Positions 1 to 64,000 of a stretch of 64,000 nucleotides of DNA are shown here, in pieces. The DNA comes from Halobacteriales archaeon QS_4_69_225 (lineage in GTDB: Archaea > Halobacteriota > Halobacteria > Halobacteriales > Haloarculaceae). The notes under the pieces are model-generated. The model was not told the origin of the DNA and did not search any database. It saw only the letters and a program-made list of their open reading frames with translations. Position 1 is the first letter of the stretch; every line of letters begins with the position of its first letter. Where the stretch lies: assembly GCA_003020965.1 (NCBI GenBank), contig PXRL01000008.1, positions 170,760 through 234,759 on the forward strand, written 5' to 3'. The position numbers and the translations under genes are program-made.

Positions 1-330
1 TCAGCTGTCGATGGCTCCAGTCGTCGCTGTCTGCGGACCTCAGCAAGGGCATCTTCGAGCGTGGCCAGAGTATCGATCGCTGCGAGTTCGTCGGTGATCT
101 CGTCGATGAGTGCGGCTCGTTCGATAGCGGTTTCGTCTCCCTCGGTCGTCTCGATCGAGGCAACGCGAACCTGGCGTTCCTCATGCCACCCACAGTCCCA
201 ACAATTCCGTGAGACTGCGATACACTCGTCTTCATCCGCTGCAAGGAGGGCGTCGGTGAGTGATGCCGAAAGCGGGTAGTCCGGCCCGATTTCGAGTGCT
301 ACCGAGGACCCGCATGTGGGGCAGTCCATA
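1..330 (-). CDS. Small zinc-binding CxxC protein
   Basis: A complete 109-aa frame runs from ATG at 330 to TGA at 3-1. It has CPTC at residues 3-6 and CWDC at residues 43-46, a spacing typical of a small haloarchaeal zinc ribbon. The C-terminal half is acidic and predicted helical. Nothing catalytic is visible, and a role in DNA or protein binding is only inference. It is the first gene of the lower-GC accessory island. I do not recognise a named function. Confidence 0.6.
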
Positions 331-477
331 GTTCTCCTGAAGAGCGCCCGTCTGTTGAAGATAGTGGAGTGATGCGATCGTCGCACAAACAGGCTGTGAA
401 GGGGAAGACTCCTTTTTGAGTTGATTGGAGAGGAATCTGTGCTCTTGGTGTCGCCATCGGCAGCGGGTTAAGTCCGT

Positions 478-819
478 TTAGGAGGAGATGTAGTCGATCA
501 ACTGGCTGGCCACATCTTGGGTGCGATCGTCGACGAGAGAGGTCAGGTAGTGCTCGACATCGGCGGCACTGTTGAGAGTCGCAAGCGACCACGGAAGCAC
601 GTGACTTCGTTCTCCGAGTGGGTCGCCATCGTAGTCGTCGTCTCGGAGTGTGAGTGCCTCCTCATGACAGGTCTTCGAGGAGAGCAGGACCGTGATGAGT
701 TGGGTACCATGGTTTGGGAGGTGCGGCGCTCCCAGAACGAGCATCGGGCGACCTTTCTCCGAGAGCGGGTCACTCGCCCAGACGATGTCGCCACGTTCTA
801 GGTCCCCGAACGCAGTTAC
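478..819 (-). pseudogene. MazF/PemK-like toxin lacking a start codon
   Basis: The frame reads as a MazF/PemK-type endoribonuclease toxin: LERGDIVWASDPL near the start, then GRPMLVLG, a central VLLSS strand and a final ASQLIDYI helix. At about 113 aa it would be normal length. The expected start overlaps the stop of the upstream winged-helix gene, but the codon there is GTA (819-817), within GTAA, where a GTGA overlap would be usual. No ATG, GTG or TTG lies in frame upstream before a stop. The first ATG, at 744, is inside the fold and would remove the first beta strand. The toxin is probably silent, unless GTA is used or the base is a sequencing error. Confidence 0.6.
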
Positions 820-1094
820 TGTACTCCTTCCATTTTGTCGGTCTGAAGTTCTTCGAGACGCTCCTCACCGTATTGTTCATCTGCATTCTCGTAATGTCGG
901 TGGAGCCGGTAAGCAGATTGGAGCCGTTCCCTGTCGTCCGTGATCGCCCAGTACGGGCGCTTGTGCCGCACGAGACCGCGTTCCTTCAATCGCGAGAGAA
1001 TCGCGCTGACAGCGTCCGTCTCCAGCCCGAGTCGCTCGAATTCGTTGGCGTCAGCGTTCTCGAACTCGTCGATATCGATGGTGCCGCTCGACAT
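816..1094 (-). CDS. Winged-helix (MarR-like) regulator, likely antitoxin partner
   Basis: A 92-aa protein. Residues about 25-52 look like a helix-turn-helix and wing (DAVSAILSRLKERGLV, then PYWAITDDRERL), followed by a charged helical tail. Small winged-helix proteins directly upstream of a MazF-type gene usually act as autoregulating antitoxins, and the stop here overlaps the expected toxin start. A role as repressor and antitoxin is therefore likely but inferred. If the toxin start is really lost, the antitoxin survives alone. Repeats just upstream of the gene could be its operator. Confidence 0.7.
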   Translation of the reverse strand: MSSGTIDIDEFENADANEFERLGLETDAVSAILSRLKERGLVRHKRPYWAITDDRERLQSAYRLHRHYENADEQYGEERLEELQTDKMEGVQ

Positions 1095-1126
1095 AGACTA
1101 ATGTTGGTACTGTTGGAACATAGTCG
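1091..1126 (-). promoter_or_regulatory. Candidate operator of the winged-helix gene
   Basis: The sequence contains two close copies of CCAACA separated by GTA on the minus strand (1102-1116). These are flanked by direct copies of ACATAG at 1091-1096 and 1118-1123. The position over the start and promoter of the 816-1094 gene suits an autoregulatory operator. This is inferred from position and repetition only. Confidence 0.35.
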
Positions 1127-1184
1127 TTTGGCATGTTTGTTACCGTGGATAGGGCGTTCCGGTGCCCAAGACTGCGGGAGAGGG

Positions 1185-1528
1185 TCACTCTAATAGCGTC
1201 GCGACGAGATGCTCCATCGAGATCGCGCGTCCAGTACGTCGCGGGCCCGCCAGGACTACATCGCGCACATAACTGCAACGGTCCCTCGAGATGGCCGAAT
1301 TCGACGCGGAACCGGGTGAGCGCTGCGAGGGCATCGACGACGAGCCCACAGCTGTCGCAGGCGTGGTGATCGCGCTCATCGGGATCCGACTCTGTCTGGA
1401 TCGCGCAGTCCACGCGGATGGGGTGGGTGACCCGCTTCTCTTTTCCCCCATGTGTAAGCGGCCCCAGTCTCCGTGCCCGGTGCGGCCTCACAAAAGGCAC
1501 ACCCGGCCAGCGTCTGTTGCTCGCTCAT
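1185..1528 (-). pseudogene. Multi-CxxC zinc protein (DUF7558-like), frameshifted twice
   Basis: The product reads across three frames. It starts at 1528 with CAFC at residues 10-13 and reaches TWGK. After an extra A in an AAAA run near 1450 it continues in the next frame with a VDCAIQ stretch, CDSC and CARC. It then shifts again near 1215 to finish EHLVATLLE with TGA at 1187-1185. Four cysteine pairs suggest a zinc protein of a family common on haloarchaeal plasmids, which I recall as DUF7558; that name needs a database check. Either it is a dead gene, or one shift is a homopolymer sequencing error. Its start overlaps the upstream gene. Confidence 0.5.
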
Positions 1529-1811
1529 CCCCCTCGCCGGCGCCGTGGGTAGCCATCCATTCTTCATGGAAGACGGCGAATTGTAGCGGCGATTTGGACG
1601 CTGTCCTGCTGGGCTCGTGCACAAGGATGCGCTGGTCGACGACTGGGGTGACCGTCCCGGCATCAAAGAAATATCGAAGCATCTGACGGGCTGTCTCGTC
1701 GTCGAGATCTGCTGTCGATGGTGATCGGGCATCCCGATCCTGCGCGAGCAGTTCCACTTCGAACCGTTCGTGATCGTCTGTCGTATCGTCGTATCTATCC
1801 GGGTCAGACAT
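1488..1811 (-). CDS. Haloarchaeal accessory protein of unknown function
   Basis: A 107-aa acidic protein beginning MSDPDRYDDTTDD. Its conserved-looking core includes DLDDETARQMLRYFF, TVTPVVDQRILVHEP and LQFAVFHEEWMA. I recognise it only as a small hypothetical found in haloarchaeal accessory regions, usually next to the multi-CxxC protein encoded here at 1185-1528. It overlaps that gene by about 40 nt and its ATG overlaps the stop of the preceding frame. There are no motifs that allow a function to be assigned. Confidence 0.55.
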   Translation of the reverse strand: MSDPDRYDDTTDDHERFEVELLAQDRDARSPSTADLDDETARQMLRYFFDAGTVTPVVDQRILVHEPSRTASKSPLQFAVFHEEWMATHGAGEGDERATDAGRVCLL

Positions 1812-2238
1812 ACGTACTGGGGGCAGTACGGGAATCGCCCCGCACCCGTTCTGGGGTATAATAAACAGGCGCTACTGACCTCTCGGTCAACATGTGCACC
1901 CGAGACGAGCAGGTCGCGGCGATCATACACGGCCCCGAAAAGAGCGACCAGTAGGCCCAAGCCGAACACGCCAAGCAGCGGTTCTGATATTGACGGGGCG
2001 CGGGGGCGATCCGCCCGCCTGCCTGCGGCCTCTGAGCTGTATCCCTATCTGTATCTGTACCTACACTCTCATGAGGAGAACTCCGCAGCGCCGTCGCCAG
2101 TTCGTCCGCGCTCGTATCGCCCTGATCGTAGGCCCGCACGAACCGCCATTGTGTTTCGGGATCGTCGATTTCGAGCAGGATGTCGGCAGCCTCTTGATCG
2201 GTATCCGAAAGAGCTTCGCGCGCCCGCCGCTCGCTCAA
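1804..2238 (-). pseudogene. Probable frameshifted helical/membrane protein
   Basis: The frame starts at TTG 2238. About 68 residues are credible: an acidic helical segment with SDTDQEAADILLEIDDPETQ and RFVRAYDQGDTSADELATAL. After about 2030 this frame turns Cys- and Arg-rich and unlike a haloarchaeal protein. The alternative minus frame then gives a clean membrane helix (LLGVFGLGLLVALFGAVYD) followed by DRRDLL. The simplest reading is a roughly 130-aa protein with a frameshift around 1990-2040. The nominal stop at 1804 overlaps the next ATG. The family is unknown. Confidence 0.4.
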
Positions 2239-2274
2239 TCCGTCGGCAGTCTGGAAGACTGTGGTCTGTTTAGA

Positions 2275-2496
2275 TCAAAGGGTAGCGAGACAGTTTTGAG
2301 CTGCCTCTCGCAAGTCGGGATCAACTGTGTCGGCCTGGAGGTCCACGAGCGTTGATTGGAGGCTATCGAGACTGGATTCATCAAGATAGTTCTGGAGGCA
2401 CACGTCTTCGAATAGTTCGAGCGCGGCGAGAAACGCCTCGCGTCGCTCTGAATTATCTGTCGCGCCACGGAGAAGCGAAATCATGTCCTCAATCAC
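2275..2496 (-). CDS. Small helical protein of unknown function
   Basis: A 73-aa, mostly helical acidic protein starting at GTG 2496, directly after the TAA (2499-2497) of the upstream frame. The sequence is regular (SLLRGATDNSERREAFLAAL, then LDSLQSTLVDLQADT) and resembles a HEAT-like or four-helix fragment. The two adjoining frames are similar in composition and may be parts of one helical repeat protein. No functional motif is seen. Confidence 0.5.
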   Translation of the reverse strand: MIEDMISLLRGATDNSERREAFLAALELFEDVCLQNYLDESSLDSLQSTLVDLQADTVDPDLREAAQNCLATL

Positions 2497-2832
2497 TTAC
2501 CTGTCAGGGACTTGAGCGAGTGCCTCGATGACAGTATTTTGGTAGTCCACGACCCCCCAGAGAGCGACAAGGAGTTGACGTCGGGCGCGTTCATCACCCG
2601 TGTCGTGTGCAGCGAATGCCTCAACCGTGGGACGTCTCAATGTGCGCTCCTCGGTCAACAAGTTATTGTAGCACTGGCGCACGAACTCGTCGTCGCTTCT
2701 ATCAGGCAGCGAACGGACGAACGGTTCGAGTGCGTTGGTCCGTTGAACGTGCTCCGCGAGCCACTCGTTGCGATGGCAGCCTCGGAGGGTTGAACCGATG
2801 CGTGTCTTTCTTTCGACGTCAGTAGGATTGAA
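2497..2832 (-). pseudogene. 5'-truncated helical protein
   Basis: An open frame of 111 codons with protein-like sequence throughout (NEWLAEHVQRTNALEPFVRS, then ALWGVVDYQNTVIEALAQV). It has no ATG, GTG or TTG between the TGA at 2835-2833 and the GTG at 2682. Starting at 2682 would give a 61-aa protein that discards half of the apparent fold. The 5' end was probably lost by recombination or point mutation. The gene ends flush against the GTG of the next small gene, which suggests an old two-gene operon. Confidence 0.45.
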
Positions 2833-3253
2833 TCACCCGTTCAGTACGTCTGCGAATGCGACAGCTAAGTTCGTCTCCTGTCGTTGTGACATCAGTTCGT
2901 CACCGACATGTCGAGTATAAATTGGGCGAATCCGGTCGTTCTCAAAGTCCCCGATCCTTTGAACGGAAGTGCAATCCTCAGGGGGGTGTACGGTATGGAT
3001 GATCGGAGGTCACCATCCGAATTCGTCGTCCGGCTTGACCACGTCACGTACGAGGTGATGACTACCTAAACAGCGTCGAGGCGACCCGCGAATTCTACGA
3101 AAAGCACGGCGATGAGGAGATCCAGTGGGTCGCTCCGGTTCCGGCGTTCGCTGAGGCTTTCCTCGGGGAAGGGAACTTTCCGAGCGGGAAGTCCGAATTT
3201 TCGCTTGTAATTGGCTGAGAAGTCCTGCACCGAGGTCCACGGTCCGCCGTTGA
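2833..3253. other. Gene-poor remnant region
   Basis: No intact gene is seen. A short plus-strand frame (about 3039-3218) contains DDYLNSVEATREFYEKHG, which looks like the amino end of a SAM-dependent methyltransferase or similar enzyme. It has no start and stops after about 60 codons, so it is treated as a gene remnant. The rest shows no recognisable feature. Confidence 0.35.
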
Positions 3254-3988
3254 TCAGCGCATCAGTTCGCCGCCGTTGACGTGCAGGGTCTCGCCGGTGA
3301 CGAAGCCGGCGTCCCGGAGGTAGGCGGCGGCCTCGGCGATGTCTTCCACCTCGCCGTACCGCTCGACCGGGATCTCCGCCAGTTCCTCCTTTTTCTCTTC
3401 GGCCGACCGGTCGGCGGTCATGTCCGTCTCGACGTGGCCGGGGGCGATGGCGTTGACCCGGATTTCGGGCGCGAAGTCCCGGGCGTGGCTCTTGCTCAGC
3501 GACACGAGCGCGCCCTTCGACCCGGCGTAGTGGCACTCGATAGGCGCACCACTGAAAGCGAGAATAGAACTGACGTTCGTGACCGAAGCACCGGGATCGT
3601 CTCCGGACGCTTCGAGTTCGGGGAGGGCAGCCTTCGTGCAGTTAAACGCCGAGTTGACGTTGACGTCCATCACGCGATCGAAGTCGCCGGGGTCGAGGTC
3701 GGCGGTGTAGACGTGCTGGTCGATCCCTGCATTATTGACGAGGTGGTCGACGCTGCCGAACGCCTCGACGGCGGCCTCGACCAGCGACGCGGCCTCGTCG
3801 TACTCCGAAACGTCTGCCTGCCGAACGACGGCCTCGCTCCCGGCCGCCCGCACCGCGGCGGCGGTCTCCTCGGCGGTGGTCGCGCTCTCATTGTAGTTGA
3901 CGACGACGTCGTAGCCGTCCGCGGCGAACCGTTCGGCTATCGCCGCGCCGATCCCGCGTGACGAGCCGGTGACGATGGCTGTTGACAT
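3254..3988 (-). CDS. SDR-family oxidoreductase (FabG-like)
   Basis: A 244-aa classical short-chain dehydrogenase starting at ATG 3988 (MSTAIVTG). It has the TGSSRGIG dinucleotide-binding loop near residue 7, NNAG near residue 83, a catalytic Ser in VTNVSS, and YAGSK carrying the Tyr-x3-Lys pair. It also has the APGHVETDM loop and a C-terminal VTGETLHVNGGE. The family reduces keto groups with NAD(P)H; closest in style are 3-oxoacyl-ACP reductases, but the substrate cannot be read from sequence. An upstream in-frame ATG at 4012 would add eight non-conserved residues, so 3988 is preferred. It is the first healthy gene after the decayed region. Confidence 0.9.
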   Translation of the reverse strand: MSTAIVTGSSRGIGAAIAERFAADGYDVVVNYNESATTAEETAAAVRAAGSEAVVRQADVSEYDEAASLVEAAVEAFGSVDHLVNNAGIDQHVYTADLDPGDFDRVMDVNVNSAFNCTKAALPELEASGDDPGASVTNVSSILAFSGAPIECHYAGSKGALVSLSKSHARDFAPEIRVNAIAPGHVETDMTADRSAEEKKEELAEIPVERYGEVEDIAEAAAYLRDAGFVTGETLHVNGGELMR

Positions 3989-4202
3989 GGCCGAATCTGG
4001 GCGCTGGAACACTTGGGCGTTTCCCGGACGCCTGGCCGACTCGGATTGACGCGGAATACGCTGAATTATCTACTAACTGATAAGATAGCCGTGCAAGATG
4101 TAGAGGGCGTTTCGAGCGGATCGACGGTAGTGATCAGTTTTCGATATGCTACAAGCCGACGAAGCTACGCAGCGGACGACGAGATCCGTGAGATACGTGG
4201 GA

Positions 4203-4212
4203 ATTAATTATA
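4203..4212 (+). promoter_or_regulatory. TATA-like promoter element
   Basis: TTAATTATAA lies about 24-33 nt upstream of the ATG at 4236, the spacing expected for a haloarchaeal TATA box driving a nearly leaderless transcript of the small membrane protein gene. Confidence 0.45.
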
Positions 4213-4235
4213 ACTCCGTCCGCGGGTGCTTGGAT

Positions 4236-4595
4236 ATGGCAATCATCGACTCGGTCATCGTGTTCACCGTCAGTCTGTTGCTGGGAGCGTTCGGAATCTA
4301 CATCGGCGGGCGGGTCATCACAGATTACGAGGATTACACGTATGCCATCGTGACGGCGCTGATCGGCGCGATCATTTGGGCGGTTATTGGATTTCTGTTC
4401 GGCTGGATTCCGCTCCTCGGACCGCTGCTCGTGCTATCTGCATACGTGGCCGTCATCAACTACCGATATCCGGGAGGGTGGGGCAACGCTATCCTGATTT
4501 CTCTGATCGCATGGGTCGCATCAGTCGTCGTTCTCTATGTCCTCGCAGCTGTCGATATCGCGAGTTTCGAGGCAGTCGGTGTTCCGGGCGCCTAA
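4236..4595 (+). CDS. Small membrane protein of unknown function
   Basis: A 119-aa protein with about four hydrophobic segments: residues 3-22 (SVIVFTVSLLLGAFGIYIGG), about 33-52, about 54-72 and about 92-112. The short loops carry YEDYTYA and NYRYPGGWGN. It probably lies wholly in the cytoplasmic membrane. The start at 4236 is preferred over an in-frame ATG at 4146, because the extra 30 residues are not hydrophobic and a TATA-like element sits right before 4236. Proteins of this type are widespread in haloarchaea without a known role. Confidence 0.7.
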   Translation: MAIIDSVIVFTVSLLLGAFGIYIGGRVITDYEDYTYAIVTALIGAIIWAVIGFLFGWIPLLGPLLVLSAYVAVINYRYPGGWGNAILISLIAWVASVVVLYVLAAVDIASFEAVGVPGA

Positions 4596-4868
4596 CTCTG
4601 AATCGCCGACTCCCGACGGATACCAGATCACCTGCCTCGGACGATGGTGAATGTGCGCTTTCCACCTTGCACTACTGATTCTGTCTATGACCATCTGTCA
4701 GCATGCCGTGCAAGATAGAGAGGATGAATTCGGCACGATGGCGGGCGCGATTGCCAACCCGTTCAGACGGGGTTGCGGCGACATCGGACCGAAGCCAGCG
4801 TCCACTCTGTCAACCATCTACGGCATGATTACTTGGCTCCCCCCACAACATACCGCAGGAACGCGGTC

Positions 4869-4880
4869 GATTTTAAATAT
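4869..4880 (+). promoter_or_regulatory. TATA-like promoter of the ferritin-like gene
   Basis: The A/T-rich GATTTTAAATAT stretch stands out in GC-rich surroundings, about 60 nt upstream of the ATG at 4941. It fits a TATA box with a transcript leader of about 35 nt. The inference rests on composition and spacing. Confidence 0.4.
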
Positions 4881-4940
4881 AGCGGGCACGTTCGAGCCCG
4901 GGTGATCCGATTCCAGTAAGCCAACCGAAGCGAAATCCGG

Positions 4941-5894
4941 ATGGTGAATAACAATTCAGGTACCACCCCTGGTGAAGATGTGGTAAATCAAAGCGGAAGC
5001 AACGACGAACGCCCGGGAAGCGACTCTCACAACAATACGCGGCGACAGTTCATTGCCGGGTCTGCCGGAGCACTCGGTGGCCTCGCGGTCGGCAGCGCAC
5101 TGCCTGGATCCGCTCTTGCTCAGGAAGACGGCGGCACGGAAGGCGATGGGGACGGCGACGATGACGACGGTGGATTCGAAGACGACGTCGCCATCCTCAA
5201 TTACGCTCTGACGCTGGAGTACCTCGAGGCCAGGTTCTACAAACGGGGTCTCGACAATATCGGCGAAGAAGCCCTCTGTACCTGCAAGGTTCTCGGCGAG
5301 GACAGTGACCTGCGCGCTCGGGTCTACGACGAACTGCAGACGATACAGGAACACGAGGAACAGCACGTCGACACGCTGGTGTCGACCATCGAGAGCCTCG
5401 GCGGAACGCCCATCGAGGAACCGGAGTTCGACTTCGGGCTCGCGGTGCAGTACCCGATGGCGTTCCTCGGGACGGCTGCACAACTCGAGGATATTGGCGT
5501 GTCCGCCTACGCCGGTGCGGCACCGTATATCGAGAACGAAGACCTGGTCGCACCCGCCCTCGGCATCCACAGCGTCGAGGCGCGTCACGCGTCGTTCCTG
5601 CGGACGCTCACCAGCCAGACGGGCTTCCCCAACGTGATCGACGAGCCTCGCTCCCAGTCCGAGGTGCTGGAGCTGGCAGGCTCCTTCATCGTCGACGGAG
5701 AAGACGATGAATCCCCAGACGACAATAGTACCGACAACGGGATGGACGATTCAACCGGTAACGGTACCGACAACGGGATGGACGATTCAACCGGTAACGG
5801 TACCGACAACGGGATGGACGATTCAACCGGTAACAGTACCGACAACGGAATGGACGATTCAACCGGCAACAGCACCGAAACGTCCAGTTCGTAG
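4941..5894 (+). CDS. Tat-exported ferritin-like domain protein
   Basis: A 317-aa protein. Residues about 33-60 form a twin-arginine signal (TRRQFIAGSAG and a hydrophobic stretch ending GSALA). After an Asp/Gly-rich linker a ferritin-like four-helix domain spans about 75-250, with metal-ligand-like residues in LTLEYLEARFY, IQEHEEQHV and ARHASFL. The tail is a low-complexity tandem repeat (see 5724-5867). Proteins of this ferritin_2-like family are exported and may bind iron or another metal outside the cell; enzymatic activity is not established. Its GC content and codon use fit the genome better than the neighbouring remnants. Confidence 0.8.
   Translation: MVNNNSGTTPGEDVVNQSGSNDERPGSDSHNNTRRQFIAGSAGALGGLAVGSALPGSALAQEDGGTEGDGDGDDDDGGFEDDVAILNYALTLEYLEARFYKRGLDNIGEEALCTCKVLGEDSDLRARVYDELQTIQEHEEQHVDTLVSTIESLGGTPIEEPEFDFGLAVQYPMAFLGTAAQLEDIGVSAYAGAAPYIENEDLVAPALGIHSVEARHASFLRTLTSQTGFPNVIDEPRSQSEVLELAGSFIVDGEDDESPDDNSTDNGMDDSTGNGTDNGMDDSTGNGTDNGMDDSTGNSTDNGMDDSTGNSTETSSS
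5724..5867 (+). repeat. Four tandem 36-bp repeats encoding a 12-aa unit
   Basis: Four copies of a 36-bp unit encode N(S/G)TDNGMDDSTG at the carboxy end of the ferritin-like protein (residues 262-309). The copies are nearly identical at DNA level, so copy number may vary by slippage. The unit is rich in N-x-T/S sites, which haloarchaea can N-glycosylate, and would form an extended acidic stalk. Confidence 0.9.
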
Positions 5895-6831
5895 CCGGGA
5901 ATCGAGAGACATATAAAATAAGCTGGAGGCCCAACACTCAACGAGATACGACCTTTTTGAGATATTGACTGCCCACCGAGTTGACATTCCTCCTCTACAT
6001 TCACGCGGAGACTAATGTCAATCGTTATCACGAATCATAAATACCCTGTGCCGTTCAGGGATGCCCTGTACTACTGATTCCGACACCTCGAATCTGATTG
6101 AACCACTCGTGCAAGACTCGCGCCCTCCATTTTGCACGCCGCGAAGAACATATACAGAAGTTGGCAGGAGTTTAAGCGGTCGGTCCATGCTCCAATCAAC
6201 CGTTGTATACGAATAGTAGTCAGTTACATCCCGTTCAAGCAGAAAGCGGGCTACCGAGCGGTTCGTAGTCGGCTCTGAGGCAGCATTACAGCTAGTCGAG
6301 ACACCGAAATGTGAGTAAACGTGGCTGCTGTAACGACGGGCTTGCTGAAGTCGGTCATCCATACAGGTCGGCTGCGTGCCAGTACATCATCCATTGTTCC
6401 ACGTCGAACGGACCTCCTACGACCGTATGTGTCACTTAGGGGGATATAACCTAAAGCCAGAGCGCTGGACGACCAGTATACGCGTATTACTGAAACCCCG
6501 CTACACCCCCAGAGTATGGGGGTGTAACGCCGTATTTCCAACGTTGAGATTCGACCGGATACGGGCGTCCGGTGATGCGGCAGTATCGGATTCGCGCCGC
6601 TCGCTCGCTCTCGACGGGCTACTGTACAGCCGCTCTTTCCCGGGACAGTCGCTCGATTCGCCCTCGCTGGATACCTGCCGCTACAGCAGTTCACGGAGGA
6701 CACATTCCGGACGTGCAGATGTCCGCAACACCGACTACACCCCCAACAGCGGCTGTAACACGCCGATTCTCTCCGGCTGTTGTAGTGTAGGTTAGCACCT
6801 GCTACTCGATTAGACCGGCGAGAGTAGTCGC
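5895..6831. other. Long AT-richer intergenic region, no convincing gene
   Basis: Over 900 bp with only short, unconvincing open frames. Notable are a 10-bp palindrome ATACGCGTAT at about 6478-6487, the TACACCCCC inverted repeat at 6502-6526, a second TACACCCCC at 6736-6744 followed by ACAG-CGG-CTGT, and a final TGTTGTAGTGTAGG stretch. These signals cluster beside the replication-type gene at 6832-7968, so an origin or operator region is plausible. Confidence 0.5.
6502..6526. repeat. Perfect 9-bp inverted repeat (iteron-like)
   Basis: TACACCCCC and GGGGGTGTA are separated by 7 nt. One arm recurs exactly at 6736-6744. The repeated site next to a primase/polymerase-like gene suggests a binding site for a replication initiator or repressor. 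It does not match the usual chromosomal origin-recognition box that I know. Confidence 0.6.
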
Positions 6832-7968
6832 TCAGAACCAGCCGAACAGCGAGTCGTCCGACTCGGACTCCCGTTCCAACTCGGCTTCGAGTTCCTGTCG
6901 ACGGGTGCGCTCTTCTTCGAGTTCGGCTTCCAGCTTCGCCTTCTCCTTGAGCAGTTCATCGAGTCGCTCCTGTAACTCCGTGATTCGCGCCGTCCGCTCG
7001 GCTTCGCGAGATTGTACCTCCTCTGAATTGGCCGACGTCGACGTCTCTGGATCCGTTGCCGCCGACCGTGTCTCCGGGGGCTCGTAGAACTCGGTCGTCC
7101 CTGCGACAGCCCGTTCGATGGTCTTTTCGCCGTAGGTGCTGCCGTCGGCGTAGTGAACCTCGTCCCACTTCTCCCGCATCAGTCCGGAGTCGCGGAACAG
7201 GCGGTCGATCCGCTGTTCGTCGCCACCGGTCCAGAAGGCCAACAGCGCACACAGCGCCATGTCCGCCTCCGAGTGACTCTCGTAGCCGGCCGTCGACCCG
7301 CGCCACAATCGCTCGAACTTCTCGCCGTTCTCTGCGTTTCGTGCCTTCTGGAGTAATCCGTTGTCGGAGAGTCTCCGTGTCGGCCGGCGCGGTGTCCGTG
7401 CTACGTCGTCGCTCGATCCGTCGTCCGGCGCAAGATATTCAGCGTGTATCCGTTGGAGCGCCTCCGTTCGCTTCTCTATGGTCGTTGGCGTGCCGTCGAC
7501 GTGGGCACCGGTGACGGTAAAGAAGCGGGCCGTCTCGTACAGCTCGAGATCGTCTTTTCTGTTCCGCCCGTCGGGGAGCGTCCCTTCGACGAGAACGTGA
7601 TAGCCGGTCCCGGAAGGGCTAATTTCGGTGAACGACCCCAGAATCTCAGTCACCGATTCGGCCCACCCCTCAGTTTCGCCCGTCTCGGGGTCTCGGCAGT
7701 CGTCGAGATCGACGCCGACAACCGGGTCATCGTCGGTAAACACGAACCCGAGGCCGTCTTCGCCCTCTCTTGTCGCTCGTCTCCGGGCTGCTTTAAATGA
7801 CGACCACGTCTCGGGATCAGTCGTCGAAGCGTACTTGCCCGTCCCGGGATCGATTGGAACCTTGGTCTGCTTGCCGTCCCGTGGTTCTTCGCGCCAGCAG
7901 AGCCACTGTTCGCGCCGCAAAAGCAACCCAGGGATCGCCTCACGCGTGGGAAGCGAGTGGTCTGGCAC
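6832..7968 (-). CDS. NrS-1 polymerase-like replication protein with coiled-coil tail
   Basis: A 378-aa protein. The amino half has the pattern of the phage NrS-1 polymerase-like primase-polymerase family: REQWLCWREEPRDGKQTKVP near residue 20, YASTTDPETW, GLGFVFTDDDPVVGVDLDDC with the acidic pair, and FTEISPSGTGYHVLVEG. A second module around residues 215-295 (FERLWRG, MALCALLAFWTGGD, the DRLFRDSGLMREKW stretch) is also typical of this family. Residues about 325-370 form an acidic coiled coil ending in DDSLFGWF. No helicase domain is present. Such genes belong to plasmids and proviruses, so this marks an integrated or decayed replicon. Confidence 0.75.
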   Translation of the reverse strand: MPDHSLPTREAIPGLLLRREQWLCWREEPRDGKQTKVPIDPGTGKYASTTDPETWSSFKAARRRATREGEDGLGFVFTDDDPVVGVDLDDCRDPETGETEGWAESVTEILGSFTEISPSGTGYHVLVEGTLPDGRNRKDDLELYETARFFTVTGAHVDGTPTTIEKRTEALQRIHAEYLAPDDGSSDDVARTPRRPTRRLSDNGLLQKARNAENGEKFERLWRGSTAGYESHSEADMALCALLAFWTGGDEQRIDRLFRDSGLMREKWDEVHYADGSTYGEKTIERAVAGTTEFYEPPETRSAATDPETSTSANSEEVQSREAERTARITELQERLDELLKEKAKLEAELEEERTRRQELEAELERESESDDSLFGWF

Positions 7969-7979
7969 TGGTCATCGGA

Positions 7980-8410
7980 TCATTCGTCGTGGACGATTAA
8001 ATTTTGTTTCTCTCCAGTAGCTTGGTGTTCAGACGATGACCCCGTGTGAGCGGAGGTATCTGCGCCTCTGCCGACGGTCGTGGGGGATCCATCCGGCAGC
8101 GTGCGTGGACCACGACGACCCTCGCTCACGGGGAGTCGCAATACGGTGCCGCTTTCGCCGGATTCCCCGTAGAGCAGGACGCGGTTGCGATTCGGCTCGC
8201 CGTGGTCGCTGATTGCCCACTCCGCGTTCGAGGAGGCAACGACGACGCCGAGCCGGTGGCCCGCCTCCAGCACCCAGTCGACGTCCCACAGATCGACGGG
8301 CACGCGGTATGGTTCTGCTGGGTCCGGCGGCCGGTGTTCAGCCCCGAGTCGACACGGGAGAGGTCCGTGACGCCGGTATCGATGTCGTAGAGCCAGTAGT
8401 CGAATCTGGC
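7980..8410 (-). pseudogene. C-terminal fragment of CocE/NonD-type hydrolase, frameshifted
   Basis: Two minus frames join into the beta-sandwich end of an X-Pro dipeptidyl-peptidase / cocaine-esterase type hydrolase. FDYWLYDIDTGVTDLSRVD lies in one frame up to about 8350. RPPDPAEPYRVPVDLWDVDW then continues in another frame, with VLEAGHRLGVVVASSNAEW and a stop at 7980. The catalytic alpha/beta domain is missing entirely. One frameshift plus 5' truncation make it a relic, possibly left when the island inserted. Confidence 0.65.
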
Positions 8411-8511
8411 CCTCTGCACTGCGGATGTCACCGGTGCCGTGCGACGACGCGACAGCTGGCCACGGCTTTCGAACCCCACCATTATTCTCCTTGCGCGACG
8501 CTTACGCATCT

Positions 8512-9168
8512 ATGCTCGATTCGAAGGACCTCCGCGTGATAGTCGTCGGAAGCGGTCGGACCGGCCTCCAGACGGCCCGCCTGCTCGACGACCGGGGCCA
8601 CAACGTGATCATAATCGAACGGAACCCCGACCGCGTGCAGGAACTCGTCGACGAACGGGTTGCGACGATCATCGAGGGGGACGCTACCAACTCCGAGATC
8701 CTCCGGCAGGCCGGCCCCGAACAGGCGGACGTGATCGCCACCATGACCGATACGATGGGGACGAACTTCACGGTCTGTACGCTCGCGACCGAGATCAACC
8801 CGGACATCCGGACGGTCATGCGGTCCGTCTACGAGACGACCGAGGATTACGCGAAGTTCGTCGACGACATCGTCTTTCCCGAACGCGCCGGTGCCCGGGC
8901 GACGGTCAACGCCGTCGAGAGCGGCATCCAGGCGCTCAAGGACACGTCCGCACAGGTCGATTTACTGGAGATCCGGATCGCCCCCGGCGCCCCCATCGCC
9001 GGACAGACGCTCGCCGACGTGAACCTTCCCAAGGGATGTGTCGTCATCTCCGATATCGAACAGACCCGCATCGCGACTGCCGACACCGAACTCCGACCCG
9101 GGCAGACGTACGTCATCGCCGTGGAACCCGGCGGTGTCGACGAGATCCGGCAGCTGTTCAGAGGCTGA
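8512..9168 (+). CDS. trkA: TrkA-type RCK domain protein (upstream copy)
   Basis: A 218-aa cytoplasmic regulator. The RCK-N (TrkA-N) fold spans residues about 6-130, with the nucleotide-binding VVGSGRTGLQTARLLDD loop, an acidic IIIERN end to strand 2 and EGDATN. RCK-C (TrkA-C) covers about 138-218. Such proteins bind NAD(H) or ATP and gate cation channels or transporters. It lies directly upstream of an APC permease that is followed by a second TrkA, so the three probably work together. The ATG at 8512 begins the conserved part; an upstream in-frame start at 8425 would add unconserved residues. Confidence 0.9.
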   Translation: MLDSKDLRVIVVGSGRTGLQTARLLDDRGHNVIIIERNPDRVQELVDERVATIIEGDATNSEILRQAGPEQADVIATMTDTMGTNFTVCTLATEINPDIRTVMRSVYETTEDYAKFVDDIVFPERAGARATVNAVESGIQALKDTSAQVDLLEIRIAPGAPIAGQTLADVNLPKGCVVISDIEQTRIATADTELRPGQTYVIAVEPGGVDEIRQLFRG

Positions 9169-9345
9169 GCGCTCGTCGGACGACCCGCAACGCGCCGGCG
9201 GCACGGCTCACGCCGCGACGACGCCGTACGTCCGTACCTCTCCCCCTCCGGATGGTTCTCGGCTGTACCTCCGGCCGATGATGGAGCCGCCGATGAATGG
9301 TAAGAAAATGCACATATGAAATCATTAATAAGGGATTGATACACA

Positions 9346-9351
9346 GGAGGT
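9346..9351 (+). promoter_or_regulatory. Shine-Dalgarno-like GGAGGT before the permease
   Basis: GGAGGT lies 14 nt before the ATG at 9366, wider than the usual 5-9 nt. An AT-rich stretch (AATCATTAATAAG) at about 9320-9332 is a likely TATA region, so the permease may have its own promoter with a short leader. Confidence 0.35.
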
Positions 9352-9365
9352 AGTACGTCTTATCG

Positions 9366-10817
9366 ATGGGACAAGGTAGTCGTGGGCCGTCGGCCGAACT
9401 CGGGTTGCTCGACGCGACGATGATCGGCATGGGGGCGATGATCGGGGCTGGTATCTTCGTGTTGACCGGACTCGCCGCCGACATCGCCGGCCCGGCCGCA
9501 ATCGTCGTCTTCGCGTTGAACGGCGTCGTCACCGCATTCACCGGTCTGTCGTACGCGGAGCTGGCCGCCTCGATTCCGAAAAGCGGCGGCGGCTACGCCT
9601 TCGTTCGAGAGATCTTCAACGACTTCTCCTCGTTCATCATGGGCTGGATGCTCTGGTTCGCCTACATGATCGCCGGGGGCCTGTACGCGCTCGGCTTCGC
9701 GCCGAACTTTCTCGAACTGTTGCACGTCTACGGAATCGTGCCGTCACCCGACGAGGTCGGTGCCATCGTGCTCCCGGTCGTCGATACGGCCGTGCCGCTC
9801 GCCTTCGCGCTGGCGTTCGTCGCCGTGATCGGCCTGGTCGCGCTCAACGCCGTCTCGACGGCCGCCAGCGGAAGCGCCGAGACGATCTTCACCATCATCA
9901 AGGTGAGTATCCTGGTCGTGTTCGTCGGATTCGGTCTCTCGTCGCCGATGCTGTCCGAGGCCGAGTTTCAGCCGCTGTTTCCCGAAGGGACCGGTGCGGC
10001 CGCGATTCTGCCGGCGATGGGGCTGACGTTCATCGCCTTCGAGGGGTACGATCTCATCACGACGGTCACCGAGGAGGTCGAAAATCCCCGTGAAAACATC
10101 CCGAAGGCGATCTTCGTGAGTCTGGCTGCGACCGTGGTCGTCTACCTGGCGGTCGTCGCCGTCGCCATCGGGACGCTCGGAGCCGACGGGCTCGCCGACG
10201 CCGGAGAGGCGGGAATCGCCGCGGCGGCGACGTCGTTCATGCCGACCGGTCTGCCGGTCATCCGGAACGGGGGAGCGCTCATCGTCTTCGGGGCGGTCTT
10301 CTCGACGCTGACGGCGCTCAACGCGGTCGTGATCGCCTCCTCGCGGGTGGCGTTTTCGATGGGTCGCGAAGGCCAACTGCTGCCTTCCTTCGGCCAGCTC
10401 CACCACCGGTACGGGACGCCGTTCGTGGCGATTCTCGCGAGCGCGGTCGTGATGCTCGGGTCGGTAACGCTGCCGACGCAGAGTGCGGGGAACATGGCGA
10501 GTCTGTTCTTCCTGCTGTCGTTCATCATAGTCAACGTCGCCGTGATCAGACTCCGGCGGGAACGTCCGAACATGAACCGCCCCTACGAGATGCCGTTGTA
10601 TCCGGCCCCTCCGCTGATCGGCATCGTGCTCAACCTGATCCTGGCCGGGGTGCTCGTCGAGTACCTGATCCGGACGGATCTCCTGGCGCTGATGCTCAGT
10701 GCCGCCTGGATTCTGCTCGGCGGAATCGCCTACCTCGGATTGAACCGACTGCGAGCGGAGCCGGCCCGCATCCCGACGGACGGCGATACCGAAATCACCC
10801 CGGAGGTCGAGGACTGA
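9366..10817 (+). CDS. APC-superfamily amino acid/cation permease
   Basis: A 483-aa integral membrane protein with about 12 hydrophobic segments. The first carries the APC signature GMGAMIGAGIFVLTG (residues about 18-33), and PKSGGGYAFVRE follows near residue 75. The length and ending without a large soluble domain fit the cationic amino acid transporter-like group. Substrate could be an amino acid or a cation such as K+. Its placement between two TrkA genes, with only 4 nt to the downstream one, suggests RCK control, which points towards an ion-coupled or potassium-regulated transporter. Confidence 0.9.
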   Translation: MGQGSRGPSAELGLLDATMIGMGAMIGAGIFVLTGLAADIAGPAAIVVFALNGVVTAFTGLSYAELAASIPKSGGGYAFVREIFNDFSSFIMGWMLWFAYMIAGGLYALGFAPNFLELLHVYGIVPSPDEVGAIVLPVVDTAVPLAFALAFVAVIGLVALNAVSTAASGSAETIFTIIKVSILVVFVGFGLSSPMLSEAEFQPLFPEGTGAAAILPAMGLTFIAFEGYDLITTVTEEVENPRENIPKAIFVSLAATVVVYLAVVAVAIGTLGADGLADAGEAGIAAAATSFMPTGLPVIRNGGALIVFGAVFSTLTALNAVVIASSRVAFSMGREGQLLPSFGQLHHRYGTPFVAILASAVVMLGSVTLPTQSAGNMASLFFLLSFIIVNVAVIRLRRERPNMNRPYEMPLYPAPPLIGIVLNLILAGVLVEYLIRTDLLALMLSAAWILLGGIAYLGLNRLRAEPARIPTDGDTEITPEVED

Positions 10818-10821
10818 TACG

Positions 10822-11475
10822 GTGACCAGTGATCTCGACATCATCGTCGCGGGCGGCGGGCGCGTCGGATTCCAGACCGCGGAGCTCCTCGCGAACCGCG
10901 GTCACGACGCGACGATCATCGAATCCGACGAACGGATCGTCTCGGAGATAGCCGACGAGTGGGTCGCGACCGTCATCCAGGGCGATGCGACGGACCCGGA
11001 CATCATCGAGCAGGCTGGCGTCGACCGGGCCGACGCGATCGCGGCGCTGACGGGCGAGACGGGGCTGAACCTCGCGGTCTGTCTGGCCGCGTTGGAGCTA
11101 CAGCCGGAGATCCGGACCGTCGCGCGCATCGACCGCGCGTCTGCCGAGTCGTACACCCGGTTCGTCGATGCGATCCTGTTTCCCGAACGTGCCGGCGCAC
11201 GCGTGGCGGCGAACGAAATCGTCGGCAGCGACGTCCAGACGCTGGTAGATATGACGGGGGACCTGGAGATCATGCTCGTCCGAGTCGCCGAGGGAGCTCC
11301 GGCCGCCGGCAAGCGCTTGGCCGACGTACGTCTGCCCGCGGGGGCGCTGATCGTCTCCGACGACGACGGCAACCGGATCGCTCGGTCGGACACCACGCTG
11401 ACCGCCGGCAGCCGATACGTCGTCGCCATAGAGCCGGACGTCGCCGACGAGGTGATGAACCTGATGCGAGGATGA
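10822..11475 (+). CDS. trkA: TrkA-type RCK domain protein (downstream copy)
   Basis: A 217-aa paralogue of the protein at 8512-9168, starting at GTG 10822, 4 nt after the permease stop. RCK-N shows VAGGGRVGFQTAELLANRG and QGDATDPD. RCK-C ends AIEPDVADEVMNLMRG. The two copies share many positions, for example FPERAGAR and the IAPGAP/VAEGAP region. This suggests a duplication or a hetero-oligomeric gating ring. Co-translation with the permease is likely given the spacing. Confidence 0.9.
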   Translation: MTSDLDIIVAGGGRVGFQTAELLANRGHDATIIESDERIVSEIADEWVATVIQGDATDPDIIEQAGVDRADAIAALTGETGLNLAVCLAALELQPEIRTVARIDRASAESYTRFVDAILFPERAGARVAANEIVGSDVQTLVDMTGDLEIMLVRVAEGAPAAGKRLADVRLPAGALIVSDDDGNRIARSDTTLTAGSRYVVAIEPDVADEVMNLMRG

Positions 11476-11907
11476 CATCCTCCCCGACTTCCGGTCCCAC
11501 CCGGACTGCCGTCCGTCCCGTGTCCGGCGAGACGGCCGAAACACCGATCGGAGTCGGTAGCCCCTCCGGCGGTCGGTCCGTGTCTCCGTGTACCGAATCG
11601 GGCCCGTCGCTGCGCTGCGCTATACGACGACCCCGTACTATCGCCTCCCCCCACCGACGAAACTCGGCCGGACGCCCCGCCGCCCGACACGCTCCACGAG
11701 GGCCCCGAACGCGGCCTCACAGATCCGAACCCGCTGGACGGCAAACCCGTATCGCCAGGTCAGTCACGGGGTACCGTCGCGCGATTCCGTCCGGAGACGA
11801 CCGGCTTTCGAGCGCCGAGAGCAGCGCAGCGGCCGCGTTCGGACCGGAGCTACACGGCGAGGTGGGTTCCCCGGGAGGCCGTCTTCGTTCGCCCGGGGAG
11901 TGACTCC
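11476..11907. other. Intergenic region, nothing recognised
   Basis: About 430 bp between the TrkA stop and the convergent end of the ABC permease gene. Open frames here are extensions or shadows with arginine-rich, low-information sequence. I see no gene, RNA or clear repeat. Confidence 0.4.
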
Positions 11908-12882
11908 CTAGAGGAAGTCCCGCCGACGGACGTATCCGAGGCCGACGAGCGGCGCGACGACGGCCCAGACGATGACGACGACGAGCGCGAACTCGGCGGA
12001 CGTCGCGACCTGTGCGACGCCCTCGTCGGGGGCCGCCAGCAGGGGATGGTCGTCGCCGGGGAGGAACGTCGTCGTGAGACGAACGTAGGCGTTCATCGGG
12101 TTCACCCGTCCCAGCCAGAAGTACCACGCCGGCTGTTCGTAGTGTCGTGCCGTACTGATCTCGATCGCGAGCCACTGGGCGGACGGCCAGCCGACGCGGA
12201 ACAACGCGTAGACGCTCACGACGACGGCGACGGCGAGGTTGTCGGTGTCGGCCCACGCCGACGCCGCCAGTCCGAGGCCGACGAACAGGAGCGCGTACGG
12301 AAGCGTCACGAACAGCAGCCCGAGCATGCCGAGCAACGAGCCGTTCTCGAAGGAGCTCCCGACGATGATCGCCGCCAGCGGGAGACCGACGAGAAGCGGC
12401 ACGCAGACGACGGCGGCGCGGCTGAGGTACTTGCCGGCGTACGCCCCCTGCCGGGAGTTCGGGAGGCCGAAGAGGACCCGGATGCTCCCCGTCGTGCGCT
12501 CGCCGACGATGGCGGCGTAGCTGGCCAGCATCGCGACGATGGGGACCACGAGCGACAGGCCGCCGCCGACCCCGATGACGGCCAGACGCATGTCGGGTGG
12601 GTTCTGCGGGTTCGCGATGGCGGCGGTCCACAGCACGGCGAGCCCGGTGAACACGACGACGACGGCCGCGATGGTGCGGGGGGTGCCGAGGAACACCATG
12701 CCGAGCAGGACACCGACGGTGACGACGCCGCCGACGGCCGCGACCGTCGCGGCGTCGGCGGCCAGCGCCATGAGCCCGACCAGAACCACGGTGAACAGCG
12801 CGACCAGGGCGGCGACGGCCGGGCCGGTCCGGGACCGATAGACGCTGAAAACGTCCCGCCGGGCGACCTCCCGCCAGCTCAT
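11908..12882 (-). CDS. ABC-2 type transporter permease
   Basis: A 324-aa membrane subunit starting at ATG 12882 (MSWREVARRDVFSVYRSRT), which overlaps the ATPase stop by 4 nt. It has about six transmembrane segments and a NosY-like layout: an N-terminal cytosolic helix, then paired hydrophobic segments including GERTTGSIRVLFGLPNSR between them. This is typical of haloarchaeal ABC-2 exporters for drugs or copper-processing factors. It pairs with the upstream ATPase; substrate unknown. Longer in-frame starts upstream overlap the ATPase gene and read as arginine-rich shadow. Confidence 0.9.
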   Translation of the reverse strand: MSWREVARRDVFSVYRSRTGPAVAALVALFTVVLVGLMALAADAATVAAVGGVVTVGVLLGMVFLGTPRTIAAVVVVFTGLAVLWTAAIANPQNPPDMRLAVIGVGGGLSLVVPIVAMLASYAAIVGERTTGSIRVLFGLPNSRQGAYAGKYLSRAAVVCVPLLVGLPLAAIIVGSSFENGSLLGMLGLLFVTLPYALLFVGLGLAASAWADTDNLAVAVVVSVYALFRVGWPSAQWLAIEISTARHYEQPAWYFWLGRVNPMNAYVRLTTTFLPGDDHPLLAAPDEGVAQVATSAEFALVVVIVWAVVAPLVGLGYVRRRDFL

Positions 12883-13814
12883 GGCCGGCTCCCCGACGGC
12901 TGTTCGGGCCTCCCGGGGCTCGTGTGGCTGGCGAAGACGTCCTCCAGGGAGGCCTCGGTCAGCTCGAAGTCCCGGTAGACGCCGGCCTCGGCGACCGTCT
13001 GCAGCGCCGCGAGCTTCGTGTCCCCGTCGTCGACGCACTGGACGTGGAGGGTATCCTCCTCAACCGCGACGTCCGTGACGCCGGGGCGGGTCTCGAGTTC
13101 CTCCGGGAGCGTCGATGGGACGTCCGTGACGTCGACGGCGAGCGTCGCGCCGACGCCGAGTTCCCGCCGGAGGTCGTCCAGGTCGCCCTCGGCGACGAGT
13201 TCGCCGTCCAGCAGGATTCCGACCCGGTCGGCGACGGCCTCGACCTGTTCGAGGATGTGCGAGGAGAAAAAGACGGTCGTCCCGTCGGCGGCGGCCTGCT
13301 GGACGAGGTGCCGCATCGTCCGGGCGCCGTTGGGGTCCAGGCCCGTGGTCGGTTCGTCGAGTACGAGCAGGTCCGGGTCGCCGACGAGCGCCATCGCGAT
13401 GGCCATCCGCTGGCACATGCCCTTCGAGTAGTCGCCGGCGGGCCGGTCGGCGGCCTCGAGGAGGTCTACGCGGTCGAGCCACTCCGCGGGGTCGTCGTCG
13501 GCCTCCTTCGTCCGGATGGCGTGTTCGAGGTGTTCGCGGCCGGTCAACTGGGGGTAGACGCCGTAGCCCTCCAGGAGCGTGCCGGTCCGGCGGCGGATGG
13601 CGATGCTGTCGGCGGCGGCCTCCCGGCCGAACACGCGGACCTCGCCGGCGGTCGGTCTGGCGAAGTCCAACATGACGTTGATGGTGGTGGACTTGCCGGC
13701 GCCGTTCGGGCCGAGGAAGCCGTAGACCTCGCCGTCCGCGACCGACAGGGTGAGGTCCTCGACGGCGGTGACGTCGCCGTACCGCTTGGTGAGGCCGTCT
13801 ATCTCGACGACCAT
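12879..13814 (-). CDS. ABC transporter ATP-binding protein
   Basis: A 311-aa ATPase beginning MVVEIDGLTKRYGD at 13814. Walker A is GPNGAGKST, the signature is YSKGMCQR in place of LSGGQ, Walker B is LLVLDEPTTGLD, and the switch is SSHILEQVE. The C-terminal 80 residues form the small accessory domain common in DrrA-like exporters. It energises the ABC-2 permease with which it overlaps. An in-frame ATG at 13862 would add 16 residues, less typical of the family. Export is inferred from family type. Confidence 0.92.
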   Translation of the reverse strand: MVVEIDGLTKRYGDVTAVEDLTLSVADGEVYGFLGPNGAGKSTTINVMLDFARPTAGEVRVFGREAAADSIAIRRRTGTLLEGYGVYPQLTGREHLEHAIRTKEADDDPAEWLDRVDLLEAADRPAGDYSKGMCQRMAIAMALVGDPDLLVLDEPTTGLDPNGARTMRHLVQQAAADGTTVFFSSHILEQVEAVADRVGILLDGELVAEGDLDDLRRELGVGATLAVDVTDVPSTLPEELETRPGVTDVAVEEDTLHVQCVDDGDTKLAALQTVAEAGVYRDFELTEASLEDVFASHTSPGRPEQPSGSRP

Positions 13815-13973
13815 CGGTGTTCGTGGAGGGTGGTCGGGTGGGAACTGTTCACGGCCGGCCATAAGCCATCGGAGTAATAAGCCTTGTCTCGGCCCGAGAC
13901 ACGCCGTTGCGGGGCTCCGACCCGTCTCCGCGACCGTCTCGTCGGCGACGTCGCCGGCGGACTGCCCGCCGCC

Positions 13974-14084
13974 CCTGCAGGACGGATGACTGGGGCAGGG
14001 GTCGACCGGCCTCGCAGATCATCGTTGACCCCGGCCTCGGGTTCGGCCTGCAGGACGGATAACTGGGGCAGGGGTCGACCGGCC
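13974..14084. repeat. 38-bp direct repeat pair
   Basis: Two 38-bp copies, 13974-14011 and 14047-14084, match except for one base (GGATGACT versus GGATAACT). Both begin CCTGCAGGACGGAT and end GGTCGACCGGCC. They lie in the gap between the ABC ATPase and a zinc-finger gene, spaced 73 bp start to start. They could be the remains of a tandem duplication or a protein-binding repeat. Confidence 0.8.
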
Positions 14085-14188
14085 GGCGAACGGCGTCGGG
14101 TCGCGGACGGGGCTCCGGGGCCCCGGTGGCGGCGAACGCACTCCGGCTCGCAGTCGTTGATCCTTGGCTGTGGGCCGCGCGCCAGCAC

Positions 14189-14491
14189 TCAGACGATTTC
14201 GTCGAACGACGCCCGGCGCCTGTCGTCTACGTCGTCCTCGCCGGCGGGCACCCACAGCACCTCGGGATCGTCCGCGTCGCTCTCGCCGGGGTCGACGTCG
14301 ACGATCTCGATTTCCTCGCCGGTCGCGATCACCCGACACCGGTCGCCGAGGTCGACGCCGTGCTCCTTGCGCAGTCGCTCGACGGCCTCCTCGTAGCGGC
14401 GCTGACGTTCGGCGACGGCGCAGGGTTCGTGCTCGATGCGGAGCGCCGAGAGTGTCTCGAACTCCTCGCCGCAGGCGTCGCAGGCGTACAT
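14189..14491 (-). CDS. Small C2H2-like zinc-finger protein
   Basis: A 100-aa protein starting MYACDACGEEFETLSALRIE, with CxxC at residues 4-7 and a following H/C pair (EHEPC), a single zinc finger of haloarchaeal type. The rest is a charged helix and a small beta region (CRVIATGEEIEIVDVDPG), possibly a translation- or RNA-related fold. The start at 14491 places the finger at the amino end as is usual; an in-frame ATG at 14518 would add nine residues. No partner gene is evident. Confidence 0.7.
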   Translation of the reverse strand: MYACDACGEEFETLSALRIEHEPCAVAERQRRYEEAVERLRKEHGVDLGDRCRVIATGEEIEIVDVDPGESDADDPEVLWVPAGEDDVDDRRRASFDEIV

Positions 14492-14543
14492 ACCGTCCCC
14501 TCCGTCGCCGACCGACAAACCTCTGGGGGTCTCGCGCCGCCCG

Positions 14544-14757
14544 TCAGCCAGGGTTTGCGACGACGCCGGACTCGTCGCACAGCCGGGCCGTCGCCCGTTT
14601 GCCGCTGCCGGCCGTCAGCGACACGGTTGCATTGCTGGTCCAGACCGCCGACGACCGGGCCCCGGTAGACCGCGCTCCGGTTGCCGGTGCCATCGCCGGT
14701 GTACAGCGTCACTGTCTCGCCCGGCAGGAGCACCTGCCGTCCGGAGGTGTTATCCGG
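14544..14757 (-). pseudogene. Lamin-tail-domain (LTD) remnant
   Basis: The stretch NTSGRQVLLPGETVTLYTGD, then RSAVYRG, matches the late part of an LTD fold, where LxPGExVTLxTGxGT precedes a GSAVW motif. A frame change near 14660 gives SAVWTSNATVSLTAGSGK and a stop at 14546-14544. The amino half of the domain and any signal peptide are missing. Only a degraded fragment remains, next to the start of the exported hydrolase. Confidence 0.5.
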
Positions 14758-14783
14758 GTTAATTACCACATGTCCGACGGAGC

Positions 14784-16298
14784 ATGAAACGACACTCACG
14801 CCTGGACGCGACGGACGACGACGGTACGACGGGGCTCTCCCGTCGGGACCTGCTCGCGGCGTCGGGCGCGCGACGGACGCTGAGCCGGCGGACGGCGCTG
14901 CGGGGGGCGACGGCGCTCGTCGCCGGCGGCGTCCTCGGTGGGACGGTCGCTGCCGACGAAGGCCACGACGAGGGGTACGTCCCCGTTCCCGACGTCGAGG
15001 GCCCGATCAGAGGCGGCGCCCGGACGGGCCGGCCCATGTCGGCGAGCGTTCCCGACGTCACGCGATACGGATATCTCGAGGAGGAGTACTTCATCACGGG
15101 CACGGCGCGGGGCTTCGACGGTGCCGACGACACGGCGCCGTACACGACCCGCATCGTCGTCTACCGGCCGGTCGACGGCCGGCGGTTCAACGGCACGCTC
15201 GTGATCAACTGGCCGAACGTGACCGAACAGACCGACGTGCCGTTCTCCTGGGCGAACAAGTTCGACTACGCGATGCGGAACGGCTACGCGATGGCGATCG
15301 CGTCGGTTCAAAAGCAGGGCGTCGACGGCAGCCCGCTGGCACTACAGGCGTGGGACCCCGCCCGCTACACCGGCGTCGAGCACCCGGGCGACGACTACGC
15401 CTTCGACATGTTCTCCCAGGCGGTACAGGTGCTGCGGCACGACCCCCGGCCGACGCCGGACCCGCTCCGGGGGCTGTCCGTCGACAACGTCGTCGCCTGT
15501 GGCATCTCACAGTCGGCGAACCGGCTGCAGGCGTACATCAACGAGGTCCAGCCGGCCCACGGCCTCGTCGACGGGTTCATCCCCGAGTCCATCGGCCCGC
15601 CGGAGTCGCCCGACGACATCCGCGACGACCTGGTGCCGATCCTGTGGGTCAACACCGAAACGGAGGTGTGGTTCTTCGGCGGCTCGGCCGCCGGCGAGGC
15701 CAGCGCTCCCCGCGACGATGGCGGCCTGTTCCGACTGTGGGAGGTCGCCGGCGCCACCCACACGAACAACTACTCGATGACGTTCCGCGACAGGATGAAG
15801 CGCCGGGACAACGGCAACGTCGCGAGCGTCGGGACCGACCCCGAGTGGAACCCACAGCAACTACGCCAGTACGGCGAACGGGGCGACTCCGCGTGTCCGT
15901 ATAACCTCTTTCCGCACCAGTACGTCCACCGCGCGGCGCTCGCGGCCGTGACCCGGTGGATCACCGACGACGAGGAACCGCCGAGCGCGCCGCGCATCGA
16001 GCGCGAGGGCGGCGACGTCGCGACCGACGAGTTCGGCAACGCCCGCAGCGGGTTCCGGCTCCCGGTCGTCGACGTCCCCGTCGCGCAGTACGAACACACG
16101 CGGTGTGTGCCGATGCGGGGCCGGACGGTTCGCTTCGACGAGGAGACGCTGCGGGCGCTGTACCCGACGACGGACGACTACCTCGCGGCGTTCGAGCCGG
16201 CCGTCGAGACGGCCCGCGAGGAGGGCCGGCTCACCGACGGCGACGCCGGCTACCTTCTCGAGCGGGCCCGAACGTCGCCAATCCCGGACGTCGAGTGA
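14784..16298 (+). CDS. Tat-exported alpha/beta hydrolase
   Basis: A 504-aa protein. The amino end carries two Tat-like motifs in series, SRRDLLAASG at about residue 19 and SRRTALRGATALVAGG at about 34; the second is followed by the hydrophobic stretch and AAD cleavage-like site. The body resembles the alpha/beta hydrolase domain (Abhydrolase_10 type), with a candidate nucleophile Ser in VACGISQSANR (about residue 240) and a late ATHTNNY region that may carry the His. Length is usual for the family. It likely acts outside the cell on an ester or lactone; substrate unknown. Confidence 0.8.
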   Translation: MKRHSRLDATDDDGTTGLSRRDLLAASGARRTLSRRTALRGATALVAGGVLGGTVAADEGHDEGYVPVPDVEGPIRGGARTGRPMSASVPDVTRYGYLEEEYFITGTARGFDGADDTAPYTTRIVVYRPVDGRRFNGTLVINWPNVTEQTDVPFSWANKFDYAMRNGYAMAIASVQKQGVDGSPLALQAWDPARYTGVEHPGDDYAFDMFSQAVQVLRHDPRPTPDPLRGLSVDNVVACGISQSANRLQAYINEVQPAHGLVDGFIPESIGPPESPDDIRDDLVPILWVNTETEVWFFGGSAAGEASAPRDDGGLFRLWEVAGATHTNNYSMTFRDRMKRRDNGNVASVGTDPEWNPQQLRQYGERGDSACPYNLFPHQYVHRAALAAVTRWITDDEEPPSAPRIEREGGDVATDEFGNARSGFRLPVVDVPVAQYEHTRCVPMRGRTVRFDEETLRALYPTTDDYLAAFEPAVETAREEGRLTDGDAGYLLERARTSPIPDVE

Positions 16299-16302
16299 GC
16301 GG

Positions 16303-17220
16303 TCACGACCGCAGGCGTCGCCAGACGACGCCGCCGCCGACGGCCGGCAGCCCGAAGACGAGGGCGTACGGCGCGAGGTAGGCGACGGCGACGACGAGCG
16401 CCCGGACGGCCGTCGCGACGCCGTTCACCGACGACAGGAACGCCGCGACGAGCCCGGTGTCGTACCAGGTCGTCGACGGCTCCTCGGGCGGCTCCGGCGG
16501 CTCCTCGCCCAGCCGGACGGTGATCGTCGCGAGGGCGACGTCCCGCTCGAGGGCCGCCTGCCGGGCCTCGAGCCGCTCGATCTCCTCCTGGACGTCCGAC
16601 AGTTCCCGCTGGACGGCGAGGACGTCCTCGGTGTCGTTGGCCCCGTCGTACAGCTCCCGGAGCCGGTCGCGCTCGGCTCGGAGGTTCTCCAGGCGGGCCT
16701 CGATGTCGAGTAGCTGGTCCGTGACGTCCTCGCTTCGGGTGTCGACGCTCCGGACCTCGCCTTGCGACTCGATCTCGGCGACCGTCGCGTCGAACTCCTC
16801 GCTCGGGACCCGGACGGTCATCGTCCCGGTCCGCCGGGTCTCATTGTGCCGCTCCTCGACCTCCTGACTGCTGTCGCTGACGAAGCCGCCGCGTTCGGCG
16901 GCGAGACGCCGAATCCGCTCGCTGGCCCGCTCGGTGTCGTTCACCCGGAGCCGTATCTCGCCGGTCCGTATCGTCTGCCGTTGTCGGGTCTGGAGCCGCT
17001 GTGCGTCGCTCGCGTCGCCGGCGTCGTCGCTTCCGGCGTCCACGGCGTTTGCGCCGCCGCCGCCAGCACCGTCGCCGGCGTCCTCGACCGCGGTGGCGGC
17101 GTCGCCGTCGGCGTCGGGCCCCGAGCCGGCGTCGCCGCTTCCGGTGCCGCCGAAGCCGCTGCAGCCCGCCAGCGCGACGAGCAGGACCGCCGCGACGACG
17201 GCGTACGTGCGTCGGTTCAT
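16303..17220 (-). CDS. DUF4349 lipoprotein
   Basis: A 305-aa protein with a lipobox signal (VALLVALAGC-type; cysteine at about residue 20 in ALAGCSGFGG), then a Gly/Asp/Ala linker. The DUF4349 domain follows from about residue 85 (TIRTGEIRLRVNDTERASERI, EFDATVAEIESQGEV, the coiled coil LLDIEARLENLRAERDRLRE). A long membrane helix with VVAVAYLAPYALVFGLP lies at the end. It should be anchored at both ends and face outward. The role is unknown. It converges on the hydrolase gene with a 4-nt gap. Confidence 0.82.
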   Translation of the reverse strand: MNRRTYAVVAAVLLVALAGCSGFGGTGSGDAGSGPDADGDAATAVEDAGDGAGGGGANAVDAGSDDAGDASDAQRLQTRQRQTIRTGEIRLRVNDTERASERIRRLAAERGGFVSDSSQEVEERHNETRRTGTMTVRVPSEEFDATVAEIESQGEVRSVDTRSEDVTDQLLDIEARLENLRAERDRLRELYDGANDTEDVLAVQRELSDVQEEIERLEARQAALERDVALATITVRLGEEPPEPPEEPSTTWYDTGLVAAFLSSVNGVATAVRALVVAVAYLAPYALVFGLPAVGGGVVWRRLRS

Positions 17221-17490
17221 GTCGCCGACACCGAGGCGCGGGCTGGTAAAAGTGATCGTATATCAAACGGCTCTTTGAGCCATACGACTGGCGGATCGGT
17301 AGTCGCCTGCACGTCCGACGACACCGGGGAACCGCCCGACGGTCGAGTTGCGTCGCGGGCGTAAGTATATACCGCTCGAGGCCCCAGTTCCCGCCGAACA
17401 TTCGTGTATGCAACGCCAACGTCACACCGGTAGGACTACACCCACCCGGAGCATCGTCACCCCCGGCACGGCGACGCGGAGCGGCGACCG

Positions 17491-20400
17491 ATGACCGACG
17501 ACGTGTCGGTTCTCGTCGTCGGCGGGGCGTCGGTCCCCGACCTCGAGGCCGACGGTGGCGTCCGACTCCGGCGGTGCGCCGCCGCGGCCGGCCTCGAGGC
17601 AGTCGAGATGTCGCCGCCGGACTGCGCGGTCTGTGCGGCCGACGACGCCGACGTCGACCCGTTCGGCCTCGTCGAGCGAATCCACGACTGTGCGCCGGAA
17701 CTGCCGGTCGTGTTGGTGGCGACCGACCACGACCCGGAGCTGGCGGTCCGGGCGAGCCGGGCGGACGGCGTCGAGTACCTTCCCGACTCCGTCGCCGCCG
17801 AGGGCGAACTCCGCGAGCGGGTTCGGAAGCTCGCCGACGGCCGCGGCCGGTTCGCGCCGGCGGACGTCCTCGCCGACCTCCGGCGGGCGCTCGCCGGCGG
17901 GGAGGCGTCGCTCGACCGACTGCTCGCGGTCGGCCGGGGGTTCCTCGGCACCGACGTCGCGTTCCTGTCGAACGTCGATCGCGAGACGGGCACCTACGAG
18001 GTCGAACGCGCCGTCGGCGACGACGACCTCATCTCGGCCGGGACGACCGACTCGCTGTCGAACACCTACTGCCGGCGGGCGGTCGACGGCGACGGTCTCT
18101 TGGGCGTCCGGGACACGACCGCCGACGAGGGGTGGACCAGCGACCCCGCCTACCGGCGGTACGGGTTCGGCTGCTATCTCGGCGCCCGGGTCGAGATCGA
18201 CGGAGAGCTGTACGGGACGCTCTGTTTCGCCGACGACGGCCCCCGCGACCGGCAGTTCGCCGACCGCGAGAGGGCGCTCGTCGAGCTGTTCGTCGAGTTG
18301 GTCGCCGGGGAGCTGCGACGGCGGCGCCACGAGGACGAACTCGAGGCCGCTCGCGCGGACCGGCGGCGGACCCTGTCCCGCATCGGCGACGGCTTCCTGT
18401 CGGTCGACGACGACTGGGTCGTCGACTCGGCCAACGAGCGGGCCAGGGAGCTTCTCGACCGCGACCGGGAGTCGCTCGGCGGCGGGCAGCTGTGGGACGT
18501 CCTCCCGGAAGCGACCGGGGAGGGGTTCGGCGAGCCGCTCCACCGGGCCGCCCGCGGGGAGCCGGTCGAGTTCGAGGCGCGCCACGGGCCGCTGGAGCGG
18601 TGGTTCGAGGTCCGCGCGTACCCCGACGACGATGACGGGCTGTCGGTGTTCCTCCGGGACGTCGGCGAGCGGAAGCGCCGCGAGCGGGAGCTGCGCCGGA
18701 GCCGCGAGCGCTACCGGGCGCTGGCGGAGAACGTCCCGAACGGGGCGGTGGTCCTCGTCGACGACGACCGGCGGTTCCAGGTGGTCCGCGGCGGCGGGCT
18801 CGCGGGGACGGGCGTCGACCCCGAGAAGCTCGAGGGTCGGCGGGTGTCCGAGGCGCTCGAGGAGCTGGACGAGCTGGCCGTCGGGCTGGTCGATCGGACG
18901 CTCGACGGCGAGTCGGTCCGGACCGAGCTGCCGCTGGCCGGCGACGACTACCAGCTGCAGACCGCCCCCGTCGCCGACGACGACGGCGAGGTCTTCGCCG
19001 CGACGGCGGTGATAACCAAGGTGACAGCCATCCGGGAGCGCGAGCGGGTCGTCCGGGAGCTGTACGAGGCCATCGCCGACCCCGAACTGTCGTTCGACGC
19101 CACGGTGGAGTCGCTGCTGTCGCTCGGCTGCGACTACCTCGGCACCGACTACGGGACGCTGTCGGCCATCGAGGGCGAGGAGTACCGCCTCGAGGCGGTC
19201 CACGCACCGACGGGCACCCTCGAGGCCGGCGACATGATGCCGCTGTCGGAGACCAACTGCCAGCGGGCGGCGGCGACCGAGAAAACGGTCGTGCTGTCGG
19301 ACATCGAGAGCGAGGCGCCGGAGCTGGCCGACCGGGCCGGCAACGTCGAGCTGGGGCTGCGCTGCTATCTCGGGGCGCCCGTCTTCGCCGGCGACGAGCT
19401 CCACGGGACGTTCTGCTTCTACGACGGCGAGCCGCGGGCGGAGTCGTTCTCCGAGTGGGAGCGGACGCTCGTCGACCTGATGAGCCAGTGGGTGAGCTAC
19501 GAACTCGAACGCGGCGACCGCGAGCGGGAGTTGGAGCGCTACGAGTCGGTGCTGGAGAGCATCCAGGACCCCATCTACGCGGTCGACGAGTCGCTGCGGT
19601 TCCGGCTGGCGACCGACCGGCTGGCCGGGCGACTGGGGTACGACCGGGAGGCCCTGTCGGGTCGGCGCGTCGACGACATCCTCGGGGAGACGACCGCCGA
19701 CGACCTCGCCTCGGTCGCCGCAGACATCCGGGAGACCGGCGGCTCGGCGGTGTTCGAGGGCGACTGCTGCACCGCCGACGGCGGCCGCTACCCCGCCGAG
19801 ATCGAGGTTTCGGCGCCGGCCGGCGGGGCGGGCTTCGTCGGGTCGATGCGCGACGTCACCGCCCGCAAGGAGCGAGAGCGTGACCTGGAGTTCTTCTACG
19901 AGCTGGTGTCGGCCGCCGGCGTCGGCGTCGTCGCCGTCGACGAGCGGGGCCGGCTGGAGTACCTCAACGACGCCTGCGCGGAACTGCTGGGCGGCGGCGG
20001 GGACCCCGCCCCCGAGGCGATCGACGACCTGCTCGCCGACGGCGCCGTCGCCGATCACGGTCCGATGTGGGAGGGCACCGGCTTCGAGGGGTACGCCTCG
20101 GTGTGGGAGCGGGTCGGCTTCGACGAGACGACCACCGTCGAGGCGGTCGTCGGCGACGACACGGGGGTGCCCGTCGAGCTCCGGCTGACGAAACAGCGCA
20201 TCGACGGGGAGCCGTACCTCTTCGGGACGGTCGTCGACGTCACCGAGCGCAAGGAGACCGCCGAGATACGACGGACGCTGGCCGACACCGCCGGCCGGAT
20301 GCTCGAGTCCGACGACCGGGCGACGACCTGCCGGGGGGCGCTGTCGGCCGCCCGGACCATCACCGGCTTTCCCGACGGAGTCGTCTACCGCTTCGACGAC

Positions 20401-21939
20401 GACCGCGGAGTGTTGGTGCCGGAGGCGGCGACCGAGGGACTCCGCGACGCCGCCGGCGGGCGACTCCCGACGCTTTCGGGCGGCGACAGCCTCGCCTGGC
20501 AGACGTTCGTCGACGGCCAGCGGCGCGTCGTCGACGACGTCGCCACCCACGAGCGGACCTACATCGACGACCTCCCGTACACCGCCGGACTGTTCGTCCC
20601 GCTGGGCGAACACGGCGTGCTGACGCTCGTGGCACCCGGCGACCGGGACGTCTCGGAGCGCCGGCGGGAGGCGCTCGACATCCTCGCGGCCGACGTCGAG
20701 GGGGCCCTCGACCGGACGGCCCGCGAGCGGACCCTCGAGGGCCGCGAGCGCGAACTGGAAGAGCGGACCGAGCGGCTCGCGCGGCTCGACCGCGTCAACG
20801 GCGTCGTCCGCTCCGTCGCGGCCGTCGTCGTCCGGGAGTCCGACCGCGAGGGCATCAGACAGGCCGTCGCCGAGCGGCTGGTCGGCGCCGACCCGTTCGC
20901 TTACGCCTGGGTCGGCGCCGACGGCCCGGCCGGCCCGACCGCGGAGGCGTGGGCCGGCGAGCCGTCAGCCTTCGACGATCCGGCCGACGTCGACGACGCC
21001 GACCACCCGGCGTCGGAGGCGGCCGCGACCGGCGAGGTCGCGGTCGTGGAGAACCTGGTCGGCGTCGCCGACGAGAACCGCTGTGTCTGGCAGGCGGCCG
21101 CCCTCAAGCGGGGGTATCCGTCCTGCTGTGCGGTGCCGCTCACCTACGAGGGGACGACCCGCGGGGTGCTGACCGTCTACGCCGACCGGATCGGCGTCTT
21201 CGACGACTCGCTGGTCGAGCTGCTGTCGGAGCTGGGCGAGATGATCGGCTACGCGCTGACGGCCGCCGAGCGGCGGGCTGCCCTGGAGTCCGAGCGAACC
21301 GTCGAGCTGGTTTTCGACGTCCCCGAGGGAACCGCCTTCACCCGGCTGGCCGACCGGCTCGGCTGTGAGGTCGAGCTGAAGCGCGTCCGCACCGGTGGCG
21401 AGACGACGACGGTGACGTACCTGCTCGAGGGCGTCGACCCCGACGCCGACGTGGAGACGGCGCTGCCGGGCGGGACCACCGCGACGACCAGCCGGCTCGG
21501 CGGGGAGACGGCACTCGTGGAGGTGACCGTCGGCGGCGAGTGGGTCGGCTCGCCGTTCGCCGCCGAGGGCGGCCGGGTGACGACCGCAACCGCCGACCCC
21601 GAAGGCGGCGAACTCCGCGCCCGGATGCCGCTCGGCATCGAGGTCCGACCCGTGGTCGAGTCGCTGCGGGCGTCCTACCCCGGCGTCGAGTTCGTCGCCA
21701 AGCGCGAGCGCGCCGAGCGCCGCGAGCCCCGGAGCATGCTCCGCGGCGGCGTCGAGGAGCGGCTCACCGACCGGCAGCTGGAGGTGCTGGAGACGGCGTA
21801 CCTGGCCGGCTTCTTCGACCAGCCGCGGACCAACAGCGGCGACGACGTCGCCGACCTCCTCGGCGTCAGCCAGCCGACGTTCAACCAGCAGCGCCGGGCC
21901 GCCGAGCGGAAGCTCGTGGAGTTCCTCGTCGAGGGCTGA
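17491..21939 (+). CDS. Multi-GAF/PAS sensor with HTH-10 (Bat-like regulator)
   Basis: A 1482-aa cytoplasmic sensor-regulator. It begins with a receiver-like segment (1-125, no obvious phosphoacceptor loop), a GAF domain (about 135-275), two PAS domains (about 285-510), a second GAF (about 525-680), two more PAS (about 690-925), two further GAF (about 930-1255), the Bat-associated beta domain (about 1265-1410) and an HTH-10 DNA-binding domain (about 1420-1478, LTDRQLEVLETAYLAGFF). The family includes bacterio-opsin activator. No membrane helices or kinase domain are seen, so it probably senses a small molecule, redox or light and binds DNA directly. It is exceptionally long for the family; targets unknown. 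Confidence 0.92.
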   Translation: MTDDVSVLVVGGASVPDLEADGGVRLRRCAAAAGLEAVEMSPPDCAVCAADDADVDPFGLVERIHDCAPELPVVLVATDHDPELAVRASRADGVEYLPDSVAAEGELRERVRKLADGRGRFAPADVLADLRRALAGGEASLDRLLAVGRGFLGTDVAFLSNVDRETGTYEVERAVGDDDLISAGTTDSLSNTYCRRAVDGDGLLGVRDTTADEGWTSDPAYRRYGFGCYLGARVEIDGELYGTLCFADDGPRDRQFADRERALVELFVELVAGELRRRRHEDELEAARADRRRTLSRIGDGFLSVDDDWVVDSANERARELLDRDRESLGGGQLWDVLPEATGEGFGEPLHRAARGEPVEFEARHGPLERWFEVRAYPDDDDGLSVFLRDVGERKRRERELRRSRERYRALAENVPNGAVVLVDDDRRFQVVRGGGLAGTGVDPEKLEGRRVSEALEELDELAVGLVDRTLDGESVRTELPLAGDDYQLQTAPVADDDGEVFAATAVITKVTAIRERERVVRELYEAIADPELSFDATVESLLSLGCDYLGTDYGTLSAIEGEEYRLEAVHAPTGTLEAGDMMPLSETNCQRAAATEKTVVLSDIESEAPELADRAGNVELGLRCYLGAPVFAGDELHGTFCFYDGEPRAESFSEWERTLVDLMSQWVSYELERGDRERELERYESVLESIQDPIYAVDESLRFRLATDRLAGRLGYDREALSGRRVDDILGETTADDLASVAADIRETGGSAVFEGDCCTADGGRYPAEIEVSAPAGGAGFVGSMRDVTARKERERDLEFFYELVSAAGVGVVAVDERGRLEYLNDACAELLGGGGDPAPEAIDDLLADGAVADHGPMWEGTGFEGYASVWERVGFDETTTVEAVVGDDTGVPVELRLTKQRIDGEPYLFGTVVDVTERKETAEIRRTLADTAGRMLESDDRATTCRGALSAARTITGFPDGVVYRFDDDRGVLVPEAATEGLRDAAGGRLPTLSGGDSLAWQTFVDGQRRVVDDVATHERTYIDDLPYTAGLFVPLGEHGVLTLVAPGDRDVSERRREALDILAADVEGALDRTARERTLEGRERELEERTERLARLDRVNGVVRSVAAVVVRESDREGIRQAVAERLVGADPFAYAWVGADGPAGPTAEAWAGEPSAFDDPADVDDADHPASEAAATGEVAVVENLVGVADENRCVWQAAALKRGYPSCCAVPLTYEGTTRGVLTVYADRIGVFDDSLVELLSELGEMIGYALTAAERRAALESERTVELVFDVPEGTAFTRLADRLGCEVELKRVRTGGETTTVTYLLEGVDPDADVETALPGGTTATTSRLGGETALVEVTVGGEWVGSPFAAEGGRVTTATADPEGGELRARMPLGIEVRPVVESLRASYPGVEFVAKRERAERREPRSMLRGGVEERLTDRQLEVLETAYLAGFFDQPRTNSGDDVADLLGVSQPTFNQQRRAAERKLVEFLVEG

Positions 21940-22043
21940 CGGCGGCCGTCTCTCCCTCCTTGCCTATCGATATCGAACGTTCCGTGGCATGGCTATCAGT
22001 ATAGGAAACAGTCGGTGGTGGGCGCGGGCCGTCCCCTCGGCCG

Positions 22044-23819
22044 ATGACGGACGCTCCCGACGCCGCGGCCCGCTCGTCGACCATCGCCCCCACCGACCGC
22101 GGCGGGGCGACGATCCCGACTCCGACTCCGACTTCGGCCCCGACCCCGACCGACGGGTCGCTCCCGGCCCGGCTCCGGGCGGCGGCCCACCCGCTCGATC
22201 TCGCCGTCCTGCTGGCCGTTCCGGCCGTGCTCGCCGCCGCGGCGCTGCTGCCGGCCGACGTCAGACTCGCGTCGGCCTTCTCGTACGCCGACCCGACGCT
22301 CCGCACCGCGTTCGAGGCCAACTTCGTCCACGCCGGCCCCGACCACCTGCTGTTCAATCTCGTCATGTACGCCCTCCTCGCGCCGACGGTCTACCTGCTG
22401 TCGGCGCTGTCCGGCCGCCGCGACCGGTTCTACGTCGTCTTCGTCTCCTTTCTGGTCGTCTTCCCGGCGGTGCTGTCGGTCCTGAACCTGGCGGTCTTCC
22501 GTCGGGGGGTTCTGCTGGGCTTCTCCGGGGTGAACGCCGCCTTCGTCGGCTACCTCCCGCTCGCGCTGGCCGGCTACCTCCGGAGCGTCTTCGGCGTGCG
22601 CGCCGAGCGCGAACTCGCCGCCGGACTGTTCTTCCTCGGACTCGCGCTCGTGGCGGTGCTGGTGGTCCGGACGCCCGTCACCTGCGCCGTCGCGGCCGTC
22701 GCTACCCTCGCGGCGGCCAGCCGACTCCGCGCCGTCGACGCCGGCCCGTCGCGGTCGACGGACGCGCTGGGCGCCCCCGGCGAGGCCGAACTGGCCGTCG
22801 CCGCCGTGATCCTCCTGTTCGGCGGCCTGCTCTGCGCCTTCCCGTCAGATCCCGTCGTCGCCGGCGCCATCGTCAACGTCTACGTCCACCTGGTCGGCTT
22901 CGCGCTGGGCTTCATCGCGCCGTTCGTCACCTTCGGGCTCGCGCCGGTCGTCGAGCGCTCCCGAGCCGTCGCGGCGCCCCGGAAGAGTACCATATCCCGT
23001 CCGGGCGCACGTCCGGATCGTCCTGCGCGTTCCGCCTCGCCCGACGATCGGCCCGCCGGCTCGCCACCCCGGCGCCGTCGGCACCGTGCCGCGAGCGACA
23101 GCGGCAAGTGCCCGCTGGTGGTAGGTCGCGGCCGTCCCGATGGACCGCATCGAGCGCCTCGGCCGGCTGTTCGAACGCGGCGGCGTCATCACCGCCGACC
23201 GCTTCCGGCGGACGGTCGAGCTGGCGTGGCCCCGCGTCGTCACCGGCTTCGCCATCATGTCGAAGCAGACGGTCGACCTCGCGATGGTCGGCGTCGCCGT
23301 CGGCACGGCCGGCACCGCCGGGCTGGCCTTCGCCCTCGCCTACTGGGGGGTCGTCGCCCTGCTCGGGCTGGGGCTGGCCGGCGGCACCGTCAGCCTCGTC
23401 TCCCGGATCTACGGCGCCGACCGGCCCGAGCGGGCGTCGCTGGTCGTCACCCAGAGCGGCCTGCTCGCCGTCGCCCTCGCGGTCCCGATCGTGGCCGTCT
23501 TCATCACCCTCTCGGAGCCGCTGGTCGGGCTGCTCGGCGCCGACCCGGCGTCGGTCCGGCACGGCGGCACGTATCTCACCGTCGTCGCCCCGGCGGTGCT
23601 GTTCGAGCTGCTCAACCTCATCGCCAGCCGGACGTACACCGGCATCGGCGACACCTACACCGAGATGGTCAACCGGGCCGCGGGGGCGCTGCTCAACGTC
23701 GTCCTCAGCGCCGGGCTCATCTTCGGCGCCGGCCTCGGCGTCGCCGGCGCCGCCCTCGGAACGGCCGTCTCGACGGGCGTCGTGACGCTGACGCTCGGCT
23801 GGGGGATGACCGGCCGTAG
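22044..23819 (+). CDS. Rhomboid-like membrane protein with no timely stop codon
   Basis: Residues 45-315 form a six- or seven-helix rhomboid-like protein. FVHAGPDHLLFN matches the HxxxN-type helix, LLGFSGVN gives the GxSG serine, and VNVYVHLVGFALGF supplies the histidine. Intramembrane serine protease activity is therefore plausible. The reliable part ends near 22975. The frame stays open for another 280 codons of arginine/proline-rich sequence, overlapping the MATE gene by about 680 nt in another frame and stopping only at 23819. A lost stop or a frameshift near 22975-23125 is likely. A paralogue lies at 42309-43154. Confidence 0.6.
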   Translation: MTDAPDAAARSSTIAPTDRGGATIPTPTPTSAPTPTDGSLPARLRAAAHPLDLAVLLAVPAVLAAAALLPADVRLASAFSYADPTLRTAFEANFVHAGPDHLLFNLVMYALLAPTVYLLSALSGRRDRFYVVFVSFLVVFPAVLSVLNLAVFRRGVLLGFSGVNAAFVGYLPLALAGYLRSVFGVRAERELAAGLFFLGLALVAVLVVRTPVTCAVAAVATLAAASRLRAVDAGPSRSTDALGAPGEAELAVAAVILLFGGLLCAFPSDPVVAGAIVNVYVHLVGFALGFIAPFVTFGLAPVVERSRAVAAPRKSTISRPGARPDRPARSASPDDRPAGSPPRRRRHRAASDSGKCPLVVGRGRPDGPHRAPRPAVRTRRRHHRRPLPADGRAGVAPRRHRLRHHVEADGRPRDGRRRRRHGRHRRAGLRPRLLGGRRPARAGAGRRHRQPRLPDLRRRPARAGVAGRHPERPARRRPRGPDRGRLHHPLGAAGRAARRRPGVGPARRHVSHRRRPGGAVRAAQPHRQPDVHRHRRHLHRDGQPGRGGAAQRRPQRRAHLRRRPRRRRRRPRNGRLDGRRDADARLGDDRP

Positions 23820-24555
23820 CTACGGCGGCCGCCTCGGCATGGAGCCGAGCCCGGTGCCCGTCTCCGCCGGCCGGCCGTGGATCGACCGGGCGCTGCTGCG
23901 ACAGCTGCTGGAGATCTCGCTGCCGGAGATCGGCCGCCGGCTCGCCCAGGGGCTCGTCGTCTTCCCGCTTTTGTGGGTGGCGGCGGCCTTCGGGCCGGTC
24001 GTCGTGACGGCCGTCGAGGTGGCCCGCCGGGTGCGGACGGTCGTCAACAGCCTCAACTGGGGGCTCTCGCTGGCGTCGAGTTCGCTCGTCGGCCGCCACC
24101 TCGGCGAGGACGACGAAACGGAGGCCGGCGCCGTCGGCGCCGGTATCGTCCGGCTGGCGTTCGTCCTCTACGTCGCCGCCGCCGCGGCCGTCGCGCTGCT
24201 GGCGACGCCGCTTTCCCGGCTGTTCGTCGGCACCCCGGAGGCGGTCGCCCGGACGGCGCCGTTCGTCGTCGTCGCCGCCGTCAGCGCGGTCGGCCAGGGC
24301 GTCGACGGCGCCGCCACCGGCGCGCTCATCGGCGCCGGCGACACCCGCCTGCCGTTCGCCGCGTCGCTCGTCGGGCGGTACCTGTTCGCCCTGCCGGTCG
24401 CCGTCGCCGGCCTCCTCACGCCGCTGGGCGTCGCCGGCCTCTACGCGGCGCTACTGTTGGAGATGCACGTTCCCGGCTGGATCAACTACGCGCTGTTCCG
24501 CAGCGGGCGCTGGAAGGCCGTGAGCCGGCGCTACGGGCCCCCGACCGACGCCTGA
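23140..24555 (+). CDS. MATE family efflux transporter
   Basis: A 471-aa membrane protein with about 12 hydrophobic segments in two six-helix halves. Features include KQTVDLAMVGVAVGTAG in helix 1 and 2, SRIYGADRPERAS, and YTGIGDTYTEM in the first half. The second half shows EISLPEIGRRLAQG and GALIGAGDTRLPFAA, typical of MATE repeats. Such carriers export cationic drugs or metabolites in exchange for Na+ or H+. It starts at ATG 23140 inside the runaway end of the rhomboid-like frame. Codon bias clearly supports this frame over the overlapping one. Confidence 0.92.
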   Translation: MDRIERLGRLFERGGVITADRFRRTVELAWPRVVTGFAIMSKQTVDLAMVGVAVGTAGTAGLAFALAYWGVVALLGLGLAGGTVSLVSRIYGADRPERASLVVTQSGLLAVALAVPIVAVFITLSEPLVGLLGADPASVRHGGTYLTVVAPAVLFELLNLIASRTYTGIGDTYTEMVNRAAGALLNVVLSAGLIFGAGLGVAGAALGTAVSTGVVTLTLGWGMTGRSYGGRLGMEPSPVPVSAGRPWIDRALLRQLLEISLPEIGRRLAQGLVVFPLLWVAAAFGPVVVTAVEVARRVRTVVNSLNWGLSLASSSLVGRHLGEDDETEAGAVGAGIVRLAFVLYVAAAAAVALLATPLSRLFVGTPEAVARTAPFVVVAAVSAVGQGVDGAATGALIGAGDTRLPFAASLVGRYLFALPVAVAGLLTPLGVAGLYAALLLEMHVPGWINYALFRSGRWKAVSRRYGPPTDA

Positions 24556-25020
24556 GAAGCGACCCGAGTAGTTACAGCTGGGGGGTCATCCGACGGCCCG
24601 GCGGACCGAAAGAGCGAGGCCTGCGTGGCGGCGTCGCCGTGGTTCGAGAGAGCGACGCTCTCTCGTCGCACCGGAAGAGCGAAGCTCTTCCGTAGATCGC
24701 GGATCTCCGACCCGCTCACTCCCGAAAATCTCCGATTTTCGGAGACAGCGGCCACGAGCCGGCCGAGGGCTTTCGAGGCGGTCACGGGGTCCGTCCATCA
24801 GAACACGGTCGAATTATTTCCCGTCGTACGCGGACGCCGGCTGCTCGCGGGCGTGAAACGAAGACGAGGCGAAGCGAGAGGCGCCGGATGCCGGGGAGTC
24901 CGGCGCGGGTGGTCGGGCGCTCGCGGCGGGCCGTGTGTTTCGCCATCACGACGAGAAAAGCGTCGTTCAGGCATGAACGAGTACGCCGTCATCGCGTATA
25001 AACCCTGTTGTCCGGGAAGG
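24556..25020. other. Intergenic region rich in short palindromes
   Basis: This 465-bp gap between MATE and the nitrilase gene has no convincing gene. Its first half holds the cluster of hairpins described at 24645-24742. The second half is GC-rich and otherwise featureless. It contains TATAAACC at about 24999-25006 before the end of the convergent nitrilase gene. Confidence 0.45.
24645..24742. repeat. Cluster of four triloop palindromes
   Basis: Four hairpins follow each other: CGAGAGAGC-GAC-GCTCTCTCG (24645-24665), CGGAAGAGC-GAA-GCTCTTCCG (24672-24692), AGATC-GCG-GATCT (24694-24706) and CCGAAAATC-TCC-GATTTTCGG (24722-24742). All have perfect arms of 5-9 bp and a 3-nt loop. The arms differ in sequence, so the conserved property is the geometry and not the motif. 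Confidence 0.85.
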
Positions 25021-25854
25021 CTACCGGCGGTCGTCGAGGGCGGGAAACTCCGCCCGGACCGCCTCGACGCGGTCGGGGTCGACGTCGGCGGTCACGACCG
25101 CCGGCTCCTCGCCGGTCGTCGCCACGGGCGTCCCCCAGGGGTCGTAGACGGTCGAGCGGCCGACCAGCTCCGGGTCCGGGTCCGGGTCCGGGTCGGCGTC
25201 GACGTCGGCGGCCGCCGAGCCGTTGACCGCGCCGACGTACAGCAGGTTCTCGACGGCGCGGGCCCGCGGCAGCAGCTTCCAGTGCTCGACGCGGGGGTAC
25301 GGCCAGGCGCTCGGCACCAGGACGAGCGTCGCCCCGGCGTCGACGAGCCGGCGGTACAGCTCCGGGAACCGGAGGTCGTAGCAGGTCGTCACGCCGACGG
25401 TGTGGCCGCCGAGGTCGGCCGTCGGCAGGTCCTCGCCGGCCACCAGCAGTTCGGCCTCCGCGGAGTCGTAGCCGAAGAGATGGCGCTTCCGGTAGACGAG
25501 CCGCCGGTCACCGTCGGCGTCGTACAGCACCGCGGTGTTCGCCAGTCCTTCCGGCGCGGGGACGGACTCGCCGGCGGCCGCCGACGCCGCCAGGTCCTCG
25601 ACGACCGTCCCCGCGAGAACGGCGACGTCGTTGGCGACGGCCGCCTCCCGGAGCCGCCGGTGGGTCGGGCCGCCGAGCGGCCCGGCCGCGTCGGCGTAGT
25701 CGTCGAAGGCGAAGTAGCCGACGTCGAACAGCTCCGGCAGCGCGACGCAGTCGGCGCCGTCGGCCGCGGCCCGCTCGACGGCCGCGACGGCGCGGTCGAC
25801 GTTGGCCTCGACGGCGCCGCGCTCGACGGCCTGCTGGGCGAGCGCGAGTCTCAC
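25021..25854 (-). CDS. Carbon-nitrogen hydrolase (nitrilase superfamily)
   Basis: A 277-aa enzyme starting at GTG 25854. The catalytic triad is visible: Glu in CVALPELFDVGYF (residue about 41), Lys in VYRKRHLFGYD (about 122) and Cys in GVTTCYDLRFPEL (about 156). The family hydrolyses amides or nitriles; haloarchaeal members are often called omega-amidase-like, though the substrate is unresolved. The start overlaps the stop of the SRPBCC gene (GTGA), so the two are co-translated. An Asp-Pro repeat around residue 225 (ADPDPDPDP) is an insertion unlike most relatives. Confidence 0.9.
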   Translation of the reverse strand: MRLALAQQAVERGAVEANVDRAVAAVERAAADGADCVALPELFDVGYFAFDDYADAAGPLGGPTHRRLREAAVANDVAVLAGTVVEDLAASAAAGESVPAPEGLANTAVLYDADGDRRLVYRKRHLFGYDSAEAELLVAGEDLPTADLGGHTVGVTTCYDLRFPELYRRLVDAGATLVLVPSAWPYPRVEHWKLLPRARAVENLLYVGAVNGSAAADVDADPDPDPDPELVGRSTVYDPWGTPVATTGEEPAVVTADVDPDRVEAVRAEFPALDDRR

Positions 25855-26276
25855 GGCTCGAGAAACGCCCGGGCGTCGGCCTCGAGGTTGGCCAGCTCGT
25901 CGTCGAGCTTCCGCTTGAAGTACGTCTCCACGCCCGGCAGTCGGCCGTCGACGATGAACCGGTTAATGAGCCGCGTGTCGCCGTCGTCGGTCGCCTCGAG
26001 GGTGTGTTCGCCCTGGACATTCATCGCCCGCGAGCGGCCGACGAACTCGACGTACCGCGGTTCGTCGAGTTCGACGTCCTCGGTCTCGACGGTGATGGTC
26101 CTATCGAGCCGCGGGACGGGCAGCTCGACGTGCCAGATGGCGGTCCGGTCGCCGGTCGTCTCGAAGTCCTCGACGACGCTTATCGCCCCGGCGCGGCGCT
26201 CGGCGTCGGCGATGAACGCCCAGACGTCCGGCGGCGGGGCGGGGAGCTCGAACACCCGCTCGACGCGAACGGTCAT
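25851..26276 (-). CDS. SRPBCC family (START-like) protein
   Basis: A 141-aa protein starting MTVRVERVFELPAPPPDVW. It has the SRPBCC fold pattern: a first beta strand and PPPDVWAFIAD helix, central strands (IWHVELPVPRLDRTITVETE, RYVEFVGRS) and a long C-terminal helix KRKLDDELANLEADARAFLE. The fold makes a hydrophobic ligand pocket. The binding partner is unknown. The ATG at 26276 fits the fold better than the upstream ATG at 26303. It heads a two-gene unit with the nitrilase. Confidence 0.82.
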   Translation of the reverse strand: MTVRVERVFELPAPPPDVWAFIADAERRAGAISVVEDFETTGDRTAIWHVELPVPRLDRTITVETEDVELDEPRYVEFVGRSRAMNVQGEHTLEATDDGDTRLINRFIVDGRLPGVETYFKRKLDDELANLEADARAFLEP

Positions 26277-26488
26277 GACCGTCCGGAGGGGAGGCGGGAA
26301 CAAAAAGGCCGTCGTCGTGTGCCCGCGGGCCGGCCGTCAGCGGTTTCGAGGCGGAGCCTCCGGCCTCAAGGAGTGAGCGACGCGAACGAGTAGGCCGGAG
26401 AGGAAGCCGACAACTCCGACACATTCCATGAACTATTGACCCTCCTCCCTCCCCGATATTGATAAACCATCATGCATACGTCTGACGT

Positions 26489-27772
26489 ATGGAGGTGCGG
26501 CGGACAGTCCCGGTCAAACTCGACGTGGACAGTGACGACGCCGCACTTCTGCACGAAACAGTAGACGAGTTTTTGTGGGCCGCCAACCACGTCGTCAACC
26601 ACGCTTGGCAGGGCGAGTACAAGACGACCAGCAAGGCACAGTTGCAGGAGGAAACCTACGACGAGGTGCGCGACCGGACACGGTTGCACGCGAATCTCGT
26701 TCAGAACGCTCGCAACAAGGCTGCTGACGCCGTACAGGGCGTTGTCGCTCGCTGGAGACAGGGCGAGTACGCGGGCAAACCACACTTCTCGGAGCCGACC
26801 GCCGTGTACGACAAGCGGTGTGCCACCTTCCACGACGAGTACGTATCGCTGGCAACCGTCGACGGACGCATCGAAGTCGAGTACGTCCTCCCCGACCCCG
26901 CCCGCGACACACCCCACAGTCGGTACCTCGCGGCGAGTGGTTCCTTCATCTCCGCACAAAGGCGGAGGTGGAGTCTGACACGCCGGAACGGGCGACGACC
27001 GGGCACAGTACAGTCCTCGGCGTTGACCTCGGTGTGAACCAACTTGCGGTCACTTCGACAGGCACGTTCTGGACGGGCGACGAGTTCGACCACTGGCGAC
27101 GGGAGTACGAGAAACGGCGCGGGTCACTCCAACAATGTGGGAGTCGCCACGCTCACGAAAACATCCAGGCAGTCGGGCGGAAGGAAACAGGTCGATTCAA
27201 AATGATGCTCCACCGGATTGCCAACGGCATCATTGAGGAGGCAACCGAGAACGGCTGTATGGTCATCGCCTTCGAGGAATTGACCGGCATCCGCGACAGG
27301 CTTTCTGGCGCATCGTGGGGACACAAATGGGCGTTTGAGCGGTTGTACGAGTACGTCGATTATAAAGCCGAGTTACACGGTATCGACGTGAAACAGGTGG
27401 ACCCGGAGAACACGTCCCGGCGGTGTTCGACATGTGGGTTCACGCACCCGGACAACCGCGACGGTGAGAGCTTCGAGTGTCTAAAATGTGGCTACCGGAA
27501 CCACGCCGACTACAACGCGGTCGCCGGACTACGTCCGGCGGGCAGCAAAGTCGCGTAGCGACTTTGCGACGGCGAAGAACATCGGCTTGCGGTATCTCCG
27601 TCGTAACCAAACCGGGGATGACGGAGGCGCACCCGTAGGCGTGCGCTTGAATCGCGGGATGTTGAACGCGAACGGAGAATTTGAACCTCCTGCCGGGGAG
27701 TCCGGTCAGAGCGGGAGTCCACGCGAAAGCCCCACCCTCAACGAAGCGAACAGCGAAGCCGTGAGCGAGTAG
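26489..27772 (+). pseudogene. tnpB: tnpB (RNA-guided nuclease of IS1341-type element), broken
   Basis: Frame one (26489 to about 26935) has the amino half, [17 protein letters not shown] one-base shift near 26930-26938 moves into [14 protein letters not shown] and the RuvC domain: [12 protein letters not shown] with the first Asp, [10 protein letters not shown] with Glu, then a zinc ribbon (CSTCGF and CLKCGY) and HADYNA with the last Asp. Directly after HADYNA, two triloop palindromes (27522-27567) interrupt the normal [11 protein letters not shown] ending, which resumes in another frame and stops at 27772. All catalytic residues survive but the reading frame does not. Confidence 0.85.
27522..27567. 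repeat. Palindrome pair inserted in tnpB
   Basis: CGCCGGAC-TAC-GTCCGGCG (27522-27540) and GCAAAGTCGC-GTA-GCGACTTTGC (27545-27567) sit 4 nt apart between HADYNA and the AKNIGLRYL ending of TnpB. Since family members normally run directly from one motif to the next, this looks like an insertion of about 50 bp that also shifts the frame. Confidence 0.8.
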
Positions 27773-27780
27773 GGTGGGGT
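27731..27780. repeat. Right-end hairpin of the tnpB element
   Basis: Perfect 9-bp arms CCCCACCCT/AGGGTGGGG enclose a 32-nt loop with AACGAAGCGAAC and GTGAGCGAGT. In IS605-family elements this end and the tnpB 3' region produce the guide (omega/re) RNA, whose guide part would begin after 27780. A very similar hairpin lies at 57539-57587. Confidence 0.7.
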
Positions 27781-27783
27781 AGT

Positions 27784-28008
27784 TTACTCGGGCGTGACGC
27801 GCCAGGTCGTCGAGCGGGCCCGGGACCACTTCTCGATGTCGACCTCCTCGGACTGCTCGTCGAGGTGTGGGAGACGGGAGCCGACCTGCTTGGCCGTCAG
27901 GCCGATGGCCTCGGCGATGCCCTTCGAGCGGAAGTACCGCTTGCCTCCCGCCGCCCGGTCCCGTAGGTACGAGAGAATGCGCTCGTCCTCCTCGCTCAGT
28001 TCGGTCAT
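27784..28008 (-). CDS. Small winged-helix protein (DUF7123-like)
   Basis: A 74-aa protein starting MTELSEEDERILSYLRDRA. It has a compact winged-helix: KRYFRSKGIAEAIGLTAKQV holds the recognition helix, and SRARSTTWRVTPE forms the wing strand. This is a common haloarchaeal small DNA-binding family, which I recall as DUF7123. The ATG at 28008 fits the family start; an in-frame ATG at 28044 adds 12 residues. It lies just beyond the right end of the tnpB element and was not interrupted by it. Confidence 0.8.
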   Translation of the reverse strand: MTELSEEDERILSYLRDRAAGGKRYFRSKGIAEAIGLTAKQVGSRLPHLDEQSEEVDIEKWSRARSTTWRVTPE

Positions 28009-28063
28009 ATTTCGAACAACGGGGGCGAGCATCTTAAGCCCCATCCCTCGGGCTGCCGGCTAT

Positions 28064-28080
28064 GACCGCCCAAGGCGGTC
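28064..28080. repeat. Single triloop palindrome
   Basis: GACCGCC-CAA-GGCGGTC, a perfect 7-bp stem with a 3-nt loop, upstream of the winged-helix gene. It matches the geometry of the palindromes elsewhere in the window. Confidence 0.6.
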
Positions 28081-28151
28081 CCGTCGGGAGGATGGAGTTC
28101 AGACGATTCCGTCCGGATCGAGGAATCTCGGAGGAATCGGGGCCGGCAGTA

Positions 28152-28337
28152 TCAACCGTAGGCGTGGTAGGCGGCCACCGACAGCCCGCCGGCGGCCATC
28201 GCGACCGCGAACGACCAGCCCGACGCCACCTGATCGCCGGTGATGCCGAAGACGGTCATGCCGACGGCACCGAACAGGGCGACGAGTCCGAAGGCCAGCG
28301 GAACGGCGATGCGCTTGTCCGACGGGGCCGTGCTCAT
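28152..28337 (-). CDS. Two-helix small membrane protein (DUF7525-like)
   Basis: A 61-aa protein with two hydrophobic segments, VPLAFGLVALFGAVGMTVFG (residues about 12-31) and WSFAVAMAAGGLSVAAYHAY (about 41-60), after a short charged amino end. The length and layout match a small haloarchaeal membrane family of unknown role, which I recall as DUF7525. It stands alone, divergent from the LEA-like gene. Confidence 0.65.
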   Translation of the reverse strand: MSTAPSDKRIAVPLAFGLVALFGAVGMTVFGITGDQVASGWSFAVAMAAGGLSVAAYHAYG

Positions 28338-28436
28338 GGGCGGCGGTACGCGACGGCGGGTCTAAATCCCGTCGGTCGCGGGCGGGAGTTCGCCGACCCA
28401 GAGGTATTTTGACGGGGCCGGGCGTCGGCACGAGTG

Positions 28437-29567
28437 ATGGACGGACTCAGGGAGATATTCACCGCCAGACGGCTCAAGATCGCCGGCGCGGTCGTCGGCG
28501 TGGTCGTGGCGCTGCTGGCGGGCGCGTTCGCGCTGGGCGTGCTCGGGACGCCGACCGTCGAGGCGGTCGACAACGAGTTCGGCGAGGTCGACGACGAGAC
28601 GACCATCGTCTTCACCGACCTCGTCGTCAACAACCCCAACCCGGTCGGCGTACAGCGCGGCGACACGACGATCAACTACACCGTGCGGATGAACGACGTC
28701 CCGATGGCCGTCGGCGGCCGCGAGGGGCTGTCCGTGGAGTCCGGCAACTCGACGCTGGCGTTCACCACCCGGATGGACAACGAGCAGATCCCGGCGTGGT
28801 GGGTGACCCACGTCAACGGCGACGAGCGGACGGTCGTCACCATCAACGCGACGGTCCGGGCGTCGCTGCTCGGCCAGCGGCAGTTCGACATCACCCAGGA
28901 AAAGGAGGTGGAGACGAACATCATCGGGCAGTTCAACTCCGAGGAGACCCGACCCGTCGAGGCCGACAGCCCGCCGCCGGGCGTCGAGAACCCGATTCTG
29001 TACGTCAACCGGACGAGCGCCGCCTGGGGGGAAGCCACCGCCGAGCGGACGCCCATCGACATGGAGTTCGTCGCCTACAACCCCAAGACGACGCCGTTCA
29101 CCGTCACCGAACTCGGCTACGAGATCACGATGAACGGCGTGGCGGTCGGCGAGGGGCAGACGGACGAGCCGGCAACCATCCCGCCCGGCAGCACGGAGAC
29201 CATCCGGACGGAGACGGCCATCCGCAACGAGAACCTCGACGACTGGTGGGTGACGCACCTGCGGAACGACCAGGTGACCGACCTCCGCATCGAGTTCTAC
29301 GCGGTGGTCTCCAGTGACCTCCTCCCGCAGGACGTCCGGGTGCCGCTGGACGAACTCACCTACGAGCGGACCATCGAGACCGACATCTTCGGCAACGAGA
29401 ACGCCTCGACGGACGGGGCGACGCCGACGCCGGGCGGCGACGGGGACGGGACGCCAACCCCAACCCCGACGCCGGAGCCGGTGGACCCCGTCGAGACGCC
29501 GACGGACCCGATCGACGAACCGGTCGGCGACGGGACGCCGACCTCGACCGACGACGACCTGTTCTGA
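28437..29567 (+). CDS. LEA type 2 / WHy domain membrane-anchored protein
   Basis: A 376-aa protein starting at ATG 28437. One membrane helix at about 15-38 (VVGVVVALLAGAFALGVLG) is followed by two WHy-type domains, about 50-165 (with VNNPNPVGVQRGDTTINYTV) and about 190-310 (with AYNPKTTPFTVTELGYEITM). Both carry the NP motif and a WWVTHxxND segment. The C-terminal 65 residues are a Thr/Pro/Asp-rich tail. WHy domains are linked to desiccation and stress in other organisms. Here the domains would sit outside the membrane. Confidence 0.82.
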   Translation: MDGLREIFTARRLKIAGAVVGVVVALLAGAFALGVLGTPTVEAVDNEFGEVDDETTIVFTDLVVNNPNPVGVQRGDTTINYTVRMNDVPMAVGGREGLSVESGNSTLAFTTRMDNEQIPAWWVTHVNGDERTVVTINATVRASLLGQRQFDITQEKEVETNIIGQFNSEETRPVEADSPPPGVENPILYVNRTSAAWGEATAERTPIDMEFVAYNPKTTPFTVTELGYEITMNGVAVGEGQTDEPATIPPGSTETIRTETAIRNENLDDWWVTHLRNDQVTDLRIEFYAVVSSDLLPQDVRVPLDELTYERTIETDIFGNENASTDGATPTPGGDGDGTPTPTPTPEPVDPVETPTDPIDEPVGDGTPTSTDDDLF

Positions 29568-29609
29568 GCGAGGCCGCCGCGGGACACACCGCCCGACGGC
29601 GGGCCGGCC

Positions 29610-30644
29610 TCACTCGATGGAGACGTGTTCGCTGTTTTCGTTCAGCGAGAGGTTCGTCGCGATTTCGGCGATCCGGACGGCGTACTGTGCGGTCTGGCCG
29701 ATGCTGACCAGCACCTCCCGGACCCGGAGGAGGTCCTCGTTGGGCATCTCCTCGAGATCGTCGAGGATCTCCGTCTCGCGGTCGCGGACGGCGGCGAACC
29801 GCTCGCGGGTCTCGATGGCCATGTCGTAGTCCCGCTCGACGGCCGCCCGCACGCCGAGTTCCGTGATGGCGTTGACGTCGTCGGTCAGCTCCCGGATGCG
29901 GCGCATCGTCGCGTCGTCGACCTCGAGCGTGTGGCCCTCCGTCTCGAGGACGATCTCGGCGATGTCCTCGGCGTTGTCCGCCGTGAGCTCGAGGTTCTTC
30001 GCGACCGCCCGGTAGCCGATGAGCGGGAAGCCGGAATCGAGTTCGACCGCCCGGGCGAGGTTGGGGTTCTGGTAGGCGGTGAAGATGAGCCGCAGCAGCA
30101 GCACGAATATCTTGTTGGCCTGCCGCTCGCGGTTGAGCGCCCGCTGGGCCAGGTCGGGATCGCCGCGGGCCAGCGACTTGATGGCCTCGTTGCGCATCGT
30201 CGAGCCGGTCGACTCCAGCCGTCCCAGCAGGTTGTCCAGCGAGAAGTCCTCCGGGTCGACCGAACACCGGATGGCGATGCGCTCGGGGGTCTCCTCGATG
30301 ACTCCCAGTCCCATCAGCTGCGTTTCGGCGTTGTACACGGCGTTGATCTGCGCGGAATCGAGCGTGCCGTTTTCCTCGACCTCGACGTGGATGATGCGCC
30401 GGCCGAGCACGTACTGTGCGACGATGGCCCGCTCGACGGCGTCGGCGTCGAGGTTCTGGGCGTGGATGACCGCCTCGCTTTCCTCCTGCTGGACGGACTC
30501 CGGCATCACCGTCAGCGTCCCCTTCGACCCCATCCGCAGCGACACCTCGTCGCCCTTTTCGACGTCCTGTTCGCCGGCCCACTCGGCCGGGAGCGTCATC
30601 GCCAGCGTCGACGGCCCGAGCCGCTGTACCTTGCGGGTTTCCAT
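29610..30644 (-). CDS. phoU: AbrB-PhoU type phosphate uptake regulator
   Basis: A 344-aa protein. Residues 1-48 form a SpoVT/AbrB-type DNA-binding domain (METRKVQRLGPSTLAMTLPA). Two PhoU-like helical domains follow at about 115-220 and 230-335 (SIGQTAQYAVRIAEIATN near the end). Haloarchaeal fusions of this kind regulate phosphate uptake genes. No pst genes are adjacent, so it probably acts in trans. It is transcribed divergently from threonine synthase with a 126-nt intergenic region containing repeated TATACACC sequences. Confidence 0.9.
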   Translation of the reverse strand: METRKVQRLGPSTLAMTLPAEWAGEQDVEKGDEVSLRMGSKGTLTVMPESVQQEESEAVIHAQNLDADAVERAIVAQYVLGRRIIHVEVEENGTLDSAQINAVYNAETQLMGLGVIEETPERIAIRCSVDPEDFSLDNLLGRLESTGSTMRNEAIKSLARGDPDLAQRALNRERQANKIFVLLLRLIFTAYQNPNLARAVELDSGFPLIGYRAVAKNLELTADNAEDIAEIVLETEGHTLEVDDATMRRIRELTDDVNAITELGVRAAVERDYDMAIETRERFAAVRDRETEILDDLEEMPNEDLLRVREVLVSIGQTAQYAVRIAEIATNLSLNENSEHVSIE

Positions 30645-30679
30645 ACCGTCGAATCGTCGGCACGGACCTTAAGGTTCAC

Positions 30680-30722
30680 TATACACCGGACAAGACACCG
30701 GCAGATAATTATACACCCGGAC
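30680..30722. promoter_or_regulatory. Repeated TATACACC(C)GGAC motif between phoU and threonine synthase
   Basis: TATACACCGGAC (30680-30691) and TATACACCCGGAC (30710-30722) are spaced 30 nt, with a weaker GACACCGGC between them (30694-30702). They lie between divergent starts at 30644 and 30771, so they may be paired TATA/operator elements shared by the two genes. The regulator could be the AbrB-PhoU protein itself; this is inference. Confidence 0.45.
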
Positions 30723-30770
30723 GGGCGGTGCCGCAGGAACGCTTACCGGGCGGGGCGCCGAGACGCCGGC

Positions 30771-31961
30771 ATGGAGACGACCGAGGCATTCGAGGGGTTG
30801 CGGTGTTTCGACTGCGGCGAGCGGGTCGACGCGATGGCGACCGGTCGGTGTCCCGACTGCGGCGGAATCCTGGACCCGACCTACGACTACGAGGCCGTCT
30901 CGCTGTCGACGGGCGGGCCCGTCGCGTCGATGTGGGACTACGAGGCGGTACTACCGTTTCCGGCCGCGTCCGCGAACAGGATGGGCGCCGGCGGGACGCC
31001 ACTGGTCGCCTGCCCCGAGTTGGCCGACCGGATGGGCGTCGACCGCGTGTTCCTGAAGGACGAGGGCCAGAACCCGACGGGTACGTTCAAGGACCGCGGG
31101 GCGGCCGTCTCGGTCGCCGCCGCCGCGGCCGCCGGCGCCGACGACGTCGCGCTGTCGTCGGCGGGCAACGCCGGTCACGCCGCCGCGGCCTACGCCGACG
31201 CCGCCGGCCTCGACGCCCACGTCTTCCTTCCGGAGCGGGCGGGCTTCACCCAGAAGGCGATGGTCGAGGTCCACGGCGGCGACCTCCACGTCGCGGGCGG
31301 CGAGGAGGCACAGATCGGCGACGCCGGCCGCGCCTACGAGCGGGCGATGGCCGACAACGAGGCGTGGCAGTCGGTGAAGACGTTCGTCACGCCGTACCGC
31401 CACGACGGCAAGAAGACGATGGCCTACGAGGTGATCGACCAGCTCGGCGGCGAGGTGCCGGACGGAATCGTCTACCCCACCGGCGGCGGCGTCGGCCTCG
31501 TCGGCATGCACAAGGCCGCCAGGGAACTCCGGACGATGGGCCATATCGACGAGCTGCCCGGCATGTACGTCGCTCAGTCCAGCGGCTGTGCACCCATCGT
31601 CGACGCCTACGAGGCCGGTGACGACCGCCACGAGCCGTGGGCCGACGTCGAGACGGTCTGCGGCGGCATCGCCATCCCGGATCCCGGCGCCAGCGACCTC
31701 GTCCTCGAGGCGGTCCGCGAGAGCGACGGCGGCGCCGTCGCGACCGACGACGAGGCCATCCTCGACGCCGCCGTCGAGGTCGCCCGCCACACCGGCCTCG
31801 AGATGGCGCCGGCCTGTGCGGCCGCCGCCAGCGGCGCCTCCGAACTGGCCGACCGCGGCGAGTTCGGCCCCGATGACACGGTCGTCCTGTTGAACACCGG
31901 GGCCGGGAGCAAGGACGCCGACGCGCTACGGGCCCACGTCGGCGAGCGAAATGCCGGGTAG
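30771..31961 (+). CDS. thrC: Threonine synthase
   Basis: A 396-aa PLP enzyme that would turn O-phosphohomoserine into threonine. An amino zinc ribbon (CFDCGE and CPDCGG, residues about 13-35) precedes the fold-type II domain. The PLP lysine lies in NPTGTFKDRGAAV (about residue 107), SAGNAGHAAAAYADAAG binds phosphate, and YPTGGGVGLVG is the glycine-rich loop. The length is normal. The annotation start is ATG 30771; a much longer upstream frame is a shadow of phoU. A close PLP paralogue such as cysteate synthase cannot be fully excluded. Confidence 0.88.
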   Translation: METTEAFEGLRCFDCGERVDAMATGRCPDCGGILDPTYDYEAVSLSTGGPVASMWDYEAVLPFPAASANRMGAGGTPLVACPELADRMGVDRVFLKDEGQNPTGTFKDRGAAVSVAAAAAAGADDVALSSAGNAGHAAAAYADAAGLDAHVFLPERAGFTQKAMVEVHGGDLHVAGGEEAQIGDAGRAYERAMADNEAWQSVKTFVTPYRHDGKKTMAYEVIDQLGGEVPDGIVYPTGGGVGLVGMHKAARELRTMGHIDELPGMYVAQSSGCAPIVDAYEAGDDRHEPWADVETVCGGIAIPDPGASDLVLEAVRESDGGAVATDDEAILDAAVEVARHTGLEMAPACAAAASGASELADRGEFGPDDTVVLLNTGAGSKDADALRAHVGERNAG

Positions 31962-32076
31962 CACGGGCGGTCGTACTGCCGGCCGTGCCGGCAGGCGGAT
32001 CTCGGAACGGAACGAAACGCTCGGCGCGGTCGGGCCGAGGCAACGAGGTCACAAGATCACGGACGTACGGGCGGTA

Positions 32077-33114
32077 TCAGTCGTCGTCGGCGGCCGCCGG
32101 TGGCTCCTCGTAGCCGGGATGGCCCTCGTGGTCGAGCGCGCGGTCCCGGAGCCGGTCGGAGATGCCCGGCACCTCGGCCTCGTCGACGGGGCCGTCGGCC
32201 TCGATCTCCTCGACGGAGCGAGGGAACGCCCGGAGGTCGTAGTGGTTGCCGATGCCGCAGCGGGCGCCCTCGCCCATCGCCGTCGGGATCTGGTTGTGAC
32301 CGGGCGTGACGTCGCCGACCGCGTAGACGCCGTCGACGTTCGTTCGGCCGTGGTCGTCGACGGCAACGGTACCGTCGTCGTTCAGCTCGACGCCGAGCGA
32401 CTCCGCGAGGTCGGTGTTGTAGTCGGAGCCGTACATCGGGAAGCTGCCGCGGTACTCCCGGCGGGTGCCGTCCTCGAACTCGAAGGCCTCCAGCCAGCCG
32501 TCGTCGCGCTTCTCGACGCCCGCGATTTCCTCGTGGACGACGTCGACGGGATGGTTCTCGAGCATGACCTGCGTTTCGGCGGACCACTCCGGATCCTCGC
32601 CGCGGGTGAGCAGGTCGACCTCCGGCGTGAAGTTGAGCATGATCATGGCGACGTGGGCCGCCGAGTCGCCGACCCCCATCACGGAGACGGGCTCGTCGAC
32701 GAACATGTAGGCGTCGCAGTGGAGACACCAGTGGAGCCCGCGGCCGGTCCGGGGCAGCGGCGGGTCCGGCCGCTCGTCGGAAAAGCCCGTCGCCAGCACG
32801 ACGTGGTCGGTCGTCACCTCGACGTCGCCGGCCGTCACCCGGTAGCCGTCCGCGACGGGTTCGATCTCGGAGACGTGGTCCTGGTGGTAGTCGGCGCCGT
32901 ACTCCTGGATCTGCTCGGTCGCCGTCGCCAGGAACTCGTTGCCCGACACCTCCTCGGTGACGCCGATGACGTTGTGCGTGTCCAGCATCATCGCCGCTCG
33001 GCCGCCGCCGCGGTTGATGACCGCCGTGTCGTGGCCGAGTCTGGTCGTGTACAGCGCCGACGTCAGCCCGGCCGGCCCCCCGCCGACGACCGTCACCTGG
33101 TAGTGATCCGTCAT
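32077..33114 (-). CDS. Thioredoxin reductase-like FAD/NAD(P) oxidoreductase
   Basis: A 345-aa flavoprotein starting MTDHYQVTVVGGGPAGLTSA at 33114. It has the FAD-binding GGGPAG motif, a CLHC redox pair near residue 129 (HWCLHCDAY), a second nucleotide-binding region VMGVGDSAAHVAM, and the YAVGDVTPGHNQ motif binding FAD. It resembles thioredoxin reductases; the CxxC is intact, so thiol transfer to a small partner is likely. Longer upstream starts read as unconserved sequence. An acidic C-terminal extension of about 45 residues is unusual. Confidence 0.88.
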   Translation of the reverse strand: MTDHYQVTVVGGGPAGLTSALYTTRLGHDTAVINRGGGRAAMMLDTHNVIGVTEEVSGNEFLATATEQIQEYGADYHQDHVSEIEPVADGYRVTAGDVEVTTDHVVLATGFSDERPDPPLPRTGRGLHWCLHCDAYMFVDEPVSVMGVGDSAAHVAMIMLNFTPEVDLLTRGEDPEWSAETQVMLENHPVDVVHEEIAGVEKRDDGWLEAFEFEDGTRREYRGSFPMYGSDYNTDLAESLGVELNDDGTVAVDDHGRTNVDGVYAVGDVTPGHNQIPTAMGEGARCGIGNHYDLRAFPRSVEEIEADGPVDEAEVPGISDRLRDRALDHEGHPGYEEPPAAADDD

Positions 33115-33414
33115 CGACGGACAGTAGTGGTCCCACCGGCTTAACTCTCCGGCCGGTGTGACACCGCACGCGCATGCGGGCCGGGCGCCCGCCGAGAGCG
33201 CGCCGGACGTATGCCGACATCGGCGTGGACGTGCGCCGATATCGGCGCCGGCACCGCGCATGCCGCCCCTGACGCCCCGCGCGCGCCGCTGTCACGGCGG
33301 CGCGGGAACCCGACGCACGCCGAAGGACAGGTGATATAAGTGAGGAACCCCAACATTTACCTGAACCGCTCGCACCGGAGGGGTCGGCCCCTCGTGGGGC
33401 AGGGACACGACATC
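33115..33414. other. 300-bp region before the DUF7110-like gene
   Basis: No gene is seen. GATATAAG at about 33333-33340 may be a TATA element for the gene at 33415. A hairpin with GAGGGG and CCCCTC arms (about 33377-33392) would lie in its leader. Confidence 0.35.
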
Positions 33415-34050
33415 ATGACCAGTCGCGTTTACAGACTCCACTCGACGCTGGAACTGCAACTCGACGACGTCCACGAGTTCTTCGACGGCTACGAGATGCC
33501 CGTCGAAATCGACGACGTCGATGTAACACGCCGCAACAACACGCTCATCGTCAGTGCCGTCGCCGCCGAGGACAACATCTCGAAGTACACGCCGACGGCA
33601 CAGTTGAAGGCGAGCGTCACGGAAAACCGGATCTACGAGACGGAAGACGGCTGGCAGGAGACGCCACCGGACCCCCAGGACACCGCGGCGGCGACCGGCG
33701 ACGACGACGGCCCCCAGTGGGGAAGCTTCGGCGACGCCGGCCAGATGCAGGAACAGGAACCGGAGATCAACTCCAAGCTCGTCGAGTACGCCTGCTTCAA
33801 GGGCGACCGCGAGACCGTGCTGCAGAACACCGCCCTCCAGTACCCGATGTTCGAGGTACTGCGGGACCTCGCGTTGTACGCCGACAAGGGGACGCTGACG
33901 TCCATCGCGGCCGTCGACGACGACCTCGAGGCGACCCGCATCGTCGACGGCGAGGAGCGGTCGGCGAGCATCGAGGTCATCGACGACCCACAGGAGCGGG
34001 ACTCCGAGAACAGCGTCGACTGGCGCAACAACGAGTTCATCTCCGACTGA
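33415..34050 (+). CDS. Conserved haloarchaeal protein (DUF7110-like)
   Basis: A 211-aa acidic soluble protein starting MTSRVYRLHSTLELQLDDV. Two regions look ordered: residues 1-75 (beta-alpha, VEIDDVDVTRRNNTLIVSAV) and about 115-165 with KLVEYACFKGDRETVLQNTA and YPMFEVLRDLALY. They are separated by an Asp/Gly/Gln-rich linker. I recall this as a haloarchaea-specific family (DUF7110) without function. A 5' hairpin and a TATA-like stretch precede the start. The upstream ATG-containing frame extension is rejected as leader. Confidence 0.75.
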   Translation: MTSRVYRLHSTLELQLDDVHEFFDGYEMPVEIDDVDVTRRNNTLIVSAVAAEDNISKYTPTAQLKASVTENRIYETEDGWQETPPDPQDTAAATGDDDGPQWGSFGDAGQMQEQEPEINSKLVEYACFKGDRETVLQNTALQYPMFEVLRDLALYADKGTLTSIAAVDDDLEATRIVDGEERSASIEVIDDPQERDSENSVDWRNNEFISD

Positions 34051-34335
34051 CCCGCCGACGGCCGTCCTGTACTGCCGACCGTACTGATCTCGAATCTCGG
34101 TGCCGTGAAACGGCTCTCGTCGAACGGTTACTGCCGAACGCTTCGAAGCGGATCTCCACGCAGCCACAGCCGGCAGTATCAGGGGAACGTCGGTGCTCTC
34201 GAAGGCGGCCGCGCGCTCGAGTCGTCGCGCACGTATTGTCGACGACGGTCGCCGGCGGGTTCCTCGCGGGTCCGCTCGAACCCTGTCGGCGCGACGTCGC
34301 CGGAGAGGCCGACGACCCGGAGGCCGTCGGCGGCG

Positions 34336-34378
34336 GCAGCGGTGCTTGAATACACCAGCAGCGGTGCTTGAATATACC
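34336..34378 (+). repeat. Two 22-bp tandem repeats before the FAD gene
   Basis: GCAGCGGTGCTTGAATACACC and a copy with TATACC follow each other with a 22-bp period, ending about 40 nt before the ATG at 34419. The second copy contains GAATATACC, a possible TATA box, so tandem duplication may have created or doubled the promoter. Confidence 0.65.
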
Positions 34379-34418
34379 GCCCTCGCTTTTTTCTCGCCCG
34401 TCGACAGTCGTATCTTAC

Positions 34419-35863
34419 ATGACAGCCGAGAAGCCGCGGGCAGAGTCGTCGCACGGGCGACCCCCCGAGTCGCTGTGGCTGGCGACGACGCCGGAGACCG
34501 ACTACGAACCGCTGGCGGACGGACTCGAGGTGGACACGGTCGTGGTCGGCGGCGGTATCACCGGCCTGACGACCGCCGACCGACTGACGGACGCCGGACG
34601 GACGGTGGCGGTGCTGGAGGCCGACCGGATCGTCGAGAGCACCACCGGTCATACGACCGCGAAGCTCACCTCCCAACACGGTCTCGTCTACGACTTCCTC
34701 ACCTCGAAGTTCGACGACGAGCGGGCCCGCCAGTACGCCCGGGCCAACGAGGCCGCCATCGACGCCGTCGAGTCCCGTATCGACGACCTCGGCGTCAACT
34801 GCGGGTTCGAGCGCCTGCCGGCCTACGTGTACGCGGCGTCGAGCGACGACGTCGAGACGGTCCGCTCGGAGGCAGCCGCCGCCGCGGACCTCGGTCTGCC
34901 GGCGTCGTTCACCGAGACGACGGACCTCCCCTACGACGTCCCCGGGGCCGTCCGCTTCGACGACCAGGCGCAGTTCCACCCCCGAAAGTACCTGCTCGCG
35001 GTGGCGGAGTCGGTCCACGGCGACGGGAGCCACGTCTTCGAGAAGACGCGGGCCCTCGACGTTGACCCCGGAGATCCCTGCGAGGTGGAGACCGAACGCG
35101 GAACCGTCACCGCCGACGACGTCGTCGTCGCCACCCACTTCCCGTTCTACGACCGGAACGGCTACTTCGCGCGAATGCACCCGGAGCAGGCGTACCTGCT
35201 CGCGGTGCGACTCCGGGGTGACCCGCCCGAGGGGATGTACTACAGCACGGCCTCGCCGGCCGACACGTTCCGGCCCTGCACCGTCGACGGCGAGGAGCTG
35301 CTGATCGTCGGCGGACAGGGTCACGATGCCGGCGAGAACCATCCACCGACGTCCGAGCGGTACCGCCGGTGTGAGGCGTTCGCCCGCGAGCACTTCGACG
35401 TCGAGTCCGTCGAATACCGCTGGTCGACCCACGATTACTTCCCGGTCGACAGGGTGCCGTTCGTCGGGCGCGCCGGTCCCGGCCAGGAGCACGTCTACGT
35501 CGGCACCGGGTTCAAGGGGTGGGGAATGAGCAACGGCGTCGCGGCGGGCGAGATACTCTCGGAACTCGTTCTCACGGGCGACAGCCCCTGGGCGGACGTG
35601 TTCGACCCGCTACGATTCGAGCCGGGCGCCTCCGCCAGGCGCTTCGTCGAGGGGAACGCCAAGGTCGGCCCTACGGCGTCTATCACGACGAGAACGGCGA
35701 CGTTCACGCCGTGTCGGCCGTCTGCCCACACATGAAGTGTCTCGTCAAGTGGAACGACGCCGAGCGGACCTGGGACTGTCCGTGTCACGGGTCGCGGTTC
35801 GACTACGACGGCGAGGTCATCTCCGGGCCGGCGGTCGAGGACCTCCCGAAGAAGGAGCTCTGA
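34419..35863 (+). pseudogene. FAD oxidoreductase-Rieske fusion, interrupted
   Basis: The amino part (34419 to about 35665) is a DAO-type FAD oxidoreductase: VVVGGGITGLTTADRL near residue 40 and HVYVGTGFKGWGMSNGVAAG near the end. The gene should continue into a Rieske [2Fe-2S] domain. Instead FVEGNAKV runs, after a frame change near 35665, straight into RPYGVYHDENGD and the iron-sulphur ligands CPH and CPCH, stopping at 35863. The linker and first strands of the Rieske domain seem to be missing, so an out-of-frame deletion of about 100 bp is likely. A truncated 438-residue FAD enzyme could still be made. Confidence 0.75.
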
Positions 35864-36045
35864 GCGCCGGCAGTGCCGGTTGCGGCTCGCGCCGGCACTA
35901 ACGCCCGCTCCGCGCCACCCCTGTGAGACACCCGACCGGCCGTCGGCGGTTCGGGGCTCGAGGGGGCTGCTCGGAACTACAGCCCCGTCTCGCCCGTGGA
36001 AGTCGAAAGAGACTTTAGCTCTCTAATTAGATGTCATTACACACG

Positions 36046-37014
36046 ATGAGCGACTTTCCCGACTACCTCGACGTCGACTACGCCGACGGCGAGGGCGAAG
36101 ACCCCGCGGACTACCCCGCCCTGGAGGACAAGATCGAAAAAGCCGTCGAGGTCGTCCGGACCGGCCTCGAGGAATACGACACCCCGGCCATCATGTGGAC
36201 CGGCGGCAAGGACTCGACGCTGACGCTGTACTTCGTCAAGGAGGTCGTCGAGCAGTTCGACCACGAGATGCCGCCGACGGTGTTCATCGACCACTACCAG
36301 CACTTCGACGAGCTACTCGGGTTCGTCGACCGCTGGGCAGAGGAGTGGGACCTCGAGGTGATGTTCGCGCGCAACACCGACGTCGGCGACTACGTCGAGG
36401 CGAACGGGCTCGATCCCGGCGACGAGATTCCCGTCGCGGAACTCGACGAGCACAACCGCCATCACGTCCGGGAGATCCTCGAGTACGAGGAGGACACCTT
36501 CCCGTTTCTGCTCGACACGTACGTCGGCAACCACCTGCTGAAGACGGTCGCGCTGAACGACACCCTCGAATCGGAGGACATCGACGGCATCATCTCGGGC
36601 ATCCGCTGGGACGAACAGGAGGCCCGCGCCGACGAGACGTTCTTCTCGCCGCGACACGACCCCGACATCTACCCGCCGCACGACCGCGTCCAGCCCATCC
36701 TGCAGTTCGACGAGGCCGACGTCTGGGACGCCTTCTGGTTCTACGTCGTCCCCGAGACCGTCGAGGAGTACCCCGACGACGGCTACGTTCCCCAGGGCTA
36801 CGACGACCTGCCGAACGACCTCGACCACGAGGACATCCCCGTTTCGCCGAAGTACTTCGCCGGCTTCCGGTCGCTCGGCAGCGAGATCTCGACCGAGAAG
36901 TCCGACGAGGAACCCGCCTGGCTGCAGGACCTCGACAACACCACCGAACGCGCCGGCCGCGCCCAGGACAAGGAGGACCTGATGGAGCGGCTGCGCGATC
37001 TCGGCTACATGTAA
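36046..37014 (+). CDS. Phosphoadenosine phosphosulfate reductase family protein
   Basis: A 322-aa protein of the adenine nucleotide alpha-hydrolase fold. The P-loop is IMWTGGKDSTLTLYFVKE (residues about 51-68), followed by TVFIDHYQHF and GIRWDEQEARADETFFSPR; HDRVQPILQFDEADVWD binds the adenylyl group. Family members reduce PAPS/APS or use ATP for related sulfur chemistry. The late CGTECG motif of classical PAPS reductases is absent, so the role may differ from sulfate reduction. The ATG at 36046 is preferred to ATG 36031, and the TTAGCTCTCTAATTAG stretch upstream is a plausible promoter. Confidence 0.85.
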   Translation: MSDFPDYLDVDYADGEGEDPADYPALEDKIEKAVEVVRTGLEEYDTPAIMWTGGKDSTLTLYFVKEVVEQFDHEMPPTVFIDHYQHFDELLGFVDRWAEEWDLEVMFARNTDVGDYVEANGLDPGDEIPVAELDEHNRHHVREILEYEEDTFPFLLDTYVGNHLLKTVALNDTLESEDIDGIISGIRWDEQEARADETFFSPRHDPDIYPPHDRVQPILQFDEADVWDAFWFYVVPETVEEYPDDGYVPQGYDDLPNDLDHEDIPVSPKYFAGFRSLGSEISTEKSDEEPAWLQDLDNTTERAGRAQDKEDLMERLRDLGYM

Positions 37015-37084
37015 CGGCGGACGGACCCGCCTCCGTCGGTCGCCGTAACGACAGTTTTAATTATCTCTGTTTCCGCCGTATCTC

Positions 37085-37747
37085 ATGACTGAGACGACGC
37101 CTGCGGGCGGCGCCGGAGGCCGTAACCAGCGGGTCGACGACGCGGTCGACGCGCTCCGCCGGACGGTACTCGCGGTACGGGACGCCTGGGAGGTCGTGCT
37201 GCTGTTCGTCCTGGTGGCGCCGCTGTCGGCACTGCTCGGGTCGGCGGGTGGTATCGTCGGAGCGATCGGGTCGGCGGTCGGCGTCTATCTCATCGGAGCC
37301 CGCCGCCCCGGCTCGGTCGAACGGGGACGAGCGAGCAACTCACTCGGCGTCCGGATATTCCTGGCGCTGCTGGCTGCGTTCGTCGCCGGGGTCGTGATTA
37401 TCGTCGGACTGCTGCTGCTCGTTCTCCCGGGACTGTACCTGGGCGTCCGTCTTTACCTGGTGATCCCGGCGGTGATGCTGGGCGACGACGGCCCGCTGGA
37501 GGCGCTGGGCAGCAGCTGGGACCGGACGGGCGGACACGTCTTCACGGTTGCCGGCGTCGCGGCCGCGATCCTCGCGGTCTCCTTGGCGGTCTTCACGGTC
37601 GTGCTGGTCGGGACCGCCGGCGGCGTCGACCCGGCGATCGAGCGGGTGCTGAACGACGAGGCCACGATCCCACAGGCAGCCAGAACCCTGGTTAGCGGCC
37701 CGCTCGGGGCGGCGGCGATGGCCGTGCTGTACAACGGTCTGGAGTAA
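37085..37747 (+). CDS. Polytopic membrane protein, unknown function
   Basis: A 220-aa protein with about five hydrophobic segments. A cytosolic amino helix (DDAVDALRRTVLAVRDAWEV) leads into segments at about 40-75, 92-125 (VVIIVGLLLLVLPGLYLGVRLYLVIPAVML) and 150-178. The LPGLYLGVRLYLVIPAVMLGD stretch resembles glycerophosphoryl diester phosphodiesterase-type membrane domains and YciC-like proteins. It may affect membrane organisation. AATTATC about 20-30 nt before the start is a possible TATA box. Confidence 0.7.
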   Translation: MTETTPAGGAGGRNQRVDDAVDALRRTVLAVRDAWEVVLLFVLVAPLSALLGSAGGIVGAIGSAVGVYLIGARRPGSVERGRASNSLGVRIFLALLAAFVAGVVIIVGLLLLVLPGLYLGVRLYLVIPAVMLGDDGPLEALGSSWDRTGGHVFTVAGVAAAILAVSLAVFTVVLVGTAGGVDPAIERVLNDEATIPQAARTLVSGPLGAAAMAVLYNGLE

Positions 37748-37748
37748 G

Positions 37749-38510
37749 TCAGGTCTGTTCGGCTTCGACCTGCTCCTCGACGGATTTCGGTCGGACGAGA
37801 TTCGCGAGCGTCACCAACAGCCCGAGCAGCCACCCCAGCGGCGTCGCAATGCAGAACCACATCAGCGCGACGACGACCCCCTCGAAGTCGAAGCGGTCGC
37901 TGAGGTAGTCGCTGACGGGGTCCAGCGGCCCGACGAAGACGTCGTCCCGGAAGAACTCCGCCAGCTCCGTACTCCGCTCGATGACGACGCCCAGGGCGGG
38001 GTCGTACAGCGCGGCCACCACCGGCGGCAGGAAGATGGCGTTCATCGCGAAGGGGTAGGCGAAGGCGACGGTCGTCGCCCGGCCGCCGACCCGCTTGAAG
38101 ACGGCCGCGAGGCCCGCCGAGACCACGGCGACGGTGCTGGCGGCGGCGACGGCGACGAACCCCGCCTCGTCGAAGCGGATCCGCGCCGCCGCCGTCAACA
38201 GCCCCCAGACGAGCGCCGCCAGGACGACGACGCCGACGACGCCGAGCCGCGTCGAGGCGCTGTCGAAGCGGCGGGCGTTGAACCGGACGGCGACGCCGAC
38301 CAGCAGCAATGGGTACAGCAGGGCGACGAGCGGGACGCCGAGCGCTCCCCAGAGGTAGTACTTCACCTCGTCGGCCCGGGTCCGGGGCTTCCACTTGCCG
38401 AGCACGCGGTGGACGGCGGTCCGCTGTCGTGGGAAGACGAGCTCCATCCACGTTTCGTGGAGCCGCACGACGTCGACCCGGATACCGTTGACGATGCCGC
38501 CCTCGGACAT
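37749..38510 (-). CDS. Five- or six-helix membrane protein, unknown function
   Basis: A 253-aa protein starting MSEGGIVNGIRVDVVRLHET. It has an amphipathic amino region and five or six membrane segments (VPLVALLYPLLLVGVAVRF, VVVLAALVWGLLTAAARI, a long stretch from about 110 to 145, and GWLLGLLVTLANLV at the end). No family motif is recognised. The convergent membrane gene 37085-37747 ends 1 nt away. Confidence 0.72.
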   Translation of the reverse strand: MSEGGIVNGIRVDVVRLHETWMELVFPRQRTAVHRVLGKWKPRTRADEVKYYLWGALGVPLVALLYPLLLVGVAVRFNARRFDSASTRLGVVGVVVLAALVWGLLTAAARIRFDEAGFVAVAAASTVAVVSAGLAAVFKRVGGRATTVAFAYPFAMNAIFLPPVVAALYDPALGVVIERSTELAEFFRDDVFVGPLDPVSDYLSDRFDFEGVVVALMWFCIATPLGWLLGLLVTLANLVRPKSVEEQVEAEQT

Positions 38511-38554
38511 ATCGGTATCTCCGGACGGGGTGGCAAATAGGTTCCGACCGCCGG

Positions 38555-39385
38555 TTACCACTCCCGGGGGGCGAAGTCGGGGTGGACCTGCCGGGCCTCG
38601 CGGTCGATGGCGTCGATCTCGGCGACGTCCGTCTCGTCGAGTTCGAGTCCGAGCGACGCCCAGTTGTCCTCGATGTGGTCGGCGCCGGTCGCCTTCGGGA
38701 TGGCCGTGATTCCCTTCTCCCGGAGCCACGCCAGACTCACCTGCGCCTCGCTGACGCCGTGTCTCTCCGCGATTTCCTGCAGCTCGGGGGCCTCGAACAC
38801 CTCCCCGCGGGCTAGCGGCGAGTACGCCACCAGCTCGACGTCGACGTCGTCGCAGTACTCCCGCAGCTCCTCCTGCTGGAGCAGCGGGTGGACCTCCACC
38901 TGGTTGGCGAAGATCGGCGCGTCGATGGTCTCCCGGGCCGTCTCGATGTGCCGGGGCTCGAAGTTCGAGACGCCGATGCGGTCGACCCGGCCGTCGTCGT
39001 ACAGCGTCTCGAAGGCCGGAAGCGTCTCCTCGGGGTCGTAGGCGTCGGCCGGCCAGTGGACGTACAGCAGGTCGACGGAGTCGACGCCGAGCCGCTCGAG
39101 GCTGGCCTCCGCCGAGTCGACGACGTCGTCGCCGCCGAGTTCGTCGATCCACACCTTCGTCGCCAGGAAGATCTCCTCGCGGTCGACGTCGGCGGCGGCG
39201 ATGCCGTCGCCGACGGCCGCCTCGTTCCGGTAGATCTGGGCGGTGTCGATGTGGCGGTAGCCGGTCTCCAGCGCCGTCCGGACCGACTCGGCGCACTGCT
39301 CGGCGTCGTCGTTCTCCCACGTTCCGAGCCCGAGAACGGGCATACCGTGGCGCTCGGGGGCGCCGCTCGGCTCCTGTTGCGACAT
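38555..39385 (-). CDS. Aldo/keto reductase
   Basis: A 276-aa NADPH-dependent reductase starting MSQQEPSGAPERHGMPVLGL. It has the AKR fold: GYRHIDTAQIYRNEAAVG with catalytic Asp and Tyr, the catalytic Lys in FLATKVW, and His in LLYVHWP. Other landmarks are IGVSNFEPRHIE, ANQVEVHPLLQQ and a cofactor site IPKATGADHIEDN. It is closest to 2,5-diketogluconate reductase-like enzymes; the true aldehyde or ketone substrate is unknown. The ATG at 39385 opens the conserved part; a GTG/ATG extension to 39460 is not needed. Confidence 0.92.
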   Translation of the reverse strand: MSQQEPSGAPERHGMPVLGLGTWENDDAEQCAESVRTALETGYRHIDTAQIYRNEAAVGDGIAAADVDREEIFLATKVWIDELGGDDVVDSAEASLERLGVDSVDLLYVHWPADAYDPEETLPAFETLYDDGRVDRIGVSNFEPRHIETARETIDAPIFANQVEVHPLLQQEELREYCDDVDVELVAYSPLARGEVFEAPELQEIAERHGVSEAQVSLAWLREKGITAIPKATGADHIEDNWASLGLELDETDVAEIDAIDREARQVHPDFAPREW

Positions 39386-39492
39386 GTCTACGGGTAGGTC
39401 GAGCAGGGCAAAAACGGTTGTGACATCCGCCCGCGCCGCGGCGGCTGGCCGGAACCGCAAGGGGGTTTGCCGGCGGCGACCTACCGCCGGTA

Positions 39493-40680
39493 GTGGCAGT
39501 TGCCTACCGCTACGTCGTCCTGACGCTGTGTACGCTGGCTTTCACCGCGACGATGGTCGCCCGGCTGGCGATCAGCCCGGTCGTCCCGGACGTCACCGCC
39601 GCCTTCTCCGTCTCCCGGAGTGCCGTCGGCCTCGCGCTGACGGGCATGTGGGCGGCGTACGCCCTGGCGCAGTTCCCCAGCGGCGTCCTCGCCGACCGGG
39701 TCGGCGAGCGGCGGGTCATCCTGGCGGCCGTCGGTACCACCGCCGTCGCGGGGCTGGCACTGGCGGTCGCGCCGACGTTCGCCGTCTTCGCGGTCGTCGT
39801 CGTCGGCCTCGGCGTCGGCGCCGGCCTCCACTACAGCGTCGCGACGACGTTCCTTGCCCGGCAGTTCGACGACGTCGGCCGGGCGATCGGCGTCCACGTC
39901 GCCGGCGGGCCGCTGGCGGGGCTCGTCGCGCCGGTCGCCGCCGCGGCCGTCGCCGTCCGATACGGCTGGCGGTCGGCGATGCTGCTGGGCGTCGCCGTCG
40001 CCGCGCCCGTTTTCCTGCTGTTCCGAGCACGGGTCCGGCCGACCGAGCCGGCCCGACCGGGCGAGTCGATGCGGTCGCGGTTCGAGTTCGGCCCGCTGCG
40101 GGAGCTGCTTGGTCGGCCCGCCATCCGGTACACGACGGTCATGGCGGTCGGCGGCGCCTTCTGCTGGCAGGCGACGGCGTCGTTCCTGCCGGCCTTTCTC
40201 GTCGGCTACCACGGCTACTCCGCCGGGACGGCCGGCCTGCTGTTCTCGACGTACTTCGTCGTCCACGGCGCCACCCAGCCGGCGCTGGGCGGGCTCTCCG
40301 ATCGGATCGGCCGGGACGCCGCCGCCGCGGTCGCCTTCGGCACCGGCGTCGTCGGCTACGGGACGCTCGTCGCCGGCTCCGGGCTCGCCGTCGTCGCCGC
40401 GGTGCCGCTGGTCGGCGTCGCGATGTCGTGGGGCGCGCCCATCCAGACGCGGTTCATCGACCACCTCAGCGAGGCCGAACGCACCGCCGGCTTCGGGCTG
40501 GTCCGGACCGTCTATATGGTGCTCGGCTCGCTCGGCAGCGTCGTCGTCGGGACGCTGTCGGACGTCGCCGGCTGGGCGGTCGCCTTCGGCGTTCTGGCGG
40601 CGCTGCTCGGCGCCGAGGCCGCCCTGGCCGTCGGCGGTGCCGTAGGAGGGCGGCGACCGGCGGCGGCCGCCGAGGCCTGA
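39493..40680 (+). CDS. MFS transporter
   Basis: A 395-aa carrier with 12 predicted membrane helices from GTG 39493. The motif between helices 2 and 3 is GVLADRVGERRVIL (MFS signature A); its second-half echo is GGLSDRIGRDAAAAV. The central loop is short. The family moves sugars, drugs or anions with H+ or Na+; no substrate cue is visible. It is followed without a gap by a 103-bp inverted-repeat element. Confidence 0.9.
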   Translation: MAVAYRYVVLTLCTLAFTATMVARLAISPVVPDVTAAFSVSRSAVGLALTGMWAAYALAQFPSGVLADRVGERRVILAAVGTTAVAGLALAVAPTFAVFAVVVVGLGVGAGLHYSVATTFLARQFDDVGRAIGVHVAGGPLAGLVAPVAAAAVAVRYGWRSAMLLGVAVAAPVFLLFRARVRPTEPARPGESMRSRFEFGPLRELLGRPAIRYTTVMAVGGAFCWQATASFLPAFLVGYHGYSAGTAGLLFSTYFVVHGATQPALGGLSDRIGRDAAAAVAFGTGVVGYGTLVAGSGLAVVAAVPLVGVAMSWGAPIQTRFIDHLSEAERTAGFGLVRTVYMVLGSLGSVVVGTLSDVAGWAVAFGVLAALLGAEAALAVGGAVGGRRPAAAAEA

Positions 40681-40783
40681 TAGTGATTACTGCGAGTCTT
40701 CACCACCGTAACTCCGTATCGGCGATGAGAGCCGCTGAAAATGCTTCTTTCGGCACCGTTGGAACTGTTCGCGGTAATCACTA
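40681..40783. mobile_element. 103-bp MITE-like element with terminal inverted repeats
   Basis: The segment begins TAGTGATTACTGCG and ends CGCGGTAATCACTA, giving inverted ends of 14 bp with one mismatch. The flanks are TGA on both sides, a possible 3-bp target duplication. It lies exactly between the MFS stop and the amidase gene and is too short to code. A non-autonomous transposable element is the simplest reading. Confidence 0.55.
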
Positions 40784-40830
40784 TGACCCGGCGCCGTAGA
40801 CATAAGCCGCTCGCCGCCGTCGGTCGGGGT

Positions 40831-42276
40831 ATGTCGCTGCACTTCGCGTCGGCCGTCGAGATCGCCGACGCCGTCCGGTCCGGGGCGCGCGACCCCGTCG
40901 ACGTAGTCGAGTCGTTTCTCGAGCGGATCGAGCGCCGCGGCGACCCGACGAACGCCTTCGTGTCGGTGCTGGAGACCGACGCCCGCGAGCGGGCGGCGGC
41001 CGTCCGCGAACGGGTCGCCGACGGCGAGGAACTCCCGCTGGCCGGCGTCCCGGTCGCCGTCAAGGACCTCGCGGAGTCGAAAGCCGGCGTCCCCAGCACG
41101 AAGGGGCTGGCGCCGCTGGCCGACGACGTCGCCGCGGAGACGAGCGTCACCGTCGAGCGGCTGGAGGCCGCCGGTGCCGTCGTCGTCGGCACTTCGAACA
41201 CGCCCGAACTCGGCCACTCGATGCGGACGGACAACGAACTGCAGGGGCCGACGGCGACGCCGTTCGATCTCGACCGCAACGCCGGCGGCTCCTCCGGCGG
41301 GTCGGCGGCGGCGCTGGCCGACGGCTGCTGTGCGCTGGCGACCGGCACGGACGTCGGCGGCTCGCTCCGGATTCCGGCGGCCTGCTGCGGCGTCGTCTCC
41401 GTCAAGCCGAGCTTCGGGCTGGTCCCACGCGGCAGCCGGACCAACGGCTACCGCGGCCACACGCCGGTCCGGGTGCTGGGGCCGATGGCCCGCGACGTCG
41501 AGAGCCTCGGGCTGATGTTGGACGTTCTCGCCGGGCCGGCGCGGGTCGACCCCTTCGGCGTCCCGACGCCGGCGACCTACCGGCCGGCGGCCGCCGACCC
41601 GCCCGATCCCTCGGCGCTGACGCTGGCGTACTCGCCGGACCTGGACATCTTCGCCGTCGAGCCGTCCGTCCGGGAGGCCGTCGAGAGGACGCTGTCGGCG
41701 CTGGAGGCCGCGGGCGCGACCGTCGAGACCGTCGACGTCGACGCGCCGGCGGAGGGCGAGCTGACCCACGCCTACAGCCTCGCGGTGACGACCTTCTTCG
41801 CGACGGCCGTCGCCGAGTTGGAGGCCGACCGCGGAATCGACCTCCTCGAGGAGCACGGCGACGCGGTGCCGCAGGAGCTGCGGACGCTGGTCTCGGTGGG
41901 CCGAAGCAACGACGCCGCCGACCGCGCGGCCGCGGACCTCCCGCGGACCGAGCTGTACCACGCCGTCGAGGATGTCCTCGAGGGGTACGACGCGCTGGTG
42001 TGTCCGACGCTCGCGACGCCACCGCTGACCCACGACGAGCCGATTCCGGCGACGATCGACGACGAGCCGACCGGCGGCGTCCCGACGGCGTGGACGCTGG
42101 CGTGGCCGTTCAACATGACCGGTCACCCGGTCGTCAATGTCCCCGCCGGCACGGTCGAGGGGCTGCCGGTCGGCATGCAGGTCGTCGGGCCGACGTTCGC
42201 CGAGCCGCGGCTGCTGGGCGTCGCCGCCGCCGTCGAGGCGACCGTCGGGTGGTCGTACCCGGGCGCCGACGACTGA
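40831..42276 (+). CDS. Amidase (amidase-signature family)
   Basis: A 481-aa enzyme starting MSLHFASAVEIADAVRSG. The Ser-cisSer-Lys triad is visible: Lys in GVPVAVKDLAESKAG (about residue 76), the cis-Ser in NAGGSSGGSAAAL (about 153) and the nucleophile in TGTDVGGSLRIPAA (about 177). It resembles GatA in fold but lacks the adjoining gatC/gatB genes and has a shorter tail, so a stand-alone amide hydrolase is more likely. The upstream ATG at 40741 is inside the inverted-repeat element and is rejected. Confidence 0.9.
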   Translation: MSLHFASAVEIADAVRSGARDPVDVVESFLERIERRGDPTNAFVSVLETDARERAAAVRERVADGEELPLAGVPVAVKDLAESKAGVPSTKGLAPLADDVAAETSVTVERLEAAGAVVVGTSNTPELGHSMRTDNELQGPTATPFDLDRNAGGSSGGSAAALADGCCALATGTDVGGSLRIPAACCGVVSVKPSFGLVPRGSRTNGYRGHTPVRVLGPMARDVESLGLMLDVLAGPARVDPFGVPTPATYRPAAADPPDPSALTLAYSPDLDIFAVEPSVREAVERTLSALEAAGATVETVDVDAPAEGELTHAYSLAVTTFFATAVAELEADRGIDLLEEHGDAVPQELRTLVSVGRSNDAADRAAADLPRTELYHAVEDVLEGYDALVCPTLATPPLTHDEPIPATIDDEPTGGVPTAWTLAWPFNMTGHPVVNVPAGTVEGLPVGMQVVGPTFAEPRLLGVAAAVEATVGWSYPGADD

Positions 42277-42308
42277 CGGCGACGCCGGCCGCGGGTACCG
42301 GGCCGAGC

Positions 42309-43154
42309 TCAGCGGCCGGGAAACAGCCGGAAGCCGTACGCCGAGATGAACCCCAGCGCGTAGCCGAGGAGGTGCGTGTACAGGTTGACGACGGCGCCGC
42401 CCTGGAAGGGATCGGTCGGGAAGGCGATCAGCGGGTACCCAAGGAACAGCAGCGTCCCGACGGTACACAGCTCCAGGTGACCCGGCGGCGCGCCGACGAA
42501 TCCCGATCGGAGCCGGGCGAGCGGGTCGGCGGCGCCGATCAGCCCGCGGGCGTAGAGCCCGACGACGGCCAGCGCCGCGACGGCGACGGCGGCGCCGGCC
42601 GACGTCACCGGGGCGACGGCGGCGCCGATGACCGCGGTGCCGAGAAAGAACACCGCCGGGGCGTGCCGCTCGCCGGCGTCGACTCCGGTCTGTCGTTCGA
42701 CGTAGCAGAACAGCGCCAGCGTCAGCAGCCCGAAGTAACCCATCACGACGCCGGAGAAGCCGTAGGTGACGGCCCGGCGGATGAACAGCAGGTTCAGTGC
42801 CGACAGCCCGAACGGCAGCGCCACGAGAAACGAGACGAAGGCCGCACGGAACAGCCGCCGGCGGTCGGAGAACAGACACAGCAGGTACGCCGTCGGCACG
42901 ACGACCGCGTAACTGGCGAGGTTCGTCGCCAGGTGGGCCTCGGCGTGGTGAACGAAGTGGGCGGTGTACGCCGTCACGAGCGTCGGCTCGGTGTAGTCGA
43001 GAACGTACGCTCCCCGGACGCCGGCGGGCAGCGCGAACACGCCCACCAGCACGAGCGGGACGACGACGATGAGCCCCGCGTCGAGCAGCGACGACCGGTC
43101 GTACAGGACTGCCCCGAAGTCGGGGCGGATCGCAGAGCGACGTCCGGATGCCAT
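42309..43154 (-). CDS. Rhomboid-like intramembrane protease candidate
   Basis: About 281 aa with seven membrane segments. HFVHHAEAHLATN gives the His/Asn helix, VTYGFSGVVMGYFG the GxSG serine, and VNLYTHLLGYALGFI the catalytic-type His. It is clearly related to the protein at 22044, sharing for example ALNLLFIRRAV versus VLNLAVFRRGV. It ends normally here, which shows where the other copy should stop. The start is uncertain between ATG 43208, 43181 and 43154. The substrate is unknown. Confidence 0.72.
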   Translation of the reverse strand: MASGRRSAIRPDFGAVLYDRSSLLDAGLIVVVPLVLVGVFALPAGVRGAYVLDYTEPTLVTAYTAHFVHHAEAHLATNLASYAVVVPTAYLLCLFSDRRRLFRAAFVSFLVALPFGLSALNLLFIRRAVTYGFSGVVMGYFGLLTLALFCYVERQTGVDAGERHAPAVFFLGTAVIGAAVAPVTSAGAAVAVAALAVVGLYARGLIGAADPLARLRSGFVGAPPGHLELCTVGTLLFLGYPLIAFPTDPFQGGAVVNLYTHLLGYALGFISAYGFRLFPGR

Positions 43155-43227
43155 CACCGTTGCTACGGGACGACGTATCATGTACCCGCGATCGATTTCG
43201 AGACTCAAAACGGCCGTCGAGACGCCG

Positions 43228-43545
43228 TCAGTCGTCGGCCGGCGACGGGGCGTCGTCGGCCTCGATGCTCGGCGGGTACGCCCCGCGGTCGATCTTCAGG
43301 TCCGACAGCGGCCGTGCCATGCAGGTGAGAGCGTACTCCTCGGCCTCCTCGTCGGTGAAGCCGCGGGCGGCCGGCTGGGTCACCTCCCCTTCGATTATCT
43401 CGGCGGTACACGCCAGACACATCCCGACCCGACAGGAGTACTCCTGTGCGATGCCCTCCTCGAGACACCGCGAGAGGATGGTCTCTTTGTCGGAGACGGT
43501 GAGCTCCTCGCCCGTCCCGACGAACTCGACGGTGTAGTCGGTCAT
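43228..43545 (-). CDS. Plant-type [2Fe-2S] ferredoxin
   Basis: A 105-aa electron carrier starting MTDYTVEFVGTGEELTVSD. It has the C-x4-C-x2-C ligand set in EYSCRVGMCLACTAEIIEGE, plus the fourth Cys in ALTCMARPLSD. Haloarchaeal ferredoxins of this type are acidic and serve in low-potential electron transfer. It is divergent from the geranylgeranyl reductase gene with a gap of 113 nt. Geranylgeranyl reductases in some archaea take electrons from ferredoxin, so a donor role here is plausible. Confidence 0.9.
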   Translation of the reverse strand: MTDYTVEFVGTGEELTVSDKETILSRCLEEGIAQEYSCRVGMCLACTAEIIEGEVTQPAARGFTDEEAEEYALTCMARPLSDLKIDRGAYPPSIEADDAPSPADD

Positions 43546-43658
43546 GTCGTCGGCTACGCCCAACGGCGGCAAAAAACCCCCGACCCGGAGCCGGCGAGTC
43601 GGCGGGCCCGGCGGCGGCGAGGAGTCAGAGTTTTCCCCCGCGGCGTCCATCTCACGGT

Positions 43659-45026
43659 ATGACTACCTTCGAGTACGACGTCGTCATCGTCGGCGCCGGG
43701 ACCTCCGGCTGTTACGCCGGCGCGACGATCGCGGAGGCGGGCTACGACGTCGTCGTCGTCGAGCGGAAAGACGAAGCCGAGGCGGGTCACATCGCCTGCG
43801 GCGACGCGCTGAAGGGCGCCGACGAGTTCCCCGAGGCCATCCCCAAATCGGAGATCGACGACGCCTTCACCAACACCGAGGTCGACCACGGCCGCTTCGA
43901 GATCCCGCGGGAAGACACGGCGCTGGACATCCCGGTGCCGGGCGAGCTGGCGGTCATCGACCGCACGGCGTACGGCCGCCGCATCATCGACGGCGCCGAG
44001 CGGGCCGGCACGGAGTTCCACTACGACACCGTCGTTCAGGACGTCATCCAGGACGACGGTCGGATCCGCGGCGTCACCGCCAGCAAGTACGGTGATTCCC
44101 GGCGCTACGAGGCCGAACTGGTGGTCGACGGGGCCGGGGCGCTGTCCATCCTGCAGAACAAGACGGACCTCTCGGGGGCGACCTTCGACACGAACGTCCG
44201 GTACTCGCAGTTCTCCTCGGCCTACCGGGAGATAATCGAGGTCGACGAGCCCGTCGAGTGGTCCGACGCCCTGGTGTTCAAGCCGACCAAGCGGTCGGCG
44301 GGCTACCTGTGGTACTTCCCGCGGACCGAGACGCAGATCAACGTCGGGCTCGGCTTCCAGATGGACGCCGAGCCGATGACGCTCGTCGACGACCTCCGGG
44401 AGGACGTCGAGCGGCGGCCCGAACTCGCCGGCGGTACCGTCCGGGACAAGCTCGGTGCGGCACTACCGACCCGGCGGCCGTACGACTCGGCGGTCGCGCC
44501 CGGCTACGTGGCCGTCGGCGACGCGGCGGCCCACGTCAACCCCATCAGCGGCGGCGGCATCGCCGGCGCCGCCTACGCCGGTCAGTACGCCGGCGAACAG
44601 GTCGTCCAGGCCATCGACGAGGCCGACGTCGGCGAGAAGAGCCTCTGGCGGTACAACGAGCGCGTCATGGAGCACTTCGGCGGCCGCTACGCCGCCCTGG
44701 ACGTGTACAACATCTTCTCGACGGCCTACGACCTCGACGACCTGCTCGCACTCATCGGCGCCATGCCCGGCGAGCGCATCTCCGAGGCGCTGTACTCCGG
44801 GTCGGCCGACTTCGACATCTGGCTGAAGCTCCGGGTGCTGTACGAGACGTACGGCCACTGGGGGACGCTGAAGAACCTCTACGACGCCAAGCAGCTGGCC
44901 GACCGCCTGCTGGAGCACTACGAGGACTACCCCTCCAGCCCCGACGGCTTCGAGTCGTGGCGCTCCCGGCGGGACGACATCATGGACGACATCTACGCCG
45001 AGGTCGGCGCGGAGCCGAAGTACTGA
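43659..45026 (+). CDS. Geranylgeranyl reductase family protein
   Basis: A 455-aa FAD-dependent enzyme with VVIVGAGTSGCYAGATIAEA (FAD motif), CGDALKGADEFP, and GYVAVGDAAAHVNPISGGGI for the second FAD contact. PxxYxWxFP-like YLWYFPRTETQINVG, typical of the family, contacts substrate. The family saturates isoprenoid chains of archaeal lipids or quinones. Length is somewhat above the usual 390-410 residues because of a helical C-terminal part. A ferredoxin gene lies head-to-head upstream. Confidence 0.9.
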   Translation: MTTFEYDVVIVGAGTSGCYAGATIAEAGYDVVVVERKDEAEAGHIACGDALKGADEFPEAIPKSEIDDAFTNTEVDHGRFEIPREDTALDIPVPGELAVIDRTAYGRRIIDGAERAGTEFHYDTVVQDVIQDDGRIRGVTASKYGDSRRYEAELVVDGAGALSILQNKTDLSGATFDTNVRYSQFSSAYREIIEVDEPVEWSDALVFKPTKRSAGYLWYFPRTETQINVGLGFQMDAEPMTLVDDLREDVERRPELAGGTVRDKLGAALPTRRPYDSAVAPGYVAVGDAAAHVNPISGGGIAGAAYAGQYAGEQVVQAIDEADVGEKSLWRYNERVMEHFGGRYAALDVYNIFSTAYDLDDLLALIGAMPGERISEALYSGSADFDIWLKLRVLYETYGHWGTLKNLYDAKQLADRLLEHYEDYPSSPDGFESWRSRRDDIMDDIYAEVGAEPKY

Positions 45027-45551
45027 GTTCGTGTCGTGCGCGGGGCTGGCCTTCGGCGCGCCGGGAGAGTCCCTCGCCGGTCGCCCGTCGCTCCTGATTC
45101 CCTGCCGTCGCGAGAGACGCGACTCCCGAACTCGTCTCCACGGCCGACACGGGCGATGCGACCGAGTCGAGGCCGTCGGAGCGGTGTCTTCGCCGACCCG
45201 GCGTCCCGGACGAGACACACCCCGTCCGCCCTGCGAGCGAGAACCCCGCGAGTGCGGAGCGTCCGCGTCGGAGCCGCCGACGGCCGACGGCCGACGACCC
45301 GGTGGTGTCGCCGTCAGCCGGCCGGAGAGCGCCTCTCTGTCGAACTTCCGAATCGTAGAAACCGGAATCAATAAATATATCGGGTGAAAATACGCCGGCT
45401 ACCCCGTGTCGCTTGCCAACGTCGAACTTGGCCGGCGGTCGTCGGCGAGCGACTGGCGGCCGAGCGAGGAACCCATCGAGGTGGCGAGCGTCGGACACGC
45501 TCGTGCGACGGCGCGAACACCGATGCCCTACAGGAGACAGGAGTTCTACCC
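45027..45551. other. GC-rich intergenic region with low-complexity repeats
   Basis: A 525-bp gap. It contains a short tandem run of GACGGCC (about 45280-45300) and no convincing gene. AATAAATATAT near 45370 is a strong TATA-like stretch, but it lies about 180 nt before the next start at 45552, so the transcript would carry a long leader. Confidence 0.4.
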
Positions 45552-46119
45552 ATGACAGACGACGACGCACTCGACAGGCGAAGCGTGCTTCGAATGACGG
45601 GCGGGACGGTCGCGGCGTCGGCGCTGGCGGTCGGATCGGTAAGCGGGGCCCCAGAGGAGTGCACCCCACCGTCGGAGCCGGTCGAACTGACCACGGTCAC
45701 CCGGACCGAGAACTCGGGGCCGACGACGGCGAACGGCGACGAACTGCCGGTCGTCGCCGGCGGCGGCCTGCTCATCACCTTCCCGACCGAGCCGTTCAGC
45801 GTTCCGACGGACACCGATGAGTTCAGCGCCGACGAGCCCAGCGGCTGCTACGAGTACCGGATCGACGTGGAGATGACCTGGAACCCGACCGACAGCGGCC
45901 CGACCAACGCCGGGCTGTTCCTGTACGAGGGCCAGGGGCTGGAGAAGTGCATCGCGAGTCCAGGGCGGCGGCACCTTCGACGGAGAGGACGCCGGCGGCA
46001 ACCAGGTGAACAACGACTACACGGTCGGCCCGAACACGTACACGATGGGCGTACAGGGACGCACCGGCGTCGCGGACTTCGAGGCGACGGCCACGGCGTC
46101 GATCGTGTCCGTCGAGTAG
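45552..46119 (+). pseudogene. Tat-exported protein, frameshifted
   Basis: A twin-arginine signal (RRSVLRMTGGTVAASALAVG, residues about 9-28) leads into a secreted acidic beta-rich protein (VELTTVTRTEN, FPTEPFSVPTDTD, CYEYRIDVEMTW). The frame turns to arginine-rich nonsense near 45957. One base shift restores QGGGTFDGEDAGGNQ, DYTVGPNTYTMGVQ and FEATATASIVSVE to a TAG at 46117-46119. The full product would be 188 aa. Either the gene is newly inactivated or a base is missing in the assembly. Confidence 0.65.
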
Positions 46120-46317
46120 GGTACACGACGACGGAGGGCTCCGTTTTATGACGGCGTCGTTGGCAGACCTGTCTATCGAGTCTGTGCCGAAGTAACACCG
46201 CGAGACGGGAGAACGCGACGACTTCTCGCCGCGAACGGAGATAGTACACGCCGCAACGCAGCCTCTGCCCCACAAATCAGGGGACCAACAACGAACGACC
46301 CTGCAAGCATCCGCCGA

Positions 46318-46494
46318 GGGGGCGTTCTTCGAACGCCCCCGAGGCGGTTCCCCGGACGAGGGCGCCGCAGGCGTCCGAGTCCGGTAGCGCGCGCGGACCG
46401 GAGCGGCGCGAAGCGCCGCGGAGGGAGCACGCGCGCATATTTTCCCCACGTTTTTGCCGAGAACCGGGGTCGCGCGCCGTCCGGCGCGCGACCC
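46318..46494. repeat. Second cluster of short palindromes
   Basis: In the gap between the frameshifted secreted protein and the coiled-coil gene: GGGGGCGTTC-TTC-GAACGCCCCC (46318-46340, inside CCGCC/GGCGG outer arms), an imperfect GGCGCC-GCA-GGCG hairpin (about 46361-46375), GCGGCGC-GAA-GCGCCGC (46403-46419), and a 13-bp stem GGGTCGCGCGCCG with a TC loop (46467-46494). The last one is a strong stem 24 nt downstream of the convergent coiled-coil stop region and might end transcription. Confidence 0.8.
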
Positions 46495-46517
46495 GTGTTC
46501 TCGTGCAAAAAGTGGTT

Positions 46518-47408
46518 CTAAAGCTTACCGGCCTTCTGCAGCTTCATCAGGTCCTCGGTGTCGAGGGTCTCGCCTTCCTTGAACTTCTGGTAGATCTCCT
46601 CGGCTTCTTCCTTTGCGGCCTCGCGCTCCTCGGCACGCTCGTCCTTGCGCTCTTCTTCTTCTTCCTTGTCGAGTTCGCGGAGGCGCTTCTGGACGCGGAC
46701 GAAGTCGTCGTGGTGGCGGTCGGCGGCCTCCTGGGCGTCGACGAACTTGTCGTGCCACTCGTCGGCCTCGTCGCGGATGTCGTCGGCCTCGCGGTAGGCC
46801 TCGATCATCTGGTTGTGGTGCTCCTGGGCCTTGTCGGCGAGTTCGGTGACCTTCTGGTGGTGCTTGGAGGCCTCCGCACGGACCTCCTGGGCTTCCTCCT
46901 TCAGCTCCTCGAGGTCGCCGGTCTGGTCGAGCTTCTCCTTGCGGTCGGCGAGCTTCTCGCGTTTGTCCTCGATTTTCTCGATGAGTTCCCGCTCGTCGTC
47001 GGCCGACAGGACCTCGGTCTGCTGTTTGAACTCCAGGTCCTCGATTTCATCCTCGAGCTGGTCGACGCTTTTGCCCTCGTCGAGCTCGAGGTCCTCTTTC
47101 ATGCCGTCGACCCTGTCGAACAGCTCGTTGGCCTCGGCGTTGAGGTCGTTGCGCTGTTCTTTGTGCTCTTGGACCTGCTCGTTGAGCTCGTCGCGCTTCT
47201 CGCGGTGCTCCTGGGCCTCGTCGACCTTCTCCCGCGTTTTGGCGTTGAGCTCGTCTCGCTCCGAAGCTCGCTCGGAGGCCATCTGGTTCAGCTCGTTGCG
47301 CCGGTCGCGGAGCTGGCCGGCGAGCTTGATCAGCTGGCCCTTGGACTCGTTTTCGAGGTCGTCGTCCGTCAGTTCTACGTTCTTGGATCCGTCGATTGAT
47401 TCGGGCAT
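46518..47408 (-). CDS. Long archaeal coiled-coil protein
   Basis: A 296-aa, extremely charged protein (Glu, Lys, Arg, Asp, Gln), starting MPESIDGSKNVELTDDDLEN. Residues about 15-270 are nearly continuous coiled coil (RDRRNELNQMASERASERDE; KLADRKEKLDQTGDLEELKE), with a turn near 120-130. It resembles a conserved archaeal coiled-coil family, sometimes mislabelled as a phosphoserine phosphatase. It may be a ribosome- or chromosome-associated scaffold. Codon use is highly biased, as for abundant proteins. Confidence 0.8.
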   Translation of the reverse strand: MPESIDGSKNVELTDDDLENESKGQLIKLAGQLRDRRNELNQMASERASERDELNAKTREKVDEAQEHREKRDELNEQVQEHKEQRNDLNAEANELFDRVDGMKEDLELDEGKSVDQLEDEIEDLEFKQQTEVLSADDERELIEKIEDKREKLADRKEKLDQTGDLEELKEEAQEVRAEASKHHQKVTELADKAQEHHNQMIEAYREADDIRDEADEWHDKFVDAQEAADRHHDDFVRVQKRLRELDKEEEEERKDERAEEREAAKEEAEEIYQKFKEGETLDTEDLMKLQKAGKL

Positions 47409-47562
47409 GGTTGTCGTTCTACGCCATTACGCTCCGGGCGCGGACAGCGGCGGCTTCCGAAGGAGCCGTCGTCGTCTGAGGAAGGTTCCCTGTCATTTCG
47501 GTCTGCTGACGGTGCTGTCGAACGCCGGACGCGTTCTGGTACGAGGATATACCGTGTTGTCG

Positions 47563-47574
47563 CATATAAAAATT
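47563..47574. promoter_or_regulatory. TATA-like element between divergent genes
   Basis: CATATAAAAATT is the most A/T-rich point of the 304-bp gap between starts at 47408 (minus) and 47713 (plus). Read either way it lies about 140-155 nt from a start, so one of the genes may have a long leader. A second GGATATACC lies at about 47545-47553. Confidence 0.35.
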
Positions 47575-47712
47575 GTGGAGGCCGGTACCCATGAAAACAG
47601 TTATCAAGCGCCTTGAGACGCCGGACGAGGCCGGCGGCGTTCGCCCGACGGGTATATGAACGGCGCCGCCCGAGTCGGGCGACGTGTGGTCCCCCGCGGG
47701 CCGACCCGAACT

Positions 47713-48126
47713 ATGGATAAGAACGTACGCGCACGCGGTCACGAGAACGTAGCTGCGACCCACGGGAGCACGCTCGAGGTGACGAGCGACGACTGGTTGA
47801 CGCCGGCCGGCGACTGCATTCTCGCCGTCGAGGCCGACACGACGCCGGCCGACTTCGGCGACGGCTTCGTCGCGGCCTGTCGCTCCCCGGAGGCGACGAT
47901 CACCGCGACGCTGCGGGCCGACGGCCACGAGCAGGTCGTCGAGGGTCGTGGCCACCCCGACCTCACCTTCGACGGCGACCGGAGCCTGGTCGCCCGCACG
48001 AGCACCTACGTCGACGACCGGACCGTGATGGTCGAGGCCGACACCGCCGCGGCCGACGTCGACCGCGACCTCGTCACGGCGCTGGCCGACGGCGCCGATC
48101 TCGAGGTCGTCTTCCGGGTGAACTGA
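47713..48126 (+). CDS. DUF371 family protein
   Basis: A 137-aa protein starting MDKNVRARGHENVAATHGST. It matches the archaeal DUF371 pattern: RARGHENVAATHxSTLEVT, WLTPAGDCILAVEADTTPAD, and a mid RGHPDLTF. The family is mainly beta and of unknown role. The ATG at 47713 gives the usual family length; the longer ATG at 47656 is not supported. Confidence 0.88.
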   Translation: MDKNVRARGHENVAATHGSTLEVTSDDWLTPAGDCILAVEADTTPADFGDGFVAACRSPEATITATLRADGHEQVVEGRGHPDLTFDGDRSLVARTSTYVDDRTVMVEADTAAADVDRDLVTALADGADLEVVFRVN

Positions 48127-48188
48127 GACGGGCCGGCCGGGTCGCCGCCTCGAACAGCCTCTTGACCGACCGGGCCCCGGTGGCGGAC

Positions 48189-49097
48189 ATGGACGAGGAA
48201 CCGACGGAGAACATCGGCAGCGACAGCGGCACCGAGATGGGCTCCGAGCCCGCGACCGCCGACGGCCGCGCCGGGCGGGTCGTCGACCGCCTCGGCGAGC
48301 TGTACTGGCGGAAGCACTACGGCGGCCGCGACGCCTTCGAGTGTCTCGTCCGGACGGTACTCAGTCAGAACACCGCCGATACGGCCAGCCAACGGGCCCA
48401 CGACGCCCTGATGGACCGGTACGGAAGCGAGACACCGCGCGCCTCGGGACGGGACGGGGGTCCCGCGAGCGAAGCGAGCGGGACCTCGTCGGACCGCGGG
48501 TCCGACGGCGAGCACGGCAACCCGCGAGACGATGAGGGCGATCTCGCGGCGGCGCTGGCCGACGCCCGCCGGGACGACCTCGCCGAGACCATCTCCCCGG
48601 CGGGCCTCCAGAACCAGAAGGCCGAGACGCTGGTCCGGCTGGCCGGCCGGGTTCGCGAGGAGTACGACGACGCCGAGGCGTTCGACGAGTTCGTCGCGGG
48701 GGGCGACCCCGGGGCGGTCCGGGAGGCGCTGCTCGAGATGACGGGCGTCGGCCCGAAGACCGCCGACTGCGTGCTGCTGTTCGCCGGCGGGCAGGCAGGC
48801 GTCTTTCCCGTCGACACCCACGTCCACCGCATCGCCCGCCGAATCGGGCTGGCGCCGGCCGACGCCGACCACGAGACGGTTCGGGAGCACCTCGAGACGG
48901 CCGTCCGCGACGAGAACTGCGGCTTCGGCCACACCGCCATGATACAGTTCGGCCGGGAGTACTGCACCGCCCGCGAGCCCGCCTGCCTGGAAGGCCCCGA
49001 AGCGTGCCCGATGGCGGATCTGTGCGATAAGGTCGGCGTCCTCCCCGAGACCGGCGCGGTCGTCGATCCCGCGGAGGCGCTCGCAGGCGACGACTGA
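48189..49097 (+). CDS. nth: Endonuclease III (DNA glycosylase/AP lyase)
   Basis: A 302-aa base-excision repair enzyme. The helix-hairpin-helix MTGVGPKTADCVLL carries the catalytic Lys; VDTHVHRIARRIGL carries the catalytic Asp. The [4Fe-4S] cysteines are spaced C-x6-C-x6-C-x5-C (CTAREPACLEGPEACPMADLC), where bacterial enzymes have x2 in the middle. Residues about 80-120 hold a Gly/Ser/Asp-rich insert (ASEASGTSSDRGSDGEHG) that coincides with a palindrome pair. The core is intact so activity is likely. The ATG at 48189 is chosen over a TTG at 48162. Confidence 0.9.
   Translation: MDEEPTENIGSDSGTEMGSEPATADGRAGRVVDRLGELYWRKHYGGRDAFECLVRTVLSQNTADTASQRAHDALMDRYGSETPRASGRDGGPASEASGTSSDRGSDGEHGNPRDDEGDLAAALADARRDDLAETISPAGLQNQKAETLVRLAGRVREEYDDAEAFDEFVAGGDPGAVREALLEMTGVGPKTADCVLLFAGGQAGVFPVDTHVHRIARRIGLAPADADHETVREHLETAVRDENCGFGHTAMIQFGREYCTAREPACLEGPEACPMADLCDKVGVLPETGAVVDPAEALAGDD
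48460..48507. repeat. Palindrome pair inside the endonuclease III gene
   Basis: GTCCCGC/GCGGGAC arms (48460-48466, 48478-48484) enclose GAGCGAAGCGA; CGTCGGACC-GCG-GGTCCGACG follows at 48487-48507, 2 nt on. Together they encode a Gly/Ser-rich loop between two conserved helices. This gives a coding-sequence example of the same paired-hairpin arrangement. Confidence 0.75.
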
Positions 49098-49146
49098 GCC
49101 CCGACGTGGGCGAGGGCTTTTGACGTGGCACGCCGTAAAGCGGACG

Positions 49147-49371
49147 ATGCTCGGAACACTCCTGGGGCGACTCCTCGCCCGGCTGCGGGGCGGAGGGTCC
49201 GACGGCTCCGGCGGCGACCCCGAGGACGCCGACGAGGGCGGCCATAGGCCCTCGCGGCTGGACGCCTCGGTAATCGCCGGCCACGGCGGGCAGGTCGGCG
49301 GTCTCGACGAGGAGACGAGCGACCTCGAGGCAGAGGCCCGCGATCTCGAGGCCGAGCGCCGGGACGCCTGA
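49147..49371 (+). CDS. Small acidic protein with coiled tail
   Basis: A 74-aa frame starting MLGTLLGRLLARLRGGGSDG. It has a basic-amphipathic amino helix, a Gly/Asp linker and a final LEAEARDLEAERRD helix. Codon bias and clean placement between endonuclease III and the Bax1-like gene support it, but no family is recognised. Confidence 0.5.
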   Translation: MLGTLLGRLLARLRGGGSDGSGGDPEDADEGGHRPSRLDASVIAGHGGQVGGLDEETSDLEAEARDLEAERRDA

Positions 49372-49437
49372 CCCCGCCCCGCCCCTCGCCGACGCGGGCC
49401 GCGGCGCTTTTGTCCCGCCGCGCCCGACGGCCGGACG

Positions 49438-50940
49438 GTGCTGACGAAGGACCTCCTGCGCGTCTCGCGGGCCGGCGGCGGCTACCACCCGCAGTTCACC
49501 GACCCCGGCGACGGGACGCTGGCCGGCCGCGTCCTCGGCGTCTACCAGGGCCACGTCGGCGAGACGCGGGCGACGCTCGAGGCCGCGCTGACCGACCTCG
49601 AGGGGGAGGCCGGCGACTTCAAGCTCGTCCGCGGCTTCGCGAAGCTGCTGGAACGGGAGGCGACCTTCGAGACGCGGGCGCCCGTGGAGCCGGGGCGGGC
49701 CCGGACGGCCGCCTTCGAGGCCGCCGAGGAGCGCGGCAGCGCCGTCACCGACGCCGAACGGGAGGCGGCGCTTTCCGCTGCGGCCGACCGCGTCGGCGCC
49801 GACCCTGACGACGTCGCGGCCTCGCTGTTCGCCGACCGCGACGACGAGCAGGTGCTCGTCGCCGTCGAGACCGGCTACGACCCCGCGAGCCTCCGCGAGC
49901 AGTACGACCTCTCGCTGGCGCAGACGGCGCTGTTCGACGCCGTCGAGGTGCGGGTCCGGTCGTCGGATCCGAAGGCGCTGGTGTCGGCGGTCAAGCGGCT
50001 CCGGCTGATGTACGAGATTCGCCGGACGGACGCGGGCCGGGAGGTGGTCGTCACCGGCCCGGACGCGCTGTTCCGGCGGTCGCGGCGCTACGGGACCCGC
50101 TTCGCGCGGCTGCTACGGACCGTCGCGGCGACCGACGAGTGGCGCCTCGAGGCGACGATCGACGACCGCGGCACCGAGCGCACCCTCCGGCTGGAGACGG
50201 GCGACATCACCGTGCCGGGCGTCGACCCCGTCGCCGAGGTCACCTTCGACAGCGGCGTCGAGGCGGACTTCTACGCCCGCTTTTCGTCGCTGGACCTCGA
50301 CTGGGGGCTCGTCCGGGAGCCGGAACCGCTGGCGGCCGGCGAGCACGTCGTCATCCCGGATTTCGCTTTCGACTACGCCTTCGCCGACTTCCGGGTGTTC
50401 TTCGAGGTGATGGGCTTCTGGACGCCGGAATACGTCGAAAAGAAGCTCTCGCGGTTCGCCGACCTCGAGGACGTCGCCCTCATCGTCGCCTACGACGAGT
50501 CGCTGGGCGTCGGCGAGGCCATCGAGCGGGAGGGCCACCGCGCGGTCGCCTACTCGGGGACGGTCCGGCTGAAGGACGTCCGGGACGCCCTCCGACCGTA
50601 CGAGAAGCGACTCCGCGAGGAGCGGGCCGCGGCGGTGCCGGACCGGCCGACCCCCGACGCCGACGTCGTCACGCTCGCGGCGCTGGCCGAGGAGTACGGC
50701 GTCCCCGAGTCGGCCCTCGAAACGGCGACGTTCCCCGACCACGACCGCGTCGGCCGGACGCTCGTCCGGCCGTCGGTGCTGGAGGAACTGGCCGACGACC
50801 TCGAAGCCGGGCTGTCGCTGTCGGCCGCCGAGACGCTGCTGGACGAGCACGGCCTCGACGACGCGGGCGCGGCGCTGTCGGCGCTCGGCTACCGCGTCGA
50901 GTGGGAGGGTCTCGGCGGCGGGACCGTCCGGAAGAAGTGA
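49438..50940 (+). CDS. DUF790 family nuclease (Bax1-like)
   Basis: A 500-aa protein starting at GTG 49438 (MLTKDLLRVSRAGGGYHPQF). DUF790 includes archaeal Bax1, the nuclease partner of XPB helicase in a repair-like complex. The nuclease core has VTFDSGVEADFYARFSSL, then VIPDFAFDYAFADFRVFFEVMGFWTPEY, with a PD-(D/E)xK-like pattern. The amino half (1-200) is helical (ALTDLEGEAGDFKLVRGF), and the C-terminal 130 residues contain two small helical DNA-binding-like repeats. The XPB gene is not adjacent in this window. Confidence 0.85.
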   Translation: MLTKDLLRVSRAGGGYHPQFTDPGDGTLAGRVLGVYQGHVGETRATLEAALTDLEGEAGDFKLVRGFAKLLEREATFETRAPVEPGRARTAAFEAAEERGSAVTDAEREAALSAAADRVGADPDDVAASLFADRDDEQVLVAVETGYDPASLREQYDLSLAQTALFDAVEVRVRSSDPKALVSAVKRLRLMYEIRRTDAGREVVVTGPDALFRRSRRYGTRFARLLRTVAATDEWRLEATIDDRGTERTLRLETGDITVPGVDPVAEVTFDSGVEADFYARFSSLDLDWGLVREPEPLAAGEHVVIPDFAFDYAFADFRVFFEVMGFWTPEYVEKKLSRFADLEDVALIVAYDESLGVGEAIEREGHRAVAYSGTVRLKDVRDALRPYEKRLREERAAAVPDRPTPDADVVTLAALAEEYGVPESALETATFPDHDRVGRTLVRPSVLEELADDLEAGLSLSAAETLLDEHGLDDAGAALSALGYRVEWEGLGGGTVRKK

Positions 50941-51052
50941 CCGCCGCGGCGCCGGTCGGTTCGAGGCGCGGCCGGTACCGGTCGCGGACCGGCGGGCCGG
51001 CATTCGTCGCCGGCGGCAACGGACGGTCTTCGTTTTTATGCGTTCGCCCTGG

Positions 51053-51586
51053 TCACGGCCGCCGGCGGAGCCTGCGGCCGGCCGCGACGTGATCGAGGAG
51101 TTCCCCGACGGACAGCGGCTCGTACCCCAGGAGCTCGACCCCGACGTTCACCCGCCGGGCGTCGGGGTCGAGGAACGGGTACTCCTCGGGGCGGGTGTCG
51201 TGGTGGTGGCCGTGGACGAGCCAGTCGTCGCGGTCCGGCGGGGCGTCGGCGGGGCGGTGGACGCAGCGGAAACGGCGGCCGCCCGCCTCGAAGCGGTACG
51301 ACTCCCGGGCGTCGACGGCGTGGCTCCGGCGGGCGCCGTCGTCGTGGTCGCCGGCGACGAACGTCACGTCGCCGCGCAGCCGGCTCAGCCACTGCCGGAC
51401 CGTGGTCGGCTCCGACGGGACGGCGAGGTCGCCGACGAAGACCACCTCGTCGCCCGCCCCGATGACGCGGTTCCAGCCGGCGAGCAGCGCGTCGTTCATC
51501 GCGCCGACGGAGCCGAACGACCGGCCGGTGTAGTCGAACACGTCGGCGTCGCCGAAGTGGGTGTCGGCGACGAGATACCGGGTCAC
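51053..51586 (-). CDS. Metallophosphoesterase
   Basis: A 177-aa enzyme starting at GTG 51586 (MTRYLVADTHFGDADVFDYT). Metal ligands are seen in VADTHFGD, EVVFVGDLA, FVAGDHDDGA (with GDHD replacing GNHD) and WLVHGHHHD. It is a short calcineurin-like phosphodiesterase. Its start overlaps the stop of the PUA-like gene (GTGA), making the third gene of an overlapping operon with an RNA methyltransferase, so RNA-related action is possible. Substrate unknown. Confidence 0.88.
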   Translation of the reverse strand: MTRYLVADTHFGDADVFDYTGRSFGSVGAMNDALLAGWNRVIGAGDEVVFVGDLAVPSEPTTVRQWLSRLRGDVTFVAGDHDDGARRSHAVDARESYRFEAGGRRFRCVHRPADAPPDRDDWLVHGHHHDTRPEEYPFLDPDARRVNVGVELLGYEPLSVGELLDHVAAGRRLRRRP

Positions 51587-52104
51587 AGCTGTCGGCGCCG
51601 GCCCTTCGGCACCTGCGAGCGCAGTTCGCCGTGGAGGTAGAGCCCGACCCCGATCGGCTCGACGTCGTCGGCGATCTCGTGGGCGACGGCGAGGTAGCCC
51701 CAGTCGCCGTCCCAGTCGGGGTCGGTCGTCTCCCCGCGGAGGAAGGCCCGCGCGTCGGCGTCGTCGAGGACGACGACGTTCCGCGTCGCCGCGCGGCCGA
51801 ACCGCTGGACGGCGTCCGTCGTCGGCTTCCAGTGCTCCTGTCGGGTCCGGAGGAACGTCATCCCCAGCGCCTCGATCTCGGCCGGCGAGTCGACGTCGGC
51901 CGCGAACGCCCACACCTTGCCGGCGCCCTTCTCCCAGAAGGTGTGGCCGTCGAAGGCCGCCGGCTCGAGGCCGAACCGCTCGACCCACCACGTCACCACC
52001 TCGCGGCGGGTGGCCCGGCCCTCGACGACCCGCTCGTCGGCCGTCGCCGGCAGCCGGTCGAACCGCCCGCCGTCGTTCCGAGAACTCCCGTTCTCGCGGC
52101 TCAC
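51583..52104 (-). CDS. PUA-like protein associated with RNA methyltransferase (DUF7122-like)
   Basis: A 173-aa protein starting at GTG 52104 and overlapping the methyltransferase stop. The amino half has VVTWWVERFGLEPAAFDGHT and FWEKGAGKVWAFA; the C-terminal half has FLRTRQEHWKPTTDAVQRFG and GVGLYLHGELRSQVPKGRR, resembling the RNA-binding PUA-type domain of NOP2/Sun proteins. In other organisms the domain is fused to the enzyme; here it is a separate, co-translated chain that probably positions the methyltransferase on RNA. Confidence 0.78.
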   Translation of the reverse strand: MSRENGSSRNDGGRFDRLPATADERVVEGRATRREVVTWWVERFGLEPAAFDGHTFWEKGAGKVWAFAADVDSPAEIEALGMTFLRTRQEHWKPTTDAVQRFGRAATRNVVVLDDADARAFLRGETTDPDWDGDWGYLAVAHEIADDVEPIGVGLYLHGELRSQVPKGRRRQL

Positions 52105-53057
52105 GCCGCCACCTCCAGCTTCGCACAGAAGAAGCCGCCGGTGTCGTTGTGGTGGGGGTAGACGCGCTTGGCCCGCCGGACGGACGGGTCGTAGCGGTCG
52201 CCGTCCCACTCGGCCACGCCGGCGACGTGCTCCACGTCGAGGTCGAACTCGACGAGCTGGCAGTCGTGGTCGGCGATCACGTCGTCGAGGACGGCCTCGT
52301 TCTCCTCGGGGGCGAACGTACAGGTCGAGTAGACGACGGTCCCGCCGGGGCGGGTCACCTCGACGGCTCGACCGAGAATGTCGCGCTGGACGCCGGCGAT
52401 CCCCTCGACGTGGCTCGGCGACCACTCCTCGAGGACGTCGGGGTTCTTCCGGACGGTGCCCTCGCAGGAGCAGGGGACGTCGACGAGCGCGCGGTCGAAC
52501 GGCTCGACGCCGTCGGACGTGGTCCGACGAGCCTCCGAGCGCCGCTCGGAGCCGCCGAACGACTTCAGCGAGAGGTGGCGGGCGTCGGCGTTGGTGACGG
52601 CGACGCTGGTGACGCCGCAGCGCTCGGCGTTGGCCCGCAGCGCCGACAGCCGCCCGAGGTTGCTGTCGTTGGCGACCAGTAACCCCTCGTCGTCCATCAG
52701 CGCCGCCAGCTGAGTGGTCTTGCTGCCCGGCGCGGCACAGGGGTCGAGCACCCGCTCGCCGGGGTCGGGGTCGAGCACCCGGGCCGGGAGCGCCGACACC
52801 TCCTCCTGGCCGTACACCCAGCCGTGGACGAACGGCCACGTGTTGCCGGGCGAGACGTCGTCGGCGAGCCGGAACAGGCCGTCGTGCCACCCGACCGGCT
52901 CGAAGCCGACGCCGGCCGCCTCGAAGGCCCGGGCGACCCGGTCCGGCGTCGCCTTGATCCCGTTGACCCGGACGACCGACGGCAGCGGGCGCTCGCAGGC
53001 CGCCCGGAACGCCTCGGGGTCGGCCACGATCGGGTCGTACCTCGCGAGCGGGTCCAT
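52101..53057 (-). CDS. RsmB/NOP-family RNA cytosine methyltransferase
   Basis: A 318-aa SAM-dependent 5-methylcytosine RNA methyltransferase. SAM is bound by VLDPCAAPGSKTTQLAALM, then NDSNLGRLSALRANAER and TNADARHLSLK. Both catalytic cysteines are present, in VDVPCSCEGTVRKNP and VYSTCTFAPEENEAV. An insert of about 14 residues (GSERRSEARRTTSDG) between the SAM fold strands coincides with a palindrome pair at 52511-52551 and stays in frame. Start is ATG 53057. It leads a three-gene overlapping unit. Confidence 0.92.
   Translation of the reverse strand: MDPLARYDPIVADPEAFRAACERPLPSVVRVNGIKATPDRVARAFEAAGVGFEPVGWHDGLFRLADDVSPGNTWPFVHGWVYGQEEVSALPARVLDPDPGERVLDPCAAPGSKTTQLAALMDDEGLLVANDSNLGRLSALRANAERCGVTSVAVTNADARHLSLKSFGGSERRSEARRTTSDGVEPFDRALVDVPCSCEGTVRKNPDVLEEWSPSHVEGIAGVQRDILGRAVEVTRPGGTVVYSTCTFAPEENEAVLDDVIADHDCQLVEFDLDVEHVAGVAEWDGDRYDPSVRRAKRVYPHHNDTGGFFCAKLEVAA
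52511..52551. repeat. Palindrome pair inside the RNA methyltransferase gene
   Basis: CGTCGGAC-GTG-GTCCGACG (52511-52529) and CTCCGAGC-GCC-GCTCGGAG (52533-52551) lie 3 nt apart. Read from the gene strand they encode SERRSEARRTTSDG, an extra loop in the Rossmann fold. The geometry matches the tnpB insertion. Confidence 0.85.
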
Positions 53058-53252
53058 AGGATGGCGTCGGACGGCCGCGGGCTTGTCGGTGTCGGTTGCC
53101 CGCCGGGCCGCGGCCGCGTCGTCGGCGGTGCAGGTGCGGCGGACGCGAAACCGGAGGTCGGGCCGGCCGAGACGGGGCGGGGGAGCCACCGGCAAGCGCC
53201 GGACTGGGCCCGGGTGGCGTGCGCTTAAGACGTCGCCGTCCCTACCTCGGAC

Positions 53253-53990
53253 ATGGCACGTGTCCAGGTCCACGCCGACGACGTCGAGCTCGACTCGCCC
53301 GTCCTGGTCGAGGGGCTTCCGGGTACCGGTCTCGTCGGGAAGATCACCGCCGACAATCTCGTCGAGCAGTTCGACATGTCGCTGTACGGCTCGCTGTACT
53401 GCGAGGGGCTGCCGGACGTCGCCGTCTACCACGGCGAGCGATCGGACGTCCTGCCGCCGGTCCGGCTGTACGCCGACGAGACGCGGGACCTGCTAGTCCT
53501 CCAGAGCGACGTCCCCGTCTCGCCGTCGGGGGCGCCGGCCTTCGCCGACTGCATCACCGACTGGTTCGAGGACAACGACGTCTTTCCGCTGTACCTCAGC
53601 GGCCTCCCCGAGGAGAAAAACGGCTCCCCGGAGCTGTACGGCGTCGCGACGGGCGAGGCGACGACGGCCCTCGATGCGGCCGGTATCGTCCCGCCGCGGG
53701 AAAACGGCCTCGTGACCGGGCCGACGGGGGCGCTACTGGCGCGCGCCGACCGGGCCGGCCTCGACGCCGTCGGCCTCGTCGTCCAGACGGACCCGCAGTT
53801 CCCCGACCCCGAGGCCGCACGGGTCGTCCTCGAACACGGTGTCGACCCCATCGCCGGCGTCGAGGTGGACACCGACGCCCTCGTCGAGCAGGCCGGCGAG
53901 ATACAGTCCGCCCGAGAGGAACTGGCCCGGCAGCTGCAGGACGCCGGCGACGAGAGCACGCAGGCCCGGACGATCCGCGGGTTCCAGTGA
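53253..53990 (+). CDS. Proteasome assembly chaperone family protein (PAC2)
   Basis: A 245-aa protein starting MARVQVHADDVELDSPVLVE. The PAC2 fold opens with GLPGTGLVGKITADNLVE and continues through the LYGSLYCEGLPD and DLLVLQSDVPVS strands to VTGPTGALLARADRAGLDAVGL. The C-terminal helix is EQAGEIQSAREELARQLQ. Archaeal members assist 20S proteasome assembly or act as ATP-independent chaperones. It is a single gene, with no proteasome subunit next to it. Confidence 0.9.
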   Translation: MARVQVHADDVELDSPVLVEGLPGTGLVGKITADNLVEQFDMSLYGSLYCEGLPDVAVYHGERSDVLPPVRLYADETRDLLVLQSDVPVSPSGAPAFADCITDWFEDNDVFPLYLSGLPEEKNGSPELYGVATGEATTALDAAGIVPPRENGLVTGPTGALLARADRAGLDAVGLVVQTDPQFPDPEAARVVLEHGVDPIAGVEVDTDALVEQAGEIQSAREELARQLQDAGDESTQARTIRGFQ

Positions 53991-54194
53991 CAGGAGCGGT
54001 GTTTCGTGAGGAGGGAGTAGCGTCTTCTGGCGGCGATGACGGCGTGTCCGAACGCCCTTTCCCGCCCGCGGAGCGAGCGGTCGACCCCGTTCGGACTCCC
54101 GCCCGACGCCGGCCGACCGGCCCGCTCTCTCGCAACTGAACGCGGCCGTAGCCGGGCGCGTAACGCTTTTGATACTCGCCGCGAACCGCGACGT

Positions 54195-54896
54195 ATGGCA
54201 TCCAGTCACGGGGGAATCGAACGGGGACGGGGGCTGCCGGTCGACGCGGCCGGGACGCTGGACCGCCTCCGACGGGCGGTCGACGACGCACGGATACGCG
54301 AACATCTCCGCCGGACCGAGGCGGCGCTGCGGGACGCCGACCGCGACCTGACGCCCGAACGGCACCGTCGCCGCGAGCGCCACCTCGACCGCCTGGCCGA
54401 CTACCGCGAGCGCGGCGACTTCCCGACGAACCGGCACCGCTCCGACCGCGTCCCGCTGTTCGTCGGCGACGACGGGACACCGTGTGCGATGGCATATCTC
54501 CTGCGCGAAGACGGCCGCGAGGACCTCGTCGAGGCGGTGACGACCGCGGAGCCGACGGTTCGCATCGAGGAGTTGCCCGACGGCCACCCCGTCGTCGAGT
54601 GGGTCGAGGCCAACGGCCTGACGCGGGCGGAGGCCGCACGCGTCCAACCGGCCTACCCCGAGGGGATCCAGTTCGCGACCACCTGCGGGCCGGTGCCCTG
54701 CTGGCTGGCGGGAGGGTTCGCCTCCCTCGTCGGACTCGCGGCCGCCGGCGCCGTCGAGTACGTCGGCTACCGGCTGGCCGGCGACGCCTTCCCCGACAAC
54801 GCGCTCAAGCGCCGGGCGACGCTGGCGTATCTCACCGCGCTGGCGCTGTTCGTGGCGCCGCTCGTCGGGCTCGTCGCCTTCGCGCTGTTCCCATGA
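54195..54896 (+). CDS. Membrane protein with helical cytosolic part
   Basis: A 233-aa protein starting MASSHGGIERGRGLPVDA. Residues about 20-135 are charged and helical (RREHLDRLADYRERGDFPTN style; LREDGREDLVEAVTTAEP). A membrane segment at about 172-192 (AGGFASLVGLAAAGAVEYVG) and one at about 209-231 follow. Two cysteines (CGPVPCW) precede the first segment. The stop overlaps the next ATG (ATGA), so it is translated with the following exodomain protein. Function unknown. Confidence 0.68.
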   Translation: MASSHGGIERGRGLPVDAAGTLDRLRRAVDDARIREHLRRTEAALRDADRDLTPERHRRRERHLDRLADYRERGDFPTNRHRSDRVPLFVGDDGTPCAMAYLLREDGREDLVEAVTTAEPTVRIEELPDGHPVVEWVEANGLTRAEAARVQPAYPEGIQFATTCGPVPCWLAGGFASLVGLAAAGAVEYVGYRLAGDAFPDNALKRRATLAYLTALALFVAPLVGLVAFALFP

Positions 54897-55795
54897 CGCG
54901 GAGCGCCCGACGACGGCTCGCCGCCTTCGCCGGCGGCCTGACCGTCGCCTTCGGGCTGTTCGTCGGGCTCGTCGGCGGGCTGGTCCAGGCGCCGGGGCTC
55001 GGCGGGCTGACCTACCTCGCCCCGGAGCGCTCCGGACCGGCGGCGGTACTCGGACTGCGTTTCGTGAAGTGGGCCGGCTACCCGGCCGCCGTCGCGCTGT
55101 ACCTCCTGCTGCCGGTCGCCGTCGCGGTCGTCTCCCGCCGCAGCGACCGGGTGTCGCTCCACCCCGCGTGGGCGGTCGCCGCCGTCGCTCCCGCGCTGCC
55201 GGTGACGGTCGCTCTCCCGCTGACACCGTTCGGGGTGTTCGTCCTCGACCGGGCGTTGGTCCTCACCGGCCTGACCACGGTCGGCGTCGCCCTCCTCGTC
55301 GTCGTCCTCCTGCTGAACGAGTTCGTACGGACCGGCGACAACGGTCGCACGTCCCCGCTTGCGGCCTTCGGCAACGTCGCGTTCGTCGCGCTCTTCGTCG
55401 TCGGGGTGGCGTTCGGGAACCTGTTCGCCGGGCCGGCCGGTGCGCTCGTCCAACAGGAAGACGACCGAGGCGTTCCGAGCGCGCAGTTCGACGTCGTGGA
55501 GGTCGAGACCGACGACGGGACGGTGGTGGTGTTCACGCTCGCCGAGTACGTCACGCGCGGGGGCGGCGGCCAGCTACCGGCCGAGGACCTCCGGATCGCC
55601 GGCGAGGGGTTCGCGAACGTCTCGGAAGCCGGCGTGACGGAGCCGGGCCCCTGGCCGGCCTCGGAGGCCAGCGACGACGGCGAGGTCGTCAGGCAGGGAG
55701 ACTCGGTGGCCGTCGGCGCGGGCGACGACTGTCGAATCCGAATCATCCACGACGACGGGCGCACGACGACGCTCGCCGACCACGAGTGCGGGTAG
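54893..55795 (+). CDS. Membrane protein with pilin-like C-terminal exodomain (copy 1)
   Basis: A 300-aa protein starting MTRSARRRLAAFAGGLTV. Five or so membrane segments fill residues 10-190. The C-terminal 110 residues are a secreted-type beta domain: VVVFTLAEYVTRGGGGQLPA, LRIAGEGFANVS, DSVAVGAGDDCRIRII. The pattern of GGD/GGG-xxLPAEDLxxxGEGF and GDxVxVG matches the exodomain of haloarchaeal type IV pilins, though no pilin signal is present. A paralogue follows at 56094. Confidence 0.68.
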   Translation: MTRSARRRLAAFAGGLTVAFGLFVGLVGGLVQAPGLGGLTYLAPERSGPAAVLGLRFVKWAGYPAAVALYLLLPVAVAVVSRRSDRVSLHPAWAVAAVAPALPVTVALPLTPFGVFVLDRALVLTGLTTVGVALLVVVLLLNEFVRTGDNGRTSPLAAFGNVAFVALFVVGVAFGNLFAGPAGALVQQEDDRGVPSAQFDVVEVETDDGTVVVFTLAEYVTRGGGGQLPAEDLRIAGEGFANVSEAGVTEPGPWPASEASDDGEVVRQGDSVAVGAGDDCRIRIIHDDGRTTTLADHECG

Positions 55796-55920
55796 CGCCG
55801 GTCGTCGGCCGTATCGCGGACGGGACGGGTCCGAGGAGACCCGCTCCGGTCCGTCGCAAATCCGGCCCGCCGGAGCGGCACAAGAGACTTGATTTCGCAC
55901 GACGACAGTCAGTTGCAAAC

Positions 55921-56097
55921 ATGTCCGCGCGCGGAACGTCCGAGCCGCTGCCCGCGGCCGCAACCGACGACCCGGATCGCCTTCCGCGGGCCGTCGGCGA
56001 CGTCAGACCCGGTGAGCGCATCGCCCCGCCGGTGCCGCCGGCACGTCCGACCGCCGGAGCGCCCGTGGCGCCCGCGGCGCCCGGGCCGCGAGGATGA
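55921..56097 (+). CDS. Small Pro/Ala-rich protein
   Basis: A 58-aa frame starting MSARGTSEPLPAAATDDPD and ending with PPARPTAGAPVAPAAPG. Its stop overlaps the next ATG as ATGA, which supports translational coupling. It is low in complexity and has no domain. It may be a real short leader peptide gene, or merely an accidental frame upstream of the paralogue. Confidence 0.42.
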   Translation: MSARGTSEPLPAAATDDPDRLPRAVGDVRPGERIAPPVPPARPTAGAPVAPAAPGPRG

Positions 56098-56960
56098 CCC
56101 GGAGCCCGCGGCGGCGTCTGGTCGCCTTCGCCGGCGGGCTGACGCTGCTGGTCGGCGCGCTGGGCGGCGTCGTCGCCGCGATGGTCTTCCCGGCGGACCT
56201 CTCGACGTCGCTTCCGGAGGTGCGGATCGGCCAGGGGGTCGTGGTCCTGCTGCTCGCCGTCGTCGTGCTGCTGTACGTCGTCGTCCCCGTCGGCGTCGCG
56301 GCGGCACTCGCCCGGGAGCACGGCCACCCGCTGATCTACGGCGCCGCCGCCCTGGCGGCCATCGCGGTGCCGGTCGTCGCGCCGGTCGCGTTCGTCTGGA
56401 CCGTCGAGGAGGCCGCCGTCGGGACCGCACTCTTCCGGTTCGTGGCGACCGTCGCCGGAATCGCCGCCGTCCTGGTCGGCGTCGGGGTCGTCTTCCGGCG
56501 GGTCACCCCGGCGACCGAGGGGACCGGGTGGGTGCTGAGCCTCAACCTCGCGGTCATCTTCCTGTTCCTCCTCGGGGGCCTCGGCGTCCAGGTCGCGGCG
56601 CCGGGCTTCGCGGACCGACACACGGCGGAGACACGACCGGACGTCGAACTCGCGTTCGAGGAACGGACGACCGACGACGGCCGGCTGCTCGTCATCGAGC
56701 ACGCCGGCGGCGACCCGGCACCGCCGGGCCGGCTCGACGTCCGTGGCAGAGGGTTCGCCGACGTCGAGGGCGCCGACCAGACCGGACCGGGACCGTGGGC
56801 CGGCGAGGCGACCGGACGGGCTCCCCGCCACGACGGTCCGGCCGTCGTCGAGGGCGACACGGTCACCGTCGGCGTCACCGACGACTGCGGGCTGATAGTC
56901 GGCGAGGGACCGGGACTGCGGGCGCCGCTCGATCACTACGACTGTTCGAAGTCCGAATGA
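56094..56960 (+). CDS. Membrane protein with pilin-like C-terminal exodomain (copy 2)
   Basis: A 288-aa paralogue of the 54893 protein, starting MTRSPRRRLVAFAGGLTLL. It has four or five membrane segments and an exodomain with LLVIEHAGGDPAPPGRLDVR, GRGFADVEGADQTGPGPW and EGDTVTVGVTDDCGLIVG. This copy matches the pilin exodomain pattern more closely, including the EHAGGD start. Both copies end with a cysteine pair (DDC...C), a candidate disulphide. Function unknown; surface exposure is likely. Confidence 0.68.
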   Translation: MTRSPRRRLVAFAGGLTLLVGALGGVVAAMVFPADLSTSLPEVRIGQGVVVLLLAVVVLLYVVVPVGVAAALAREHGHPLIYGAAALAAIAVPVVAPVAFVWTVEEAAVGTALFRFVATVAGIAAVLVGVGVVFRRVTPATEGTGWVLSLNLAVIFLFLLGGLGVQVAAPGFADRHTAETRPDVELAFEERTTDDGRLLVIEHAGGDPAPPGRLDVRGRGFADVEGADQTGPGPWAGEATGRAPRHDGPAVVEGDTVTVGVTDDCGLIVGEGPGLRAPLDHYDCSKSE

Positions 56961-57036
56961 GTCGCAGTGTCGGCTCCGCGGTTGGAGTCACGATCGGATA
57001 CGAAGGTCTATGCCCGAGCGCGAACGACCCTCCGGC

Positions 57037-57534
57037 ATGCCGCCGATTCACGACGACCAGCGGGTCGCGGTCATCGCCGACTCCCAGAACCTCTATCACT
57101 CGGCCCACAGCCGCTACTCGCGGAACGTCGACTACACGGAGCTGCTCGACGCCGCCGTCGGCGACCGCGAGCTGGTCCGGGCCGTCGCCTACGTCATCCG
57201 CGCGGACTCGCCGGCCGAAGAGGACTTCTTCGAGGCGCTGCGGGACATCGGCTTCGAGACGAAGATCAAGGACATCAAGACGTTCCCCGACGGCTCCCAG
57301 AAGGCCAACTGGGACCTGGGGATGTGTCTGGACGCGGTGACGCTGGCCTCGAAGGTCGATACGGTCGTGCTGTGCAGCGGCGACGGCGACTTCGAGCGGC
57401 TCTGCACCCACCTCCGCCACGAGGGCGTCCGCACCGAGGTGTTCGGCTTCGGCTCCTCGACGGCCGAGGAACTGGTCGGCGCCGCCGACTCCTTCGTCGA
57501 CATGAGCGAGAACGAAGAACGGTACCTCCTGTAA
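57037..57534 (+). CDS. LabA-like NYN domain protein
   Basis: A 165-aa protein starting MPPIHDDQRVAVIADSQNLY. The NYN (PIN-like) nuclease fold has acidic residues in VIADSQNLYHSA, KANWDLGMCLDAVTL and VVLCSGDGDFERLCTHLRHE, all conserved positions for metal binding. Family members are putative RNases. The ATG at 57037 begins the known family amino end; ATG 57010 would add nine residues. It is the last core gene before the second island. Confidence 0.88.
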   Translation: MPPIHDDQRVAVIADSQNLYHSAHSRYSRNVDYTELLDAAVGDRELVRAVAYVIRADSPAEEDFFEALRDIGFETKIKDIKTFPDGSQKANWDLGMCLDAVTLASKVDTVVLCSGDGDFERLCTHLRHEGVRTEVFGFGSSTAEELVGAADSFVDMSENEERYLL

Positions 57535-57538
57535 CCGA

Positions 57539-57642
57539 CCCCACCCTACTTCGCTCGGCCTTACGGCCTCGCTCGTTAAGGGTGGGGCCACCGATAGAGC
57601 GGAGCTCTATCGAGGCCTCGAAAGACTTCGTCTTTCGGTGGC
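57539..57642. repeat. IS-end-like hairpin joined to a palindrome pair
   Basis: CCCCACCCT/AGGGTGGGG arms (57539-57547, 57579-57587) match the right-end hairpin of the tnpB element at 27731-27780, in reverse orientation. Right after it, CGATAGAGC-GGA-GCTCTATCG (57592-57612), the palindrome CGAGGCCTCG and CGAAAGAC-TTC-GTCTTTCG (57619-57637) lie inside outer arms GCCACCGA/TCGGTGGC (57587-57594, 57635-57642). Confidence 0.82.
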
Positions 57643-58012
57643 TTTGATGTGGTTCTCGCTCTCAGTTGACGCGACGGGGCGTTTTGTGCGCCCCGCCTAC
57701 CGGACGCCCGTCGGGGTCCCCAAACCCACCATCTGGGGCCGGGCTACTGCGGCCCGTACTGCGCGAGACTTGTGCCCGCACAGCACTATCCCACAGTATG
57801 GCAGGGTGCAACTTAACAACTGTCTCCCACCATGTCGGGCCCCTCCCTGACCTACTCGCTCGCTCCGCGGGGTCGGGGGCTCCATCTTGAACTACGCTGG
57901 CAGCCTCCCACGACTGAAACACCACCGCAGCAGTGGCTGCGCGGTCTGAACGGTCGAAACGTCCCCTCGGGAGCGAGATTCGAGCGTCGGTCAATCCCAT
58001 CAGGAGGGCCGT
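57643..58012. other. Lower-GC remnant region, no intact gene
   Basis: About 370 bp between the hairpins and the toxin gene. Open frames are short and disagree with each other. The composition suggests decayed mobile-element DNA, perhaps a former IS with only its end left, but no protein family is recognised. Confidence 0.4.
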
Positions 58013-58351
58013 CTAAAACCAGTCCTCGACAAGTTTCGTCCCGCCTGACTGCATCAGTTGGGACTGGCTCATTGCTTCAGCAACTGCATCGACGATTTCG
58101 GCGACCTCGAACGCCGACATCTCGTCGTCCTCCTGAAAGAGAGTCGGGTAGTCACGGGCGAGGAAATCTTGATCACTGGTGAGAACCAGTCGGTTCGTCT
58201 CCTCGGCGTACCGTTGTACTTCGTCGTCAGTGGCTTGCGGTTTGAGGACGTCGACGACCATCTCGGCGTCGTGGCTCCGTTTCTCCAGGTAGTGCATCGC
58301 TCTGCGCTCTACGTTCTCGTCGAGGAGAAGACGATAGCTACTCTTCGACAT
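58013..58351 (-). CDS. DUF5615 PIN-like toxin
   Basis: A 112-aa protein starting MSKSSYRLLLDENVERRAMH. DUF5615 is a PIN-like fold: the first Asp is in LLLDENVE, followed by EMVVDVLKPQATDDEVQRYA and the later acidic RLVLTSDQDFLARDYP. The family is usually the toxin of a pair with a DUF433 antitoxin, as here, where the two genes overlap by 14 nt. Ribonuclease activity is inferred from the fold. Confidence 0.85.
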   Translation of the reverse strand: MSKSSYRLLLDENVERRAMHYLEKRSHDAEMVVDVLKPQATDDEVQRYAEETNRLVLTSDQDFLARDYPTLFQEDDEMSAFEVAEIVDAVAEAMSQSQLMQSGGTKLVEDWF

Positions 58352-58631
58352 CCTCCGGGCCTACCAAGTCATCGTCGTACGTCTCAATCGTCGCTTGTCG
58401 ACGGCGTTCAACTTCGGATATCTCCTCAGGATTGTCGTGGTAGTACGCTAACGCCTGGTACACGTCGGCGACGTCGACCTCGTGTCGGTCCGCTACTGTT
58501 TGCGGGTCCAGACCACGCCCATCGACGCGGGCGTGGATGGTCCGCACCGTGAGGCGGCGGCCCTCGATGTGAGGTTCGTCGTGAATCTCCGAGTTTTCAC
58601 CGGAGACGATCCGATACTCCGTCTCCGACAT
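58338..58631 (-). CDS. DUF433 antitoxin
   Basis: A 97-aa protein starting MSETEYRIVSGENSEIHDEP. The DUF433 helix-turn-helix domain has GRRLTVRTIHARVDGRGLDP, QTVADRHEVDVADVYQALAYY and HDNPEEI. It lies upstream of and overlaps the DUF5615 toxin gene, the usual antitoxin-first order. It probably binds its own promoter. The carboxy end is acidic and likely contacts the toxin. Confidence 0.87.
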   Translation of the reverse strand: MSETEYRIVSGENSEIHDEPHIEGRRLTVRTIHARVDGRGLDPQTVADRHEVDVADVYQALAYYHDNPEEISEVERRRQATIETYDDDLVGPEDVEE

Positions 58632-58764
58632 ACATTATACGACGAATTGCACACGCTTGAATCTGTCTACAAGTCGGCTCTGAAACCGGCGTTGGAACAC
58701 GTCGAGGATTCCTCCACGACCTCGTTCAGGTTGAACACGGCTCGGTTGATAGTAGTTCGATAAC

Positions 58765-59326
58765 TCAGCACATCCAGAATGTCTCTAAGAACTCCTCAAT
58801 CACATTCTGCTCCGAAGGGGTGATCCCGAATATCTCATATACAGCGTCATTGACCACTCTTTCTAGTTCCTCGGCGTTCGTCGCCGCCACCTCATCGCGG
58901 TCGTTATCGAGATGGCTCAGTAGTTTCTCAACGCCGTCGTCGCTCCGGGGGACGGGAACGGTCGGTTCCCCGCCGCTCTTGACCTTGCGACCATCTACGG
59001 CGGAATGAATGTACTCGGCTCGGAGCTTCCGGGCGTCGCGGTCGTCGGAGTACATCGCATGGTCGTTGATCACGTCCGACCGCCGTGTCTGTAGCGTGAA
59101 GTCGCCCCTGACATCTCCCTGTACTTCGGCGTCGACTGGATACCTATGGGTCTGCCACTCGTAGGTGATGTAGTCGAATCCGCCGTCGAAGTCGCTGAGG
59201 TACGCTTCGAGAAATCGCGCGGTTTTGACATCGGCATCTAACTCCCGCGGTTGCGCCGCCAAGCGCACGCGATTCACCCCCCAAAGAGGTGGACTCTCGC
59301 TGCTTCCTCCGTAGTCCGCAAAGGTT
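58765..59326 (-). pseudogene. C-terminal fragment of a restriction/PglX-type methylase
   Basis: A minus frame from about 59326 to TGA 58765 encodes about 185 residues resembling the tail of Eco57I-type or BREX PglX methylases in haloarchaea: PPLWGVNRVRLAAQPRE, then FLEAYLSDFDGGFDYITYEW, RRSDVINDHAMYSDDRDARK and VYEIFGITPSEQNVIEEFLE. The frame has no start and continues upstream only as a shadow of the amidohydrolase. The DNA-modifying part is missing, so the gene was cut at about 59330. Confidence 0.65.
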
Positions 59327-59360
59327 GCCGCTCCCGTCCGCGCCGCCGGCGCCCGAGTCG

Positions 59361-60635
59361 TTACGGCGCTCGCCGGCTCGTCTCGACGATGGCTTCGGTC
59401 AGCACGTCGACGCCGATGCCGATAGAGGCCTCGTCGACGTCGAAGGTCGCGGTGTGGTGGCCGCCGGGGTGGTCGGTGCCGACGCCGATGTACGTCGCCA
59501 GCCCGCCGTCGTCCTGGACCTGCTGCATCAGGTAGGTGGCGTCCTCGCTGCCGCCCAACTCGCCGCGGCGGGTCGCACGCGTCACGTCGGCGTGGGCGTC
59601 GGCGGCGCCGTGGACGACGTCGACCAGCTCCGGGTCGCTCTCGGCGGACGGCGCCTCGCCGTCTACCTCGACGTCGACCGAACAGCCGTGGGCCGTCGCG
59701 GCGCCCTCCAGGACCTCGCGGGCGCGCTCGAAGGTGTAGTCGCGGATCTCGGTCGTCGCGCCGCGGACCTCGCCGTGGACGAACGCCTCCTCGGGGATGA
59801 TGTTGGTGGCGGTGCCGCCGCCGACCCGGCCGGCGTTGACCCGGGAGGCGCCGTCGCTGTGCCGCGGAATCCCGTAGAGGCCGTCGACGGCCGTCGCCAT
59901 CGCCTGGACGGCGTTGCGGCCCTCCTCCGGGCGGGCGCCGGCGTGGCCCGGCTCGCCCTCGAAGGTCGCACGGAACTGTGTCACCGCGAGCATCTCCTCG
60001 AGGCCGGCGACCACCTCGCCGGTCGGATAATCGAGGCCGACGTGAGCGGCGTAGAGGTAGTCGACGTCGTCGAGGTGGCCCGACTCGGCCATCGGCCGGG
60101 CGCCGCCGATGACCTCCTCGGCGGGCTGGAAGAACACCTTCAGCGTCCCCGAAAAGTCCGTCTCGTCGATCGCCTCGAGCACGCCGACGCCGATGGTCGC
60201 GTGGGCGTCGTGGCCGCAGGCGTGCATCGCGCCCGTCTCCGAGCGGAACCCCTCGCGGGCCGGCGCGTGGTCGTCGTCGGTCGCCTCCGCCCGCGGCAGG
60301 CCGTCGATGTCGACCCGGAGGCCGACGGTCGGCCCCTCGCCGGCCTCGACGACGGCCACGCAGCCGGTCCAGCCGCCGGCCATCCGCCCCAGTAGGTCCG
60401 GATCGGCGCCGGCCTCGCGGGCCCGCTCGTGCCACGTCTTCAGCTCGTCGTCGTCGGGCACCGACAGCCGAGCGTCGGCCATCGCCTCCCGACCGACGTG
60501 GAGTCGGTCGACGCCGATCCGCCGTAGCTCCTCGACGACCCGGGCGGTCGTCCAGAACTCCGTCCAGGCCGGTTCGGGGTGTCGGTGTAGCTCGCGCCGC
60601 AGTTCGACGAGCCGCTCCTCGCGGTTCGTGCTCAT
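59361..60635 (-). CDS. M20-family amidohydrolase
   Basis: A 424-aa peptidase-family hydrolase starting MSTNREERLVELRRELHRHP. Metal ligands are in GAMHACGHDAHATIG, the FFQPAEEVIGGARPM stretch with catalytic Glu, AAHVG and a late TDHPGGHHTATF. It resembles N-acyl amino acid amidohydrolases (hippurate/IAA-amino acid type). The dimerisation domain is in the middle (about 205-320). Substrate unresolved. An unusual 70-residue charged part lies before the metal site. The gene ends about 35 nt from the methylase fragment, so it marks the edge of the island. Confidence 0.92.
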   Translation of the reverse strand: MSTNREERLVELRRELHRHPEPAWTEFWTTARVVEELRRIGVDRLHVGREAMADARLSVPDDDELKTWHERAREAGADPDLLGRMAGGWTGCVAVVEAGEGPTVGLRVDIDGLPRAEATDDDHAPAREGFRSETGAMHACGHDAHATIGVGVLEAIDETDFSGTLKVFFQPAEEVIGGARPMAESGHLDDVDYLYAAHVGLDYPTGEVVAGLEEMLAVTQFRATFEGEPGHAGARPEEGRNAVQAMATAVDGLYGIPRHSDGASRVNAGRVGGGTATNIIPEEAFVHGEVRGATTEIRDYTFERAREVLEGAATAHGCSVDVEVDGEAPSAESDPELVDVVHGAADAHADVTRATRRGELGGSEDATYLMQQVQDDGGLATYIGVGTDHPGGHHTATFDVDEASIGIGVDVLTEAIVETSRRAP

Positions 60636-60720
60636 ACCCCCTCAACGCGGCGCGCCGACAAAAGCCTCCGGCGTCGGGTCGACTCGGTACGCTCTTCCGC
60701 CCCCGGGGGGAACGGCCCAC

Positions 60721-61218
60721 ATGGACGCCCCCGTCACCCGCCGGCGGCTGCTCGGGGCGACGGCCGCAATCGCGGCGTCGGCCGGCTGTCTCGACCGCCC
60801 GCCGCGGCGGACCTCGCGGTCGGTTCTCGTCACGAACGCGACCGACACCGAGTTCACCGTGACGCTCCGGGTCTACGAACTCCCGGCGGGGGTCGCCGGC
60901 GACGGGGGCGAGAACGGGACGGCCACACCGACGCCGGACGGCGGGGCGGACGACGGAGGGACGACCACGCCGGCGACGGCGACGCCGGAGGGCCCGCCGA
61001 CCGGAGAGCTGGAGCAGGCGGTGGTCCAGCGGGAGACGCTGGCGCCGGAGGGCAGCTTCGCGGTGTCGAATCGGTCGCTGCCCGGCGGCGACCTCAGGGT
61101 GTCGGCGACGACGACCGCCGGACAGTCGGGGACGCTCGACTGGGCGCGGGTGGACGAGCGGTCGACGCTGGACGTCCGCGTCGTCGACAACGGGGTCCAG
61201 TTCACCGAACTGGACTAG
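60721..61218 (+). CDS. Tat lipoprotein, unknown function
   Basis: A 165-aa exported protein. A short Tat motif (TRRRLLGATAAIAAS) ends in a lipobox ASAGC at residue about 23. The mature part has a beta domain (SVLVTNATDTEFTVTLRVYE, FAVSNRSLPGGDLRVSATTT) interrupted by a Thr/Pro/Gly-rich linker of about 40 residues. It belongs to the many haloarchaeal secreted lipoproteins without known role. It converges with the S10-like gene, overlapping 4 nt at the stops. Confidence 0.78.
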   Translation: MDAPVTRRRLLGATAAIAASAGCLDRPPRRTSRSVLVTNATDTEFTVTLRVYELPAGVAGDGGENGTATPTPDGGADDGGTTTPATATPEGPPTGELEQAVVQRETLAPEGSFAVSNRSLPGGDLRVSATTTAGQSGTLDWARVDERSTLDVRVVDNGVQFTELD

Positions 61219-61544
61219 CGGCCGTCGGGCGTCGACACGCGCTCGACGTCGACGTCGAGGTGGATTCCCTCCGGGAGCGGCTCCCCGGCGATCGACCGGG
61301 CGAAGTCGTCGTGGCCGACGATCTCGAGTCGCCGGATGTAGACGGTGTAGCGCCACGGCGAAAACCGGCCGCCGTCGGCGGCGAGCCGCTCGGACTGCGG
61401 GACGCTGTAGTCGACCGGCGACGCCGCGTGTGGACCCTTCAGTTCGATACCCTTGCGCTCGGCCCGCTCTTTGATGTTCCCGACGACCCGCTCGAGAACG
61501 GCCCGGTCCCCGCTCTGGAGCGTCAGGGTGGTCACGAAGGGCAT
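61215..61544 (-). CDS. S10-like (uS10/mL48 fold) protein
   Basis: A 109-aa protein starting MPFVTTLTLQSGDRAVLERV. It has the beta-alpha-beta pattern of ribosomal S10: TLTLQSGDRAVLERVVGNIK, ELKGPHAASPVDYSVPQSER (matching GP-loop-KxxxP) and YIRRLEIVGHDDF, then a beta end. The genomic uS10 usually sits beside elongation factor genes, so this is a paralogue. The role is unknown; RNA binding is likely from fold. The ATG at 61544 gives the compact fold. Confidence 0.72.
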   Translation of the reverse strand: MPFVTTLTLQSGDRAVLERVVGNIKERAERKGIELKGPHAASPVDYSVPQSERLAADGGRFSPWRYTVYIRRLEIVGHDDFARSIAGEPLPEGIHLDVDVERVSTPDGR

Positions 61545-61675
61545 GCAGTTCCGTGGCGGCTCGACGGACAAAAGCGCACCTATCGGCGGCGCGGACGGGA
61601 AATGACGTCCGGTCTACCTTCATCGATCCGAACCCCGGGGATCGGCCGTCGGTACGAAGCCTCCACCGGCGTCCG

Positions 61676-61690
61676 GTATACCTTTATTAA
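61676..61690 (+). promoter_or_regulatory. TATA region of the Nudix gene
   Basis: GGTATACCTTTATTAA lies 23-38 nt before the ATG at 61713, correct spacing for a leaderless haloarchaeal promoter. Confidence 0.5.
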
Positions 61691-61712
61691 CCCGACCCCC
61701 TACGTGGGTCGT

Positions 61713-62138
61713 ATGATAGAGGCCACGAGTGCGGGAGCCATCCTCTTTCGCGACACGCGTGGCCGGCGGGAGTACCTGCTGTTGAAGTCCCGGCCCGGCG
61801 ACTGGGAGTTCCCGAAGGGCGGCGTCGAGGGCGACGAGGAACTCCAGCAGACCGCCATCCGCGAGGTGAAAGAGGAGGCCGGAATCGAGGATTTCCGGCT
61901 GCTCGACGGCTTCCGCGAGGAGTACGACTACGTCTTCGAGGCCGGCGGCGACACCATCCACAAGACCGTCCACCTGTTCGTCGCCAAGTCCTTCGAGGCG
62001 TCGGCGGAGCTCTCCGAGGAACACCGCGACATGCAGTGGCGCGACTACGAACAGGCGGTCAACACCATCACCCAGGACGGCCCCCGCGACATACTCGAGG
62101 AGGCCGACGAGTTCATCGACGAGAACTACGGGAAGTGA
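61713..62138 (+). CDS. Nudix hydrolase (diadenosine polyphosphatase-like)
   Basis: A 141-aa enzyme starting MIEATSAGAILFRDTRGRRE. The Nudix box is complete: GGVEGDEELQQTAIREVKEE then AG (Gx5Ex7REUxEExGU). It is close to archaeal bis(5'-nucleosyl)-tetraphosphatases, with DWEFPKG and KTVHLFVAKS flanking. It cleaves nucleoside diphosphate-linked compounds; the true substrate is not certain. It ends 1 nt from the convergent kinase gene. Confidence 0.9.
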   Translation: MIEATSAGAILFRDTRGRREYLLLKSRPGDWEFPKGGVEGDEELQQTAIREVKEEAGIEDFRLLDGFREEYDYVFEAGGDTIHKTVHLFVAKSFEASAELSEEHRDMQWRDYEQAVNTITQDGPRDILEEADEFIDENYGK

Positions 62139-62139
62139 G

Positions 62140-62979
62140 CTACGCCGCCCGTTCGATCGCCTCGCGGACGGCCGCCGCCTCGAAGTCGTGGTCCGGCCGG
62201 AGGTTGACGAAGTCGAGGAACTCCGCCGCCGCCCCCAGCGCCGTCGTCGGGTACCGTTCGAGGGCGGCGTCGACGGCCGCGTCGGCGCCGACGTGCGGCG
62301 ACAGCGACGCCAGCGCACACGCCAGATCGTAGGCCCGCGCGTCCTCGATGGCCTGCACGCGGGCGGCGTCGATGAAGTACAGCGTCTCCTCGTCGGGGTC
62401 GCCGGGGTCGCCGGCCTCGCCGACCTCGCCGTCCCGGTCAGGCGCGACGAGGACGTTCTCCGCCCGGAGGTCCCCGTGGGCGAGGTCGGCGCCGTGCATC
62501 CGCGAGAGGTGGCCGAACAGCGTCGGCGCCAGCGCCGATATTTCCTCGGCCGACAGCTCGTCCAGCGTCCGGAACGACGGCAGGTACTCCAGGACGACCA
62601 CCCCGAGGTCGTCGTGGTCGAACGCCGCCAGCGGCTCGGGGGCGTCGACGCCGAGCTCCCGCATCGCCCGGGTCGCCTCCAGTTCGTGGTCGGCCATCTC
62701 CACCGGCGTCGAGAAGTGCTCGAAGAACCCCTCCCGGCCGGACGAGCGGGCGCCGAGGTTCCGGCCGGCCGTCAACACCCCGTGCAGCAGCGTGTGCTGG
62801 TCGGCGATCACCTTCACGAACCACCGGTCGTCGACCACCAGCGGCACCGACAGCCAGTTGTCGGCCTCCAGCTTCTCGAACGTCGCCGACGACCCCCCGT
62901 AGCGGTGGACGACCTCCTCGGCGACCGCCTCGAGCCGGGCCGTCGGAACGCTCGCCCTGAGGAGCCGTCTGAGTGGCAC
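62140..62979 (-). CDS. RIO-type serine kinase/ATPase-like protein
   Basis: A 279-aa kinase-like protein starting at GTG 62979 (VPLRRLLRASVPTARLEAVA). The RIO/APH-like fold shows FVKVIADQHTLLHG (Lys of subdomain II), GVVVLEYLPSFRTLDE, the catalytic loop HGDLRAENVLVA, and YFIDAARVQAIED, where Asp would bind metal. It lacks the N-terminal winged helix of Rio2 and is closest to the RIO1-type regulatory kinases seen in haloarchaea. The upstream ATG at 63039 is less likely. Confidence 0.78.
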   Translation of the reverse strand: MPLRRLLRASVPTARLEAVAEEVVHRYGGSSATFEKLEADNWLSVPLVVDDRWFVKVIADQHTLLHGVLTAGRNLGARSSGREGFFEHFSTPVEMADHELEATRAMRELGVDAPEPLAAFDHDDLGVVVLEYLPSFRTLDELSAEEISALAPTLFGHLSRMHGADLAHGDLRAENVLVAPDRDGEVGEAGDPGDPDEETLYFIDAARVQAIEDARAYDLACALASLSPHVGADAAVDAALERYPTTALGAAAEFLDFVNLRPDHDFEAAAVREAIERAA

Positions 62980-63070
62980 GCCCCGTCGTAGCGGACGCTC
63001 GGGGTTAAGTTGTGTCCCGCTGCCGGCGCCGGCGGACACCCGTCGGCGACGTCACCGCACGTCCCGGCAC

Positions 63071-63080
63071 GTTTATTTCC
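63071..63080 (+). promoter_or_regulatory. TATA-like element of the acyl-CoA dehydrogenase gene
   Basis: GTTTATTTCC lies 21-30 nt before ATG 63101, in line with a haloarchaeal TATA box at the usual distance for a leaderless gene. Confidence 0.45.
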
Positions 63081-63100
63081 GCGTGCCTACACGGGTGGAT

Positions 63101-64000
63101 ATGGACTTCACGCTCCCGGACAAACACGAGATGATCCAGGACGTGGTTCGAGACTTCGCGGAGACGGAGATCGGACCCATCGCCCAGGAGATCGAGGAGG
63201 ACCACCGGTTCCCCGAGGAGGTGTTCGAGGAGCTCGGCGAGTTGGACCTGATGGGCGTTCCGGCGCCGAAGGAGAACGGCGGCGCCGGCGGCGACTACCT
63301 GATGTACGCGGTCGTCGCCGAGGAGCTGGGGCGGGTCTCCGGGGCCGTCGGACTCTCCTACGTCGCCCACACATCGCTGGGGCTGATGCCGATCATCAAC
63401 TTCGGTTCCGACGAGCAGATCGAGGAGTGGGCCCGGCCGCTGGCGGAGGGCGACGAAATCGGCGCGTGGGCGCTGACGGAGCCCTCCTCGGGGTCGGACG
63501 CCTCCGACATGAACACCGTCGCCGAGCGAGATGGCGACGAGTACGTCATCGACGGCACGAAGCAGTTCATCACCAACGCCAACGTCGCCAACAGCGTGCT
63601 GGTGAAGGCGGTGACGGAGCCGGGCGCCGGCTACGACGGCATCTCGACGTTCATCGTCGACCCCGACCAGGACGGCTTCGAGGTGACGACCGTCTGGGAC
63701 AAGATGGGGCTGAACGCCTCCCCGACCTGCGAGATCCAGCTCGACGGCGTCCGGGTCCACGAGAATCGCCTGCTCGGCGAGGAGGGCGACGGCTGGACAC
63801 AGACGAAGAAGACGCTCGACGGCGGCCGCATCTCCATCGCCGCGCTGTCGACGGGGCTGGCGCAGGGCGCCTTCGAGGCCGCCCGCGACTACGCCACCGA
63901 GCGGGAGCAGTTCGACCGCCCGGTGTCGAAGTTCGACGCCGTCCGGGACATGATCGTCTCGATGGACCGCAAGATCGAGCGGGCGCGGCTGCTCACCCAC
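63101..64000 (+). CDS. Acyl-CoA dehydrogenase, 3' end outside the window
   Basis: 300 codons are present and the frame is open at the window end. The amino helical domain (MDFTLPDKHEMIQDVVRDFA; EVFEELGELDLMGVPAPKEN) is followed by the beta domain with WALTEPSSGSDASDM and QFITNANVANSVLV, which contact FAD and CoA, then FDGGRISIAALSTGLAQGAF-like LDGGRISIAALSTGLA of the C-terminal helical domain. It oxidises a short- or branched-chain acyl-CoA and passes electrons to ETF. The catalytic Glu would lie beyond the window edge. Confidence 0.93.
   Translation, partial: MDFTLPDKHEMIQDVVRDFAETEIGPIAQEIEEDHRFPEEVFEELGELDLMGVPAPKENGGAGGDYLMYAVVAEELGRVSGAVGLSYVAHTSLGLMPIINFGSDEQIEEWARPLAEGDEIGAWALTEPSSGSDASDMNTVAERDGDEYVIDGTKQFITNANVANSVLVKAVTEPGAGYDGISTFIVDPDQDGFEVTTVWDKMGLNASPTCEIQLDGVRVHENRLLGEEGDGWTQTKKTLDGGRISIAALSTGLAQGAFEAARDYATEREQFDRPVSKFDAVRDMIVSMDRKIERARLLTH

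Follow-up and report, generated by a model that had tools for sequence, protein, structure and literature searches.

What are the short palindromes, often two in a row, that are scattered over the window analysed here, a stretch of 64,000 nucleotides from a haloarchaeal MAG of the order Halobacteriales? A first-pass annotation had listed six places and taken them for an amplified family of triloop hairpin pairs, three of them lying within genes. Palindromes of this kind were present at all six, and the genic ones fall at 27522 in tnpB, at 48460 in a repair gene of the HhH-GPD type and at 52511 in a gene for an RsmF-like methyltransferase. The tandem arrangement held in part: strict pairs of perfect hairpins with a 3-nt loop occupy four places (24645-24692, 27522-27567, 52511-52551 and 57592-57637), while in the other two (46318-46419 and 48460-48507) the perfect triloop hairpins have neighbours that are imperfect or otherwise shaped. 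Counted against dinucleotide shuffles and order-2 Markov simulations, such structures are far in excess of chance in the host genome and in a relative. The window contains 17 triloop hairpins with arms of at least 8 and 9 with arms of at least 9, compared with means of 3.1 and 1.0 in 20 dinucleotide shuffles; tandem triloop pairs number 23 in 464 kb of the host MAG (0-2 in five Markov simulations; about 20 times the simulated frequency), and the relative G012 has 31 in 293 kb (0-1 in simulations). This excess of pairs is specific to 3-nt loops: a scan of loop sizes gave 21 pairs at loop 3 and 0, 1, 1 and 2 at loops 2, 4, 6 and 8, and those counted at loops 5 (18 pairs) and 7 (11 pairs) probably are, for the most part, the same triloop hairpins scored with a larger loop.

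That the hairpins belong to an amplified, inserted element is supported by homologous sites that lack them, with the pair as the unit. Once identical DNA carried under two locus identifiers had been removed (34 pairs and 92 singles became 29 and 76, empty-site numbers unchanged; L040 and the G018 contig from which L042 and L065 derive are one record), automatic comparison found such empty sites for 18 of the 29 pairs that could be tested, for 2 of 76 singles and for none of six longer chains. Ten of the 18 were accepted as clean; seven were set aside as weak or tandem-repeat matches (L080:16831, L088:8124, L088:8277, L096:8826, L096:8855, L098:7211 and L099:1514), and L093:12202, in G012, was counted as the same event as the window pair at 52511. 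Both single-hairpin matches (L071:9583 and L096:8972) are weak too. The clean comparisons are mostly between repeat copies, not orthologous loci, with long homology on both sides only for some, and the polarity of insertion is firm only at 27522 and 52511, where several genomes lack the pair. Comparing L071:16996 with G012 sets two repeat copies side by side, and orthology of the locus is not proven; L092:12407 is an orthologous site with homology on both flanks, occupied in G012 and empty in the host MAG, G000. In six aligned occupied/empty pairs from several subfamilies the insert measures 49-54 bp, and the bases shared at its borders, 0-3 and inconsistent, do not form a target duplication of constant length. 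Chains increase by pairs (2, 4 and 6 hairpins), and pairs recur within IS605-type elements, inside older pairs, where they sit in the linker, and in some cases within genes. Judged from these alignments, the pair is the unit of insertion, present or absent as a whole. We consider it probable, at roughly 0.6, that the pairs are non-autonomous mobile DNA units which fold as single strands, are moved in trans and have their arms maintained by template switching.

Table 1. Hairpin features of the window and the reading frames that hold them
Feature	Position	Strand	Details
Four-hairpin chain, third hairpin imperfect	24639..24745		linkers TCGCAC / TAGATC / TCACTC
tnpB frame of IS605/IS1341 type, interrupted by the 52-bp insert	26818..27558	+	Pfam Cas12f1-like_TNB, OrfB_IS605
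52-bp double-hairpin insert	27518..27569		hairpins 27522-27540 and 27545-27567, linker GGCA
Separate multicopy intergenic repeat, about 200 bp	46306..46515		includes the 46318-46419 hairpins
One imperfect and one perfect hairpin in HhH-GPD (endonuclease III-like) gene	48460..48507		ORF 48162-49097
Methyltransferase-like ORF holding the 45-bp insert	51583..52890	-	DUF7122; weak PUA-like RsmF match, slightly below the Pfam cut-off
45-bp in-frame double-hairpin insert, outer borders ambiguous by a few bases	52508..52552		hairpins 52511-52529 and 52533-52551
54-bp double-hairpin insert	57588..57641		CCAC-hairpin-AGGCCT-hairpin-GTGG; empty copies L070, L021

The loci of the window (Table 1) illustrate these patterns. 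The insert that breaks the tnpB frame is flanked by CGG on either side, is missing from homologous tnpB sequence at 19 distinct places (12 genomes) and is found in a G012 copy (L013). The site of the 45-bp insert is empty in the gene orthologues of G010, G007 and G009 and empty also in G018 and G011; it is occupied in G012, a case of a small DNA unit having entered a conserved gene in frame. The 54-bp insert is lacking from two repeat copies, one in G012 (L070) and one in G001 (L021), and plasmids of Halarchaeum and Halomarina share its site and linker, with covaried arms; its CCAC/GTGG ends could close a three-way junction, and in the predicted DNA fold they are unpaired. The pair at 24645-24692 makes up hairpins 1 and 2 of the four-hairpin chain, which reaches 24742 and has a predicted DNA fold with z -4.6. 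Its first hairpin starts GTGGTTCGA, like subfamily A described below, and recurs with its left flank at L085 (87.5%), the last three hairpins are found again at L083, L099 and L098 (about 90%), and a 32-base stretch at L092 (97%); a homologous empty site for the chain was looked for and none was found. The 48460..48507 region is missing in G007 and G009, and insertion is not proven there, the length of the region being variable among the other genomes.

Units share a layout of about 45-60 bp, namely a short end, a first hairpin, a fixed linker of 3-10 nt, a second hairpin and a short end, each hairpin having an arm of 7-13 bp and a C-NNN-G loop, mostly GNA or TNC. The earlier view that arm sequences differ and only the geometry is conserved is correct between sites; within subfamilies conservation extends to the linkers, the stem bases and the ends of the element. 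One of these, subfamily A, occurs in at least 203 of 392 genomes of the host's order and, among the matches listed, in none of 163 genomes outside it, with a patchy 0-20 copies per genome, again among the matches listed. Measured from GTS to SAC, its two-hairpin units are about 56-70 bp long, and its four-hairpin forms about 116-121 bp; the inverted ends read GTSGTTCGA..TCGAACSAC with one mismatch in a unit of less than 75 bp, GTC and CAC each being present at the ends of 35 of 38 copies, with no conservation of the flanks visible by eye. Eight of the 38 lie in an enclosing stem, a mild excess (shuffled mean 2.7, maximum 8 in 200 shuffles). Hairpin pairs are also found on plasmids of cultured strains and are therefore not merely an artefact of MAG assembly.

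A fixed regulatory or terminator hairpin, kept by selection and not mobile, is a most improbable alternative: the plasmid search showed no annotated feature beneath the matches, which is compatible with it, but the empty homologous sites, the insertions into coding sequence, the nesting of pairs and the patchy copy number of subfamily A all speak against it.

In subfamily A the arms stay paired while their sequence changes. There are 39 and 36 distinct arms in 134 copies, and in a sample of 200 distinct copies, taken in list order from among the matches listed, the stems comprise 2430 Watson-Crick pairs, 28 G.T, 21 A.C and 40 others; 96.5% of positions are Watson-Crick compared with 57.7% after shuffling, and G.T is not favoured over A.C. 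GNA and TNC account for 202 of the 309 perfect triloops, the loop counts being confined to the perfect 3-nt-loop hairpins among 400. Where copies are otherwise identical, 13 of their 67 loop differences are exact inversions, a number reached in 0 of 2000 draws from a null (mean 6.0) that takes the copies as independent, though they are related. Together the covarying arms, the rarity of G.T and the inverted loops suggest folding at the level of DNA, with upkeep by template switching. Predicted DNA folds are stable in the five units tested (z -2.8 to -6.9), with the outer inverted ends unpaired in the G017 unit; among orthologous arms of G000 and G012 the varying hairpins were too few for compensations to be counted.

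The same data bear on RNA-mediated spread, by which a structured RNA would be reverse-transcribed into new sites, as has reportedly been suggested for the Allomyces mitochondrial elements of Paquin et al. in 2000. The two-hairpin fold and the lack of a constant target duplication would fit such a route; however, the stems contain G.T and A.C in similarly low numbers, the two loop orientations are about equally frequent, and Rfam yielded no match at gathering scores in five sources (the window and four loci), which also speaks against a known structured RNA there. We judge this route very unlikely.

About as unlikely is that template switching during replication made the hairpins where they now stand and that no mobile element is involved, template switching being a possibility that the first-pass annotation had entertained. 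Such switching, a mechanism documented for RNA genes (PMC8794818), would produce near-perfect arms of varied sequence and loop inversions. However, the empty sites that were read show neither hairpin arm, linkers and ends of subfamily A are conserved across at least 67 genera, and the gains are pairs, not singles. Template switching would account for the upkeep of arms and loops but not for the origin of the inserts, since those empty sites lack both arms and distant copies share linkers and ends.

What might move the pairs? A REP-type Y1 transposase had been named as a candidate, and a REPIN-like arrangement, in which an IS200/IS605 Y1 (HUH) enzyme acts in trans on single-stranded hairpins, would agree with the hairpin DNA, with the lack of a constant target duplication, with several copies inside or next to tnpA/tnpB elements and with Y1_Tnp in 13 of 20 genomes of the host's genus. 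Three separate tests left it unsupported: Y1_Tnp was not found in the host MAG (89% complete) or in G238 (99% complete, 18 copies), and it does not track copy number, being present in nine of the ten copy-rich genomes examined and in as many of the ten copy-free ones. Moreover, the arm sequences are not conserved as those of REPs are, and we regard this mover as unlikely. A larger autonomous element with subfamily-A ends was sought as well and rejected, the halves being separated by hairpins only (55, 56 or 106 bases) in the loci scanned; two left halves without a strict right half result from one changed base. Insertion into hairpin loops as a general rule, first suspected by eye, likewise failed its control (combined p 0.51 over 10 observed empty sites; 0.02 with five joined sites added), the test having located 10 of 11 listed observed sites and 5 of 6 joined ones.

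In the reading that we favour, of mobile units moved in trans, the pair would fold as single-stranded DNA, a putative enzyme would read the fold and the ends and join the unit into DNA, and hairpin-templated copying by template switching would keep the arms nearly perfect and invert the loop, so that the sequence drifts and the fold persists. A bolder form, which we put forward as possible and quite tentative, is that heritable identity lies mainly in the fold, a twin GNA/TNC-triloop unit that a putative structure-reading archaeal enzyme would copy or cut as a folded single strand of DNA, with the arms rewritten in both strands by template switching, the sequence drifting and mobility persisting order-wide. 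What can be seen is that twin-hairpin inserts of about 50 letters occur whole in genes and other mobile DNA of haloarchaea, their fold kept and their arm letters changing. In them one can follow, in natural sequences, how template switching could hold hairpins perfect and invert loops, and an "enigmatic" class of haloarchaeal repeats would become testable, with a minimal unit of some 50 bp whose ends are known, with sites found empty in nature and with hosts that grow in culture.

Among the papers listed by searches of the open-access literature, none presents paired triloop hairpin elements of haloarchaea in its title or abstract. One of the closest known systems is the SMR-A type of small mobile repeats in Haloquadratum walsbyi (HqIRS42/43/55), whose mobilisation is termed enigmatic and whose members are described as transposase-free, about 110 bp long, commonly more than 95% identical within a type, with inverted ends and no target duplication, and as preferring IS605-type elements and the near-terminal palindromes of these (PMC3119063). 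Like them, subfamily A is too short to encode a transposase and has terminal inverted repeats, and a constant target duplication is lacking in the six occupied/empty pairs; of their targeting, individual cases and the enclosing stems are seen here, the general loop test having failed. Unlike SMR-A, which is known here by description, the two-hairpin units are shorter and their arms diverge freely; the available text of that description mentions neither paired triloop hairpins nor covarying arms (PMC3119063), and Haloquadratum plasmid PL47 (the plasmid only, not the chromosome) contains no tandem triloop pair. PATEs are haloarchaeal and palindromic too and are described as resembling IS605 ends, without terminal inverted repeats and with 52-bp terminal-only forms (PMC3119063), whereas the ends of subfamily-A units are inverted and several of these units sit within IS605-type elements.

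In REP/REPIN systems with RAYT the replicative unit is described as the doublet, not the single palindrome (PMC3116915), and here too the hairpin DNA, probably non-autonomous, is gained as a doublet (empty sites for 18 of 29 pairs, 2 of 76 singles). REPs, however, are sequence families tied to RAYT, whereas here no association with a Y1 transposase was found, the arms vary freely, each half of a pair is a complete triloop hairpin, and in place of a conserved palindrome with a GTAG or CGTC tag there are the GTC..CAC ends of subfamily A. Double-hairpin elements of Allomyces mitochondria were reportedly described by Paquin et al. in 2000, where comparison of related species is said to point to mobility and no duplications are said to flank the inserts. 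The pairs resemble these in that two adjacent hairpins are inserted as a unit, an analogy in which no sequence relation is claimed. Palindromic repeats of Volvox organelles are described as short, often nested hairpins with AT-rich loops of 3-5 nt (PMC2670323, PMC2800124). Unlike either of these organelle elements, the haloarchaeal pairs reside in archaeal chromosomes and plasmids, carry GNA/TNC triloops and have ends conserved across an entire order.

Palindromes are present at all six places in the window to which the first-pass annotation had assigned them, and perfect triloop hairpins with arms of at least 8 bp are in excess (17, against 3.1 in shuffled sequence). Tandem pairs of such hairpins, about 45–60 bp long and joined by a short linker, number 23 in 464 kb of the host genome G000 (an 89%-complete MAG whose 28 contigs total 2.95 Mb; the window is C8:170760-234759) and 31 in 293 kb of its relative G012, compared with 0–2 and 0–1, respectively, in simulated sequence, and this surplus is specific to 3-nt loops. 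The genome sample contains 60 triloop hairpins whose arms reach at least 9 bp, and a C-G pair closes the loop in 47 of them.

From the DNA stretches examined, 280 units (hairpins, pairs and longer chains) were taken and, after removal of duplicate identical DNA, both 45-bp flanks of each were searched elsewhere in the collected DNA, adjacent flanks being scored as an empty site and flanks at equal distance as an occupied one. Empty homologous sites were found for 18 of 29 testable pairs, 2 of 76 testable single hairpins and none of the 6 testable longer chains. Reading of the 18 alignments yielded ten distinct clean events (see table), mostly comparisons between repeat copies, and locus L038 supplied one further empty-site event outside the 18. 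Judged by these alignments, the pair is a unit present or absent as a whole. In the clearest chromosomal case, L092:12407, G012 has the pair and G000 the empty site, and homology extends for about 1 kb on either side; the claim of chromosomal presence or absence between these two genomes (about 94.5% identity over 81 kb of selected alignments) is limited to this one site.

Hairpin units in the window and clean empty-site events
Feature	Position	Basis	Clean event
52-bp insert interrupting tnpB gene	27518-27569	sequence comparison	27522
45-bp in-frame insert, methyltransferase-like gene	52508-52552	sequence comparison	52511
54-bp insert CCAC-hp-AGGCCT-hp-GTGG (hp, hairpin)	57588-57641	sequence comparison	57592
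Four-hairpin chain	24639-24745	related chains in G000 and G012	
Pairs in other stretches			L071:16996, L086:348, L088:8071, L092:12407, L092:16790, L099:13331, L107:7734

The insert in tnpB breaks the reading frame; its homologues are empty at 19 distinct places spread over 12 genomes, among them another G000 copy, and one G012 tnpB copy is occupied. The methyltransferase insert is common to G012, the site being empty in G018, G011, G010, G007 and G009. The 54-bp insert follows the base of a palindrome, CCCACCCT..AGGGTGGG, and is lacking from two copies of the repeat; plasmids of Halarchaeum and Halomarina are occupied at the same site, with the linker and CCAC/GTGG ends unchanged and the arms altered on both sides (CGATAGAGC, CGATGGAGC, CGACGGAAC), an occupancy that may go back to an old insertion passed on with its host repeat. 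For the four-hairpin chain, an empty site was looked for and none was found. The hairpins at 46318-46419 are part of a different multicopy repeat, and those at 48460-48507, a putative insertion at most, lie inside an HhH-GPD repair gene where the surrounding region (48430-48524) varies in length, G007 and G009 being shorter there by about 94 bp.

The repeat at 46306-46515 also contains a long palindrome (46450-46515, CCGAGAACCGGGGTCGCGCGCC..GGCGCGCGACCCGTGTTCTCGTGC), the outer motifs of which (CATATTTTCCCCA.GTTTTTGCC / GTGCAAAAAGTGG) are kept across aligned copies and the inside of which varies. Another multicopy repeat, intergenic and about 150 bp long (53998-54150), often present as two half-units, has many matches in the G012 and G000 stretches examined, at roughly 70–90% identity.

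One set of pairs, subfamily A, was searched for with a pattern in which ends and linker are fixed and most of the arms are free (GTTCGA-N(8-24)-TCGTGATGACGA-N(8-24)-TCGAAC). Within the order, 203 of 392 genomes, from 67 of 95 genera, contain this pattern, with 0 to 20 copies seen per genome, and the reversed control yielded none among the matches listed for genomes of the order; in a phylum-wide draw, it was found in 22 of 33 genomes within the order and in none of the 163 from outside. Among 38 copies with flanks, orthologues included, the ends GTC and CAC are each present in 35, and no conservation was seen outside the ends. In a tnpA-tnpB element of the genome G017, a copy lies in frame near the tnpB 3' end.

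A sample of 200 distinct subfamily A copies contains 400 hairpins, 328 of them perfect, and its 2519 stem pairs comprise 2430 Watson-Crick, 28 G.T, 21 A.C and 40 other; the Watson-Crick share is 96.5%, compared with 57.7% when the 3' letters are shuffled among copies. Selection at the RNA level would be expected to leave G.U clearly above A.C, a surplus that these stems hardly show; on this sequence evidence, the structure is kept up without wobble preference. GNA or TNC loops make up 202 of the 309 perfect triloops, one eighth being expected under equal base use, and C-G-closed GNA triloops are unusually stable in DNA. Loops and their reverse complements are nearly equal in number (GAA 53, TTC 63; GGA 29, TCC 38). 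Between copies differing in one loop only, exact inversions account for 13 of 67 differences (6.0 expected), a number reached in 0 of 2000 random draws, a figure that is indicative because the copies are related. Template switching had been proposed in the first-pass annotation; its footprints as described in PMC8794818 and PMC8604942 include compensatory changes and loop inversion, and the former describes loop inversions in rRNA as few.

Across the copies and genomes compared, the pair is either wholly present or wholly absent, occurs nested, leaves no constant target duplication and is spread order-wide. It would move by way of folded single-stranded DNA, with an enzyme acting in trans. Both hairpins form in predicted DNA folds, in which the 57588 and G017 units have their inverted outer ends unpaired. 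The REP-like transposase suggested as mover is not supported in the form of a Y1 enzyme, which is present in 9 of 10 copy-rich and 9 of 10 copy-free genomes and was not found in one genome that is 99% complete and carries 18 copies. There are clear individual cases of insertion in palindromes of IS605-type elements, and stems enclose 8 of 38 subfamily A copies against a mean of 2.7 in shuffled sequence, a mild excess; a general rule of insertion into pre-existing hairpin loops was not supported by test.

Longer forms are built in pairs: one unit in L099 reads GTCGTT-hp-TGATGA-hp-AACCAC, and L096 has similar flanks and an extra pair within the linker. The L088 chain consists of six hairpins, and its homologue in L092 shows disturbed stems; among plasmids, one from Halomicrobium urmianum has four, and those of Natribaculum and Halomontanus two.

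Dense runs of five to seven consecutive triloop hairpins occur at L099:1514-1625 and L096:8826-9044, the former with a GGCA linker common to successive pairs, within an IS605 right-end-like palindrome. In the genome G120, the loci L119, L120, L122 and L123 repeatedly show two double-hairpin units side by side, with about 40 bp between them, as though a single larger repeat had brought both. One GGGGAGG/AGAAGCCGACA site is filled in two species (L071:16996, L085:5079, L107:7734) by homologous pairs whose arms have covaried; it may be a hot spot, or the insertion may be old and have travelled with its host repeat.

As described by Dyall-Smith et al. 2011 (PMC3119063), SMR-A of Haloquadratum is about 110 bp long, with inverted ends, no target duplication and near identity within a type, and inserts within near-terminal palindromes of IS605-type elements by a mobilisation termed enigmatic. 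The four-hairpin forms described here are near that length. Because SMR-A, compared by its description, is close in behaviour, and mitochondrial double-hairpin elements and REPINs offer analogues, we assign the hairpin pairs to a known kind, as a variant, to which this analysis adds the anatomy, the covariation, the pair-wise growth and the order-wide range.
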